Position numbers and translations under genes: made by a program. Shown here piece after piece: positions 1 through 64,000 of a stretch of DNA of 64,000 nt. How positions within the stretch are numbered: position 1 is the first letter of the stretch; each line of letters starts with the position of its first letter. Source of the DNA: Mayamaea pseudoterrestris (lineage: Eukaryota > Bacillariophyta > Bacillariophyceae > Sellaphorales > Sellaphoraceae); assembly GCA_027923505.1 (NCBI GenBank), contig BROI01000004.1, positions 310,001 to 374,000 on the forward strand, in the 5' to 3' direction. A model generated the notes under the pieces. It did no database searches. It was given only the letters and a program-made list of their open reading frames with translations, and was not told the DNA's origin.

Positions 1-1662
1 CGGCCTCATTCCTCCTGATGATATCACATTTGACTACTTGAAAGGTCGTCCCATGTCGCCGTCCAACGAAGAATGGGACGCGGCTGTGAAATACTGGAGA
101 TCGCTCCGGTCTGACGAGGGTGCATTCTACGACGAGACGGTATTGATTGATGCGGACGATATCGCGCCAACAATTACCTGGGGCACAAGCCCGCAGGACG
201 TTGCTCCCATCACGGGAACTGTGCCATTAATCGCTTCCGTCGACAATCCAGCGCGACAGGTACGTTTACATGATCGATGATATGGACTGGGTTGTTCTGC
301 CAATTCGCAACTGACATTTTATTTACCCACTTGCTTTTTCAGGCCGCCATGAAACGATCACTTGAATACATTGGACTCGAGGAAGGGCAGAAACTGGAAG
401 GAGAGCCTATTGAAAAGGTTTTTATTGGATCATGCACGAACGGCCGTATTGAGGATCTTCGCGAGGTTGCTGCGATTGCCATGGGCCGCAAGGTTGCAAA
501 GGGAGTACATGCCATGGTTGTTCCTGGATCTGGCCTTGTGAAGAAGCAAGCCGAAGACGAGGGTCTTGACAAGATTCTAATGGAGGCTGGATTCGATTGG
601 CGCGAGCCTGGATGCTCCATGTGCTTGGCCATGAACCCCGACAAGCTCAAACCACAGGAGCGATGTGCATCCACATCGAACCGCAACTTTGAGGGCCGAC
701 AGGGTAATGGCGGACGAACACATCTCATGTCTCCCGCCATGGCGGCCGCTGCAGCGTGCAGTGGAACTCTGGCAGATGTCCGCAAGTTTCCGTATTTGGG
801 TGATCCATCCGCCGATCCTCGTGTAGTGGGCATCGAGCAGAGTCGGGCATTTACTACGGAATCGTACAAGAATCCGGGGCCAATCATCTCACCCATCCCT
901 CCGTATTTGGAGAAGAGCGGAGCTTCTACAGGCGGAGCGGCTGGACTTCCCAAATTCACGTCGCTCACTGGCGTTGCTGCGCCGCTGGACATTCAGAATA
1001 TTGACACTGACATGATTATTCCCAAGGAATTTTTGAAAACGATTCAACGCGCTGGACTAGGTTTTGCTGCCTTTGCTGAGCTTAGGTATGAAAACCCTGA
1101 AGAAGTTGCAACGATCGGCGAGGAGGTTGCCAGACCCCGAAGCGATTTCGTTTTGAACAAGGACGGTTACCGAGGCAAAACTCAGATTCTTGTTGCTGGG
1201 GACAATTTCGGCTGTGGGTCTAGTCGCGAGCATGCTCCCTGGTCCATTAACGATATGGGTATCAAGTGCATCATTAGCACATCGTTCGCCGATATATTTT
1301 ACAACAATTGCTTCAACAACGGCATGCTGCCCGTGACCCTGCCGCGCGAACAAGTAGAAGTCTTGCTCGCAGACGCAGCGTCTCCAGGAACGGAAATTAC
1401 GGTCGACTTGATTAACCAAAAGGTTGTTCGACCAAATGGCGAAGAATTTTCATTTGAGATTGATGCATTCCGCAAGGACTGCCTCGCGAACGGACTCGAC
1501 AAGATTGGCTTGACACTTGCCAAGGCGGACAAGATCTCCGTGTTCGAAAAGACGAGAACGGAGAAGTACCCCTGGCTGGATGGCGCTACATACAAGGTTC
1601 CTGACGTTGTCCCAATGTATCCGGATGCAGGTTACTGGGCCAAGGAGGCTGTCACTGCCTAA
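1..1662 (+). CDS. LEU1: 3-isopropylmalate dehydratase, fused large and small subunits (5' truncated)
   Basis: Isomerises 2-isopropylmalate to 3-isopropylmalate in leucine biosynthesis. The window opens inside the gene; the reading frame runs from base 2 to 259, a GT-AG intron occupies 260-342 (83 bp), and exon 2 runs 343-1662 in phase 0. The joined sequence reads [19 protein letters not shown], as expected for LeuC. Exon 2 carries both aconitase iron-sulfur signatures: [15 protein letters not shown], and [13 protein letters not shown] followed by [10 protein letters not shown]. After a linker comes the LeuD swivel domain with [14 protein letters not shown] and [15 protein letters not shown]. 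One polypeptide thus holds both bacterial subunits, the arrangement known from fungal Leu1. The N-terminus is outside the window, so compartment cannot be judged. It is tail-to-tail with histidinol dehydrogenase, 121 bp away. Identification is secure. Confidence 0.95.
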
Positions 1663-1783
1663 AAAGCAGAAAATGATATCCTGTGCTGCTTGCATTTTTT
1701 GCGTCAATTATGAAAGCTACTCTTGCCACAAACAAAGTAAACCTTAACATGGGTAGCATTAAAGAAACTTTACACGTCACTAC

Positions 1784-3277
1784 TTATATTTTTGCCGCTT
1801 TATCCTTGTGCTCAGCGGCAAGACTCCTCGCTTCAGCCGCTCTCGCATGTCCCTCCAAGCCTTCCAAGCGAGCCATGACGATGCTGTCATCTACCATTGG
1901 CTGACTCGCCAGCTTGTCATCCACCCGCATCCACGTGCGAATTCGTAAAAAGTTAAACACGCTTAATCCTCCCGTGTATCGCCCTGTTCCGCCCGTGGGC
2001 AGCGTGTGATTGGGACCGGCACCATAGTCGCCCAAGACTTCAGCGGCATGCTCACCGACAAACAAGCCACCGTAGTTCTTGCACTTCATGCCAACATCCA
2101 TGGCATCCTTTGTTTGAATCTCCAAGTGCTCCGGCGCAATGTCGTCGGAGAGTTGGATACACTGGTCAATGCTTTCGCAGTGAACGGCAAAGCTTTGCTT
2201 CAAGGCTTCTCCCGCCGTCGACTTGTTTGGCTCGGGCAAGGCCTCGACCTGACGCGCAACACTTTCATCGATTTGATCAATCAAATCCGCACTTGTGCAT
2301 AACAAAATGGCTCTCGCCACAACATCATGTTCGGCCTGCGCAATCAAGTCGGCAGCGACAACGTCCGCATTGGCAGTCTCGTCGCAAATGACCAAAACTT
2401 CCGACGGTCCCGCCAGCATGTCAATACCACAATGTCCATTCACCAAACTCTTGGCAGCCGTGACCCACTGGTTACCTGGTCCGCAGATGACGTCGCATCT
2501 GCCTAACACTTCCTTCTTGTCGCTGTCGACAATTCCATACGCCATGCTGCAAATGGCCTGCGCGCCACCGACGCACAAGAAGGCATCAACGCCCGAAATA
2601 TGCGCGGCTGCCAGTGTAATGGTAGCCGGCTTGGGGCTTGCCAAAACGACGCGATCGCATCCCGCAGCCCGAGCCGTAACAGCCGTCATAATGACGCTGC
2701 TTGGCAATGGGTAGCGTCCACCTGGCGCGTAGCAACCAGCAGCGCGGCAGGCGGAAACGGTATGACCAGCCTGACCGCCTGGAATGTCCATCGTCATGTC
2801 TTTGATACTCGCCCGTTGCTGCTCGGCGAAGCGTTTGACGCGATCATGAATGTTTGTCAGGGCGGTGCGTTGATGTTCTTCGAGAGAGTCAAAGGCCTTT
2901 TTGCAATCCTCGGCGCTCACCAAGAATGTGTTAGCGTCTCCGGAGACATCTCCAAATTTTTGTGCGACTTGCAGTAGCTTGGTACCATCCACTGCGCCAG
3001 CATCGTTTCGAAGGTCGGCAAAGATTGCCTTGGCTTGACCAAGCGCCGTCGGATCGACGGGGTCCTTGATTTCAAGCTGCACTTCTGCCGCTGAAATGTG
3101 GTTCAAAATGTTTTTCTTTGCGCTGCTGCTACCGTTTGACATGATAAAGGATTGTACAAATGTTGCTGCAAAAGATATATAAAAGAGGAGACGAACTAGC
3201 AAGGTGATCATGCAAAGAATGAGGCGCACGTTTCGACGAGAGCGAAGACGAATGACGAGGCAGTATTGGTGCGACAT
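1784..3277 (-). CDS. Histidinol dehydrogenase, probably plastid-targeted
   Basis: Catalyses the last two oxidations of histidine biosynthesis, L-histidinol to L-histidine with NAD+. The 497-aa product has the HDH hallmarks: GGRYPLPSSVIM, GPGNQWVTAAK, IDMLAGPSEVLVI, the DLIAQAEHD segment with metal and catalytic histidine/glutamate positions, and GAGPNHTLPTGG near the C-terminus. The N-terminal 45 residues are not HDH: they contain a basic stretch then a hydrophobic helix ending FAATFVQS-FIMS, which looks like a signal peptide with Phe at +1, as in stramenopile plastid precursors. The first ATG (3,277) has A at -3; Met23 (3,211) would give a more standard signal peptide, and Met46 would give a cytosolic form. 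No intron is seen. Enzyme identity is firm; targeting is inferred. Confidence 0.93.
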   Translation of the reverse strand: MSHQYCLVIRLRSRRNVRLILCMITLLVRLLFYISFAATFVQSFIMSNGSSSAKKNILNHISAAEVQLEIKDPVDPTALGQAKAIFADLRNDAGAVDGTKLLQVAQKFGDVSGDANTFLVSAEDCKKAFDSLEEHQRTALTNIHDRVKRFAEQQRASIKDMTMDIPGGQAGHTVSACRAAGCYAPGGRYPLPSSVIMTAVTARAAGCDRVVLASPKPATITLAAAHISGVDAFLCVGGAQAICSMAYGIVDSDKKEVLGRCDVICGPGNQWVTAAKSLVNGHCGIDMLAGPSEVLVICDETANADVVAADLIAQAEHDVVARAILLCTSADLIDQIDESVARQVEALPEPNKSTAGEALKQSFAVHCESIDQCIQLSDDIAPEHLEIQTKDAMDVGMKCKNYGGLFVGEHAAEVLGDYGAGPNHTLPTGGTGRYTGGLSVFNFLRIRTWMRVDDKLASQPMVDDSIVMARLEGLEGHARAAEARSLAAEHKDKAAKI

Positions 3278-3356
3278 TTTAAGCTTTCGTGGTGCTCGAA
3301 CCCCAACCGACGACGCGCGGACGTTGCGTGGCTACAAAGCTACTTGTTTTGCTTGC

Positions 3357-3364
3357 TACCGGTA
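3357..3364. promoter_or_regulatory. TACCGGTA palindrome upstream of histidinol dehydrogenase
   Basis: TACCGGTA sits inside the larger 12-bp palindrome GCTACCGGTAGC (3,355-3,366), about 80 bp upstream of the HDH start codon. The same 8-mer recurs at 11,840, 17,691, 23,509 and 26,438. A regulatory role is inferred from recurrence only. Confidence 0.3.
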
Positions 3365-3516
3365 GCTATGCGCTGGCCTTGTTTGTGAATCATTTTGATC
3401 TAGGAGTAGACACTATCAAGTATGTTGAGTTTTATAGTCTTTAACGATACGATAACAGAAAGTAAGCCGCTATAAAAAAAGCAGCCGACAACGATGGACG
3501 CAATCGACCCAGCCGC

Positions 3517-5277
3517 TTACGCAGATCCATCCGCCTTGTTCATGTTCTCCGCAGCCTCGCGACGACGAGCATAAAACTCGTCCAAAGTCTTCTTGGGAAT
3601 CTTCTTGAGCAGCTCCTTGGGGAAGGCGCGCAAAATGCTCCACGCCAAGTCCAAAGACTCGAAAATACTGCGCGCCTCATATGGACCTTGGGCAACAAAC
3701 TTGCCTTCGAATCGCTCCAAAAAGCTCAAGTACAAGTGATCCTCCATCGACAAGGCTTCCTCTCCAACAACAGCCTTCATGGCAACCACATCCTTACCCA
3801 TGGCGTACGAAGCGTACAACTGATTCGAAACAGCGCCATGGTCAGATCGGGTCATACCTTCACCAATCGCCGACTTCATCAGACGCGACAAGGACGGAAG
3901 CACATTAATTGGCGGGAAGATTCCGCGCGTGTGCAACTGACGGTCCAAGTAGATCTGCCCTTCGGTAATGTAACCGGTCAAGTCAGGAATCGGGTGAGTA
4001 ATGTCGTCGTTTGGCATGGTCAAAATCGGCAACTGCGTAATGGAACCATTGCGGCCAACGACACGACCAGCTCGCTCGTAAATGGTCGAAAGATCCGTGT
4101 ACATGTAACCGGGGTAACCACGACGTCCAGGCACTTCCTCGCGCGCCGCTGAAACCTCACGAAGAGCGTCGGCATACGACGACATGTCCGTAAGAATGAC
4201 CAAGACGTGAAGGTCGCGCTCATAAGCCAAATACTCTGCCGTGGTGAGAGCAAGACGAGGCGTGATAATACGCTCAATCGTTGGGTCATTGGCCAAGTTG
4301 AGAAACAAGGCCGTACGTTCCATGGCGCCACTCTCCTCGAAATCAGAACGGAAGAAGCGGGCAGTCTCCATGTTGACTCCCATGGCTCCAAAAACAATGG
4401 CAAAGTTCTCCTCATGGCTATCTTGCGTGTCCTTAAGCTTGACCAAGGAGGCTTGGCGAGCAATCTGAGCCGCCACTTCATTGTGAGGAAGACCAGCGGC
4501 GGAGAAAATGGGAATCTTTTGTCCTCGCGCAATCGAATTCATGACATCAATGGCTGAAATACCAGTCTGGATCATGGCCTTGGGGTAATCACGCGACGAT
4601 GGGTTGATAGGCTGTCCGTTAATGTCCAAGTAAGCCTCGGGAAGAACCTTGGGAGCTTGATCAATAACCTTTCCTGATCCGTTAAAGGATCGTCCAAGCA
4701 TCTCCTCCGAGACTCCCATCTTGAGAACATCACCAGTAAACTCGCACTTGGTCTTGCGATTGTCGATACCGGCAGTTCCTTCAAAGACTTGCACAACGGC
4801 GCGGCTTCCCGCAACTTCAAGCACTTGACCTGATCGCGTGGTTCCATCTCCAAGAGTCAAATTGACAATCTCAGCGTACTTGGGGAGCTTGACATTATCC
4901 AAAATAACAAGAGGACCATTGACTCCGGCAATAGTACTGTAATGATAATTCGAAGGGTTTGAAATAGCATGTGTTAGATTGAATTTGAAATAGCGACAGC
5001 GTGGAAAATTAAACCCTCACGAGGAGCAAAAAGTTTGGAATCGATCAAGGAAGACTCAGCCAGCGACAAGGCCACTTAAGCAGCCCTTTCTTTCACGCAA
5101 TATTCCACAATGATTGCGCATATCGAATGAACAATTGATGCAGCATTGAGCGCACGGAATTAGAGAGAAAACTCACCGATACTCGAGGCGAGGAACCACC
5201 GCATAATCCTTCACAAGCGACCTTTGGTCCAAAACCTTTCGCTCCGGAATGAATCGTTCATCTTCATGTGCAGTCAT
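3517..5277 (-). CDS. V-type proton ATPase subunit B
   Basis: Non-catalytic nucleotide-binding B subunit of the V1 sector, which acidifies vacuoles and other endomembrane compartments (including, in diatoms, silica-deposition-type vesicles, by general knowledge). Exon 1 is 5,277-5,177 (33 codons plus CG), a GTGAGT...CAG intron covers 4,937-5,176 (240 bp), and exon 2 is 4,936-3,517. The splice rebuilds the conserved stretch [20 protein letters not shown]. Other marks: [65 protein letters not shown] (in part), [20 protein letters not shown] and [17 protein letters not shown]. About 506 aa, the usual family length. It diverges from the gene at 5,697. Confidence 0.96.
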
Positions 5278-5696
5278 GATGCAAACAGTTTAATAGTAAA
5301 TAACAGTAGAGGAAGCGAGTAGATAGCAGTGCTGACAAAGACTCCTTGCTGCGATGCGTCCAACGACTCTTTTGGCAGCATCGCTCGGTGGCGAGCATCC
5401 GGTCGCCTGCCCGCTCTTCGGCGATCAGCGAAGGAATCCTAGGGTTAAGGTTCAGATGAGGGGCCATAGTAATCTCAAACCGGATCCATTTGCCGTTGAC
5501 TAATCGTGTGAGTCGCTTACATGCGGAACGCCACGCGCGCTCAGCGGCCAACGACTGATCGCCGTGCTATTTAATTTTGGAGTCGCACGCCGCCACAAAA
5601 TCCACCCTCCCACGGAACAAATTGCGACGCGCCCCACATTTGGACACAATCATTAGCTCCACTTCCATCAACGCATCTTCCATCATAAACAGCATT
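5278..5696. promoter_or_regulatory. Shared divergent upstream region (V-ATPase B / unknown protein)
   Basis: 419 bp between two start codons pointing outward. No ORF with an ATG start of note and no RNA gene seen. The frame of the right-hand gene stays open for 40 codons upstream of its first ATG (from 5,577), so a non-ATG or upstream-exon start cannot be excluded. Confidence 0.5.
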
Positions 5697-6281
5697 ATGA
5701 ACATGATTCAACAGGAGAACATTGACATCTTGGGAACGTTTTCCTCGCAACGACTCGATCTTGACGCGTCCCTATCGGATGGCGCCTTGTCAGAGTCGAT
5801 TGTGACATCTACCATCTTTCGAAGCAGTCTTGGAGACGAGCAGCCACACCATGGATCCATTCGCTTGGCCAATCCAATTAAGGAGCGCTTCAACAGCTTT
5901 GACGAGTCGCAAGAGCTTCTCTGTCTGCGAGATTCGACGGCTCAACATGTTTCCGTTTCGTCCAACCACGACTCGCTTTTATCATCAACACCCATGATGC
6001 TCAAGCCACTAGGATGCAGTTCAAACTATGCGACTATCACGAGGACACCACCAACGGCAACTCACTCGCTTGTATCAGCCGCTCCGCATATTGACTTTGC
6101 CCGATACTTTCAAGACTTTTCGTCCGTGGCCATTGCCAATGGCGAAGCAGATCAACTTGCTGGCGTCGCAGAGGACGACGACTTTTCCTTTTCGGCCAAC
6201 TCCATTCTGACGAGCGATGAAGAAGGCAGTGTATTTGGATTGTATCAAGGCTCCTTTTCATGGAACTCACAGGATGAGTAA
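5697..6281 (+). CDS. Unrecognised acidic, Ser-rich protein
   Basis: 194 aa from the first in-frame ATG (MNMIQQENIDILGTF). I do not recognise a family. The sequence is rich in Ser, Thr, Asp and Glu, with no signal peptide, membrane helix or Cys/His cluster. Two short patches look most protein-like: HIDFARYFQDFSS around residues 130-142 and an acidic C-terminal tail, AEDDDFSFSANSILTSDEEG followed by FGLYQGSFSW. A mostly disordered regulatory or adaptor protein is possible but this is speculation. Coding support is a moderately long open frame in a gap of the right size and its divergent promoter with V-ATPase B. Confidence 0.55.
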   Translation: MNMIQQENIDILGTFSSQRLDLDASLSDGALSESIVTSTIFRSSLGDEQPHHGSIRLANPIKERFNSFDESQELLCLRDSTAQHVSVSSNHDSLLSSTPMMLKPLGCSSNYATITRTPPTATHSLVSAAPHIDFARYFQDFSSVAIANGEADQLAGVAEDDDFSFSANSILTSDEEGSVFGLYQGSFSWNSQDE

Positions 6282-7070
6282 TGAATGGGCGATTTTCAGT
6301 ATCCATACACTCGACAACCCTCCTCCATCTGTACTTGAGATTGCTTGAAAGCGTCTATAATAATATATGTAAAATTTAACGTAGCAGTATATCATCAGTT
6401 CACTGTAGTATACATTCTGTCTGCCGGTTCCTAATGATAGCTAGTCTCATTGAAGCGATACATGCAATCGCAGCTAACCTGTTGCCAAATATTCCAATTT
6501 TCCCAGCTCTATCAATGTATATTGGCGGGTTTGATTGTATTGCAGCACTTTAAGCTTACAGTCAATTGCAGACCCGCACATTGGCAACACGGATGAAGCT
6601 GCTACACGGCTAGAACTGGAAAAAGATACTTGGGTCGTCCTCTTTCCCGAGTCTAATCACTCCACCTTACGCTGGCGTACCTGCCTGCTTGCTACGAGTG
6701 GCTCAAATGTTGCATTGCGCTGGCGAAGTAAATGATGTAGAACTACAGAACAAGTAATGACTTTCAAGGATGAATGGATAGCGACAAGCAAAGCTACGCT
6801 AGCAGAGCCTAGGTCGCGAAGTTAAGCAGTCAAATTCGCTCTTTCAATATATGTTCCGTCACTTTGAGTATTAGGTTGTGCGTCTTCTATTTTGCAGGTT
6901 AGTGGGAGTGAGTGAAAATGTTTCCTCGCGGCTCATCATGGTCGCAGCGATCCGATTCGTCCCGCAGCCGAAAATAAAAAGCTAAACTTTTCGCAAACAT
7001 ATCCGTTGAAGGATTCAAAAATCTCGAGCAGCCGAAACGTCCCAACACAAAAACGCCGATCGTTTCGACC
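6282..7070. other. Intergenic region without recognisable gene
   Basis: 789 bp between two same-strand genes. The left part is AT-rich (3' UTR-like, 6,350-6,420). A 66-codon frame at 6,535-6,735 has no family features and is not called. No tRNA, rRNA or snRNA motif was seen. It probably holds the terminator of the left gene and the promoter of the right one. Confidence 0.5.
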
Positions 7071-8202
7071 ATGACGAATCATTCCACCAACGCGTCTTCT
7101 GGCGGCCTTTCGCCTCGCTTTACAACATGGGTCGCCTTTTTCATCTTCTCCATCATTGTTCTTGGATCTAGTATTGAAATTGTGAGTGCAAGAACGGCTG
7201 GCTGTGCTAGGTGAATGGTATTGAACGACGGATCATGCAACGATTGAGCTGCTTCCGAACATTGCAATTAATTTGTCGATCAATCTTATTAACATTGTTC
7301 TACTATTACTTCACTTGACACAGAAAAAGTCTCAATCTGATCCAACTCCAGCCGCAAAATGGTCCGTGACCTGCAGCATTCTCACCGTTTGCATGTCGAC
7401 GCTAGTCTTGGCGTCGCACTTTGTCGCCATGCTTTCCAGCGTTTTGGTTGGCACCAAGGTGGAAGGCGTAGTGATTGGGATTCTGGTAGTTCTGTGGGCG
7501 TCGATTGTTTCCATTGTCACGGACACGAACAATCACTTGGCTGTCATTTCCATTGACACTACGAATGGACAAACTGATCCAACGGCAGCTGTTTCCTTGA
7601 ATGGCAACTTGTACTACTTTTCTTGGGCTGGTTTTGTCACGAGCATCTTGCTGATTGTCTCCTACTTGCGGGAAGCCTTTGGAGTGGACGTCGTTGGAAG
7701 TGTACGCAATCGCGCTGCTCGACTGGAAGTCTGGGCGGGTCTTTTGGCAAGCGCCATGGTGGTGATGGGATCCAGTGTCAGAGTCTACAAGGATCAACTT
7801 TGCGGATCCGACGAGACTCTTTTTTGCGAGCGAACCACTTTCGCCGTGGCGGTTGGATCGCTCGGAGTCATATTGTCGTTGGGGACGGTCGGCATGAAGC
7901 TGCTGACGACGACGGCCCCGTTTGCCATTGAGTTTGGCATTTCTACCTTTTTGTGTATTCTCAACACGTTCGGAGTCTCCTACATTACATCTCCAACTGG
8001 TCCAGGCTCAAACATTGGCAATCTATACTATTTTAGCTGGATCTCGTTCATGTGCGGCGCCATGCTCATGGCTGACTGTTTCAACCAGTACTCGGAGGGA
8101 TCTGCGCTGCGGGCTGTCCAAGAGTCGGAGCGAAACGACGACCTGAATTTAAAGGGTGACATTCCAATCGAAGAGACTGATACCTATGACGAAGAGGCGT
8201 AG
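7071..8202 (+). CDS. Eight-TM membrane protein built from two 4-TM halves
   Basis: Exon 1 is 7,071-7,181 (37 codons, ending GSSIEI), the GTGAGT...ACACAG intron is 7,182-7,323 (142 bp), and exon 2 runs to 8,202; 329 aa in total. Eight hydrophobic helices can be drawn at about residues 17-36, 50-72, 82-102, 130-150, 170-190, 207-228, 235-255 and 270-290. The two halves match each other: a first helix ending VLGSSIEI or VMGSSVRVY, and a last helix opening with GNLYYFSWAGF or GNLYYFSWISF. That points to internal duplication of a tetraspan unit. The C-terminal 40 residues are acidic and cytosol-like. No transporter signature is recognised; function unknown. The start was chosen as the ATG that gives an open exon into a consensus donor. 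Confidence 0.78.
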
Positions 8203-8340
8203 ACGTTGACTGGTAAGAGTCTAATCTCCTTGTACAACCCAGCACGATAAACAAAGTAGCAAACGCTTGTTCTTGTCCTACGACTCGGTCGAAGAAGTAT
8301 GGACGCATGTAGAATGTAGCCTGCCCCTATTCTCTATAGT

Positions 8341-9426
8341 TTACAGTAATTTATTCTTGTCCGACTTTGTCGAAGATGCATTAATGTATACACTCAACAC
8401 GTAGGTCCAAACACTCGTCACAACCAGCACCAAAATGCTGGTGTAAAACTCCGAGCTTGGCGCTTCATCTCGTCGCGACGGCATGTGTGAAAACGTGAAA
8501 TTGTCGCGTATGTATTCCTCAATGCGATTGTTGAAATCCTTATAGTCACAATATGCCGTCAAGGCCGACCCAATGGCCATGGCGGTCAAACCAATCGGAT
8601 AGTTACTGGCGAGTGACTGAATGTACTTTTCGGGCCACCCAAAGACGAGAAGACTTAGCATCAAATGTCCAATGGGAATGTACAAAAAGTAGACAATGCT
8701 GTAAATGGTTGATGGCGTGAATTGTTGTTCAAAATAGAAGACCGCAAGGTTATATACAATCATGAAGAAAATATTGGAAAGGAAACCGACAAAGCCGAAT
8801 CGAAACTGAAGGGGAATCTTTCGTAGGATTCTGAGAAAAAAGGAGGTTTGTGAGCGCAGCGTCATGACTCCCGACTGTAGAATGTGACCGTCGTACATGT
8901 CAAAACGATAATCATATCAACTTCCTTCTTGTACTTACGGATGCAGTAGAAAAACATCCATCGTTTGACCTTGCAGCAGCTGCTGCTGACTTGCCGGCAA
9001 ACTCGTGCTGCTGCTGTTTGCCGGAGGTGCCAGAGATGGCTTGCCGCCGCTGCCGTGATGATTGTTGACTTGCTGATGAAATAAACCGGCCAACGAGACG
9101 GGTGCTGCTGCATGAACATGTAGATTGCTGCTCGACAAGCCCGAATTGTTCAAACTGAGGATACTATTGCTACATGTTCCTAGCGGCTCATTGTGATCCG
9201 AGCTGCTGGAATGGTCCTGCTGCTCCAGAGGCGCATGCCGTCGTTGATGAAGGGCCGTGTCATCCCGAGAGGATGTTTGCCTTGGAACGCCTCGATGTGG
9301 CGGACTCGCGATTTCGACATCGTCGTGGAGGGAAAGATGCTGGCTTTGTTGGCTCTTTGGTGATGGCTTTGGGGGAGATCGAAAATAGTACATGATGGAA
9401 GTTAGCGGTGCCTTGAGGGTCGCCAT
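8341..9426 (-). CDS. Multi-pass membrane protein with long low-complexity N-terminus (GtrA-like?)
   Basis: Exon 1 (9,426-8,939) encodes about 162 residues rich in Ser, Gln, His and Pro. A GTAAGT donor at 8,938 and a strong pyrimidine-tract acceptor (TTTTTTCTCAG at 8,831) remove 108 bp and keep the frame; the nearer acceptor at 8,875 would not. Exon 2 (8,830-8,341) encodes a compact membrane domain with four likely helices: FRFGFVGFLSNIFFMIVYNL, a second at IYSIVYFLYIPIGHLMLSLL, a third at PIGLTAMAIGSALTAY, and the last at FYTSILVLVVTSVWTYVLSV. The first helix is reminiscent of GtrA-type flippase-like proteins, but this is weak. About 325 aa. It diverges from eS1. Confidence 0.7.
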
Positions 9427-9665
9427 GGTGACCCTTGTGGAAGCTCGATCGTTCTTCGATCAACGTCAACGTGGAATGTGAGTCATGGTGCGACTCAAAA
9501 GCAAGCGTGAACCACAATGAGTCACGAATCGAGTTCCGGGTATTTACCGCGTGCCGCTTTACTAAACCGCGCCTCGTCCGCAGGTCGCTCACCAGCAGCA
9601 TCACTCGGTTATCGTTGCTTGTACGGTCGACTGATTAACCTAACCAGCGGTTCTTTTACTTCATC
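9427..9665. promoter_or_regulatory. Divergent promoter region (membrane protein / eS1)
   Basis: 239 bp between outward start codons. The right side drives a ribosomal protein gene, so strong constitutive promoter activity is expected. No defined TATA box was identified. Confidence 0.45.
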
Positions 9666-10636
9666 ATGGCTGTCGTAAGTATACAAGAGTGTCGGACGAA
9701 TTTTAAGCAGGCGATTGTAAAGATGAGATGGTGGCATTGATGAAATGATCAATGTCGTCATGCCTCTGTCTTCTTTCAGAGTAGCCTCGCATCCGATGGT
9801 TTATTGCTGGCTAAGTAATATTCATTTTCTTACGCTTCAATTTTGCCGTCTTGTAACAACAGGGAAAGAATAAACGACTTACAAAGAGCAAGAAGGGAGG
9901 CCGCAAAAAGGCGACTGACCCTTTCTTGAAGAAGGAATGGTACAAGCTTGTCGCTCCTTCCATTTTCGCCGTCAAGGATGCCGGCCGCACCCTCATCACC
10001 AAGACGCAGGGAACCAAAATTGCTTCGGATGGCCTCAAGGGACGCGTCTTTGAGATGAACCTTGCTGACTTGAACAAGAACGAGGCGCTCGCCTTCCGAA
10101 AGATCCGACTCTGCATTGAGGATGTTCAGGGTTACAATTGTCTCATGAACTTTCATGGCATGGACATGACTCGCGATAAGCTTTGCAGTTTGATCCGAAA
10201 GAAGCAGTCCATCATTGAAGGAAGCGTTGACTGCAGAACGACGGATGGCTACACTGTTCGCATGTTTTGCATTGCCTTTACGCGACCACAGGAGAACCAA
10301 ATCAAGAGCACTTGCTATGCACAGTCAGCGCAGATCAAGGCCATTCGCGCAAAGATGGTTGCCGTCATGACCGAGGTTGGAACCAAGGGCGACCTCAAGT
10401 CTCTTGTCAAGGAGCTTATCTCGGCGCCCATTGGTGACCAAATTGCACGTGAAGCAACTTGCATCTTCCCTATTAAGGACTGCTACATCCGCAAGGTTAA
10501 GGTCCTCAAGAAGCCCAAGTTTGATGTTACGGAGCTGATGGAATGGCACAGTGCTGATGAAAAGACAGCTGATACTGGCAAGCCAGTGGAGGCGGCCAAG
10601 GAGGAAGGCCTTGCTGGAAGTGGTGGTCGCTTGTAA
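9666..10636 (+). CDS. RPS3A: 40S ribosomal protein eS1 (S3a)
   Basis: Component of the small cytosolic ribosomal subunit at the platform near the mRNA exit. The first exon is only nine bases (ATG GCT GTC, 9,666-9,674), followed by a GTAAGT...ACAACAG intron of 188 bp (9,675-9,862); exon 2 starts GKNKRLTKSKKGGRKK. Recognisable eS1 segments are DPFLKKEWYKLVAPSIF, GRVFEMNLADLN, GYNCLMNFHGMDMTRDKL, and CIFPIKDCYIRKVKVLKKPKFD near the C-terminus. About 260 aa, the normal length. A first intron right after the start region is common for ribosomal protein genes and is a frequent seat of expression control. Identification is certain. Confidence 0.97.
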
Positions 10637-10810
10637 AGTGCATTAATTGTAGACAGCCTAAACTTAAATAGCACTTGCAAAACTAGACAAGTACTTGCTG
10701 TTGTTCGTTGTATGTAGCTTGTCGCTTGAGAAAGCGTCGCTTATAATATTATATTAGCATCTAACGTACGATGGTAGCGGTTGTGAACATCCAAGTAACG
10801 AAGACGTAGA

Positions 10811-11788
10811 TTACCGATTATTTCTGGTACGCGACTTGGTTTTGGGCTTGACTACGACTGGTCTATGGCGAGGCTGCGTCCATCGTTGCTTTTGAAGCTC
10901 CTTCATGGTTTCGTCCCAGTCTCTTGACAAGTATACATTGTAATCGTCAGGAACAGGATTCTCGGCAATGTACGCTTCCACTGCTTCCTCGTCCTGCGCA
11001 TCAACTCGTCGCAAAGTGTCCGATCCAAACCAGAGAGCCTCCAGGTTGACTGCCTTGCGCGTCTTGGAATTCTGCAAATGGACGACATAGTTGCCGGCAT
11101 CCACAACGAGCCACGTTTCATTGGGATCGTTTGCTCCTTCCACGCCAAATTCGGCTCCAACGACTCCCATGAGATGCAAGTCACGGTTCCGTAAATGCCG
11201 CACCAACGTTTCGGCCATGGAGCGAAGTGTGTGGTTCGTATTTGCCGTGACTAGCATGTAACCAGCGGATCCTGGCTCCGATGCTTGGGCAACAACAATG
11301 TCGCGGCCACCAAGCGACTCCAAGGACGTCTTTATTTCCAAGCTCGACATGAACATGCCCTTTTTGACATCAATATCACTCGAATCATTAATTCCAGATG
11401 TTAGTTTGGAACGTCTCGTGGCCAGCCAATCGACTGATTGGGTTGCCGTCGTGCTGGAAAACGGCGTATGCTCCACTTGGTTGAGTCGCTCCAACTCCCG
11501 CTCAATTCGCTGGAGCTCGAGCTCCTCACTCTCCGGCTCAATCGATGCATCTTCATTTGTGCTAGTGTATAAATGTGACTGACCCAAGTCTCCAACGAGG
11601 GGTCGATTCGGAGCAATCCAATCCGATGTAGGTGCAGCGACATGCTCAACGTCAATCTTTGCCGTTTCTTCCTTCTCGTCAGGCGGTCCAGTGGAACTAA
11701 AGCATCGCGTCAAGTGACAGCATTGCGTCTTCAATGTCGTTTGCCCACGGGGACGACTCAGTGAACGAACGAATATGATTGATCTCAT
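10811..11788 (-). CDS. Ribosomal silencing factor RsfS/Iojap, mitochondrial
   Basis: RsfS-family proteins bind uL14 of the large subunit and block premature subunit joining; the mitochondrial form (MALSU1 in animals) assists mitoribosome assembly. The C-terminal about 130 residues hold the domain: SLGGRDIVVAQASEPGSAGYMLV, then AETLVRHLRNR, GVEGANDPNETWLVVDAGNYVVHL and EALWFG. The chosen start is Met at 11,788, giving MRSIIFVRSLSRPRGQ, an Arg-rich, acid-free mitochondrial presequence; the frame continues 51 codons further upstream to 11,941 but that part has no such character. Residues 80-200 are an acidic linker with a predicted coiled segment (EELELQRIERELERLNQ). Because plants also have a plastid Iojap, a plastid location is the alternative. 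Confidence 0.87.
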   Translation of the reverse strand: MRSIIFVRSLSRPRGQTTLKTQCCHLTRCFSSTGPPDEKEETAKIDVEHVAAPTSDWIAPNRPLVGDLGQSHLYTSTNEDASIEPESEELELQRIERELERLNQVEHTPFSSTTATQSVDWLATRRSKLTSGINDSSDIDVKKGMFMSSLEIKTSLESLGGRDIVVAQASEPGSAGYMLVTANTNHTLRSMAETLVRHLRNRDLHLMGVVGAEFGVEGANDPNETWLVVDAGNYVVHLQNSKTRKAVNLEALWFGSDTLRRVDAQDEEAVEAYIAENPVPDDYNVYLSRDWDETMKELQKQRWTQPRHRPVVVKPKTKSRTRNNR

Positions 11789-12030
11789 GGTGGCGACGAA
11801 GAAAAATGAAGCGTGCGTCGTCGCGCCAGACGCATTCGGTACCGGTACGACTAGCGTTTTTGAGTGACGTAGCGACACGGCGTGACATCCACATCCGAAC
11901 GAAGGTTTGTGGATCTGCTTTCTCATCCGACCGATCATCAATCAATTTGATCAACCTGTAAACGCATGTAACTCCATTTAGCCACTCCTCTGTTTTATAG
12001 TTCAGCCTTGAAAGCGTTGTGATTCCGAAG
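11789..12030. promoter_or_regulatory. Divergent promoter region with TACCGGTA (RsfS / COG0523 GTPase)
   Basis: 242 bp between outward start codons. TACCGGTA lies at 11,840-11,847 within GTACCGGTAC, 52 bp upstream of the RsfS start. The 8-mer also occurs upstream of HDH and at the start of the alpha/beta hydrolase gene. If RsfS began at 11,941 this part would be coding instead. Confidence 0.4.
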
Positions 12031-13875
12031 ATGGCTCGAACAAAGTTCTTTTCAGTGGCAGCAGCAACAATGCTTTTCCTCTTGATGATGGAGCCATTTC
12101 AAACGTCGGCATTCTCGGCTATTTCCGGCACCAAAGATGCTAGTCGATCTCAAACTAAACCTCGCGTGATACCAATTACAATATTGTCAGGATTTTTGGG
12201 ATGCGGAAAAACGACTTTGCTTCAGCATTTACTACAGAATAACGAAGGCTCTCGCATTGCAGTGATTGTCAATGACGTTGCCAGCATGAACATTGACAGC
12301 AAACTCGTTTCCGCGCAGCAGCAACAAAATGGAGGAGCTGCAGGCATTGTTCAATTACAAAATGGCTGTGCCTGCTGCTCACTATCGGATGAGCTACTCG
12401 GCAGCGTTTCAGAACTAGTCACGCTCAGTGACTTGCGTATGCATGACGATGAAGACGCGGGCTTTGACCACATTGTCATTGAACTGTCAGGCTTGGCTGA
12501 CCCGCGCAGCGTTCGCGCCAAGTTTCAGGAAGCAGTCCTGTATGACATGCCACTCATGGAGCGGGTGCGACTGGATACCATGGTGTCTCTCGTCGACTGC
12601 AGCGTGTTTTTAAATCAACTGGCCAGCTCCAAAATGGCGTCGCCCGATGAGACGCCAGAGCTCTTCTATCGTGATGGAGTGAAACCGAATGAACCCGACT
12701 TTGACGACGATGATATGCCACCTGGACTTTTGGAGGCGCTCATGGCTGGCGAACAAGCGTACGGGTCTTCAGAAGGCACTGGGATGGAGCAGGATGCTGC
12801 CGTCGTTGAGCTGTTGGTCTCTCAGTGCGAAATCGCGGACGTTGTCTTGCTCAACAAGAAGGATTTGGCCACGACGCAGGTCATGGATCGGGTTGAAACA
12901 GTGGTGCGAGCGTTGAATCCGCGTGCGACTGTCATTTCAAGCGAGTACGGTCGACAACCACTGTCGCAGATTCTTGCCGTCGCCAAGGGACTAGGAGTAA
13001 CTCAAGCTGGATTGGTTGACGACCACAAGGACTTTGTGCAAGCCGCAGTAGCAAGCATCGCTGAGTCACATTCGCATGCCTCTGTACATTCTGTAGACGA
13101 AATAGAAAAGACTACCGCTGATCAGGCCAAGTCGCACGTCCACTCACACGAGCATGATGATGCGTGCCATGACCCACAATGCACAGACTCTAGTCATGTG
13201 CACGATCACTCTCACAGTGTAAATGCTCAATGCGACGATCCAGAATGTAATGATTCGAGTCACTCGCATTCGCATGACCACTTTGCGCACGGAAACATGG
13301 GAACTTTTGTATATCGCTCAAGGCGACCATTTCATCCGGACAGGCTTGTCAGTTTCTTACGACACCTATCGTTGACGCGTGGATTACCTGAGGCCCAGGG
13401 CTCATCAGCTGAAATTAATAAACATATACGGATACCAGACGACGGAAGGAGTCTGCTCAAAGGCATCTTACGGAGTAAGGGCTTCGTATGGTGTGCTGAT
13501 TCCGACGAGGCAGCCATGTTTTGGAGTCATGCCGGAACATCTTTCGAATTGAGCTGTTTAGGAAGATGGTGGGCCACGCTGGATCGTGCGCAGTGGCCTT
13601 CAGAAGCAGTTCAATCAATTCTGCAAGACTTCGACAGTGCCGAACACGATGAGAATGATTCGTCGTTCGTAACAGTCGGCGACCGACGACAAGAAGTTGT
13701 TTTTATCGGTCCAAACATGGGGAGCTCTATGAACCAGTGTTTACTGGCTGAGACCCTCGATCAGTGCTTACTACAGGACGACGAGTGGGCGCTATACTTT
13801 AAAAAGCGAAAGGATACACCAGCCTTGCGTGCCACATATGCGAATCCTTTTCAGGTCAGGATGGTGACCTATTAA
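12031..13875 (+). CDS. COG0523/CobW-family GTPase, plastid-targeted, His-rich
   Basis: G3E-family P-loop GTPase thought to deliver metals, most often zinc, to target enzymes. Starts at ATG 12,031. Residues 1-27 form a signal peptide ending QTSA-FSAISG, a good plastid bipartite junction. The Walker A is SGFLGCGKTTLL (about 53-64), the metal-binding CxCC motif is NGCACCS, the switch-like ELSGLADP follows, and LLNKKDLA is the base-specificity loop. Between the GTPase and the CobW C-terminal domain lies a run of His/Cys/Asp motifs (HSHEHDDACHDPQC, then SHSHSHDHFAH), a likely metal-buffering loop, partly repeated (CHDPQC / CDDPEC). The C-terminal domain has FVYRSRRPFHPDRL and a SKGFVWCAD segment. 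614 aa, single exon. Metal identity is inferred from the family. Confidence 0.9.
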   Translation: MARTKFFSVAAATMLFLLMMEPFQTSAFSAISGTKDASRSQTKPRVIPITILSGFLGCGKTTLLQHLLQNNEGSRIAVIVNDVASMNIDSKLVSAQQQQNGGAAGIVQLQNGCACCSLSDELLGSVSELVTLSDLRMHDDEDAGFDHIVIELSGLADPRSVRAKFQEAVLYDMPLMERVRLDTMVSLVDCSVFLNQLASSKMASPDETPELFYRDGVKPNEPDFDDDDMPPGLLEALMAGEQAYGSSEGTGMEQDAAVVELLVSQCEIADVVLLNKKDLATTQVMDRVETVVRALNPRATVISSEYGRQPLSQILAVAKGLGVTQAGLVDDHKDFVQAAVASIAESHSHASVHSVDEIEKTTADQAKSHVHSHEHDDACHDPQCTDSSHVHDHSHSVNAQCDDPECNDSSHSHSHDHFAHGNMGTFVYRSRRPFHPDRLVSFLRHLSLTRGLPEAQGSSAEINKHIRIPDDGRSLLKGILRSKGFVWCADSDEAAMFWSHAGTSFELSCLGRWWATLDRAQWPSEAVQSILQDFDSAEHDENDSSFVTVGDRRQEVVFIGPNMGSSMNQCLLAETLDQCLLQDDEWALYFKKRKDTPALRATYANPFQVRMVTY

Positions 13876-13942
13876 TCTTATATTGCTAGCTATTCATGTT
13901 GTCGATCGACCTTGCTATCAATCCAGTGCATCGTTCAAGGTT

Positions 13943-15688
13943 CTACTTGAAGCAAAATGCCGCTGCTTCCTGTAGTTGTACAAGGCTTTCGTCTTCGTCC
14001 TCGTTCAAAATGGTAAACTCAAAAATACCACAGGAAATACCATATTCAATCTCCTGAACAATCTCGCGAGTTCTTGCACGCATCAAGCTTTCAGCAGTTT
14101 CGCCTTCGGGTATATCATCGTCCAACACCATCCTCTTTTTGAAGCTTTCCAAGTCTTTCAAGCCAACCCAGACTGAAACGAGACGAAGTCCTGATATCTT
14201 GACTAGTTGCTTGACCAATGGAACGTCCGCATCAATCACAACCACGGAATCGGGACCAGTCGCTCTCGCGGACTGTAAAATTCCTTCTTTGGTCGTGCCA
14301 TACCTTCCTGATGAATCAAGAATCAAAAACTCGTCACGCTGCAGTAACCTATCAAAATTGGCTGGATCTGCCACCTTGTCAACTGGCCTCGGCGCAACAA
14401 AGCGACCATTACCTTCTTGTATCAATCGCTGCACCAGCTTGGGCCGTCCCGTCGCCTGAGGACCAGATACCAAAAGCACAGTGGGTAGATCAGTCTCATC
14501 CGTGGCAAGATTCGCATTGGCGCTTGCTGCACCTTGCGACTCTCGAGCTTCTTTGACGAGCGAAAGAGCGATTCCAGCGCTTCCTGGCAGCAACGATTCA
14601 CCGTCACTAGTATCTCTTAGTGCGTCGCCAATTTGCGTGAGAAATAATGGAACGCGGTACGTCAAGAAGCCAAGGGTTGCGGCTCCAAACTGTTCCGGTG
14701 TGACAAACTCGAGCAGCCCATGACCATTGACGAGGCTCGCGTCGCCCAGGTTGGCATTGTACCAAGCAACGGCACCTACGACGACGAGCGGCAGCACGAA
14801 GCGAAAGCTTGCAATGTTCTTTCCAAGTCCAGCTTTATCGGATGCAATGGTATCCGTCTTGACTGACAGAAGAAACAAGTAACCCAAACTGGCGGCTGCA
14901 CCGGCTGCGTAAATGACGGCATCCTCAGTTCCCTTGACCAAATCTGCCACCAGTGTACCCGCCAAGCCGGCAAGAGCCGCATATCGGAACAGTTTGGATT
15001 TTAGCGCATCGTAAATGAGTGCGTCTTGCTCGACAACATCTTGATTAATGGCGTTAATGCCGGAGAACGGTCCCTCGTATCCTTCTATATCGTAGCGTTC
15101 CACTTTTGGTTTTGGTACTCCTGCCGGATCGCGAGGTATTTTAAAGGCGTTTTCGGCTCGCACGAAACTAGCAGTCACTGGACTAACGCTTGCCAAGTCG
15201 CGCGTCGTCTTTTTGGAAGCTCGCTGCCGGGCCGAGTAATCGGCGAAAAAGCCATCGCCCAAATCTTCCAGCTCGGCAATATCCAGCGTCCAGCCGCTGC
15301 CTTCGTTTCCAATGTTTCGTTGAATGAACGAAATCTTGCCAAGGAACCATTGTCCGTCCGTTTTTCCGCCATCCAAATCGTAGTATTTGACAATGTCGCC
15401 CGCCGTGGGGTAGAAACGTTTCAATTGCTTGGCAGCGAGCACAGGGTCTTCCTCGCCAGTTTGAGGAATGTAAGCTCCAAAGCCTTTAATTTCTTGCAAA
15501 TGAACGTTTTGAAAAGAATGGCGAGGAAAATATGCTGTATTTGATGACATGGTCGGCCTCAATTGCTGATTGCAGCGTATTCTGTGATTCACGACAAAGG
15601 CTTGACAGCTTTTTAAGCAACATGAGAGTAACAAAAGGGCTGAAATTTGTAGTATCGTTACTACATCTCGTATATATGTCATCCTCAT
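13943..15688 (-). CDS. Plastid membrane protein with P-loop kinase-like C-terminus (CGL160-like?)
   Basis: 581 aa from ATG 15,688. A signal peptide (LQISALLLLSCCLKSCQA) is followed by FVVNHR, the Ala-Phe plastid junction. Residues about 60-160 are a soluble part with YPTAGDIVKYYDLDG and DGQWFLGKISFI, an SH3-like/Tudor-like look. Four hydrophobic segments follow (AALAGLAGTLVADL, AVIYAAGAAASLGYLFLLS, FVLPLVVVGAVAWY, and one near GAATLGFLTY); the first pair resembles the membrane domain of CGL160/AtpI, an assembly factor of chloroplast ATP synthase. From about residue 395 a domain starts with VLLVSGPQATGRPKLVQRL, a degenerate P-loop position as in guanylate kinases, then FLILDSSGRYG. The canonical GKST is absent, so catalysis is doubtful. 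Function is inferred and moderate at best. Confidence 0.72.
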   Translation of the reverse strand: MRMTYIRDVVTILQISALLLLSCCLKSCQAFVVNHRIRCNQQLRPTMSSNTAYFPRHSFQNVHLQEIKGFGAYIPQTGEEDPVLAAKQLKRFYPTAGDIVKYYDLDGGKTDGQWFLGKISFIQRNIGNEGSGWTLDIAELEDLGDGFFADYSARQRASKKTTRDLASVSPVTASFVRAENAFKIPRDPAGVPKPKVERYDIEGYEGPFSGINAINQDVVEQDALIYDALKSKLFRYAALAGLAGTLVADLVKGTEDAVIYAAGAAASLGYLFLLSVKTDTIASDKAGLGKNIASFRFVLPLVVVGAVAWYNANLGDASLVNGHGLLEFVTPEQFGAATLGFLTYRVPLFLTQIGDALRDTSDGESLLPGSAGIALSLVKEARESQGAASANANLATDETDLPTVLLVSGPQATGRPKLVQRLIQEGNGRFVAPRPVDKVADPANFDRLLQRDEFLILDSSGRYGTTKEGILQSARATGPDSVVVIDADVPLVKQLVKISGLRLVSVWVGLKDLESFKKRMVLDDDIPEGETAESLMRARTREIVQEIEYGISCGIFEFTILNEDEDESLVQLQEAAAFCFK

Positions 15689-15910
15689 TGAATAATTGTC
15701 AATCAGGACAGCGCAACAAGGGAGAGTAATGGGAGAATGACAGTGAGTTGCGACAAAAGATCGATCAATCTTCTTGGCTGTCGCAGTGGTTCTTCTGCGC
15801 GCGCCGCGCGCGACAAAAATGTGCTGGACCGCGCCAGACTATCACTGTTTTCTTTCCACTACTACTTCTACAATCTACAACTACTTCCACTTGCTTGCTT
15901 GCTTGAAAAC
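15689..15910. promoter_or_regulatory. Divergent upstream region (plastid protein / bZIP)
   Basis: 222 bp between start codons. It contains an alternating purine-pyrimidine GC stretch, GCGCGCCGCGCGCG, near 15,798-15,811, and a pyrimidine-rich leader just before the bZIP ATG. The bZIP frame is open upstream to 15,737 but lacks family features there. Confidence 0.4.
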
Positions 15911-17041
15911 ATGAGCGTCTCGTCCGAAGGCAGCGCGAGAGGCATGTCCAATGTACTCAATGGCGATGATAGTAGAACAGATGCTGCTGCTTTGAACAGC
16001 AGGAAACGCACCTTTGCAAGCGATGACCCACCGGACCAGCAATTGTCACTGACGGAAAAGAAGCTTCGCCGCCTCGAGAAGAATCGTATTAGTGCAAGGG
16101 AATGTCGCAGACGCAAACGCGAGGCGACGGAGCAAAAGCTTCGACAAATCAATCTTTTGGAAGCTGAAAATTTGCGTCTCCGCCTACAGCTGGAAATTGG
16201 ACAGCAAGGCGAAAGCCCTTCAGGTGCTGCCGGAGAAGAGTCGTCCTCCAAGCAACAAAATACAATCATGCAGGAACTAGATGATTTACTGACAAGTGGA
16301 GCCTCCGAAGCTGATATTTACGATAAACTGGAAGATTACAAGAACAAATATTCAGATTATGGGACGAGTCGCCGCTCCTCCATTGAATCGCACTTGCGGC
16401 AGATTGAGCGCCTTTTAATGCCGACGCAAACTACTTCAGTCGTCATGACGGCGATTCAAGCTGGTCCATTCGATATTGACTTGACGACAGCCAAGATGCT
16501 GCCAGCGATAGATGGACAATCTATATTAGTGTCATCACCATTGGGAACCAGCAGTGTTACAACCGCAACAACTCAAACCACCGAGCTTACTAACCTCACC
16601 GACGCACCAACGCTGCAGTCCAATGAAGCACCCACTGCCTCCAAACAAAACATAGAATCGAAGGCACTCTTTCATCATCTCGTTAATTACTTGCAAGTTA
16701 CTCCGCAGCAAGCTGCAGCGTTAAAGGACAGTCGCTTTGTTGCCAAGGAACTTGACGAATGCTTGGAAAAGGCGCTGGAGGTGCTGCAGGAGCTTCGAAC
16801 ACGACTCGCGAAGACGGGAGAAGACTTGGCCAATGAGTTTGACCAGGTTCGCAAAACGTTGACACCAACGCAAGCTGCCAAGTTTTTAGTTTGGGTTGTC
16901 AACAACAAGGCGTGCATACACATGCTAAATGAGCTATGGGATCGAGTGTATCCCAATCAAAACATTTTTCAGGACGATGTTGTTCAGGCAAATGCTGCTG
17001 AAACTATAAAGATTCCATCAGCTAACAATGGTAATAAATAA
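15911..17041 (+). CDS. bZIP transcription factor with conserved C-terminal domain
   Basis: Nuclear DNA-binding protein. The basic region is LRRLEKNRISARECRRRKRE, matching N-x7-R spacing, followed by a leucine zipper (QINLLEAENLRLRLQLE) that is short, about three heptads, placed near residues 65-110. The start at 15,911 (AAAACATGAGC context) is chosen over an upstream in-frame Met because the upstream part is leader-like. A second folded domain occupies about residues 245-350, including HHLVNYLQVTPQQAAALKDS, LDECLEKALEVLQELRTRL and LTPTQAAKFLVWVVNNKAC; this helical region resembles the C-terminal part of other stramenopile bZIPs, from memory. The middle is Thr/Ser-rich. 376 aa. Target genes are unknown. 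Confidence 0.88.
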   Translation: MSVSSEGSARGMSNVLNGDDSRTDAAALNSRKRTFASDDPPDQQLSLTEKKLRRLEKNRISARECRRRKREATEQKLRQINLLEAENLRLRLQLEIGQQGESPSGAAGEESSSKQQNTIMQELDDLLTSGASEADIYDKLEDYKNKYSDYGTSRRSSIESHLRQIERLLMPTQTTSVVMTAIQAGPFDIDLTTAKMLPAIDGQSILVSSPLGTSSVTTATTQTTELTNLTDAPTLQSNEAPTASKQNIESKALFHHLVNYLQVTPQQAAALKDSRFVAKELDECLEKALEVLQELRTRLAKTGEDLANEFDQVRKTLTPTQAAKFLVWVVNNKACIHMLNELWDRVYPNQNIFQDDVVQANAAETIKIPSANNGNK

Positions 17042-17124
17042 TAGTGTTTCTACTTTACAGCAAAGCTAATACTAATACCTTTTTCCTATGCTAACTTCAA
17101 AAACAAACGAGTTCTCGAAATATT

Positions 17125-20100
17125 TCATCGCCGAGGTCCGCCGAAGGGGCTTGCCCCAAACGGACTGGCTTGAGGTTGAAACGTAGAACCAAAGTTACTA
17201 GCACCTAATGTGCTTTGTGTTCCACCAAAGCTGCTGCCACCACCACTTATGTCATGCGAAAATTTGCAATTGTCGCCAAATCGGCACTGGCCCTTGGCAA
17301 AGAACTTGCAGGGTGTCTTGCTTTTGCCGGAGAACCCACCACCGGCTTGCGATGCGTTAAATCCACTACCGATAGTAGACTGCTTTTGCTGCTGGCCAAA
17401 ACCAGTGCTCATGCCACTTCCACCAAAAACGCTATTGGAGGAATTACTAGACATTCCAAACGGCGTCGATGAGCTTGCGCCACCTCCAAACGGCGCTGAT
17501 ACGTTGGGACCTTGGCCAAACGGTGTCGAGCTGGACGCACCGCTACCGCCAAAAGGCGTTGATGGAATTCCTCCGCCGAAAGGAGTTGTGGAAGGCCCAC
17601 TAAATGGAGTCGACGAGATTCCTCCAAATGGAGTAGGTGCCGGCGCATTTAAGCCAAACGAGGTTGTGCTTACTCCACCACTAAAAGGTGTACCGGTAGG
17701 CGTCGGCGCTGCTGCTCCACCAAAAGAAGTCGATGTAGGCGCATTGGTGCCAAACAAATTGAAGCTTGCTCCACCACTAAATGGTGTGGGTGCATTTACT
17801 GGTGCTCCACCAAAGGAGGTTGATGAAGGTGCATTATGGCCATTGGTAGTGGAGTATACTCCGCCGCCAAATGGTGTCGGTGCCGGTGCCGTTGCTCCGC
17901 CAAATGGAGTAGATGACGTCCCTCCACCGAAAGCCGCAGGGGGCTGGCTTTGATTTACATTCTGAGCGCCGAAAGGCGACGACATTGCTGGCTGCGTGTT
18001 TGTAGGAGTTGACAATCCAAACCCAAAACTAGTGTTTGCTGAGGGAGAGCTAAACGTGCTAATGGTTGCATTGGTGGTAGCTTGGTTTACACTGGTACCG
18101 AAAGGCGAAGCGAAGGTGGCTGTCGTCTGGGTACCAGTCTGTCCGGAGGGCGCTGGAGCAGCACCAAATGGCGATGGTGAAGTCAGCGCGCCACCTCCAA
18201 ATGAGACCGGAGTTGCGGATTGTTGCACAGAGGTTCCCAAATTGTCAGTATTCATACTATCTGTGCCTTGATTCTGAGGTTGAGGAAAGGGGGATGGTGC
18301 CGGTGCTGCATTAAAAGGCGACGAAGCTGGAGCAAACGACGACTGCGTCCCGAAAGAAGGCACGCTTGGACCACCAAAAGGGTTGCCAAGTGAAGGCGTT
18401 TGGATCGCTCGTCCTCCACCGAGTGATAAATTCAGGTTTGGTCCATTCGCCGGACTGTTAAATGGGTTCTTTTGCTGTTGGCTGATACCAAAACTCGTGC
18501 CAGGCCCAGATGATCCACCAGCACCTCCCATGTACAATTCCGCTAGAGCTTTTGATGGCAGGTTTCGTTTGAAACCATCAAAGCCTTCGCGCACGGTTTT
18601 CTTGAGTCGTGTGGCCGACGGGGCGCCAATCGAACCTTCGTCAAGGCGGTGTAGAATATCCGTCATGATGCTATCCAAAAGCGGCCGAAACGCAGATTCA
18701 TGTCGATTAGCAAGCATATGACCAGCGCCGGTCAAGAAGGCATCGAGGATTGGAGCTGTAAGTAAGGGAAGCGGCGCTGTTGGTGCATCTGGGAGCGAAA
18801 AGAGGAAACGCTTCAGCCAGACAACAGCAGCCTCGTGACCACCAAGAAGCGTATGGTTGTCCGGTCTTGATGACATAATGTCTGCTACTAGCGAAATAAT
18901 CGACTCTGTTCTGCCTAGAAACTGTTTAAATGTCTCGGAAGTTCCATCTGGATTTTGTTTCATGCCAAGCGATGTCATTAACTCCTCCTCCGTGGCAGCC
19001 GGATCGACAACTGGCAATCGAGGAATAGCAGTTGGACACTCCGTGTAAATATGAGCCTCGAGAACTAGTGCAAAATCCTTATGATCGACGGAAACAATCG
19101 AAATCATATTGGCAAGCGGAAAGCCGTCACCACGCGGTCCGTTAAATCCGTCCGACTGCACGCGCACCATTACCTTACTGCACAAAAGATCCACCAAGTA
19201 ACGCTTGCCGCGGCCCATTTCGGGTGTCACACTGCCATCGCCGGCTTGAAGTCTCTCCTTAATGGCTTTGTCCTCACTGCGCGCGGTTGTAATCGCCTGG
19301 GAAACGTCTGCAGCCACGGACCGAATCTTGTCGGCATTTTCAGCGAGCGTGTTCACTCGGCCGCCGACAAGTTTCTTCATTTGTAATCGACGCGACTTGA
19401 CGATTGGATTTGTTGATGCTTCAAAGGTTGACGCTTCGGCTCTTACTTGCTTCAGTTGCGACATGAGTCCTTCTGCTCGAGTAATATATTCCATTTCTTT
19501 GGCAGCAGCTGCCTTTTCAGCCTGCTCCTGCGCAGCCAGGGCTTCTTGCTGCGCACGAGTTTGCTCACGCTTATCAGTATCATCCTTTTGCTGCTTGAGA
19601 CGATTTGCTTCATCTTTTTGTCGTTGGTCCTCTAGCTTGCGCTGCTCGTTTTCCTTTTCCTCATGAGCTGCCGCATCAATGCGCGCCTGCTCGGCGAGAA
19701 CCTTGTCAGCGGCCTCTTCCTCCTTCCTTATCAGTTCTTTGAAAGCTTGCACTGTGGCCTGGTAATTACGAGCCATTTTTGATCGCTCATGTTCCATTTC
19801 TTGCTCAATACGACGGTCACCAGCTCGCATCAACTCGTACGGTTGTCTGATGGACTCAATGGAAACAGTGCTCGGCAGCACTTCGACTGCTTTTTTACTG
19901 GACACGCTGGTAGTAAGCAAAAGTTCTGTTAAAGTTTCCATCTCGTCTCTATATTCTGTTTTAGCAGTAGCATTAGCGTATTGTATCAAGTCTCTAGGTG
20001 GAATCACGTTTCCGTCAATGTAAGTTGTAAGTGGCGGCCACTCTTGTATCTTCGGAATATGCTCGCGAATAATTGATTCAGAATCTCCATCATATGGATA

Positions 20101-20310
20101 TAAAAATTTCTCCAAGCTGTCTCTTGGTCTTCGAATGCGAAAATCGTCGCCGTAAAAATCATTATCCATCAATCCGAATCGGCAGCTGGAAAAGCCGAGT
20201 GGGTGTGGCGGTACTTCCTCGTCGATGTCGCCTTCATCGCTACTGTATTCGAGCTCATCATCGTTATTCTGTGATTCTTCATCAGCAATATATAGACCGA
20301 ATCGAGTCAT
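17125..20310 (-). CDS. GLE1: GLE1 mRNA-export factor fused to FG repeats and a CCCH zinc finger
   Basis: GLE1 activates the DEAD-box ATPase DDX19/Dbp5 at the cytoplasmic face of the nuclear pore to release exported mRNA. From ATG 20,310 (MTRFGLYIADEE) the 1,061-aa product has an acidic N-terminus, a long coiled coil at about residues 160-295 (EEEAADKVLAEQARIDAAAH and on), and the GLE1 helical domain at about 300-620 (RYLVDLLCSKVMVRVQSDG; LGGHEAAVVWLKRFLFSLP; KRNLPSKALAELYMGGAGGS). Residues about 640-1,000 are FG repeats (many PFGG, SFGG, TPFGGG). A CCCH finger, CKFFAKGQCRFGDNCKFSH (C-x7-C-x5-C-x3-H), and more PFG repeats end the protein. FG repeats plus a CCCH finger are the make-up of NUP42 (hCG1), GLE1's binding partner. 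The frame extends 98 codons upstream without GLE1 features. Confidence 0.92.
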   Translation of the reverse strand: MTRFGLYIADEESQNNDDELEYSSDEGDIDEEVPPHPLGFSSCRFGLMDNDFYGDDFRIRRPRDSLEKFLYPYDGDSESIIREHIPKIQEWPPLTTYIDGNVIPPRDLIQYANATAKTEYRDEMETLTELLLTTSVSSKKAVEVLPSTVSIESIRQPYELMRAGDRRIEQEMEHERSKMARNYQATVQAFKELIRKEEEAADKVLAEQARIDAAAHEEKENEQRKLEDQRQKDEANRLKQQKDDTDKREQTRAQQEALAAQEQAEKAAAAKEMEYITRAEGLMSQLKQVRAEASTFEASTNPIVKSRRLQMKKLVGGRVNTLAENADKIRSVAADVSQAITTARSEDKAIKERLQAGDGSVTPEMGRGKRYLVDLLCSKVMVRVQSDGFNGPRGDGFPLANMISIVSVDHKDFALVLEAHIYTECPTAIPRLPVVDPAATEEELMTSLGMKQNPDGTSETFKQFLGRTESIISLVADIMSSRPDNHTLLGGHEAAVVWLKRFLFSLPDAPTAPLPLLTAPILDAFLTGAGHMLANRHESAFRPLLDSIMTDILHRLDEGSIGAPSATRLKKTVREGFDGFKRNLPSKALAELYMGGAGGSSGPGTSFGISQQQKNPFNSPANGPNLNLSLGGGRAIQTPSLGNPFGGPSVPSFGTQSSFAPASSPFNAAPAPSPFPQPQNQGTDSMNTDNLGTSVQQSATPVSFGGGALTSPSPFGAAPAPSGQTGTQTTATFASPFGTSVNQATTNATISTFSSPSANTSFGFGLSTPTNTQPAMSSPFGAQNVNQSQPPAAFGGGTSSTPFGGATAPAPTPFGGGVYSTTNGHNAPSSTSFGGAPVNAPTPFSGGASFNLFGTNAPTSTSFGGAAAPTPTGTPFSGGVSTTSFGLNAPAPTPFGGISSTPFSGPSTTPFGGGIPSTPFGGSGASSSTPFGQGPNVSAPFGGGASSSTPFGMSSNSSNSVFGGSGMSTGFGQQQKQSTIGSGFNASQAGGGFSGKSKTPCKFFAKGQCRFGDNCKFSHDISGGGSSFGGTQSTLGASNFGSTFQPQASPFGASPFGGPRR

Positions 20311-20721
20311 AGTTGACGCCTTTGTAGTAGTTGGACTACAGCACGACTGGCGGCTGCATTTTGTGATTCTCCATGGCCGAGATGGTCGGGGCTGAGATTG
20401 ACCGACCCTGAGTGATGGTGTGACATCTTTATAAACTACCGGGACTCGATCAATATGTCGACGGTAGCAGCTCCTGTCATATATCTTACATACATATACC
20501 AACATAGCAACAGTGGTTTGAGTTATGAAAGATGCAAGAGCTTTTCCAGTTCTACTGCTGTTGTTGGCACCAAGTGCCACCTTGTGAGCAGCCGTAGAGT
20601 ACATTCATTTTGAATGACAGCTACAAGATGTTACTACGAATAGGAAAATAAAAGGAGGTAGGCTCTAAGCGACTAAAAGGTTTATCTGGCCCGTTGCTTG
20701 CAAATGAAGCGAAGAAAGTAC
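20311..20721. other. Intergenic, upstream of GLE1
   Basis: 411 bp between the GLE1 start and the 3' end of the transporter-like gene, both on the minus strand. It stays open in the GLE1 frame up to 20,604 but the encoded 98 residues are Arg/Ser-rich with no recognised motif. It should hold the GLE1 promoter and 5' UTR. Confidence 0.4.
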
Positions 20722-21704
20722 CTATTGTTGGTCAGAATGGTTCTTCGAGGCTGCGATCACAAATTTGGGTGGCATGTTGTTGGTGCCACCCACATCCGAT
20801 CGCGTTCCAAAGGACGTCACATGGAAGCGCCGCGCCGATAGGTAGTGGTTTTGTTCAATGTCCGCCACCATGGACCAATACTCTTCGGCAATAGAATCAG
20901 CGATGCAAACATCCTTGTAGTCGATAATCGCGTGGACCTTGTTGTCAGGTGCCTTGTTCTCCATGATCGTGCCAATGACAGCTTCCTTGATGGCTTGGAC
21001 ATCTTCATAGTTCATAATGTGTAAACCACGAAAGTGGAGACGAAGTGTATTGGACTTTGAATGATATGAAATGAGCTTGAAGACATTCTCCTTTGTAATA
21101 AGGAAGCGTTCCGGAGAACGAAGCGGCGCCAGTCCCGGAAGAACGCTTCGACCGTACTCCTCGTTAATAATTTCGGCCATGCCAGTATACAGAGCCATAA
21201 TGGCCGCGGCAAATCCAAAGACACCAGCCGCCTTTTGTACCGAGTCGCTGCCAGTGCCATACGCGATGGCCTCGAGGAAAAAGAGCGCAATCACAGCAGA
21301 GAATATTGCACTCAAGCAGACATTCTTACGCAGCGCCACGACGAAAAAGCAGGTCGAAAGGATGCCCCAGAGAATTGAATTGGCTGTCTTGCCTCGTGAA
21401 TACTCGTAGTCAATCAGCTCCGAGTTAGTTCGATGCGACTCCTGATAAGACAATCCCCATGCCAGCCAATAGGCACCGTAGGAACCAAATACTGCAAATG
21501 AAAAGGTTGAACCTCTGAGGAGTTCAAAGATCCCAACAAGTAGCTGGCATACGCCTCCGTAGAAAAATGCATAAGCGAAGAAAAGGCCTTGAAATTCCGG
21601 TTCAACCCAGCCCAGGTTGACCCACATCATCATGGCAGTCTGGCAGTCGTCATTCCAAAGGCGAGGAGGCCTAGAGGGGCAGGATTACCAATGGTTACCG
21701 CCAT
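20722..21704 (-). CDS. GPR1/FUN34/YaaH acetate-transporter family protein with extra C-terminal domain; apparent frame break
   Basis: Members move acetate or succinate across membranes with six TM helices. From 21,633 the frame encodes 303 aa: WVEPEFQGLFFAYAFFYGG, GSYGAYWLAWG, then helices to GMAEIINEEYG, the usual family end. The N-terminal signature NPAPLGLLAFGMTTA lies just upstream, starting at ATG 21,704, but in another frame: an exact 8-bp tandem duplication (TGGCAGTC twice, 21,633-21,648 on the plus strand) separates it from MMMWVNLGW. Residues about 175-290 are an added soluble domain (YHSKSNTLRLHFRGLHI, then EDVQAIKEAV, HAIIDYKDV and HYLSARRFHVTSFG) resembling the C-terminal segment of acyl-CoA:acetate CoA-transferases. 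The break could be a real mutation, an allele or an assembly error. Confidence 0.82.
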
Positions 21705-22062
21705 GACACTTTGCGTGGAGGAGACGTTTCAACTTATCTGATTGTCAGTTTTACTAAAGGTGCTTGGATCTTTGCTTCGTCGTGAAACGCCGTCATCGGC
21801 TTGGTAGGCCACCTCGAACCTTGAGCGAAAGCGAATTCTCCGTGGTTCGTTTTTAAAACTCGCGACAGGATTTGTGTCGCATCGTTTTACAATCACGTCG
21901 CCCGACGAACGGACGAAGAATGAGTGACATCCGGGTCTCTCGGATCGCACATCGCGCGCCTCGTCGAGCGTGGACGACACAAAATCAAGTTTCGGTTCCT
22001 TGCCTTCAGCTGACTTTCAACGAGACGTACAAACAAAGCCACTCTTTAATCGACTACTTAAA
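21705..22062. promoter_or_regulatory. Divergent upstream region (transporter / NASP)
   Basis: 358 bp between outward start codons. An ATG at 21,920 begins a frame different from NASP and overlaps its start, so it would act as an upstream ORF if transcribed. The NASP frame itself is open from 21,970 but has no ATG before 22,063. Confidence 0.4.
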
Positions 22063-23493
22063 ATGGCAATGTCCTCGGCGAACGAACCTTCCGCCGAACC
22101 GGAAGTGGAGACGACAGAGACCGTGACTGACAAGGCTGCAGCTCCGTCAAAACCAGTTGACAGTCAAGTCCCCTTGACATATTTTGGAAGTATTGAATCG
22201 TCGGCATACAAGTACGGCTGGGAATGTCTACAGGCCGGCGCCTTTGACGATGGCCTTGAAGCAGCAGAAATGGGTCTGCAGGAAACCAAGGCTCGGGTGT
22301 TGGACTTGTTCCAAACAAACGCGGAAACCATGGATATGGACAAGGTGGAGTTGCACGAATCAATGGCTCCCTTCTTTTATTTATACGGAACGACGCTATT
22401 GTATTCCGTCGAGGAGCAGTCAAGCGAGCAGCTGGCGGCGCTGACAATGAATGATGCTCCACCGGAAGCCGCGTCGGCGAATGCTCACGATAGTGATGAA
22501 AGTGAAGCGAGCGCTGCGGCAGAGCAAGTCAAGGAAGACTACGCGGACGACTTGGAGATTGCTTGGGAGAATTTGGAAATTGCTCGAACAACCTTGGAGA
22601 TTATGTTGCAGCAAGTCGAGTCATCGGAAACCATGACCGTCAAGAAGGAAAAGATTCAGTTGGATCTTGCGCAGGTTTGCTTGCGCGCAGCGGACCTTCA
22701 GCGCATGAATGGGCAATACGAAAACGCCGTTCGAGACTTTGAACATTCTCTCCAGCTTCGATTGGAAACGCCGCTACTTGGACCGTACGATCGCAAGATT
22801 GCTGACGTTTACATGAACCTTGGCGCTACTTACTTTGTCCTGGTGTCCTCGACTACAACGGCTGACTCAGAAAATCCTGTACCAGCAATGGATCCAAAAG
22901 AATTGGAGAAGAAACTTGCTATTTGGCGTAATCGGGGCTTTTACAATACATTCATGGCCGGCAAGACGCTCTGTGGCCAGCTGGCTATGATGTGTGGCGT
23001 TGACCCGACACAATTCTTCCAAAAGGCCGAGCAGAACGTTGCAAGCTTCAAGTCGACGGGCTTGGAAAAGCATGAGGAGGAAATGGAGCATCCGACGACG
23101 CTCAGTTTGAAGCTCAAATCGCTTCGAGAGCATGCCGGCAAGATGGAGCCTCTCCATGGTCAAAAGGATCTTTTCGATGAAATTAGCGAGATGCTTGTCG
23201 AAATACAGGAAACGATTGATGAAGGCGAAGCTGGAGAGGAAGGCGTTCACAAGGTTCAGCAGATGAAGGCAGATATTGCTGCTGCGATGGCAGCAGAACA
23301 GGATTTGGAGGATCACGCGAACGAGGGAAGCGCGACTACGATTGGATTTGGATCTGCTGCCGCCGCGGCGACGACTGCGACGGCGCAGCCCATGGCGGCA
23401 ATGATGGTCAAGAAGAAAAAGAAGCGCGAGGATCTGGAGAACGTTTTGGAGACGGAACCAGTAGCCAAGCAGATGAAGACTGCGACGGAGTAG
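22063..23493 (+). CDS. NASP: NASP/Sim3-type histone H3 chaperone (SHNi-TPR)
   Basis: NASP-family proteins bind H3 or H3-H4 and supply them for nucleosome assembly, including CENP-A in fission yeast (Sim3). The 476-aa product starts at ATG 22,063 (MAMSSANEPSAEPE). TPR 1 is seen at SSAYKYGWECLQAGAFDDGLE (in part), followed by FFYLYGTTLLYSVEE; an acidic insertion (AHDSDESEASAAAEQVKEDY) interrupts the second TPR, the hallmark of this family; then LEIAWENLEIARTTLEIML and LAQVCLRAADLQRMNGQYENA form further TPRs. The C-terminus has a lysine-rich stretch (MMVKKKKKRED), a probable nuclear localisation signal. Single exon. Convergent with the DA1-like gene, 60 bp apart. Confidence 0.9.
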   Translation: MAMSSANEPSAEPEVETTETVTDKAAAPSKPVDSQVPLTYFGSIESSAYKYGWECLQAGAFDDGLEAAEMGLQETKARVLDLFQTNAETMDMDKVELHESMAPFFYLYGTTLLYSVEEQSSEQLAALTMNDAPPEAASANAHDSDESEASAAAEQVKEDYADDLEIAWENLEIARTTLEIMLQQVESSETMTVKKEKIQLDLAQVCLRAADLQRMNGQYENAVRDFEHSLQLRLETPLLGPYDRKIADVYMNLGATYFVLVSSTTTADSENPVPAMDPKELEKKLAIWRNRGFYNTFMAGKTLCGQLAMMCGVDPTQFFQKAEQNVASFKSTGLEKHEEEMEHPTTLSLKLKSLREHAGKMEPLHGQKDLFDEISEMLVEIQETIDEGEAGEEGVHKVQQMKADIAAAMAAEQDLEDHANEGSATTIGFGSAAAAATTATAQPMAAMMVKKKKKREDLENVLETEPVAKQMKTATE

Positions 23494-23553
23494 TTGGCAC
23501 GTAACGGCTACCGGTAGAGTGATGACGGCTATCAAAAGTAACGAATGCTTTGT

Positions 23554-26070
23554 TTATGTACTAGGTATGTCTCTATATCTCACAACATGATCCAGAAGCG
23601 CTTCTATGCCGATATCACGGTAGGCTGCAGCCGCGCAGCGATAGCCCTCTCCAAAGACGTCACTTTCCTCTCGCTCAATGCAATACTGAAAGTATTGACG
23701 TAACTTCTCGTCAGATGGCCCCACATCCACTGCGTCGTTTGAATGAAAAGGATCGAGACCTTCACTCAAAAGTAACATTGACATTAGCTGCGCACATCCT
23801 TCCTCCACTTTGGGAGGTAATGGCTTGCGGTAATCGTACTTTGGATGGAGCTTCAGCCAAGCATGGGTAGCTTCATGAGCCAAAACACTAGCGGTCAAGT
23901 CGCTTGGAAGCCCAGATAAGCAAAGGATGGCATGCACTTGCGAATTGGAGTTTCCTTTGGATTCGATAGGCATCTCAAAATATGTAAAACCTCCATCATC
24001 GGCGTCAATGCTGCGAAAACTCAAGCTACTTCTTTCAAACCGCAGTGAAGGCGCTCTTGCCAGCCGACCACTACTAGAGTCAAAATTTGTCAGAGAACAT
24101 CCGCGAGTTACATTCTGTGAGTGGCCCTTGTGCGGTGACTTGCTTTGAATTATCGCTTCTTCCATCTCCGCAGATCGGACGACAACGAGAGGAATGTTCC
24201 TCATCGCATCCCACACTGGTAAATTTAAGTGTTTTTCAAAGAAATGCATGATTTTAACCCACAATGGATTAATGTCAGCGCTATCGACAATCACGGACCG
24301 ACAACATGCGTAGCAAACACATCGGCCATTGTCGTTCAAATCTGCAAATGGCGCATTGTCGGGCTCGAATCGCTGGCACCCCGTGCACCGCCTTCCAGGA
24401 TTGTCGGCATGTCGGAGGCACATAACTTCATTTTCAAAGAAAGGATGTTTGACAAAAGGGACTATGCCATCAGTAGTAGCAGGAATTTGATCGTCGCAGA
24501 CGGTGCAACGTAACGCGGAAATGTCAGCATAACAGTGAGGATGATGAGCGCGCTTTTGGCCACTTTCAGTTGTGGTAGTAACAAACGGCGTCGACGGGTC
24601 AATGTGCTGCCTGCAGGTACCGCAGCGAAAGCAGTGTGGATGGTATGGCCGGTCCATTGCAACAATAAAAGCTCCCTGCATTTGTCCGCAAGAGGTGCAC
24701 ACCATGTCTCTGCTCCGAGTTGCAGCAATGGCCGATTTGCTATACGAATCCGATGTAGTAGCATGATTCGGCAGCGGGATCTGCTCCGGAACAGTGTTAA
24801 TTGTCGCGTTCGTCGCCGTGCTTCTCTTCTCTCGTTTTGGAGAGCGAGGTAGCCAAGACCTGCTTGTCCCACCATGCGGTCGCGGAGACACCTGCACCGC
24901 TCTCGGAGTTGTTTGGCCAAAGTTGGCCCCATTCGTCGTACCGAGCGAGCTAAACGATGAATGAGCATCTGGTGGAGGGATATCGCCAATGTCCATGGCG
25001 GCCATGGCAATCTTTGCGGCGTCTGCAGCACTCGCCTTTTTACTGCCAAATCGTAGAAAGCTGCCACGCTTCTTTCGCGCGCTCCTCGGCTTCCCACTCT
25101 CCGCATCCACTGAGTCAACCGTATATAATGGATCAAGCGTCGGTAGCCCATACCCATTGACATGGCCAGTAGGAATGGCAGATGCTGAGAGTGGAGCTGT
25201 GTGTGTTGTGGCGTTCGTGGCTCGCAAATGTGGTTGCACCCGCGGCCGGTGATCGCAGGAAGGTTTTGCGCTCTGAGTGAGTCGGGCATTCCTTAACCTG
25301 TCGCGGGACGCGGCGAGTTTCGCAGAAATGACAGGAACCTTTGCAGAAATCATAGGCGAGGTAGTAGTACTTGATGGCGGAGTCACATGCATTCGCGTGA
25401 AAGCGATCTGTCGATCGATAGTTTCGAGCGTGTTTGTCGACCCCTGCATTGTTGCGCGAGAACTCGGCGTGCCTTCGTAAATGGCGCTGAAATCAGCAGC
25501 AGAAAGGTCTTTCATGCTTGTACCAGTTGTTTCCAAATGTCGAGCAAGCCGTTCGTCGTCCCGTGTAATCTTGATGGAACCGGAAGACGCCGAGGCAGAA
25601 GTTGAGCCACTTCGCAAATCGTCCGGATTAATGCCTGCAAATATGCCGCTCCTTTGATATCCAAAATCAAACTTGCTACTCCCATTGTTACTTGCACTTA
25701 TTTCCAATTCTTGCATTTTCCATGCAAGTTCCATGTCAGAAGCTTCCAGAGCATTTGAATCTGGTGAGCCCCTAGCAGAGCGCTGGTCATCGAGATTATG
25801 GAATGCCTGCTCCTGGAGCTGCCTTACGTACGCCAACGTATCTTGCATGGACTCTGGTCCATTCGCTGCTGCTCGAAGGGACGATCTCTGCTTTCCTCGT
25901 CTTGCCTCCAATGACATTTCAGGTGGAGAAACATCAAAAGATCGAGTTCGCTGTCGCATCGAATCACGTGAATCAAAGTTGAATGATGAAACGGACGCAT
26001 GTTCCTGATATTGTAGCATGCGAGCCAGTTCCTCGTCCTCTTGGAGACTATGTCTTCGTGGTTGAGACAT
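23554..26070 (-). CDS. DA1-like LIM-domain metallopeptidase with UIM-like motifs
   Basis: Plant DA1 is a ubiquitin-activated gluzincin peptidase that limits organ growth. This 838-aa protein ends with the same peptidase: LAHEATHAWLKLHPKYDYR (HExxH zinc motif) followed by VEEGCAQLMSMLLL, with the third ligand glutamate. In the middle (about residues 455-620) are Cys/His pairs of LIM type: CTSCGQMQGAF, HCFRCGTCRQHID, CTVCDDQIPA and CTGCQRFEPDN. Three N-terminal segments look like ubiquitin-interacting helices: EDEELARMLQYQEH, DMELAWKMQELE and DDERLARHLE. The long Ser/Thr-rich linker is likely disordered. ATG 26,070 opens the only long frame. Identity of the peptidase is strong; the growth role is known for plants only. 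Confidence 0.9.
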   Translation of the reverse strand: MSQPRRHSLQEDEELARMLQYQEHASVSSFNFDSRDSMRQRTRSFDVSPPEMSLEARRGKQRSSLRAAANGPESMQDTLAYVRQLQEQAFHNLDDQRSARGSPDSNALEASDMELAWKMQELEISASNNGSSKFDFGYQRSGIFAGINPDDLRSGSTSASASSGSIKITRDDERLARHLETTGTSMKDLSAADFSAIYEGTPSSRATMQGSTNTLETIDRQIAFTRMHVTPPSSTTTSPMISAKVPVISAKLAASRDRLRNARLTQSAKPSCDHRPRVQPHLRATNATTHTAPLSASAIPTGHVNGYGLPTLDPLYTVDSVDAESGKPRSARKKRGSFLRFGSKKASAADAAKIAMAAMDIGDIPPPDAHSSFSSLGTTNGANFGQTTPRAVQVSPRPHGGTSRSWLPRSPKREKRSTATNATINTVPEQIPLPNHATTSDSYSKSAIAATRSRDMVCTSCGQMQGAFIVAMDRPYHPHCFRCGTCRQHIDPSTPFVTTTTESGQKRAHHPHCYADISALRCTVCDDQIPATTDGIVPFVKHPFFENEVMCLRHADNPGRRCTGCQRFEPDNAPFADLNDNGRCVCYACCRSVIVDSADINPLWVKIMHFFEKHLNLPVWDAMRNIPLVVVRSAEMEEAIIQSKSPHKGHSQNVTRGCSLTNFDSSSGRLARAPSLRFERSSLSFRSIDADDGGFTYFEMPIESKGNSNSQVHAILCLSGLPSDLTASVLAHEATHAWLKLHPKYDYRKPLPPKVEEGCAQLMSMLLLSEGLDPFHSNDAVDVGPSDEKLRQYFQYCIEREESDVFGEGYRCAAAAYRDIGIEALLDHVVRYRDIPST

Positions 26071-26433
26071 TTTTGTTCAAGTAGCTAAGCTAAATACACC
26101 AAGCGCTTGTCTTTCATCGGAAGGAATGACCTTGTTCTTTTGACAGCTCAACAAGCAGTCGGCCGTAGTCGATAGGATGTGCGAGCCTATGAGATAATAG
26201 TACTCTTGGTGCAGTTCAGGCCGATTTGCAAATGCATGTGTCGTCTTGCTTTCGCATACTTGAAAGGTATTGCTCACTGCTAACTGTCACTTGTTAGTTT
26301 CAATCGTCATGCCAAGTTCCATTGACGCCGCGCCTCGTCGCATCTACAAAAAAGGTCGTACCGGTTGTCACAAAAGTAGTCGTATCGGTACTCAAAGCTT
26401 GCATCTCGACGGCAAAACGAAAGGGATCTGGCC
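26071..26433. promoter_or_regulatory. Divergent upstream region (DA1-like / alpha-beta hydrolase)
   Basis: 363 bp between start codons. TACCGGTT occurs at 26,359-26,366 and TACCGGTA at 26,438-26,445, the latter just inside the hydrolase frame. No other ORF or RNA gene seen. Confidence 0.4.
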
Positions 26434-27618
26434 ATGTTACCGGTAGGAAACTTCCGCTTGTGCTGCGGAATGAAGCTGGTTATTTTGCTGCTGTTTAGCA
26501 ATATAGCATCAGGTCTATGTCTAGCTAGATTTTCTGCGACATGTTCGAAGACTCGGCGACATTTGACGCGTCTAAATTCTCTTCGGCAAGCACAAACTCG
26601 GCCAACCTTGTCCTACGAACCCAACAATCTGCAGCAAAATCAGATTGAACTCAAATCTTCTGGGTTAACCATGCAAATTATCTTCGCGGAACCAGAGCGA
26701 TTAAGTCCCAAGCCGCTTTTGTTGTTTCTGCATGGAAGCTTCCATGGAGCATGGTGCTGGTCCGAGCATTGGATGCCGTACTTGAACGACATGGGATATC
26801 CAGTCGCAGCCATTAGCTGGAGAGGCACCGCGGGAACCTTTGCGGGAGATGGGGTCAAAAAGGTTAAAATTATGGATCACGTGCAAGATCTCATGGATGT
26901 ATTAGACGCCTTGCCAAACATGATGAGCGGTGCGCAGGAAGTGGCACGGAGACCAATCCTCGTCGCACACTCATTTGGAGGAATAGCCGTGATGAAACTG
27001 CTGGAAGAGCATCCTGACAGTGTCAATAGACTATCTGCAGTTGTAACGATATGCTCGGTACCGCCATCTGGCAATGGTAAGATGACCATGCGATTCCTGA
27101 AACGCTCCCTTTCGATCAGTTGGAAGATTACTGCTGGTTTAGCAATGAAGCAATGTCTCACTTCAACGGACCTTTGTCGCCAGCTGTTCTTTGGCGGATC
27201 TAAACGCGCCCTTCCAGACGGAACAGTCGAAGACTATGGATTGTCAGACGATGATGTATTGCGATATCAGACGAGGTTCGTGCGCGACTCAGTTGCTACA
27301 GTCGATCTGCTCGACTTGGCAAAAAAGTTGCCTTCTTTTAACGCTGACGAGAATGGAAAAGCACTCTTTGCCAATAATAATATACCATGTTTAGTCATGG
27401 GAGCCCAGCATGACTTTTTGGTGGACCGAGAAGGCTTAGACGAGACTGCCACTTTCTTTGGGCTTGATCAACCTTTGATCGTTGATTCTCCGCATGATGT
27501 CATGCTAGGCGCAACGTGGCGAAATGGTGCCGACGCGATAGACAAATGGGTTTCGTCAGTCGTCGTGAAGGACAATAGAGAATCAGAACGAGCAGTAATG
27601 GCTCACAGGGCGAGCTAG
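26434..27618 (+). CDS. Alpha/beta hydrolase, probably organelle-targeted
   Basis: Serine hydrolase fold of about 390 aa. The oxyanion region is LLLFLHGSFHGAWCWSEHW, the nucleophile elbow is AHSFGG (Ser), the acid is in GAQHDFLVD (Asp), and the general base is the His of DSPHDVM; spacing and order fit an active enzyme. It resembles the plant chloroplast AB-hydrolase proteins of unknown substrate. The N-terminus MLPVGNFRLCCGMKLVILLLFSNIASG contains a hydrophobic segment followed by Arg/Ser/Thr-rich sequence, so a signal or plastid leader is likely. Met13 (26,470) gives a cleaner signal peptide, and TACCGGTA at 26,438 would then be in the leader. The substrate cannot be told from the sequence. 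Last gene before the satellite block. Confidence 0.86.
   Translation: MLPVGNFRLCCGMKLVILLLFSNIASGLCLARFSATCSKTRRHLTRLNSLRQAQTRPTLSYEPNNLQQNQIELKSSGLTMQIIFAEPERLSPKPLLLFLHGSFHGAWCWSEHWMPYLNDMGYPVAAISWRGTAGTFAGDGVKKVKIMDHVQDLMDVLDALPNMMSGAQEVARRPILVAHSFGGIAVMKLLEEHPDSVNRLSAVVTICSVPPSGNGKMTMRFLKRSLSISWKITAGLAMKQCLTSTDLCRQLFFGGSKRALPDGTVEDYGLSDDDVLRYQTRFVRDSVATVDLLDLAKKLPSFNADENGKALFANNNIPCLVMGAQHDFLVDREGLDETATFFGLDQPLIVDSPHDVMLGATWRNGADAIDKWVSSVVVKDNRESERAVMAHRAS
26438..26445. promoter_or_regulatory. TACCGGTA at the start of the hydrolase gene
   Basis: Same 8-bp palindrome as at 3,357 and 11,840. It overlaps the first codons if ATG 26,434 is used, or the 5' leader if ATG 26,470 is used. Confidence 0.25.
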
Positions 27619-27819
27619 CGCTTGATGAAAAGGCGCAGCGGGTGTAAGGAAGGATGCAGCTCCTGAATAAATATTGAGCAGCACATAGTGTCAACTGATT
27701 ACCAGTATCTCATACAACTTTATAACTTAAAAACTATGCCTTTAATATAAAATGCCTGGTGCTCTTTGTCTTACGCACACCGACTGCAAACAAAGCTTTT
27801 TTGTTGTCACAAGTAAGGA
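27619..27819. other. AT-rich junction between hydrolase gene and repeat block
   Basis: 201 bp of AT-rich sequence with no gene; likely the 3' UTR and terminator of the hydrolase gene. Confidence 0.4.
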
Positions 27820-28154
27820 AAACTGATGTCCATACTCAGAGCCATGTCCATAATTAAAAGATATCCAGATGGTGTCAACATACCTGGCTGGAACCTCATG
27901 ACAATGCAAGAAGATTGTAAAAGATTTGCTTCAAAACCCAGCTGGTGGGGGGGGGGGGCACAACTTGCTGAAGTCCATAATCAAAGCTGTGTCCATGACC
28001 AATAGACACCACAATGGTGGCAACATCCTTTTTCAGGCTGCTCTACAAAAAAACCTGGATGGTGACTCATGATGCTGCAATGCCATTGGTGAGAACTACT
28101 CACCAGTCCCAGCCAGTAGCTGCCATGACTTTTGACAGCCCATTCGTAGTGCCA
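27820..28154. repeat. Left flank: about two degenerate copies of a ~150-bp repeat
   Basis: Two related stretches are seen, one near 27,830-27,945 (GTCCATAATTAAAAG...) and one near 27,975-28,154 (GTCCATAATCAAAG..., GGCTGCTCTACAA..., CACCAGTCCCAGCCAG...). A run of 12 G (27,947-27,958) lies in the first. The second copy matches the right flank of the array (55,520-55,885). It stops at ATGTCTATGTCC where the 356-bp array begins. Confidence 0.7.
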
Positions 28155-28752
28155 TGTCTATGTCCAGCGGTGTACCCTGTTTGGTCAGTTGCACCCATTC
28201 CAATCTCCACCACCATGTATGTCATGGTGAGACTCAGCAGATCCAACAACTTGTGGGATCTGCTAGCAGCGCACCTCAAGTGACACTTCAGACTGCCAGA
28301 ATAACCTGCCAGTTATAAAATACAAAAAAAACATACATTCCTTAAGTGATTAATACACGAAGGCTTGTCACCTTGGGTGTGAAACCCATCCCTTTGCCAT
28401 GAGACTCCGCACATGTAACCAATCATTGATTGTGCCAGCCGTGCACCCTTTTTGGCTACACGAACCATCATTGTTGCCTGTTGAGCCCCCCAATCCATTT
28501 CAATTCATGTTGGGTGTCATGATGGGCCAATGCTTGGGTCAGTTGCACCCACCCATTCCAGTCTCCACCACCATGTATGTCATGGTGAGACTCGGCAGAT
28601 CCAATATTTTGTTGTATCTGTTAGCAGTGCACCTCAAGTGGCACTTCAGACTGCCAGAAGAACCTGCCAGTTCTGGAATACAAAGAACATACATTTTCTG
28701 AGTGATTAATACGCGAAAGCTTGTCGCCTTGGGTGTGAAACCCATCCCTTTG

Positions 28753-29450
28753 CCATGAGACTCCGCACATTCAACCAATCATTCAATGTGCGCCAGCCGT
28801 GCACCCTTTTTGGCTTCACGAACCATCATTGTTGCCAGTTGAGCCCTCCAATCCATTTTAATTCATGCTGAATGTCATGATGGGCCAATGCTTAAGTCAG
28901 TTGCACTGACCTGTTCCAGTCTCCATCACCATGTATGTCATGGTGAGACTCGGCAGATCCAACAACATGTTGTATCTGTTAGCAGCGCACCTCAAGTGGC
29001 ACTTTAGACTGCCAGAATAACCTGCCAGTTCTGGAATACAAAGAACATACATTTTTTAAGTGAATAGAGCGCAAAGGTTTGTCACCTTGGGTGTGAAACC
29101 CATCCCTTTGCCATGAGACTCCGCACATTCAACCAATCATTCAATGTGCGCCAGCCGTGCACCCTTTTTGGCTTCACGAACCATCATTGTTGCCAGTTGA
29201 GCCCTCCAATCCATTTTAATTCATGCTGAATGTCATGATGGGCCAATGCTTAAGTCAGTTGCACTGACCTGTTCCAGTCTCCATCATTATGTATGTCATG
29301 GTGAGACTCGGCAGATCCAACAACATGTTGTATCTGTTAGCAGCGCACCTCAAGTGGCACTTTAGACTGCCAGAATAACCTGCCAGTTCTGGAATACAAA
29401 GAACATACATTTTCTGAGTGATTAATACGCGAAGGCTTGTCACCTTGGGT
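28753..29450. repeat. Adjacent near-identical monomer pair (~359-bp offset)
   Basis: The segments starting 28,753 and 29,112 match almost base for base for over 330 bp, including the shared oddities ATTCAATGTGCGCCAGC and GGCTTCACGAACC. This marks a recent single-monomer duplication. Confidence 0.75.
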
Positions 29451-30799
29451 GTGAAACCCATCCCTTTGCCATGAGACTCCACACATTCAACCAATCATTG
29501 AATGTGCCAGCCGTGCACCCTTTTTGGCTGCATGAACCATCATTATTGCCAGTTGGGCCCTCCAATCCAATTTAAGTCATGTTGGGTGTCATGATGGGCC
29601 ATTGCCTAGGTCAGTTGCACTGACCCATTCCAGTCTCCATCACCATGTATGTCATGGTGAGAACTTGGCAGGTCCAACAACTTGTTGGATCTGTTAGCAG
29701 CACACCTCAAGTGGCACACCAGACTTCCAGAATGGCCTGCCAATTCTGGAATACAAAGAAAATACATTTTTTAGTGATTAGAGCGCAAAGGCTTGTCACC
29801 TTGGGTGTGAAACCCATCCCTTTGCCATGAGACTCCGCACATTCAACCAATCATTGAATGTGCCAGCCGTGCACCCTTTTTGGCTGCACGAACCATCATT
29901 GTTGCCAGTTGAGCCCTCCAATCCATTTCAGTTCATGTTGGGTGTCATGATGGGCCAATGCTTAAGTCCGTTGCACTGACCCGTTCCAGTCTCCATCACC
30001 ATGTATATCATGGTGAGAACTTGGCAGATCCAACAACATGTTGGATCTGCTAGCAGTGCACCTCAAGTGGCACTTCAGACTGCCAGAATAACCTGCCAGT
30101 TCTGGAATACAAAGCAAATACATTTTCTAAGTGATTAGAGCACAAAGGCTTGTCACCTTGGGTGTGAAACCCATCCCTTTTAAATGAGACTCCGCACATT
30201 CAACCAATCATTGAATGTGCCAGCCGTGCACCCTTTTTGGCTACACAAACCACCATTGTTGACTGTTGAGCCCCCCAATCCATCTCAATTCATGTTTGAT
30301 GTCATGTTGGGCCATGCTTAAGTCAGTTGCAACCATCCATTCCAGTTTCCACCACCATGCATGTCATGGTGAGTCTTGGCAGATCCAACAATTTGTTGCA
30401 TCTGTTAGCAGCGCACCTCAAGTGGCATTCCAGACTGCCAGAATAACCTGCCAGTTCTGGAATACAAAGAACATACATTTTGCAAGTGATAAGAGCACAA
30501 AGGCTTGTCACCTTGGGTGTGAAACCCATCCCTTTGCCATGAGACTCCGCACATTCAACCAATCATTGAATGTGCCAGCCGTGCACCCTTTTTGGCTACA
30601 CGAACCATCATTGTTGCCACTTGAGCCCTCCAATCCATTTTAATTCATGTTGGGTGTCATGATGGGCCATTGCCTAGGTCAGTTGCACTGACCCATTCCA
30701 GTCTCCATCACCATGTATGTCATGGTGAGAACTTGGCAGGTCCAACAACTTGTTGGATCTGTTAGCAGTGCCCCTCAAGTGGCACTTCAGACTGCCAGA

Positions 30800-31470
30800 A
30801 TAACCTGCCTGTTCTGGTATACAAGAATCATTTGTTTTTCAAGTGAATAGAGTGCAAAGGCTTGTCATCTTGGGTGTGAAATCCATCTATTTGCCATAGA
30901 CTCCGCACATTCAACAAATGGTTGAATGTGCCAGCCGTGCACCCTTTTTGGCTACACGAACCATCATTGTTGCCACTTGAGCCCTCCAATCCATTTTAAT
31001 TCATGTTGGGTGTCATGATGGGCCAATACTTGGGTCAGTTGCACCCACCCGTTCCAGTCTCCACCACCATGTATGTCATGGTGAGAACTTAGAAGTTCCA
31101 ACATCATGTTGGATCAGCTAGCACTGCACCTCAAGTGGCACTTTAGACTGCCAGAATGGCCTGCCAGTTCTGGAATACAGAGAACATACATTTTCTAAGT
31201 GATTAGAGCGCAAAGGCTTGTCACCTTGGGTGTGAAACCCATCCATTTGCCATGAGACTCCGCACATTCAACCAATCATTGAATGTGCCAGCCGTGCACC
31301 CTTTTTGGCTACATGACCATCATTGTTGCCAGTTGAGCCCTCCAATCCATTTTAATTCATGTTGGGTGTCATGATGGGCCAATGTTTACATCAGTTGCAC
31401 TGACCCGTTCCAGTCTCCATCACCATGTATGTCATGGTGAGACTCGGAGGATCCATCAACATGTTGTATC
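30800..31470. repeat. Higher-order block C-D-E, copy 1
   Basis: Three distinctive variants in order: C (30,805-30,930, with GTATACAAGAATCATTTG and the stem CACATTCAAC/GTTGAATGTG), D (31,085-31,130, with AACTTAGAAGTTCCAACATC), and E (31,310-31,470, with GGCTACATGACCATC and GGGCCAATGTTTACATCAG). The same order recurs at 39,440-40,040. Confidence 0.7.
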
Positions 31471-34400
31471 TGTTAGCAGTGCACCTCAAGTGGCACTTCA
31501 GACTGCCAGAATAACCTGCCAGTTCTGGAATACAAAGAAATTACATTTTTTAAGTGATTAGAGCGCAAAGGTTTGTCACCTTGGGTGTGAACCCATCCCT
31601 TTGCCATGAGACTCCGCACATTCAACCAATCATTGAATGTGCCAGCCGTGCACCCTTTTTGGCTACACGAACCATCATTGTTGCCAGTTGAGCCCTCCAA
31701 TCCATTTTAATTCATGTTGGGTGTCATGATGGGCCAATGCTTAAGTCCGTTGCACTGACCCGTTCCAGTCTCCATCACCATGTATGTCATGGTGAGAACT
31801 TGGCAGATCCAACAACATGTTGGATCTGCTAGCAGTGCACCTCAAGTGGCACTTCAGACTACCAGAATAACATGCCAGTTCTGGAATACAAAGAACATAC
31901 ATTTTTTAAGTGATTAGAGCGCAAAGGTTTGTCACCTTGGGTGTGAAACCCATCCCTTTGCCATGAGACTCCGCACATTCAACCAATCATTGAATGTGCC
32001 AGCCGTGCACCCTTTTTGGCTACACGAACCATCATGTTTGCCTGTTGAGCCCTCCAATTCTTTCCATTTCATGTTTGGTGTTATGATGGGCCAATACTTA
32101 GGCCAGTTGCACTGACCCGTTCCAGTCTCCATCACCATGTATGTCATGGTGAGACTCGGAGGATCCAACAATATGTGGGATCTGCTAGCAGCGCACCGCA
32201 AGTGGCAATCTAGACTGCCAGAATAACATGCCAGATCTGGAATACAAAGAACATACATTTTTTAAGTGATTAGAGCGCAAAGGTTTGTCACCTTTGGTGT
32301 GAACCCATCCCTTTGCCATGAGACTCCGCACATTCAACCAATCATTGAATGTGCCAGCCGTGCACCCTTTTTGGCTACACGAACCATCATTGTTGCCTGT
32401 TGAGCCCCCCAAACCATTTCAATTCATGTTGGGTGTCATGATGGGCCAATACTTGGGTCAGTTGCACCCACCCGTTCCAGTCTTTACCACCATGTATGTC
32501 ATGGTGAGACTCAGAGGATCCAACAACTTGTTGGATCTGCTAGCAGCACACCGCAAGTGGCAATCTAGACTGCCAGAATAACATGCCAGATCTGGATTTT
32601 AAGCAGACATAAGGCTTGTCATTTTGACCTTGGGTGTGAAACCCATCCCTTTGCCATCCCTCTTTTTGTGCCAGCCGTGCACCCTTTTGGTCATGCCAGT
32701 TGAGCCCCCCAATCCATTTCCATTCATATTGGGTGTCATGATGGGCCAATATTTAGGTCAGTTGCACCCAGCCGTTCCAGTCTTTACCACCATGTATATC
32801 ATGGTGAGACTTTGCAGATCCAGCATCATGTTGGATCTGTAGCAGCGCACCTCAAGTGGCAATCTAGACTGCCAGAATGGCCTGCCATTTCTGGAATACA
32901 AAGAACATACATTTTCTAAGTGATTAGAGCGCAAAGGCTTGTCACCTTGGGTGTGAAATCCATCTATATGCCATGAGACTCCGCACATTCAACCAATCAT
33001 TGAATGTGCCAGCCGTGCACCCTTTTTGGCTACACGAACCATCATTGTTGCCAGTTAAGCCCTCCAATCAATTTAATTTCATGTTGGGTGTCATGATGGG
33101 CCAATGCTTAAATCTGTTGCACTGACCCGTTCCAGTCTCCATCACCATGTATGTCATGGTGAGAACTTGGCAGATCCAACAACATGTTGGATTTGCTAGC
33201 AGTGCACCTCAAGTGGCACTTCAGACTGCCAGAATAACCTGCCAGTTCTGGAATACAAAGAAATGACATTTTTTAAGTGATTAGAGCGCAAAGGCTTGTC
33301 ACCTTGGGTGTGAAACCCATCCCTTTGCCATGAGACTCCGCACATTCAACCAATCATTGAATGTGCCAGCCGTGCACCCTTTTTGGCTGCACGAACCATC
33401 ATTGTTGCCAGTTGAGCCCTCCAATCCATTTTAATTCATGTTGGGTGTCATGATGGGCCAATATTTAGGTCAGTTGCACTGACCCGTTCCAGTCTCCATC
33501 ACCATGTATGTCATGGTGAGAACTTGGCAGATCCAACAACATGTTGGATTTGCTAGCAGTGCACCTCAAGTGGCACTTCAGACTGCCAGAATAACCTGCC
33601 AGTTCTGGAATACAAAGAACATACATTTTTTAAGTGAATAGAGCGCAAAGGTTTGTCACCTTGGGTGTGAAACCCATCCCTTTGCCATGAGACTCCGCAC
33701 ATTCAACCAATCATTGAATGTGCCAGCCGTGCACCCTTTTTGGCTACACAAACCATCAGCTTTGCCAGTTGAGCCTTCCAATCCATTTCCATTCATGTTG
33801 GGTGTCATGATGGGCCAATACTTGGGTCAGTTGCACCCACCCGTTCCAGTCTTTACCACCATGTATGTCATGGTGAGACTCGGAGAATCCAACAACTTGT
33901 TGGATCTGCTAGCAGCGCACCTCAAGTGGCAATCTAGACTGCCAGAATGGCCTGCCAATTCTGGAATACAAAGAAAATACATTTTTTAGTGATTAGAGCG
34001 CAAAGGCTTGTCACCTTGGGTGTGAAACCCATCCCTTTGCCATGAGACTCCGTACATTCAACCAATCATTGAATGTGCCACCCGTGCACCCTTTTTGGCT
34101 ACACGAACCACCATTGTTGACTGTTGAGCCCCCCAATCCATTTCCATTCATGTTTGGTGTCATGATGCGCCAATGCTTAAGTCAGTTGCACCCAACCAAT
34201 CCAGTCTCCCCCACCATGTATGTCATGGTGAGAACTTGGCAGATCCAACAACATGTTGGATCTGCTAGCAGTGCACCTCAAGTGGCACTTCAGACTTCCA
34301 GAATAACCTGCCAGTTCTGGAATACAAAGCAAATACATTTTCTAAGTGATTAGAGCGCAAAGGCTTGTCACCTTGGGTGTGAAACCCATCCCTTTGCCAT

Positions 34401-37400
34401 GAGACTCCGCACATTCAACCAATCATTGAATGTGCCAGCCGTGCACCCTTTTTGGCTACACGAACCATCATTGTTGCCAGTTGAGCCCTCCAATCCATTT
34501 CAGTTCATGTTGGGTGTCATGATGGGCCAATGCTTAAATCTGTTGCACTGACCCGTTCCAGTCTCCATCACCTCATGGTGAGAACTTGGCAGATCCAACA
34601 ACATGTTGGATCTGCTAGCAGTGAACCTCAAGTGGCACTGCAGACTACCAGAATAACCTGCCAGTTCTGGAATACAAAGAACATACATTTTTTAAGTGAT
34701 TAGAACGCAAAGGTTTGTCACCTTGGGTGTGAAACCCATCCCTTTGCCATGAGACTCCGCACATTCAACCAATCATTGAATGTGCCAGCCGTGCACCCTT
34801 TTTGGCTACACGAACCATCATTGTTGCCTGTTGAGCCCCCCAATCCATTTCAATTCATGTTGGGTGTCATGATGGGCCAATACTTGGGTCAGTTGCACCC
34901 ACCCGTTCCAGTCTCCACCACCATGTATGTCATGGTGAGAACTTGGCAGATCCAACAACTTGTTGGATCTGCTAGCAGCACACCTCAAGTGGCACTTCAG
35001 ACTTCCAGAATAACCTGCCATTTCTGGAATACAAAGAACATACATTTTCTAAGTGATTAGAGCGCAAAGGCTTGTCACCTTGGGTGTGAAACCCATCCCT
35101 TTGCCATGAGACTCCGCACATTCAACCAATCATTGAATGTGCCAGCCGTGCACCCTTTTTGGCTGCACGAACCATCATTGTTGCCAGTTGAGCCCTCCAA
35201 TCAATTTTAATTCATGTTGAATGTCATGATGGGCCAATGCTTAAATCCGTTGCACTGACCCATTCCAGTCTCCATCACCATGTATGTCATGGTGAGAACT
35301 TGGCAGATCCAACAACATGTTGGATCTGCTAGCAGTGCACCTCAAGTGGCACTTCAGACTGCCAGAATAACCTGCCAGTTCTGGAATACAAAGCAAATAC
35401 ATTTTCTAAGTGATTAGAGCGCAAAGGCTTGTCACCTTGGGTGTGAAACCCATCCCTTTGCCATGAGACTCCGCACATTCAACCAATCATTGAATGTGCC
35501 AGCCGTGCACCCTTTTTGGCTGCACGAACCATCATTGTTGCCAGTTGAGCCCTCCAATCCATTTTAATTCATGTTGGGTGTCATGATGGGCCAATGCTTG
35601 GGTCAGTTACAACCACCCATTCCAGTCTCCACCACCATGTATGTCATGGTGAGAACTTGGCAGATCCAACAACATGTTGGATTTGCTAGCAGTGCACCTC
35701 AAGTGGCACTTCAGACTGCCAGAATAACCTGCCAGTTCTGGAATACAAAGAACATACATTTTTTAAGTGATTAGAGCACAAAGGTTTGTCACCTTTTTGT
35801 GAACCCATCCCTTTGCCATGAGACTCCGCACATTCAACCAATCATTGAATGTGCCAGCCGTGCACCCTTTTTGGCTACACAAACCATCATTGTTGCCTGT
35901 TGAGCCCCCCAATCCATTTCCATTCATGTTGGGTGTCATGATGGGCCAATACTTGAGTCGGTTGCACCCACCCATTCCAGTCTTTACCACCATGTATGTC
36001 ATGGTGAGAACTTGGCAGGTCCAACAACTTGTTGGATTTGTTAGCAGTGCCCCTCAAGTGGCACTTCAGACTGCCAGAATAACCTGCCAGTTCTGGAATA
36101 CAAAGCAAATACATTTTCTAAGTGATTAGAGCGCAAAGGCTTGTCACCTTGGGTGTGAAACCCATCCCTTTGCCATGAGACTCCGCACATTCAACCAATC
36201 ATTGAATGTGCCAGCCGTGCACCCTTTTTGGCTACACGAACCATCATTGTTGCCAGTTGAGCCCTCCAATCAATTATAATTCATGATGGGTGTCATGATG
36301 GTCCAATGCTTAAATCCGTTGCACTGACCCATTCCAGTCTCCATCACCATGTATGTCATGGTGAGAACTTGGCAGATCCAACAACATGTTGGATTTGCTA
36401 GCAGTGCACCTCAAGTGGCACTTCAGACTTCCAGAATATCCTGCCAGTTCTGGAATACAAAGCAAATACATTTTTTAAGTGAACAATACGCGAGGCTTGT
36501 CACCTTGGGTGTGAAACCCATCCCTTTGCCATGAGACTCCGCACATTTAACCAATCATTGAATGTGCCAGCCGTGCACCCTTTTTTGGCTGCACGAACCA
36601 TCATTGTTGCCAGTTGAGCCCTCCAATCCATTTTAATTCATGTTGGGTGTCATGATGGGCCAATGCCTAGGTCCGTTGCACTGACCCATTCCAGTCTCCA
36701 TCACCATGTATGTCATGGTGAGAACTTGGCAGGTCCAACAACTTGTTGGATTTGTTAGCAGTGCCCCTCAAGTGGCACTTCAGACTGCCAGAATAACCTG
36801 CCATTTCTGGAATACAAAGAACATACATTTTATAAGTGATTAGAGCGCAAAGGCTTGTCACCTTGGGTGTGAAACCCATCCCTTTGCCATGAGACTCCGC
36901 ACATTCAACCAATCATTGAATGTGCCAGCCGTGCACCCTTTTTGGCTACACGAACCATCATTGTTGCCACTTGAGCCCTCCAATCCATTTTAATTCATGT
37001 TTGGTGTCATGATGCGCCAATGCTTAAGTCAGTTGCACCCAACCAATCCAGTCTCCCCCACCATGTATGTCATGGTGAGAACTTAGAAGTTCCAACATCA
37101 TGTTGGATCAGCTAGCACTGCACCTCAAGTGGCACTTTAGACTGCCAGAATGGCCTGCCAGTTCTGCAATACAGAGAACATAGATTTTTTAAGCGATTAG
37201 ACCGCAAGGGCTTGTCATCTTGGGTGTGAAACCCATCCATTTGCCATGAGACTCTGCACATTCAACCAATCATTGAATGTGCCAGCCGTGCACCCTTTTT
37301 GGCTACATGACCATCATTGTTGCCAGTTGAGCCCTCCAATCCATTTTAATTCATGTTGGGTGTCATGATGGGCCAATGTTTACATCAGTTGCACTAACCC

Positions 37401-38514
37401 GTTCCAGTCTCCATCACCATGTATGTCATGGTGAGAACTTGGCAGGTCCAACAACTTGTTGGATCTGTTAGCAGTGCCCCTCAAGTGGCACTTTAGACTG
37501 CCAGAATGGCCTGCCAGTTCTGGAATACAGCGAACATACATTTTTAAGTGATTAGAGCGCAAAGGCTTGTCACCTTGGGTGTGAAACCCATCCCTTTGCC
37601 ATGAGACTCCGCACATTCAACCAATCATTGAATGTGCCAGCCGTGCACCCTTTTTGGCTGCACGAACCATCATTGTTGCCAGTTGAGCCCTCCAATCCAT
37701 TTTAATTCATGTTGGGTGTCAGGATGGGCCAATACTAGTCAGTTGCACCTGCCAGTTCTGACATGTATGTCATGGTGAGACTCGGAAAATGGGATCGTTG
37801 CACCTCAGTGGCACTTTAGACAGCCAGAATGGCCTGCCAATTCTGGAATACCAGGAAAATACATTTCTTAACTGATTAGAGCGCAAAGGCTTGTCACCTT
37901 GGGTGTGAAACCCATCCATTTGCCATGAGACTCCGCACATTCAACCAATCATTGAATGTGCCAGCCGTGCACCCTTTTTGGCTACATGACCATCATTGTT
38001 GCCAGTTGAGCCCTCCAATCCATTTTAATTCATGTTGGGTGTCATGATGGGCCAATGCTTAAGTCCGTTGCACTGACCCGTTCCAGTCTCCATCACCATG
38101 TATGTCATGGTGAGAACTTGGCAGATCCAACAACATGTTGGATCTGCTAGCAGTTACCTCAAGTGGCACTGCAGACTACCAGAATAACATGCCAGTTCTG
38201 GAATACAAAGAACATACATTTTTTAAGTGATTAGAACGCAAAGGTTTGTCACCTTGGGTGTGAACCCATCCCTTTGCCATGAGACTCCGCACATTCAACC
38301 AATCATTGAATGTGCCAGCCGTGCACCCTTTTTGGCTACACGAACCATCATTGTTGCCTGTTGAGCCCCCCAATCCATTTCCATTCATGTTGGGTGTCAT
38401 GATGGGCCAATACTTGGGTCAGTTGCACCCACCCGTTCCAGTCTTTACCACCATGTATATCATGGTGAGACTCGGAGGCTCCAACAACTTGTTGGATCTG
38501 CTAGCAGCACACCT

Positions 38515-38890
38515 CAAGTGGCACTTCAGACTTCCAGAATAACCTGCCAGTTCTGGAATACAAAGCAAATACATTTTCTAAGTGATTAGAGCGCAAAGGC
38601 TTGTCACCTTGGGTGTGAAACCCATCCCTTTGCCATGAGACTCCGCACATTCAACCAATCATTGAATGTGCCAGCCGTGCACCCTTTTTGGCTACACGAA
38701 CCATTCAAGTGGCACTTCAGACTTCCAGAATAACCTGCCAGTTCTGGAATACAAAGCAAATACATTTTCTAAGTGATTAGAGCGCAAAGGCTTGTCACCT
38801 TGGGTGTGAAACCCATCCCTTTGCCATGAGACTCCGCACATTCAACCAATCATTGAATGTGCCAGCCGTGCACCCTTTTTGGCTACGTGA
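38515..38890. repeat. Truncated monomer duplicated in tandem (~190 bp)
   Basis: A 190-bp part of the monomer, from TCAAGTGGCACTTCAGACTT to TTTTTGGCTAC, occurs twice in direct succession. The junction near 38,704 joins AACCAT directly to TCAAGTGG, skipping about 170 bp of the monomer, hairpins 2 and 3 included. Confidence 0.7.
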
Positions 38891-39439
38891 ACATCATTGT
38901 TGCCAGCTGAGCCCTCCAATTCTTTCCATTTCATGTTTGATGTCATGATGGGCCAATGCTTAAATCTGTTGCACTGACCCATTCCAGTCTCCATCACCAT
39001 GTATGTCATGGTGAGAACTTGGCAGATCCAACAACTTGTTCAGCGCACCTCAAGTGGCACACCAGACTTCCCGAATGGCCTGCCAATTCTGGAATACAAA
39101 GAAAATACATTTTTCAAGTGATTAAAGCGCAAAGGCTTGTCACCTTGGGTATGAAACCCATCCCTTTGCCATGAGACTCCGCACATTCAACCAATAACTG
39201 AATGTGCCAGCCGTGCACCCATTTTGGCTACATGAACCATCATTGTTGCCACTTGAGCCCTCCAATCCATTTTATTTCATGTTGGGTGTCATGATGGGCC
39301 ATTGCCTAGGTCAGTTGCACTGACCCATTCCAGTCTCCATCACCATGTATGTCATGGTGAGAACTTGGCAGATCCAAGAACATGTTGGATCTGCTAGCAG
39401 CGCACCTCAAGTGGCACTTCAGACTGCCAGAATAACCTG

Positions 39440-40040
39440 CCTGTTCTGGTATACAAGAATCATTTGTTTTTCAAGTGAATAGAGTGCAAAGGCTTGTCAT
39501 CTTGGGTGTGAAATCCATCTATTTGCCATAGACTCCGCACATTCAACAAATGGTTGAATGTGCCAGCCGTGCACCCTTTTTGGCTACACGAACCATCATA
39601 TTTGCCTGTTGAGCCCTCCAATTCTTTCCATTTCATGTTTGATGTCATGATGGGCCAATGCTTAAGTCAGTTGCAGCCACCCATTCCAGTCTCCACCACC
39701 ATGTATGTCATGGTGAGAACTTAGAAGTTCCAACATCATGTTGGATCAGCTAGCACTGCACCTCAAGTGGCACTTTAGACTGCCAGAATGGCCTGCCAGT
39801 TCTGGAATACAGAGAACATACATTTTTAAGCAATTATACCGCAAGGGCTTGTCACCTTGGGTGTGAAACCCATCCATTTGCCATGAGACTCCGCACATTC
39901 AACCAATCATTGAATGTGCCAGCCGTGCACCCTTTTTGGCTACATGACCATCATTGTTGCCAGTTGAGCCCTCCAATCCATTTTAATTCATGTTGGGTGT
40001 CATGATGGGCCAATGTTTACATCAGTTGCACTAACCCGTT
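39440..40040. repeat. Higher-order block C-D-E, copy 2
   Basis: Same variant order as at 30,800-31,470, about 8.65 kb downstream: C at 39,445-39,562, D at 39,717-39,760, E at 39,945-40,030. Confidence 0.7.
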
Positions 40041-41209
40041 CCAGTCTCCATCACCATGTATGTCATGGTGAGAACTTGGCAAATCCAACAACTTGTTCAG
40101 CGCACCTCAAGTGGCACACCAGACTTCCAGAATGGCCTGCCAATTCTGGAAAACAAAAAAAATACATTTTTTAAGTGATTAAAGCGCAAAGGCTTGTCAC
40201 CTTGGGTGTGAAACCCATCCCTTTGCCATGAGACTCCGCACATTCAACCAATCATTGAATGTGCCAGCCGTGCACCCTTTTTGGCTACACGAACCATCAT
40301 TGTTGCCTGTTAAACCCCCCCAATCCATTTTAATTCATGTTCGGTGTCATGATGGGCCAATACTGGGGTCAGTTGCACCCACCCGTTCCAGTCTCTACCA
40401 CCATGTATGTCATGGAGAGACTCAGCAGATCCAACAACATGTTGGATCTGCTAGCAGTGCACCTCAAGTGGCAATCTAGACTGCCAGAATGGCCTGCCAA
40501 TTCTGGATTACAAAGAAAATACCTTTTTTAACTGATTAGAGCGCAAAGGCTTGTCACCTTGGGTGTGAAACCCATCCCTTTGCCATGAGATTCCGTACAT
40601 TCAACCAATCATTGAATGTGCCAGCCGTGCACCCTTTTTGGCTGCATGAACCATCATTATTGCCAGTTGGGCCCTCCAATCCAATTTAATTCATGTTGGG
40701 TGTCATGATGGGCCAATACTTAGGTCAGTTGCACCCACCCGTTCCAGTCTTTACCACCATGTATGTCATGGTGAGACTCAGCAGATCCAACAACTTGCTG
40801 GATCTGCTAGCAGCGCACCTCAAGTGGCAATCTATACTAACAAAATGGCCTGCCAATTCTGGAATTCAAAAAATCATTTTTTAAGTGATTAATAGGCAAT
40901 GGTTTGTCACCATGGGCATGAAACCCATCCCTTTGCCAAGAGACTCCGCACATTCAACCAATCATTGGATGTGCCAGTTGGCACCCTTTTTGGCTACACA
41001 AACCATCATTGTTGCCTGTTGAGCCCCCCAATCCATTTCCATTCATGTTGGGTGTCATGATGGGCCAATATTTAGGTCAGTTGCACCCACCCGTTCCAGT
41101 CTTTACCACCATGTATATCATGGTGAGACTTGGCAGATCCAACAACTTGTTGGATCTGTAGCAGCGCACCTCAAATGGCAATCTAGACTGCCAAATTGGC
41201 CTGCCATTT

Positions 41210-42420
41210 CTGGAATACAAAGAACATACATTTTCTAAGTGATTAGAGCGCAAAGGCTTGTCACCATGGGTGTGAAATCCATCTATATACCATGAGACTC
41301 CACACATTCAACCAATCATTGAATGTGCCAGCCGTGCACCCTTTTTGGCTACACAAACCATCATTGTTGCCTGTTGTGCCCCCCCAAACCATTTCAATTC
41401 ATGTTGGGTGTCATGATGGGCCAATACTTGGGTCAGTTGCACCCACCCGTTCCAGTCTTTACCACCATGTATATCATGGTGAGACTCGGAGGCTCCAACA
41501 ACTTGTTGGATCTGCTAGCAGCACACCTCAAGTGGCACTTCAGACTTCCAGAATAACCTGCCAGTTCTGGAATACAAAGCAAATACATTTTCTAAGTGAT
41601 TAGAGCGCAAAGGCTTGTCACCTTGGGTGTGAAACCCATCCCTTTGCCATGAGACTCCGCACATTCCACCAATCATTGAATGTGCCAGTTGTGCACCCTT
41701 TTTGGCTGCACGAACCATCATTGTTGCCAGTTGAGCCCTCCGATCCATTTCAGTTCATGTTGGGTGTCATGATGGGCCAATGTTTAGGTCAGTTGCTCCC
41801 ACCCGTTCCAGTCTTTACCACCATGTATATCATGGTGAGACTTGGCAGATCCAACAACTTGTTGGATCTGTAGCAGCGCACCTCAAGTGGCAATCTAGAC
41901 TGCCAGAATGGCCTGCCATTTCTGGAATACAAAGAACATACATTTTCTAAGTGATTAGAGCGCAAAGGCTTGTCACCATGGGTGTGAAATCCATCTATAT
42001 ACCATGAGACTCCACACATTCAACCAATCATTGAATGTGCCAGCCGTGCACCCTTTTTGGCTACACAACCATCATTGTTGCCTGTTGAGCCCCCCAATCC
42101 ATTTCCATTCATGTTGGGTGTCATGATGGGCCAATACTTGGGTCAGTTGCACCCACCCGTTCCAGTCTTTACCACCATGTATATCATGGTGAGACTCGGA
42201 GGCTCCAACAACTTGTTGGGTCTGCTAGCAGCACACCTCAAGTGGAACTTCAGACTTCCAGAATAACCTGCCAGTTCTGGAATACAAAGCAAATACATTT
42301 TCTAAGTGATTAGAGCGCAAAGGCTTGTCACCTTGGGTGTGAAACCCATCCCTTTGCCATGAGACTCCGCACATTCCACCAATCATTGAATGTGCCAGCT
42401 GTGCACCCTTTTTGGCTGCC
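41210..42420. repeat. Local dimeric higher-order repeat (~711 bp)
   Basis: The stretch starting near 41,211 (CTGCCATTTCTGGAATAC, ... CACCATGGGTGTGAAATCC, CATCTATATACCATGAG) recurs near 41,921, and the following monomer (CTCGGAGGCTCCAACAACTT) at 41,485 recurs at 42,197. Two monomers were duplicated as a unit. Confidence 0.75.
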
Positions 42421-44700
42421 GTTTCTTTTTTATCCTTTTCCTCTCATCTTATCTCATGCTCCTTGTTGATCTCACACTTCAGACTGCAAGAATAACCTGC
42501 CTGTGTTCTGTATACAAGAATCATTTGTTTTTTTTTAGTGAATAAAAGTGCAAAGCTTGTCATCTTGAGTTGTGAAATCCATCTATTTGCCATAGACTCC
42601 GCTGTTCAACAAATGGTTGAATGTGTACTGCAACACCTTTTTGGCTACTCGAATGTTGTTTGCCTGTTGAGCCCTCCAATTCTTTCCATTTCATGTTTGG
42701 TGTTATGATGGGCCAATACTTAGGCCCCTGTCTCTCAAAGTAATCGGAAGAGATCAACAATTTTGGGATCTGCTACTGCACCGAATGGCACTAGACTGCC
42801 AGAATACCTGCCAGACTACAATCATTCATTTTTCGTGTTGAGCGCGTTTGTCACCTTGGGTGTGGAACCATCCCTTTGCCATGAGACTCCGCACATTCAA
42901 CCTTTGAATGTGCCACATCCCTTTTTGGCTACCACACGCCCTGCTGAGCCCAACTTTCCATTTCATGTTTGGTGTCATGATGGGCCAATGCTTTGGTCAG
43001 TTGCGCCACCCATTCGTCTCACACATTTCTTGAAACTCAAATCCAACATTTGTTGGATCTGCTACAGGCACCTCAATCTGACTCATGCCTAAATACTTTG
43101 TTTCCAATTTGGCTTGTCACCTTGGTGTGGAACCCATCCCTTGGCCACGAGACTCCACATTCAACCTTTGAGCACACCCTTTTTGGCTACAGGGACCATC
43201 AGCGTCCTTTGACCGAACCTTATGTTTGGTGTCATGATGGGCCCTTTCAGTTGCACCCTCGTCTCCACCACATCAGACCTTGCAGATCAACAACTTGTTG
43301 GATCTGTTACAATGCCCCTCAAGTGGCACTTCAGACTGCCAGAATGGCCTCCTTTCTACAACATTGTGTTTCAGTGATTAGGACTCAACTTGTCACCTTG
43401 TGTGAAACCCTCTTTGGCCATAACTCCCACATTCAACAAATGTTGAATGTGCCACCTGCACACCCCTTTCTACAGCTGCCCTGAGCCCCGAATCCTTTTC
43501 AATTCATGTTGGGTGTCATGATGGGCCATATGTGGTCAGTTGCACCCCATTCCAGTCTCCACCACCATGTATGTCATGGTGAGACTCAGAAGATCCAACA
43601 ACTTGTTGGATCTGCTAGCAGTGCACCTCAAGTGGCAGCTTCAGACTGCCAGAATAACATGCCAGTTCTGGAATACAAAGAACATACATTTTTAAGTGAT
43701 TAGAGCGCAAAGGTTTGTCACTTGGGTGTGAAACCCATCCCTTTGCCATGAGACTCCGCACATTCCACCAATCATTGAATGTGCCAGCTGTGCACCCTTT
43801 TTGGCTCAACAAACCATCACTGCCTTTGAGCCCCCATCCATTTCCATTCATGTTGGGTGTCATGATGGGCCAATACTTGGGTCAGTTGCACCCACCCGTT
43901 CCAGTCTTTCACACCATGTATATCATGGTGAGACTCAGAATCAACAACTTGTTGGATCTGCTGCAGTACACCTCAATGCACTTCAGACTGCCAGAATCCT
44001 GCCTTCTGGAATACAATGCATTGTGTTCAAGATTTGGCGCAACTTGTCACCTTGGGTGTGGAACCCACCCTTGGCCATGAGACTCCAACTTGTCGGATTT
44101 TCTGACCCTCTGACCATCCATTTTTTGGTGTCATGATGGGCAATGTTGTCAGTTGCGCACCATTCCGTCTCCACCACCTGTATGCATGTGAGCTCACTTG
44201 TGCAAACTTGTTGGCATGGCACTTCACTGCCAATCCTCCATACAGAACATTGTGTTTCAATTGATTTGGACGCAAGGCTTGTCACCTTCGGTGTGGAACC
44301 CATCCCTTTGCCATGAGACTCCGCACATTCAACCAATGGTTGAATGTGCCACCGTACACCCTTTTTGGCTGACAAGGACCGTCACTGTGCCTTCTGAGCC
44401 CTCCAATCCATTTTCCAATTCATGTTTGGTGTCATGATGGGCCAATGCTTTAGTCCGTTGCACTGACCCGTTCAGTCTCCATCACCATGTATGTCATGGT
44501 GAGAACTTGCTTGCAGATCCAACAACATGTTGGATCTGCTAGCAGTAACCTCAAGTGGCACTTCAGACTACCAGAATAACCTGCCAGGATACAAAGAATC
44601 AATGATTAGACTCAAAGGCTTGTCACCTTGGGTGTGAACCCATCCCTTTGCCATGAGACTCCGCACATTCAACCAATGGATGTGCCAGCGCCCCGGCGGT
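42417..44700. repeat. Deletion-rich core of the array
   Basis: Monomers here are 230-330 bp and carry many small deletions. The block opens with a 50-base pyrimidine-rich insert (42,417-42,470) not found in other monomers and ends near a GC-rich scrap (44,690-44,720, GCGCCCCGGCGGTCGGC). The first stem is kept in several copies despite deletions: 42,892-42,912, 43,428-43,451. Confidence 0.7.
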
Positions 44701-44899
44701 CGGCTCCTCTGGCCCGACCTTCTCTGTTTGGTTCATGATGGGCCAATTTGGTCAGTTCGTCACCCATTCGTCTCCACACCGTGTATGCCATGGTGAGACT
44801 CAGCTGCAGATCCAACAACTTGTTGGATCTGCTAGCAGTCACCTCAAGTGGCACTTCAGACTGCCAGAATGGCCTGCCATTAAGGACTACAATTGAGCA

Positions 44900-47370
44900 T
44901 TGTGTTTCCAGATTTGGACTGACTTGTCACCTTGGGTGTGGAACCCATCCCTTGGCCATGAGCTCCGCACATTCAACCAATGTTGAATGTGCCAGCAGTG
45001 CACCCTTTTTGGCTACAGGGACCATCAGCGCTGCCTTCTGAGCCCTGAAATCCTTTCAAGTCATGTTTGGTGTCATGATGGGCCAATGATTTAGTCAGTT
45101 GCGCCCATTCCAGTCTCTACCACCATGTATGCCATGGTGAGACTCAGCTTGCAGATCCGACAACTTGATGGATCTGCTAGCAGTGCACCTCAAGTGGCAC
45201 TTCAGACTGCCAGAATGGCCTGCCAATAAAGGAATACAATGAGCATTGTGTTTCCATTTGATTTGGACTCAAAGGCTTGTCACCTTGGGTGTGGAATCCA
45301 TCCCTCTGCCATGAGAACCCGCACATTCAACCAATGGTTCAATGTGCCAGCAGTGCACCCTTTTTGGCTACAGGGATCATCAGCGCAGCCTTCTGAGCCC
45401 TGAAACCCTTTTCATTTATTTTTGGTGTTATGATGGGCCAATGATTTGGTCCGTTGCACCCCATTCCAGTCTCCATCACCATGTATGCCATGGTGAGATC
45501 GGCTTGCAGATCCAACAACTTGTTGGATCTGCTGGCAGTACACCTCAAGTGGCACTTCAGACTGCCAGAATGGCCTGCCACAATACAAAAAGCATTTTGT
45601 GTTTCAATCTGATTGGACTCAAGGCTTGTCACCTTGGGTGGGAACCCATCCCTTGCCATGAGGACTCCGCACATTCAACCAATGGTTCAATGTGCCAGCA
45701 GTGCACCCTTTTTGGCTACAGGGATCATCAGCGCAGCCTTCTGAGCCCTGAAACCCTTTTAATTCATGTTTGGTGTCATGATGGGCCAATGATTTGGTCA
45801 GTTGCGCCCATTCCAGTCTCCACCACCATGTATGCCATGGTGAGACTCAGCTTGCAGATCCAACAACTTGTTGGATCTGCTAGCAGTGCACCTCAAGTGG
45901 CACTTCAGACTGCCAGAATGGCCTGCCAGTACAGGAATACAATGAGCATTATGTTTCAATCTGATTTGGACTCAAAGGCTTGTCACCTTGGGTGTCGAAC
46001 CCAACCCTTTGCCATGAGACTCCGCACATTCAACCAATGGTTGAATGTGCCAGCGGTGCACACTTTTGGCTACAGGGATCATCAGCGCTGCCTTCTGAGC
46101 CCTGAAATCCTTTCCAATTCATGATTGGTGTCATGATGGGCCAATGATTTAGTCAATTGCACCCATTCCAGTCTCCAGCACCATGTATGCCATGGTGAGA
46201 CTCAGTGGATCCAACAACTTGTTGGATCTGCTAGCAGTGCACCTCAAGTGGCACTTCAGACTGCCAGAATGGCCTGACAATTTTGGAATACAATGACTAG
46301 ATTGTGTTTCAGCGATTTGGACTCAAAGGCTTGTCACCTTGGGTGTGAAACCCATCCTTTTGCCATGAGACTCCACACATTCAACCAATGGTTGAATGTG
46401 CCAGCAGTGCACCCTTTTTGGCTACAGAACATCATGTGCGCAGCCTTCTGAGCCCCGAAATCCATTTCAATTCATGTTTGGTGTCATGATGGGCCAATGA
46501 TTTGGTCAGTTGCGCCACCCATTCCAGTCTCCATCACCATGTATGCCATGGTGAGACTCACTTGCAGATCCAACAACTTGTTGGATCTGCTAGCAGTGCA
46601 CCTCAAGTGGCACTTCAGACTGCCAGAATGGCCTGCCAATCTAAGGAATACAAAGAACATCATTTTCTAATTGATTTGGACTCAAAGGCTTGTCACCTTG
46701 GGTGTGGAACCCATCCCTTGGCCATGAGACTCCGCACATTCAACCAATCGTTGAATGTGCCAGCCGTGGCACCCTTTTTTGGCTACACGAACCATCAGCG
46801 CTGCCTTCGAGCCCTCAAATCCTTTTAATTCATGTTTGGTGTCAGGATGGGCCAATGATTTAGTCAGTTGCACCCATTCCAGTCTCCACCACCATGTATG
46901 CCATGGTGAGTCTCAGCTTGCAGATTCAACAACTTGTTGGATCTGCTAGCAGTGCACCTCAAGTGGCACTTCAGACTGCCAGAATGACCTGCCAGTACTG
47001 GAATACAATGCAGCATTGTGTTTCAAGCTGATTTGGACTCAAAGGCTTGTCTCCCTGGGTGAGAAACCCATCCTTTTGCCATGAGACTCCGCACATTCAA
47101 CCAATGGTGGAATGTGCCAGCTCGCACCCTTTTTGGCTACACGAATCATCAGCCTGCTTTGAGCCCCAAATCCTTTCAATTCATGTTTGGTGTCATGATG
47201 GGCCAATGATTTAGGTCAGTTGCACCCCATTCCAGTCTCCACCACCAGGTATGCCATGGTGAGACTAGCTTGGCAGATCCAACAACTTGTTGGGATATGC
47301 TAGCAGTGCACCTCAAGTGGCACTTTAGACTGCCAGAATGGCCTGCCAATACGGAATACAAGAGAACATT
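44900..47370. repeat. Subfamily B monomers, block 1
   Basis: About seven monomers share changes absent from the flanking A type: GATTTGGACTCAAAGG, GTGTGGAACCC, CCAATGGTTGAATGTG, CTACAGGGA(C/T)CATCAGCGC, CCTTCTGAGCCCTGAAA, ATGATTTAGTCAGTTGC, and ATGCCATGGTGAG. Monomers are 350-355 bp. At about 47,375 the sequence switches back to type A. Confidence 0.75.
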
Positions 47371-48889
47371 GTGTTTCTTTAAGCGATTAGACCGCAAGGG
47401 CTTGTCACCTTGGGTGTGAAACCCATCCCTTTGCCATGAGACTCTGCACATTCAACCAATCATTGAATGTGCCAGCCGTGCACCCTTTTTGGCTACATGA
47501 CCATCATTGTTGCCAGTTGAGCCCTCCAATCCATTTTAATTCATGTTGGGTGTCATGATGGGCCAATGTTTACATCAGTTGCACTGACCCGTTCCAGTCT
47601 CCATCACAATGTATGTCATGGTGAGACTCGGAGGATCCATCAACATGTTGTATCTGTTAGCAGTGCACCTCAAGTGGCACTTCAGACTGCCAGAATAACC
47701 TGCCTGTTCTGGTATACAAGAATCATTTGTTTTTCAAGTGAATAGAGTGCAAAGGCTTGTCATCTTGGGTGTGAAATCCATCTATTTGCCATAGACTCCG
47801 CACATTCAACAAATGGTTGAATGTGCCAGCCGTGCACCCTTTTTGGCTACACGAACCATCACTGTTGCCAGTTGAGCCCTGCGATCCATTTTAATTCATG
47901 TTGGGTGTCATGATGGGCCAATGCTTAAGTCCGTTGCACTGACCCGTTCCAGTCTCCATCACCATGTATGTCATGGTGAGAACTTAGAAGTTCCAACATC
48001 ATGTTGGATCAGCTAGCACTGCACCTCAAGTGGCACTTCAGACTACCAGAATAACATGCCAGTTCTGGAATACAAAGAACATACATTTTTTAAGTGATTA
48101 GAGCGCAAAGGTTTGTCACCATGGGCGTGAAACCCATCCCTTTGCCATGAGACTCCGCACATTCAACCAATCATTGAATGTGCCAGCCCTGCACCCTTTT
48201 TGGCTACATGACCATCATTGTTGCCAGTTGAGCCCTCCAATCCATTTTAATTCATGTTGGGTGTCATGATGGGCCAATGCTTGGGTCAGTTACAACCACC
48301 CATTCCAGTCTCCATCACCATGTATGTCATGGTGAGAACTTGGCAGGTCCAACAACTTGTTGGATTTGTCAGCAGTGCCCCTCAAGTGGCACTTCAGACT
48401 GCCAGAATAACCTGCCATTTCTGGAATACAAAGAACATACATTTTCTAAGTGATTAGAGCGCAAAGGCTTGTCACCTTGGGTGTGAAACCCATCCCTTTG
48501 CCATGAGACTCCGCACATTCAACCAATCATTGAATGTGCCAGCCGTGCACCCTTTTTGGCTGCACGAACCATCATTGTTGCCAGTTGAGCCCTCCAATCC
48601 ATTTTAATTCATGTTGGGTGTCAGGATGGGCCAATATTTAGGTCAGTTGCACCCACTCGTTCCAGTCTTTACCACCATGTATGTCATGGTGAGACTTGGC
48701 AGATCAAACAACATGTTGGAACTGCTAGCAGTGCACCTCAAGTGGCACTTCAGACTGCCAGAATAACCTGCCAGTTCTGGAATACAAAGAACATTTTCTA
48801 AGTGATTGGAGCACAAAGGCTTGTCACCTTGGGTGTGAAACCCATCCCTTTGCCATGAGACTCCGCACATTCAACCAATCATTGAATGT

Positions 48890-50430
48890 GCCAGCAGTGC
48901 ACCCTTTTTTGGCTACAGGAATCATCAGTGTTGCCCGTGGAGCCCACCAATCCATTTCAATTCATGTTTGGTGTCATGATGGGCTATTGCATTGGTCAGT
49001 TGCACCCATTCCAATCTCCACCACCATGTATGACATGGTGAGACTCTGCATATCCAACAACTTGTTAAATCTGCCAGCACTGCACCTCAAGTGGCACTTC
49101 CGACTACCAGAATGGCCTGCCAATTCTGGAATACAAAAAACCTTATGTTTTATAATGGATTAGGATGCAAAGGCGTGTCACTTGGGGTGTGGAACCCATT
49201 CCTTTGCCATGAGACTCCGCACATTCAACAAATGGTTGAATGTGCCAGTGGTGCACCCTTTTTGGCTACAGGATTCATCAGTGTTGCCCGCGGAGCCCAC
49301 CAATCCATTTCATTTCATGTTAGGTGTCATGATGGGCCAATGATTAAGTCAGTTGCACCCACCGTTCCAGTCTCCATCACCATGTATGCCATGGTGAGAC
49401 TTAGCGGATCCAACAACTTGTTGGATCTGCTAGCAGTGCACCTCAAGTGGCACTTCAGACTGCCAGAATGGCCTGCCAATCCTGGAATACAAAGCTCATT
49501 GTGTTTCAATCTGATTTGGACGCAAAGGCTTGTCACCTTGGGTGTGAAACCCATCACTTGGCCATGAGACTCCGCACATTCAACCATTGAATGTGCCAGC
49601 CACCCTTTTTTGGCTGCCAGGACCATCAGCGCTGCCTTCTGAGCCCCTGAAATCCTCAATTCATGTTTGGGTCATGATGGGCCAATGATTTAGTCCGTTG
49701 CACTCCATTCCAGTCTCCACCACCATGTATGCCATGGTGAGAACTCAGCTTGGCAGATCAACAACTTGTTGGATCTGCTAGCAGTGAACCTCAAGTGGCA
49801 CTTTAGACTGCCAGAATGGCCTGCCAGTTCTGGAATACAATGAATCATTTGTTTTTCAAGTGATTAGACTCAAAGGCTTGTCACCTTGGGTGTGGAACCC
49901 ATCCATTTGCCATGAGACTCCGCACATTCAGCAAATGGTTGAATGTGCCAGCCGTGCACCCTTTTTGGCTACACGAACCATCATCATGCGCTGCTTGAGC
50001 CCTGCCAATCCTTTCCATTTCATGTTTGGTGTCATGATGGGCCAATGATTTGGTCAGTTACACCCATTCCAGTCTCCAACACCACGTATGCCATGGTGAG
50101 ACTCAGCTTGCAGATTCAACAACTTGTTGGATCTGCTAGCAGTGCACCTCAAGCGGCACTTCCGACTGCCAGAACGGCCTGCCAATTCTGGAATACAAAG
50201 AACATTATGTTACAAATTCAAAAGGACTCAAAGGCTTGTCACCTTGGGTGTGAAACCCATCCTTTTGCCATGAGACTCCGCACATTCAACCTATGGTTGA
50301 TTGTGCCAGCAGTGCACCCTTTTTGGCTACAGGAATCATCAGCGCTGCCTTCTGAGCCCTGAAATCCTTTCTGATTCATTTTGTTGGTGTCATGATGGGC
50401 CAATGATTTGGTCAGTTGCACCCATTCCAG
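48890..50430. repeat. Subfamily B-like monomers, block 2
   Basis: About four monomers with B features (GTGTGGAACCC, CAGCAGTGCACCC, CATCAGCGCTGCC, ATGCCATGGTGAG), separated from block 1 by about 1.5 kb of type A. The first two carry their own change, GTTGCCCGTGGAGCCCACC or GTTGCCCGCGGAGCCCACC. At about 50,450 the array switches back to type A with variants E and C. Confidence 0.7.
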
Positions 50431-53400
50431 TCTCCACCACCACGTATGTCATGGTGAGACTCGGAGGATCCATCAACATGTTGTATCTGTTAGCAGTGCA
50501 CCTCAAGTGGCACTTCAGACTGCCAGAATAACCTGCCTGTTCTGGTATACAAGAATCATTTGTTTTTCAAGTGAATAGAGTGCAAAGGCTTGTCATCTTG
50601 GGTGTGAAATCCATCTATTTGCCATAGACTCCGCACATTCAACAAATGGTTGAATGTGCCAGCCGTGCACCCTTTTTGGCTACACGAACCATCACTGTTG
50701 CCATTTGAGCCCTGCGATCCATTTTAATTCATGTTGGGTGTCATGATGGGCCAATGCTTAAGTCCCTTGCACTGACCCGTTCCAGTCTCCATCACCATGT
50801 ATGTCATGGTGAGAACTTGGCAGATCCAACAACATGTTGGATCTGCTAGCAGTGCACCTCAAGTGGCACTTCAGACTACCAGAATAACATGCCAGTTCTG
50901 GAATACAAAGAACATACATTTTTTAAGTGATTAGAGCACAAAGGTTTGTCACCTTTTTGTGAACCCATCCCTTTGCCATGAGACTCCGCACATTCAACCA
51001 ATCATTGAATGTGCCAGCTGTGCACCCTTTTTGGCTACACGAACCATCATTGTTGCCAGTTGAGCCCTCCAATCCATTTCAGTTCATGTTGGGCGTCATG
51101 ATGGGCCAATGCTTATGTCCGTTGTATAACCCGTTCCAGTCTCCATCACCATGTATATCATGGTGAGAACTTGGCAGATCCAACAACATGTTGGAACTGC
51201 TAGCAGTGCACCTCAAGTGGCACTTCAGACTGCCAGAATAACCTGCCAGTTCTGGAATACAAAGCAAATACATTTTCTAAGTGATTGGAGCACAAAGGCT
51301 TGTCACCTTGGGTGTGAAACCCATCCCTTTGAAATGAGACTCCGCACATTCAACCAATCATTGAATGTGCCAACCGTGCACCCTTTTTGGCTACACGAAC
51401 CACCATTGTTGACTGTTGAGCCCCCCAATCCATTTCAATTCATGTTTGGTGTTATGATGGGCCAATATTTAGGTCAGTTGCACTGACCCGTTCCAGTCTC
51501 CATCACCATGTATGTCATGGTGAGAACTTGGCAGATCCAACAATATGTGGGATCTGCTAGCAGCGCACCGCAAGTGGCAATCTAGACTGCCAGAATAACA
51601 TGCCAGATCTGGAATACAAAGAACATACACTTTTTAAGTGATTAGAGCGCAAAGGTTTGTCACCTTGGGTGTGAACCCATCCCTTTGCCATGAGACTCCG
51701 CACATTCAACCAATCATTGAATGTGCCAGCCATGCACCCTTTTTGGCTACACAAACCATCATTGTTGCCTGTTGAGCCCCCCAATCCATTTCCATTAATA
51801 TTGGGTGTCATGATGGGCCAATACTTGAGTCGGTTGCACCCACCCGTTCCAGTCTTTACCACCATGTATATCATGGTGAGACCCGGAGGCTCCAAAAACT
51901 TGTTGGATCTGCTAGCAGCACACCTCAAGTGGAACTTCAGACTTCCAGAATAACCTGCCAGTTCTGGAATACAAAGCAAATACATTTTCTAAGTGATAAG
52001 AGCGCAAAGGCTTGTCACCTTGGGTGTGAAACCCATCCCATTGCCATGAGACTCCGCACATTCAACCAATCATTGAATGTGCCAGCCGTGCACCCTTTTT
52101 GGCTGCACGAACCATCATTGTTGCCAGTTGAGCTCTCCAATCCATTTCAGTTCATGTTGGGTGTCATGATGGCCAATGCTTAAGTCAGTTGCACTGACCC
52201 GTTCCAGTCTCCATCACCATGTATATCATGGTGAGAACTTGGCAGATCCAACAACATGTTGGATCTGCTAGCAGTGCACCTCAAGTGGCACTTCAGACTG
52301 CCAGAATAACCTGCCAGTTCTGGCATACAAAGCAAATACATATTCTAAGTGATTAGAGCGCAAAGGCTTGTCACCTTGGGTGTGGAACCCATCCCTTTGC
52401 CATGAGACTCCGCGCATTTAACCAATCATTGACAGTGAATGTGCCAGCCGTGCACCCTTTTTGGCTACACAAACCATCATTGTTGCCTGTTGAGCCCCCC
52501 AATCCATTTCAATTCATGTTTGATGTCAGGATGGGCCAATATTTAGGTCAGTTGCACCCACCCGTTCCAGTCTTTACCACCATGTATGTCATGGTGAGAC
52601 TTGGCAGATCCAACAACTTGTTGGATCTGTAGCAGCGCACCTCAAGTGGCAATCTAGACTGCGAGAATGGCCTGCCATTTCTGGAATACAAAGAACATAC
52701 ATTTTCCAAGTGATTAGAGCGCAAAGGCTTGTCACCTTGGGTGTGAAATCCATCTATATGCCATGAGACTCCGCACATTCAACCAATCATTGAATGTGCC
52801 AGCCATGCACCCTTTTTGGCTACACGAACCATCATTGTTGCCAGTTGAGCCCTCCAATCAATTTTAATTCATGTTGAATGTCATGATGGGCCAATGCTTA
52901 AATCCGTTGCACTGACCCATTCCATTCTCCATCACCAAGTATGTCATGATGAGAACTTGGCAGATCCAACAACATGTTGGATTTGCTAGCAGTGCACCTC
53001 AATTGGACTACAGACTGTTAGAATATCCTGCCAGTTCTGGAATACAAAGAACATACATTTTCTAAGTGATTAGAGCGCAAAGGCTTGTCACCTTGGGTGT
53101 GAAACCCATCCCTTTGCCATGAGACTCCGCACATTCAACCAATCATTGAATGTGCCAGCCGTGCACCCTTTTTGGCTACACAAACCATCAGTTTTGCCAC
53201 TTGAGCCCTTTAATCCATTTTAATTTATGTTCGGTGTCATGATGGGCCAACACTGGGGTCAGTTGCACCCACCCGTTCCAGTCTTTACCACCATGGATGT
53301 CATGGTATGGCTCCCTGGATCCAACAACTTGTTGGATCTGCTAGCAGCGCACCTCAAGTGGCAGTCTAGACTGCCAGAATGGCCTGCCAATTCTGGAATA

Positions 53401-55519
53401 CAAAAAAATACATTTTCTAAGTGATTGGAGCACAAAGGCTTGTCACCTTGGGTGTGAAACCCATCCCTTTGCCATGAGACTCCGCACATTCAACCAATCA
53501 TTGAATGTGCCAGCCGTGCACCCTTTTTGGCTACACGAACCATCATTGTTGCCTGTTGAGCCCCCCAATCCATTTCCATTCATGTTGGGTGTCATGATGG
53601 GCCAATGCTTAAGTCAGTTGCACTGACCTGTTCCAGTCTCCATCACCATGTATGTCATGGTGAGAACGTGGCAGATCCAAGAACATGTTGGATCTGCTAG
53701 CAGTGCACCTCAAGTGGCACTTCAGACTGCAAGAATGGCCTAACAATTCTGGAATACAAAGCCAACACATTTTCTAAGTGAATAATATGCGAAGGCTTGT
53801 CACCTTGGGTGTGAAACCCATCCCTTTGCCATGAGACTCCGCACATATAATCAATCATTGAATGTGCCAGCTGTGCACCCTTTTTGGCTACACAAACCAT
53901 CATGGTTGCCAGTTGAGCCCTCCAATCCATTTTAATTCATGTTGGGTGTCATGATGGGCCAATAGTGGGGTCAGTTGCACCCAACCATTCCAGTCTTTAC
54001 CACCATGTATGTCATGGTGAGAACTTGGCAGATCCAACAACATGTTGGATCTGCTAGCAGTGCACCTCAAGTGGAACTTCAGACTTCCAGAATAACCTGC
54101 CAGTTCTGGAATACAAAGCAAATACATTTTCTAAGTGATAAGAGCGCAAAGGCTTGTATTTTGGGTGTGAATCCCATCCCTTTGCCAAGAGACTCCGCAC
54201 ATTCAACCAATCATTGAATGTGCCAGCCGTGCACCCTTTTTGGCTACACAAACCATCAGTTTTGCCAGTTGAGCCCTCCAATCCATTTTCATTTATGTTG
54301 GGTGTCATGATGGGCGAATACTGGGGCCAGTTGCACCCACACATTCCAGTCTTTACCACCATGTATGTCATGGTGAGAACTTGGCAGATCCAACAACATG
54401 TTGGATCTGCTAGCAGTGCACCTCAAGTGGCAATCTAGAATGCCAGAATGGCCCGACAATTCTGGAATACAAAGGAAATACATTTCTAAGTGAATAGAGC
54501 GCAAAGGTTTGTCACCTTGGGTGTGAATCCCATCCCTTTGCCATGAGACTCCGCACATTCAACCAATCATTGAATGTGCCAGTCGTGCAACCTTTTTGGC
54601 TACACGAACCATCATTGTTGCCTGTTGAGCCCCCCAATCCATTTCCATTCATATTGGGTGTCATGATGGGCCAATGCTTAAGTCAGTTGCACTGACCCGT
54701 TCCAGTCTCCATCACCATGTATGTCATGGTGAGAACTTGGCAGATCCAAGAACATGTTGGATCTGCTAGCAGCGCACCTCAAGTGGCACTTCCCAGACTA
54801 CCAGAATAACATGCCAGTTATGGTTACAAAGAACATACATTTTTTAAGTGATTAATACGCAAAGGTTTGTCACCATGGGCGTGAAACCCATCCCTTTGCC
54901 ATGAGACTCCGCACATTCAACCAATCATTGAATGTGCCAGCCGTGCACCCTTTTTGGCTACACGAACCATCATTGTTGCCTGTTGTGCCCCCCAATCCAT
55001 TTCCATTCATATTGGGTGTCATGATGCGCCAATGCTTAAGTCAGTTGCACTGACCCGTTCCAGTCTCCATCACCATGTATGTCATGGTGAGAACTTGGCA
55101 GATCCAAGAACATGTTGGATCTGCTAGCAGCGCACCTCAAGTGGCACTCCAGACTGCCAGAATAACCTGCCAGCTCTGGAATACAAAGAACAAACATTTT
55201 TCAAGTGATTAATACGCGAAGGCTTGTCATCTTGGGTGTGAAACCCATCTCTTTGCCATGAGACTCCGCACATTCAACCAATCATTGAATGTGCCAGCCG
55301 TGCACCCTTTTTGGCTACACGAACCATCATTGTTGCCTGTTGTGCCCCCCAATCCATTTCAATTCATGTTTGGTGTCATGATGCGCCAATGCTTAAGTCA
55401 GTTGCACCCAACCAATCCAGTCTCCCCCACCATGTATGTCATGGTGAGACTCGGCAGATCCAACATCTTGGGGGATCTGCTAGCAGCGCACCTCAAGTAG
55501 CAATTTAATATGCAAAAAT

Positions 55520-55885
55520 GGAATGAAGACACCAGAATATATGAGGATGGTGTTAAATGCTTATTAAGGCTGCCCTACAAATGGAATGCCTGGCTGGTGC
55601 CATATGATGCTGTGCCATAGGTGATAACATCTCATCGGTCCCAGCCAGCAGCATCCATGACTTTCAACGGCCCATTCTCAGAGTCGTGTCCATTACTAAT
55701 AGACACCAGGATGTCCTTATCCCGGCTGCCCTACAAGATTAAAAGCCTTGCTATTGCCTCATGATGCATTTTCATTGGTTTTTAACTACTCACCAGTCCC
55801 AGCCAGCAGCAGCCTTGACTTTCAACAGCCCAATCTCATAGCCCATGTCCATGAACAAACAACCTAATTCAGGCTGCTCTACAAG
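55520..55885. repeat. Right flank: about 2.3 copies of the ~150-bp repeat
   Basis: GGCTGCCCTACAA at about 55,568 and 55,724, and GGCTGCTCTACAA at about 55,872, mark periods of about 155 and 148 bp. Shared words are CAGTCCCAGCCAGCAGC, GACTTTCAACRGCCCA and TAATAGACACCAGGATG. The first copy begins at AGACACCAG, the point where the left-flank copy leaves off before the 356-bp array. Confidence 0.75.
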
Positions 55886-56368
55886 ATTAAAGTTATGTGT
55901 TACGCTTTTGGTTGGTATTTGAGATTTCCTTCTCTTTTATTCATCAAATGATCTATTTATAGACATCCACAGCTTTGATAGAGATATAATAGCTAGAATA
56001 CTCCATTTCCATCAGACGTTGTACTGCTATGTGTCAGCCCAATTGCTTCCCTATTGGATGAGTAAAAAGGCAGGATATATGGAGATGTGTCAATTTGGAT
56101 CTTTGATGCCATTCAAATGAAGGCGTGCAATGCAGTATGGTCCTTCCTTGGAGCCACCGGCTTACGATGGATGCCTCCTTTGCGCATCAACTATGCGAGA
56201 CTATGATATTTCATTATAGAACAAAGCTACAAATATTTGTGTCTTTGAGTTGGTCAACCTTGGCCTTCTCGCAACATCTTTTTAAGGGGATGCGCGACAA
56301 AAAATCTCAAAAACGTTGGTGTGTCTTCCGTGTCTTCCGATACCTACGACATATAATCGATCAAAAGA
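55886..56368. other. AT-rich spacer right of the repeat block
   Basis: 483 bp with no supported gene. A 92-codon frame at 56,125-56,403 has no family features. Likely holds the 3' UTR of the SECIS-binding protein gene. Confidence 0.4.
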
Positions 56369-58863
56369 TCAAATTTTATGGGCACATGCCAAGAGTTTTT
56401 TAAATTGCTGATATGCACCTTCCGCATTCTGCACGCCAACAACGGCTATCTTGATGCTCTTACCAATGGCCTTGCCCAGAGCCCGTTTGTTAAATTCAAA
56501 GAATATGGGTACATCATTCGTTTGACAAAGATCAATGGTTTCTTGGAGCTTCTCATCGATAACACCATACTCGTCAAGGTTGTTTGCCATAAGTACCATT
56601 TTTACTTTGTGCGACCGTATACCTCGAGCAACTTCACGAAGTCCCATTACTAGATGACGGCGAACTTTGGTGTTCTGCTCCTCAACAGCGCGCTTCTGCA
56701 AGCGCATTAATTCGCCGACCATCTCAATGAGGAGAGCTTTAACATTAGGGTCGTCTGTAACAACAGCGTAGTGACGCGGAACACCTTTGTTTGCATTTTC
56801 GGCACCCGCTTGCATTCGGCAAACCGGTCAGGAATCCTCTTGTCCCCTGAGAATAGTTGACCAGTTGCCTCTTCGCCATGCAGGGCTTGAACAAATGTTT
56901 CGTTCTTGACATGTTTTTCCAATATTGAAACATTGTTGCCACCAATTTGCATCCCACAAAAACCAAGCATCCCAGCTTGTTTGTCTTCGGCCGAGGCATA
57001 CGTGATCCGCACGGCCTTTTCGCCATCAGAAGGAGAACGGCAAACTTCAAGCACAACACCATAACGACCGGCAAGCTCTCGAATATCATTTAGACTTTCT
57101 TCAAGACAGTCTTCGTCCTCCAAGTCATCGTACGTCAGAACGTCTTCAATAATGACAGCGTTGAAATCATCTGCACCAACTAGCTCGGCGCGTATGGTTG
57201 CTCCACTTATGACTGTGTTGTTGAGTTTGGTAATTGCCTGCCGTACACATGGCATGCCCCCCTTGTACGTTATGATTACCCGCGGAGCTGGATCCTTTTC
57301 GACACGAATGGCAGACACTGGGCCGTGTAGCTCGGCAATAGCGCGTATATCAGCAAGACACTCGTCCAAACAATCCTCATCATCGAAATCATCCTCTGCT
57401 AAGATGTTGAGAACAGCAACTTCAATAATATCGCATTCTGCAGGCGTTGCAGACGGAATCTTTGTCTGCGACCAAGTTGACTTCAAACAAAACAAGCGCC
57501 AATCTTCCTCATTGTCCGGTGAGCCCGCCTTCGTGATAGTCTCGAGCGTGTCGCCCCCTACTACCATGCCATTCCAACATGCCATCGCGGCGGCTGCATC
57601 CTTGCTATTGATAAACTCAATGAAGCATGGATGCAAGTCGTTTGCCCAATCCACCTTCTCACGTGGAATGTGGACGAATTTGACACTACCGACTTTAGCG
57701 GCAAGATCCTGCAAATCCGTCACAAACTCCTCGTATTCCTCGTCATCTGCAACTTCATCTATACTCACAAAGTGGAAAACGCATACCGCTGTCGCGGCAA
57801 CTTTAATTGCGCCATCTCCATCCAACACATTGTTTGTGGCATCCGCAGCAGGGGACGCATCGGCTGGATGCAAGTCACGCCACTGCTTGAGTCGCTCCTG
57901 CAATACTCGCTTTTTTAAAGTCGTGAACTTTTTCTTTCGTGGACGTATTCGCTGTCGCCCCTTGCCGGTGACTGTCATTTTGCCATCCTGTAAAAGCCGT
58001 AGCAAAGCATGTTCGTCGCCAGTCAAGTCGCGAGGTTGTTCAGAGACGGAGACCGAGGCGCTTTCTTTAGGTTTTAGCTTGGCATGGCCCAGGGACAATT
58101 TGTCTGGTATTGGTTTATTGCTCGATTTGTTAATTTGAGTCACCTTTGGAAGGACATCTCCTAAGCTCATATTCTTCAAAGTAGGTCTATGTTTCTTTGT
58201 CTTTTGTTTCGAAGGCTGGTTCGACTCTCGCTTGATCGCTAATATGTCTTCTTGATTCGATTGATTAGCAGTATATTCAGGTCCAGGTTTCTTCTGTAGA
58301 CTCTCGGCAGTCGAATCGATCACTGGTCCGTCGTAAATTGGACGAGTAGGCACCTGTGCGGGCGCTCGAGTAGCTTCGGTTGCAGGTAGACTAGGCCACT
58401 CTGTTCCGTTTAGTTCACGTATCCTATCATCACTATCTCTTTTGTAATGCGACGGGTAATTTCGTTGTTGTGCTGGTCCCCTTCCCCTGCCTCTGTTCCT
58501 GCTCGCAGCGCCCTCGTCAAACGCAGATCGTCCACCACGTGGATTGAACAAGCCACGACCAGACTGTGACGACCTCCCACCACGGCTCTGATTTCCGTGG
58601 TAGAACGTTCCTTTAACATGATCATGTTGTTGAAACGAAGGCGATGCCCTACAATTGTCATGTCCTCGAGCATAGTTGTCGCTCTGGCTGTATCTGTCGT
58701 TGCCGTGCCCTTGTCCATGCTCTTCATAATACCTTCCAGTCATTCGTTGTCCGTGACCTCGATGCTCTCTTCCCCGACCTATTCCAGCAGCATATCGACT
58801 GTGATGATACTCTGTATTCCTATCGTTCGACAAGTCTCGATGGTTCGCTCGCTGATTGCTCAT
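56369..58863 (-). CDS. SECISBP2: SECIS-binding protein 2-like, three UHM-like domains plus L7Ae domain; apparent frame discontinuity
   Basis: SBP2 binds the SECIS hairpin in selenoprotein mRNAs and recruits the Sec elongation factor. From ATG 58,863 the product has an RG-rich disordered N-terminus (GRGRGPAQQR), a basic patch (RPRKKKFTTLKKRVLQERLK), then three modules like U2AF65's third RRM: DDEEYEEFVTDLQDLAAKVG, DDEDCLDECLADIRAIAELHG and EDEDCLEESLNDIRELAGRYG, each followed by a beta strand. The end is an SBP2-type L7Ae domain: LMRLQKRAVEEQNTKVRR, LVMGLREVARGI, VPIFFEFNKRALGK and VVGVQNAEGAYQQFKKL. The L7Ae part (56,369 to about 56,815) is in another frame than the rest; the shift falls near the AAAA run at 56,796-56,799 (minus strand). 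No plausible intron fits. It may be a one-base sequence error, an allele, or programmed frameshifting. Confidence 0.85.
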
Positions 58864-59183
58864 CTCGCAAGGTCAAGGTCGTAAAAGAAATCGGATTAAG
58901 ATGGCTAAGTTCTCTGCTTCGGATGCGCCTATGACTGACTGTAGATAACGCAGCAAGTTTAGAAAATCAAGCAGTTTATTATTAAATAGCAGCAGAACAT
59001 GCAACTGTTCCACAGTTGATGCTCGTCGTCAGCACGATGTTGATTCCAGGCGCAAACATCACATCAAGCCGCCGCGCCAATGGCGCGCCACAACTTGAGA
59101 ACCGAAGCGACATGATCGCGCAGTAACTGCAGTCGACTGGTAGGTAGTACTGTTCGGCCCAACGTGTTCTGTTCATTCTCACC
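58864..59183. promoter_or_regulatory. Divergent upstream region (SBP2-like / PEX19)
   Basis: 320 bp between outward start codons with no other gene seen. PEX19 has a good start context (CTCACCATGG). Confidence 0.45.
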
Positions 59184-60312
59184 ATGGCTTTTACCACGGA
59201 GCAAGCAGCCGTAAATGCGGCGTTGGAGGCTGCCTTGAATGATCTTGATAGCGACAACGAAAGTAGCGACGATGATGCGAAACCCGAAGCCGCCGTTTCT
59301 TGTATTCCATCGCATCATGGCGCCGCCGCCACTGCCACGGAACAAATTGGTGACGGCAGCACCAGCAATCTTCCGTCTGACAATGTTTGCGGCATTGCAA
59401 GCAGTCAAGAACGAGTCGTCTTTGGTCCACCAAGACCTCCACCGGAAATTCCCGATGACTTTCCTTCCGATGAGAAACTTTTGTGTGATCTCATGAAACA
59501 GTTGCTTCCAAGCGATGGTTTAAACGGTGACATTGACGCTGATGATGTCGATCCTGACCAGATCTTGAATCGTGTGTTACAGGAGATGCAGTCTCAGTTA
59601 GAATCGTTTGAAACCAATGAGCCTGTTGCACCGACGCAAGCATCAAAGGGGCAAGAAGCTAAAGCTGCTCCAAGCAACGACTTGGACGCCGCCATTGAAA
59701 ATCTGGCCCAAGGCGTGGCTAGTCAAGTCACAATGCTTGACATCCAAGCACCTCCTAAAACCAAAGCTCCAAATTTGAATGATCCTACATCATCATCACT
59801 GCCCGGCTTGCTCAAGGGCTTGACTGGGAATTGGTCGGACGACAATGCAGACGCACTCATGGACGGAATGATGGAGCAGCTTCTCTCTAAGGAGTTAATG
59901 TACGAACCCATGAAGCAGGTAGCAGATCAGTTTCCCCAGTGGCTCCAAGATAATCAAATGTACATCTCGCAACAGGAATATGACGAGTAAGTGCTTGTCG
60001 ACCCTGTTTTATCATATGGAGCGCATGCACATTCAAGGCAGTGCCCTCTTACTCTCGTACACTTACAATGTGCCACTGTTTCGCAGTCGACGAAAGCAAG
60101 CAGAATGTTTTCGCCGGCTAGTCCACGCATACGAAACGCAGCCTACCAACACCAAGCTCTACATGGAACTCATGCAGGAGGCGCAAGAGTTTGGTCAGCC
60201 TCCTTCTGATTTACTAAAAGAAATTGCTCCAGATCTAGAGCTTGACGATAACGGCATGCCCAAGCTTGATGGTATGGCATTTCCAACTGACGAAGAGTGT
60301 AGAATCATGTGA
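59184..60312 (+). CDS. PEX19: Peroxin-19, peroxisomal membrane protein chaperone
   Basis: PEX19 binds newly made peroxisomal membrane proteins in the cytosol and docks on PEX3. Exon 1 is 59,184-59,986, a GTAAGT...CGCAG intron of 100 bp follows (59,987-60,086), and exon 2 ends at 60,312; 342 aa. The family C-terminal domain is clear: MDGMMEQLLSKELMYEPMKQ, then FPQWLQDNQMYISQQEYDD rebuilt across the splice, RRKQAECFRRLVHAYE, and QPPSDLLKEIAPDLE. It ends in CRIM, a CaaX box, matching the farnesylation site of yeast and animal PEX19. The acidic N-terminus (ALNDLDSDNESSDDD) is the PEX3-binding side. Without splicing the frame would stop at 59,990 and lose the CaaX box. Confidence 0.94.
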
Positions 60313-60379
60313 CTTAAGAAGTGCCGCGCTGGTTAACAGTGTAGTTGATGATTATTATTGATTTTCGCATTGTTTACTA

Positions 60380-61483
60380 TTACGCCTCGGATGTAGCTTC
60401 GTTTCTAATTTCCAGCTTCCACAAGTCGTCCAGACGTTGGGGATTCTTGTCATCGCCCGCCAAGCCGGCAAATATGTAGAAGTCTCCAGTTCCGTCCCCA
60501 TGGTCGATAGTTGCTGCGTCGGACCAACCTCGTTCGTCTGGCCAGTCTTCGCTATCATTCTCTTTCACAACGCTTTCAATGAACGCACCAGTCGTTTCGT
60601 CCATTATACAAACATCGTTTGCAAATCCACCAGCTCCCTCATGTCCTCGATCGGACGGGTTCACTTCACCACCAAAAATGATTGACACTGATGCTGAAGG
60701 AAATGATCCACTGACGCATACACTCCTCGGACGCATATCTTTTAGCTCGGTTGCCATGAGACCATCCTTGGACGTCCACGACCTGTTTTCAATGTCATAC
60801 ACTTGTCCATCGTTGGTCTCCTCGCCGGCAAATCCGGCAATGACTCCCAACTTGCGCCCGCCACTTAAAGGCACCAAATTTGGTCCACCTCGTCCTTTGA
60901 GCGACGACTCGGGCAAGCATTCCCACGTCAATGTCAATAGATCAAACTTGTGCAAGTCGTTCAATCGACCTGCCTGTCCACACCCTCCAAAGACAAAGAG
61001 TGCATCATCGATACAAACCATGCGATGAAAGGATCGCGCGCATGGCGTCGACTGTGACGATTCCTTCGCAATCACTTGCGTCCAAGCTCCATCATTGCCG
61101 TCGTAGCACCAAAGATCGTTCAACGCTTGTTCCCCCATGAGAATTCCGGCGCGGCCGCCAAAAATGTAAACCTTGTTGGTGGCTGCATGAACTGCTTGCG
61201 CGTGCGCAATGCGAGGCGGAGGACCATGTGAACAGTCAATCTTGCGCCATTGCAGTGATGTTTCATCTTGCAAGTCGACTTCCCAGGCAGCCTGGTCGGG
61301 TGCAATCGGCGTCCGCGCCTCATGCTCACCGCCGTAGACGAATAGACGGCGGGGATTCTGCAGGAGAGAGACGCCGTGCGAGCTGCGAGCGAGTGGCTTG
61401 TCACCCGTTTGAGGGTCGACGCTCGGAGTGAGTCTAGTCCATTTCATAGATACTCGAGGGGAAGTCTTAGCAGTCGTCGCCAT
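60380..61483 (-). CDS. Kelch-repeat beta-propeller protein
   Basis: 367 aa from ATG 61,483 (MATTAKTSPRVSMKWTRL). Kelch blades are seen as RLFVYGGEHEA, KVYIFGGRAGILM, ALFVFGGCGQAGRLND, KLGVIAGFAGEETND, SVSIIFGGEVNPS and DFYIFAGLAGDDK, each followed by a Trp or Tyr-containing strand (LNDLWCYD, LTWECLP, LDDLWKLE), enough for a six-bladed propeller. No BTB, F-box or other domain is attached. The frame continues 37 codons upstream, but the upstream part has no kelch features. Specific function is not evident; plant nitrile-specifier-like and general scaffold kelch proteins share this plan. Confidence 0.88.
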   Translation of the reverse strand: MATTAKTSPRVSMKWTRLTPSVDPQTGDKPLARSSHGVSLLQNPRRLFVYGGEHEARTPIAPDQAAWEVDLQDETSLQWRKIDCSHGPPPRIAHAQAVHAATNKVYIFGGRAGILMGEQALNDLWCYDGNDGAWTQVIAKESSQSTPCARSFHRMVCIDDALFVFGGCGQAGRLNDLHKFDLLTLTWECLPESSLKGRGGPNLVPLSGGRKLGVIAGFAGEETNDGQVYDIENRSWTSKDGLMATELKDMRPRSVCVSGSFPSASVSIIFGGEVNPSDRGHEGAGGFANDVCIMDETTGAFIESVVKENDSEDWPDERGWSDAATIDHGDGTGDFYIFAGLAGDDKNPQRLDDLWKLEIRNEATSEA

Positions 61484-61862
61484 TGGTGCAGGTAAGGATT
61501 CACAGTTTATCGAGAAACGGAGGCAGAATTTGTGGCCGATTTCTTGCAAGGAGTTAAAGGTCGTTGCGGTTCTCAGTGCGACACCTTCAACCACTCATCT
61601 TGTTCCAGCACGCAGCGCGCAGGGTGCAACTGCAAGCACGATTCGCGATGGCCTCTGTAGGCTTTGCCGGACACTTAATCGTAGAATGTAACGGCGTGTA
61701 TGCGGTGCATGAAGCGTCGTTTTGTTTTAACCACAAAGGTTAGCCCGTCCTTCGCTAAGAAGTCGCAGCGTAGCAAATGAGTCGACCGATTGGGCTTTGA
61801 CTAGAAAGATGTACACGTTATATATATGAAAGAATACAACATTGCATGTATATTCGCCGCGT
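61484..61862. other. Intergenic, upstream of kelch gene
   Basis: 379 bp between the kelch gene start and the 3' end of the next minus-strand gene. It should hold the kelch promoter; an AT-rich part (61,810-61,850, with TATATATATG) fits the terminator of the right-hand gene. No other gene seen. Confidence 0.4.
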
Positions 61863-62870
61863 TCAAAAGCTATAGACGGTGCGTTTCCGAGTGCCATTAC
61901 CTGCCGCCTCGCCACCCTCACCTTCCTGAAGCAACTGCGCAATCATGGCGCTGGATTCAGCCTCATCCTCCTGCTCATCCGAAATTGTCTGCTGCTGCTG
62001 CTGCTCGCGAGTGGATTGCTGCTCCTTTGCTTGCGAGTCCAGCCCTTGCTTTTGCAGCAACTCTTGCAGTTGCAATTGATCAAGTTGCTCCTGCGACAAA
62101 CCAGCCTTGCCCGTTCGTCGCAGAAAGTCGTCCTGCATGATTCGTGTCAGCTTGTGAATGAGAGTACTGTTGTCGCTGCTGCTGCTGGCGTCTGTAAAGT
62201 CGTCGTCTGTATTGACAATTTCGTCATGCACATCATCATACTCGTCGTCGGCAATTTGCATCGCACTGCTCCTAGGTCTCATAATGGTCGGCAGCCAGTT
62301 CCATGCGCTGCTCCGACTCTTACTCAGCCTTTCGGTTTCATTGTCATGTTCTCTTACAGTTTGCAACATGTTCATGGCTAAATGTCGCATGGCATGGTCA
62401 TCGCGCGTCAAATGCCGCAGTACTTCTTGGTGTTCGTCCAGCTCCATGCGCGTCGCTTGCAGTGTGCGTTCCATTTTGCGCTTCTCCTGGGCATTCTTGA
62501 GTGACTGCGCCGAAACCAATACTAGTATAAAGGCCAGGGCCGACTGCATGGCGCCGTGCTTGACGCGCTGCTGGTGTAAGAGTGCTTTTGTAGTCGTTGC
62601 AGCTGCTGCAGATGGTGATGCAGTTGCTGATGCTGCATTGGAAAATATAGCAGGCTCCGTCTTTTTGCCTAGCGTACTCTTCAAAGCTTCATGTCGTACT
62701 TGAGCTTGCTCTGTTGATGCGTTGGAATAGTATCGACTGAAGGATGCATGGAATTGCTTGTGCTCGAAACGAAACGAGTGCAGCGATGGTGCTAGTTGCG
62801 ATCGTCGCTCGATGCCGCCGAATCGAGGCAGTAAAGCAGCGCAGCCCTTTACACCTATGGATCGTTGCAT
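61863..62870 (-). CDS. Mitochondrial membrane protein with coiled coil, unknown function
   Basis: 335 aa from ATG 62,870. The N-terminus MQRSIGVKGCAALLPRFGGI, continuing ERRSQL...FHASFSRYYSNAS, is Arg/Ser-rich and acid-poor, a good mitochondrial presequence. One hydrophobic helix at about residues 108-124 (GAMQSALAFILVLVSAQS) is followed by a coiled coil (QEKRKMERTLQATRMELDEH). The second half is acidic and Gln-rich (QLDQLQLQELLQKQGLD; STREQQQQQTISDEQ). No known family is recognised. A single-pass inner or outer mitochondrial membrane protein is inferred. Codon repeats for Gln, Ser and Ala make its middle repetitive at the DNA level. Confidence 0.7.
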   Translation of the reverse strand: MQRSIGVKGCAALLPRFGGIERRSQLAPSLHSFRFEHKQFHASFSRYYSNASTEQAQVRHEALKSTLGKKTEPAIFSNAASATASPSAAAATTTKALLHQQRVKHGAMQSALAFILVLVSAQSLKNAQEKRKMERTLQATRMELDEHQEVLRHLTRDDHAMRHLAMNMLQTVREHDNETERLSKSRSSAWNWLPTIMRPRSSAMQIADDEYDDVHDEIVNTDDDFTDASSSSDNSTLIHKLTRIMQDDFLRRTGKAGLSQEQLDQLQLQELLQKQGLDSQAKEQQSTREQQQQQTISDEQEDEAESSAMIAQLLQEGEGGEAAGNGTRKRTVYSF

Positions 62871-63170
62871 GATTGAAAGAGTCAATATTTGCTATCGGGT
62901 TTGTTTTCTACATCGCGCACAGCCGACCGTTTTCCATGGCCATGGTTGAGACGGAAGGTTGTTGTGATGGAGCGTCTCGCACCGGTTATCGTTACATGAT
63001 ACGTACCTGTCGCACCACGAGTGATGTCACCTGCTTTTCCTTCGCCGAACGACAAACAACGGCCTCATCAATCAGCACAGCAAAAGCCTCGTCGTCGATC
63101 AATCCAGCGAGCGACATCACACCATTATATTGCCTGCATTGGTCATTTGTATACTAAAGAAAAAGTAAAT
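62871..63170. promoter_or_regulatory. Divergent upstream region (mitochondrial protein / aminotransferase)
   Basis: 300 bp between outward start codons, containing ACCGGTTA near 62,981. No RNA gene seen. Confidence 0.4.
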
Positions 63171-64000
63171 ATGTCGGCTGCTCAAATAGCAAACGCTGCC
63201 GAACTAGTAGCAACCAAGGGAGGCAAGCATTGGCCGCACAAGAGCCCGGCTCTCTCGGTAAGATCTTCTTGCTCCTAAGTTTGGTCGCTTTGCGTATCTT
63301 TTGCTTGAGATTGTTAGGCTTGATCATTACACGAATCTGATCCTTTCATTCCATTCCTCATTCAATTGTAACAGAAGGCAGTTGAGAATGCGTCAAAGCT
63401 CACCATAAGTCCAGAGCACGACGAACCCATGGGCTCTTGGAGCTCGGAGCAGATTCGTGATGCCACAAGCTCCTCCGTCATGCTCACTTGGGCGCCCGGC
63501 AAGGCTCGCCATTCGACTCCAATCATTACTCACGGCGAAGGAGTCTACTTGTTTGACGACAAGGGCAACAAATATTTGGATTGGACGTCGCAAGCAGTCT
63601 GCTCCAACATTGGCTACACCATGCCGCAGTCTGTCTTGGATGCCACGTTGCAGCAAATGAAGAATTGTGCCTTTGTCTATGGCGGCCTTGGCATTGTTGA
63701 AGTTCGCGCTCGATTGTCGAAACTCATGACGGAACTACTACCTGGAGATTTGCAGGGAATGGTCTTTCCATCGAGCGGGTCGGAAGCAAATGAAGCGGCA
63801 ATCATGATGGCGCGTCGATACACTGGCAAGTACAAGGTTATCAACTGGTATCGTAGCTACCATGGAGGAACTACCAACAGTCAGCAAGCGACTGGAGACT
63901 TTCGTCGCTGGTATGGAGGCGATCATGTACCTGGTTTTGTCAAGGCATTTAGTCCCTTTCCACTCTTTTGGGACTATGCGGGCGATGATGAGGCGGAACG
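63171..64000 (+). CDS. Class III (omega) aminotransferase, 3' truncated by window
   Basis: PLP-dependent enzyme that moves an amino group from an omega- or alpha-amino donor to a keto acid. Exon 1 (63,171-63,257, 29 codons) ends at a GTAAGA donor; the intron is 63,258-63,374 (117 bp); exon 2 runs past the window end. Visible family features: LTWAPGKARHSTPIITHGEG, VYLFDDKGNKYLDWTSQAVC, the phosphate-binding VFPSSGSEANEAAIMMAR, and NWYRSYHGGT with the ring-stacking Tyr. The catalytic lysine lies beyond 64,000. The substrate cannot be set from this part; taurine-, putrescine- or beta-alanine-pyruvate-type enzymes share it. No clear targeting peptide in the first 29 residues. Confidence 0.9.

Follow-up and report, generated by a model that had tools for sequence, protein, structure and literature searches.

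A satellite array between two convergent genes

The locus raises the question of what kind of sequence fills about 27 kb between two convergent genes, and how it came to have its present organisation. A preliminary description of the window (the whole stretch of 64,000 nucleotides analysed here, which has no N bases) had proposed a hairpin-rich satellite in a gene-dense region, and this was borne out by TRF, a profile search, the density of stems and the flanking genes. The array runs head-to-tail with a 356-bp period and holds roughly 77 monomer equivalents, so that the earlier count of 79 monomers was about right. Its extent, and the monomer that serves as our example throughout, are as follows.

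28,166–55,524, plus strand: whole satellite array (TRF and profile search; first 14 bases by eye)
34,826–35,181, plus strand: example monomer, subfamily A (profile search and DNA folding)

TRF reports 356/357-bp arrays at 28,193–42,417 and 44,725–55,502, and the profile search recovers an unbroken series of 80 monomer pieces between 28,180 and 55,524, all on the plus strand, the short minus-strand matches being palindromes that hit themselves. By eye, bases 28,166–28,179 also fit monomer positions ~317–331. Most monomers are 355–357 bp long, and a typical A monomer carries about 10–35 substitutions and 0–1 deletion events relative to the consensus. The GC content of the array is 46.9%, against 49.7% in the genic part to its left, which agrees with the earlier statement that it is not AT-rich. 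Stop codons occur in every frame (mean 3.6–6.8 per monomer) and the period is not a multiple of three; the array is therefore non-coding, and its long head-to-tail run of similar non-coding monomers is what satellite DNA generically denotes. We considered a repeat protein as a reading of the array and rejected it because of the stops in all frames. For an open reading frame of 260 amino acids within the array, at 45,342–46,124, Pfam gave no match, and ARAGORN found no tRNA.

The neighbouring genes end close to the array, with the flanking stop codons where the preliminary description had placed them. On the left, an alpha/beta-hydrolase gene on the plus strand ends with its stop codon at 27,618; on the right, a minus-strand gene (56,369–58,863, ending at ~56,369) encodes an RRM and a C-terminal L7Ae domain, and its product may be SECIS-binding-protein-2-like. 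The reading frame of the RRM/L7Ae gene shifts near 56,815, through a consensus error, an unrecognised short intron or a real break. Other genes in the window encode aconitase, a histidinol-dehydrogenase-family enzyme, a V/A-type ATPase subunit, RsfS, CobW and a CGL160-like protein, together with bZIP, GLE1, GPR1/FUN34, DA1, PEX19 and kelch proteins, a content that fits a photosynthetic eukaryote. For the histidinol-dehydrogenase-family protein, encoded at 1784–3277, the best solved relative is (R)-DHPS dehydrogenase (239.5 bits, against 232 for histidinol dehydrogenases), and from this similarity its product possibly has a role in sulfonate metabolism.

The monomer is a dimer of diverged half-units

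Comparison of the monomer with itself revealed that the 356-bp unit is an internal dimer of two diverged half-units of ~178 bp, each containing one 27-bp palindrome. The relationship is clearest in a 48-bp box shared by the two halves, in which 36 of 48 positions are identical without gaps, while any other register of the monomer gives at most 19 of 48.

34,936–34,983, plus strand: half-unit box 1 of the example monomer (right end approximate)
35,107–35,154, plus strand: half-unit box 2 of the example monomer (half-unit alignment)

Local alignment of one half against the other gave a score of 31.1 for the subfamily B consensus (maximum of 17.7 in 1000 shuffles) and 22 for the subfamily A consensus (maximum of 21 in 1000 shuffles). 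The centres of the palindromes are alternately ~170 and ~186 bp apart (168–170 and 185–188 bp in most copies), with a mean of 178 bp. Together, the shared boxes, the half-unit alignment above shuffles and the mean spacing indicate that the 356-bp unit arose long ago when a ~178-bp unit was doubled; the alternation of 170 and 186 bp could be a historical accident. Identity between the boxes of the two halves is 73% in B and 69% in A, and since its halves are slightly more alike, subfamily B may be closer to the ancestral state. The preliminary description had observed that 356 bp is about two nucleosome repeats, and this view is strengthened by the finding that the monomer splits into two ~178-bp halves, diverged from each other and each with its own palindromic box. 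Nucleosomal-dimer satellites, with their alpha-satellite-like organisation, have a basic unit of this kind, in which two nucleosome-length copies have diverged.

Palindromes in the array

Perfect stems of at least 7 bp occur at 7.75 per kb in the array, about eightfold more often than in shuffles (0.97 per kb), and at 0.5–0.7 per kb in the surrounding genes (0.72 in those to the left). Short dyad symmetries are thus present above chance, as in centromeric satellites. Three palindromes of the example monomer illustrate the arrangement.

34,919–34,937, strand not applicable: palindrome P1, 7-bp arms (DNA folding)
34,946–34,972, strand not applicable: palindrome P2, 27 bp, in half-unit 1 (stem analysis)
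35,116–35,142, strand not applicable: palindrome P4, 27 bp, in half-unit 2 (stem analysis)

P2 and P4 are related, and their likeness extends past the symmetrical part, with TGAGACT on the left and an AGC..GTGCACC motif on the right. Both 27-bp palindromes contain inverted CAAC/GTTG-like half-sites, which are exact in B and presumably resemble MYB-type recognition elements. P1 and P4 are strongly conserved but P2 is not, its variability being 0.092 compared with 0.084 outside stems. The symmetry itself is real; however, given the higher variability of P2 and the absence of compensatory changes from the stems, some of the palindromes are under no visible constraint.

These stems might instead be read at the level of RNA, with the monomers transcribed and acting as hairpin RNA, as a source of small RNAs or as a ribozyme-like satellite RNA. 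The predicted fold of a typical monomer as RNA has a z-score of −5.3 on the plus strand and −2.9 on the minus strand, and small RNAs are known to match oomycete satellites (PMC7290008). Folding of the same monomer as DNA is nevertheless at least as significant (z-score −6.2 against its own shuffles), as DNA palindromes would give, and a search of Rfam, self-cleaving ribozymes included, returned no covariance-model match at either gathering or permissive thresholds. Moreover, across 67 monomers no convincing compensatory change was found in any of stems P1–P5, where deviations from pairing are one-sided, whereas such changes would mark an array of non-coding RNA units. Selection at the RNA level is therefore not supported, and we consider a structured RNA highly improbable.

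Subfamilies and homogenisation

The array is not uniform. Its full monomers fall into subfamily A (56 monomers, 90% mutual identity) and subfamily B (11 monomers, 85% mutual identity), with 83% identity between A and B, and the blocks follow one another in the order A, B, A, B, A.

28,180–42,419, plus strand: block of subfamily A monomers (profile search and subfamily assignment)
44,726–47,510, plus strand: mainly subfamily B monomers, the last of which, from 47,160, is an A/B mixture
47,511–48,932, plus strand: A monomers (subfamily assignment)
48,933–50,698, plus strand: second block of B or mixed monomers (subfamily assignment)
50,699–55,524, plus strand: A monomers up to the right edge (profile search and subfamily assignment)
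38,514–38,895, plus strand: exact, recent duplication of a 191-bp partial monomer (TRF)

In an allele-sharing permutation test, no gradient of similarity was found between neighbouring A monomers, since adjacent copies share alleles at 0.617, against 0.617 ± 0.015 when permuted. Linkage between variable sites falls from an r2 of 0.34 at 1–3 bp to 0.05 at 50–100 bp and fades within ~25–50 bp, so that individual monomers are mosaics. Superimposed on this are runs of 2–7 similar consecutive monomers at scattered lags with no fixed period; runs of two monomers with more than 93% identity number 47, compared with 18 under permutation. The pattern fits frequent exchange of short tracts combined with occasional duplication of blocks, and assembly polishing with multi-mapped reads could be the source of part of the mosaicism.

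A broken stretch within the array

The first A block ends at an abrupt break, where a short sequence unrelated to the repeat is followed by nine monomers shortened by many small deletions.

42,420–42,472, strand not applicable: pyrimidine-rich sequence of ~50 bp, unrelated to the repeat, at the abrupt break (profile search)
42,473–44,725, plus strand: indel-rich, shortened monomers with mixed A and B alleles; probable low-quality or collapsed consensus

After a truncated first copy, these monomers have 6–16 deletion events each, compared with 0–1 in typical A monomers, and the deletions tend to fall in columns at which the copies differ from one another (Spearman 0.29, higher than in all shifted controls), the pattern that merging several copies' reads into one consensus would give. 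Real decay that spared conserved blocks could look similar. A GC-rich oddity is present near 44,690–44,725. The stretch from 42,420 to 44,725 is probably a poor assembly join or artefact, and the length of the array is accordingly uncertain.

A wider form of this explanation is that the assembly makes part of the pattern, with reads of different monomers merged into one consensus at 42,420–44,725 and polishing responsible for the mosaicism elsewhere. The abrupt break, the foreign ~50 bp, the small deletions at variable columns, the mixed alleles and the apparent frameshift in the neighbouring gene all speak for it, and we lean towards accepting it as a partial explanation, although monomers outside this stretch are clean (0–1 indels) and sort consistently into subfamilies, and the genes nearby keep long open frames. 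The concern in the preliminary description that the array might be an assembly artefact thus holds in part, for the indel-rich stretch and its foreign sequence, and does not extend to the entire array.

Decayed repeats at the edges

Immediately outside the array on both sides are older-looking tandem repeats, each consisting of about two decayed copies with a period of ~150–156 bp, in the same orientation on the two sides.

27,823–28,165, plus strand: decayed tandem repeat, left flank (edge-to-edge comparison)
55,531–55,900, plus strand: decayed tandem repeat, right flank (edge-to-edge comparison)

The left and right repeats are 72–75% alike across the array. Their consensus aligned weakly to monomer positions 347–107, with a score that none of 600 genic controls reached but that exceeded shuffles only marginally (p = 0.025), and on this similarity the flanking repeat may be an older, distant relative of the monomer.

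The presence of other repeats at the edges also bears on whether the array might be a tandem stretch from inside a transposable element, or what is left of one, and tandem parts of retrotransposons are described as often giving rise to satellites (PMC7004042). A transposon-derived tandem repeat would be recognised by a mobility gene or by terminal repeats at its edges; however, no mobility domain was detected by Pfam in the open reading frames scanned, no inverted match was found between the two edges of the array, and the repeats in the flanks are tandem copies in direct orientation. We regard a transposon origin as very unlikely.

Comparison with known satellites

Searches for relatives of the monomer gave no match. 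BLAST against plasmid and phage collections returned nothing and the exact core patterns were absent from viral contigs and prokaryotic genomes, an absence that says little because these collections are essentially non-eukaryotic. In the open-access literature we found no 356-bp stramenopile satellite and no close match to a dimeric, palindromic satellite of 178-bp units. Judged against non-eukaryotic collections and open-access literature, the family appears to be new but of a well-known kind of sequence, and it may already be known to the authors of the assembly.

The closest likeness in organisation is to the dimeric (n/B) arrays of primate alpha-satellite, in which units are likewise on the scale of a nucleosome, homogenisation acts on a dimer as the basic repeat, a short box occupies a constant position in the units and the edges carry decayed older repeats (PMC8997354), to which the decayed repeats flanking our array may correspond. 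Alpha-satellite differs in having a unit of 171 bp rather than ~178 bp, and a 17-bp CENP-B box in one half where we observe a 27-bp palindrome in both; a sequence relation is not expected, and the array described here, unlike primate alpha-satellite, is only ~27 kb long. Amongst stramenopiles, Phytophthora parasitica has the satellites PpSat1 and PpSat2; monomers of PpSat1 exceed double the length of those of PpSat2 (142 bp) and have been likened to two-nucleosome satellites (PMC7290008). By their description these fall into similar size classes, but copies of PpSat1 differ little from one another and are in part telomere-associated (PMC7290008), whereas the present array has 90% identity within its main subfamily, two subfamilies and a position between housekeeping genes. 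TmSat1 and TmSat2 of Tribolium, examples of (peri)centromeric satellites rich in dyad symmetries, likewise combine numerous short inverted repeats in each subunit with a long unit that goes back to a shorter one (PMC13081366); unlike them, our array has no inverted subarrays, all monomers running in one direction.

These likenesses invite the reading that the array is an active centromere or part of one, in which the palindromic boxes either attract a kinetochore-related protein or form cruciforms that help to place the centromeric histone. Both the nucleosomal dimer with its aged edges, which recalls dimeric alpha-satellite (PMC8997354), and the dyad symmetry far above chance, which recalls dyad-rich centromere satellites (PMC13081366), point in this direction. 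The array is, however, only 27 kb long and sits amid housekeeping genes, and a tandem repeat of 46.9% GC does not resemble the short, AT-rich, non-repetitive centromeres of the diatom P. tricornutum (PMC7082073). We therefore consider a centromeric role unlikely.

Proposed origin and significance

The array is, in our assessment, likely to be non-coding satellite DNA of the nucleosomal-dimer type. We propose that an ancestral ~178-bp unit doubled, and that gene conversion, unequal exchange or break-induced replication afterwards multiplied the dimer and homogenised its copies, a history with which all our observations agree. With a box about once per nucleosome, the array would probably be packaged in phased, silent chromatin, and the palindrome is a likely candidate site for a dimeric, sequence-specific DNA-binding protein. 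The convergent intergenic gap would host the array with promoters left undisturbed, and the array probably persists mainly through its own expansion.

The most far-reaching possibility, which we think distinctly doubtful, is that this is the centromere of a photosynthetic protist and an independently evolved counterpart of alpha-satellite, with a ~178-bp unit, dimerisation, a dedicated dimeric protein on a palindromic box in each half and ageing edges, in contrast to the short, AT-rich and non-repetitive centromeres of its better-studied relatives. If the array is only local, the gene-dense genome of this protist would simply contain an ordinary satellite, of use mainly as an example of position-independent homogenisation. 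If it occurs genome-wide, it would be a defined repeat with which to study whether protists have evolved dimers like those of alpha-satellite on their own: its ancestral ~178-bp unit is clear, and its palindrome is a candidate for protein binding, with a box that would be directly testable as a binding site.
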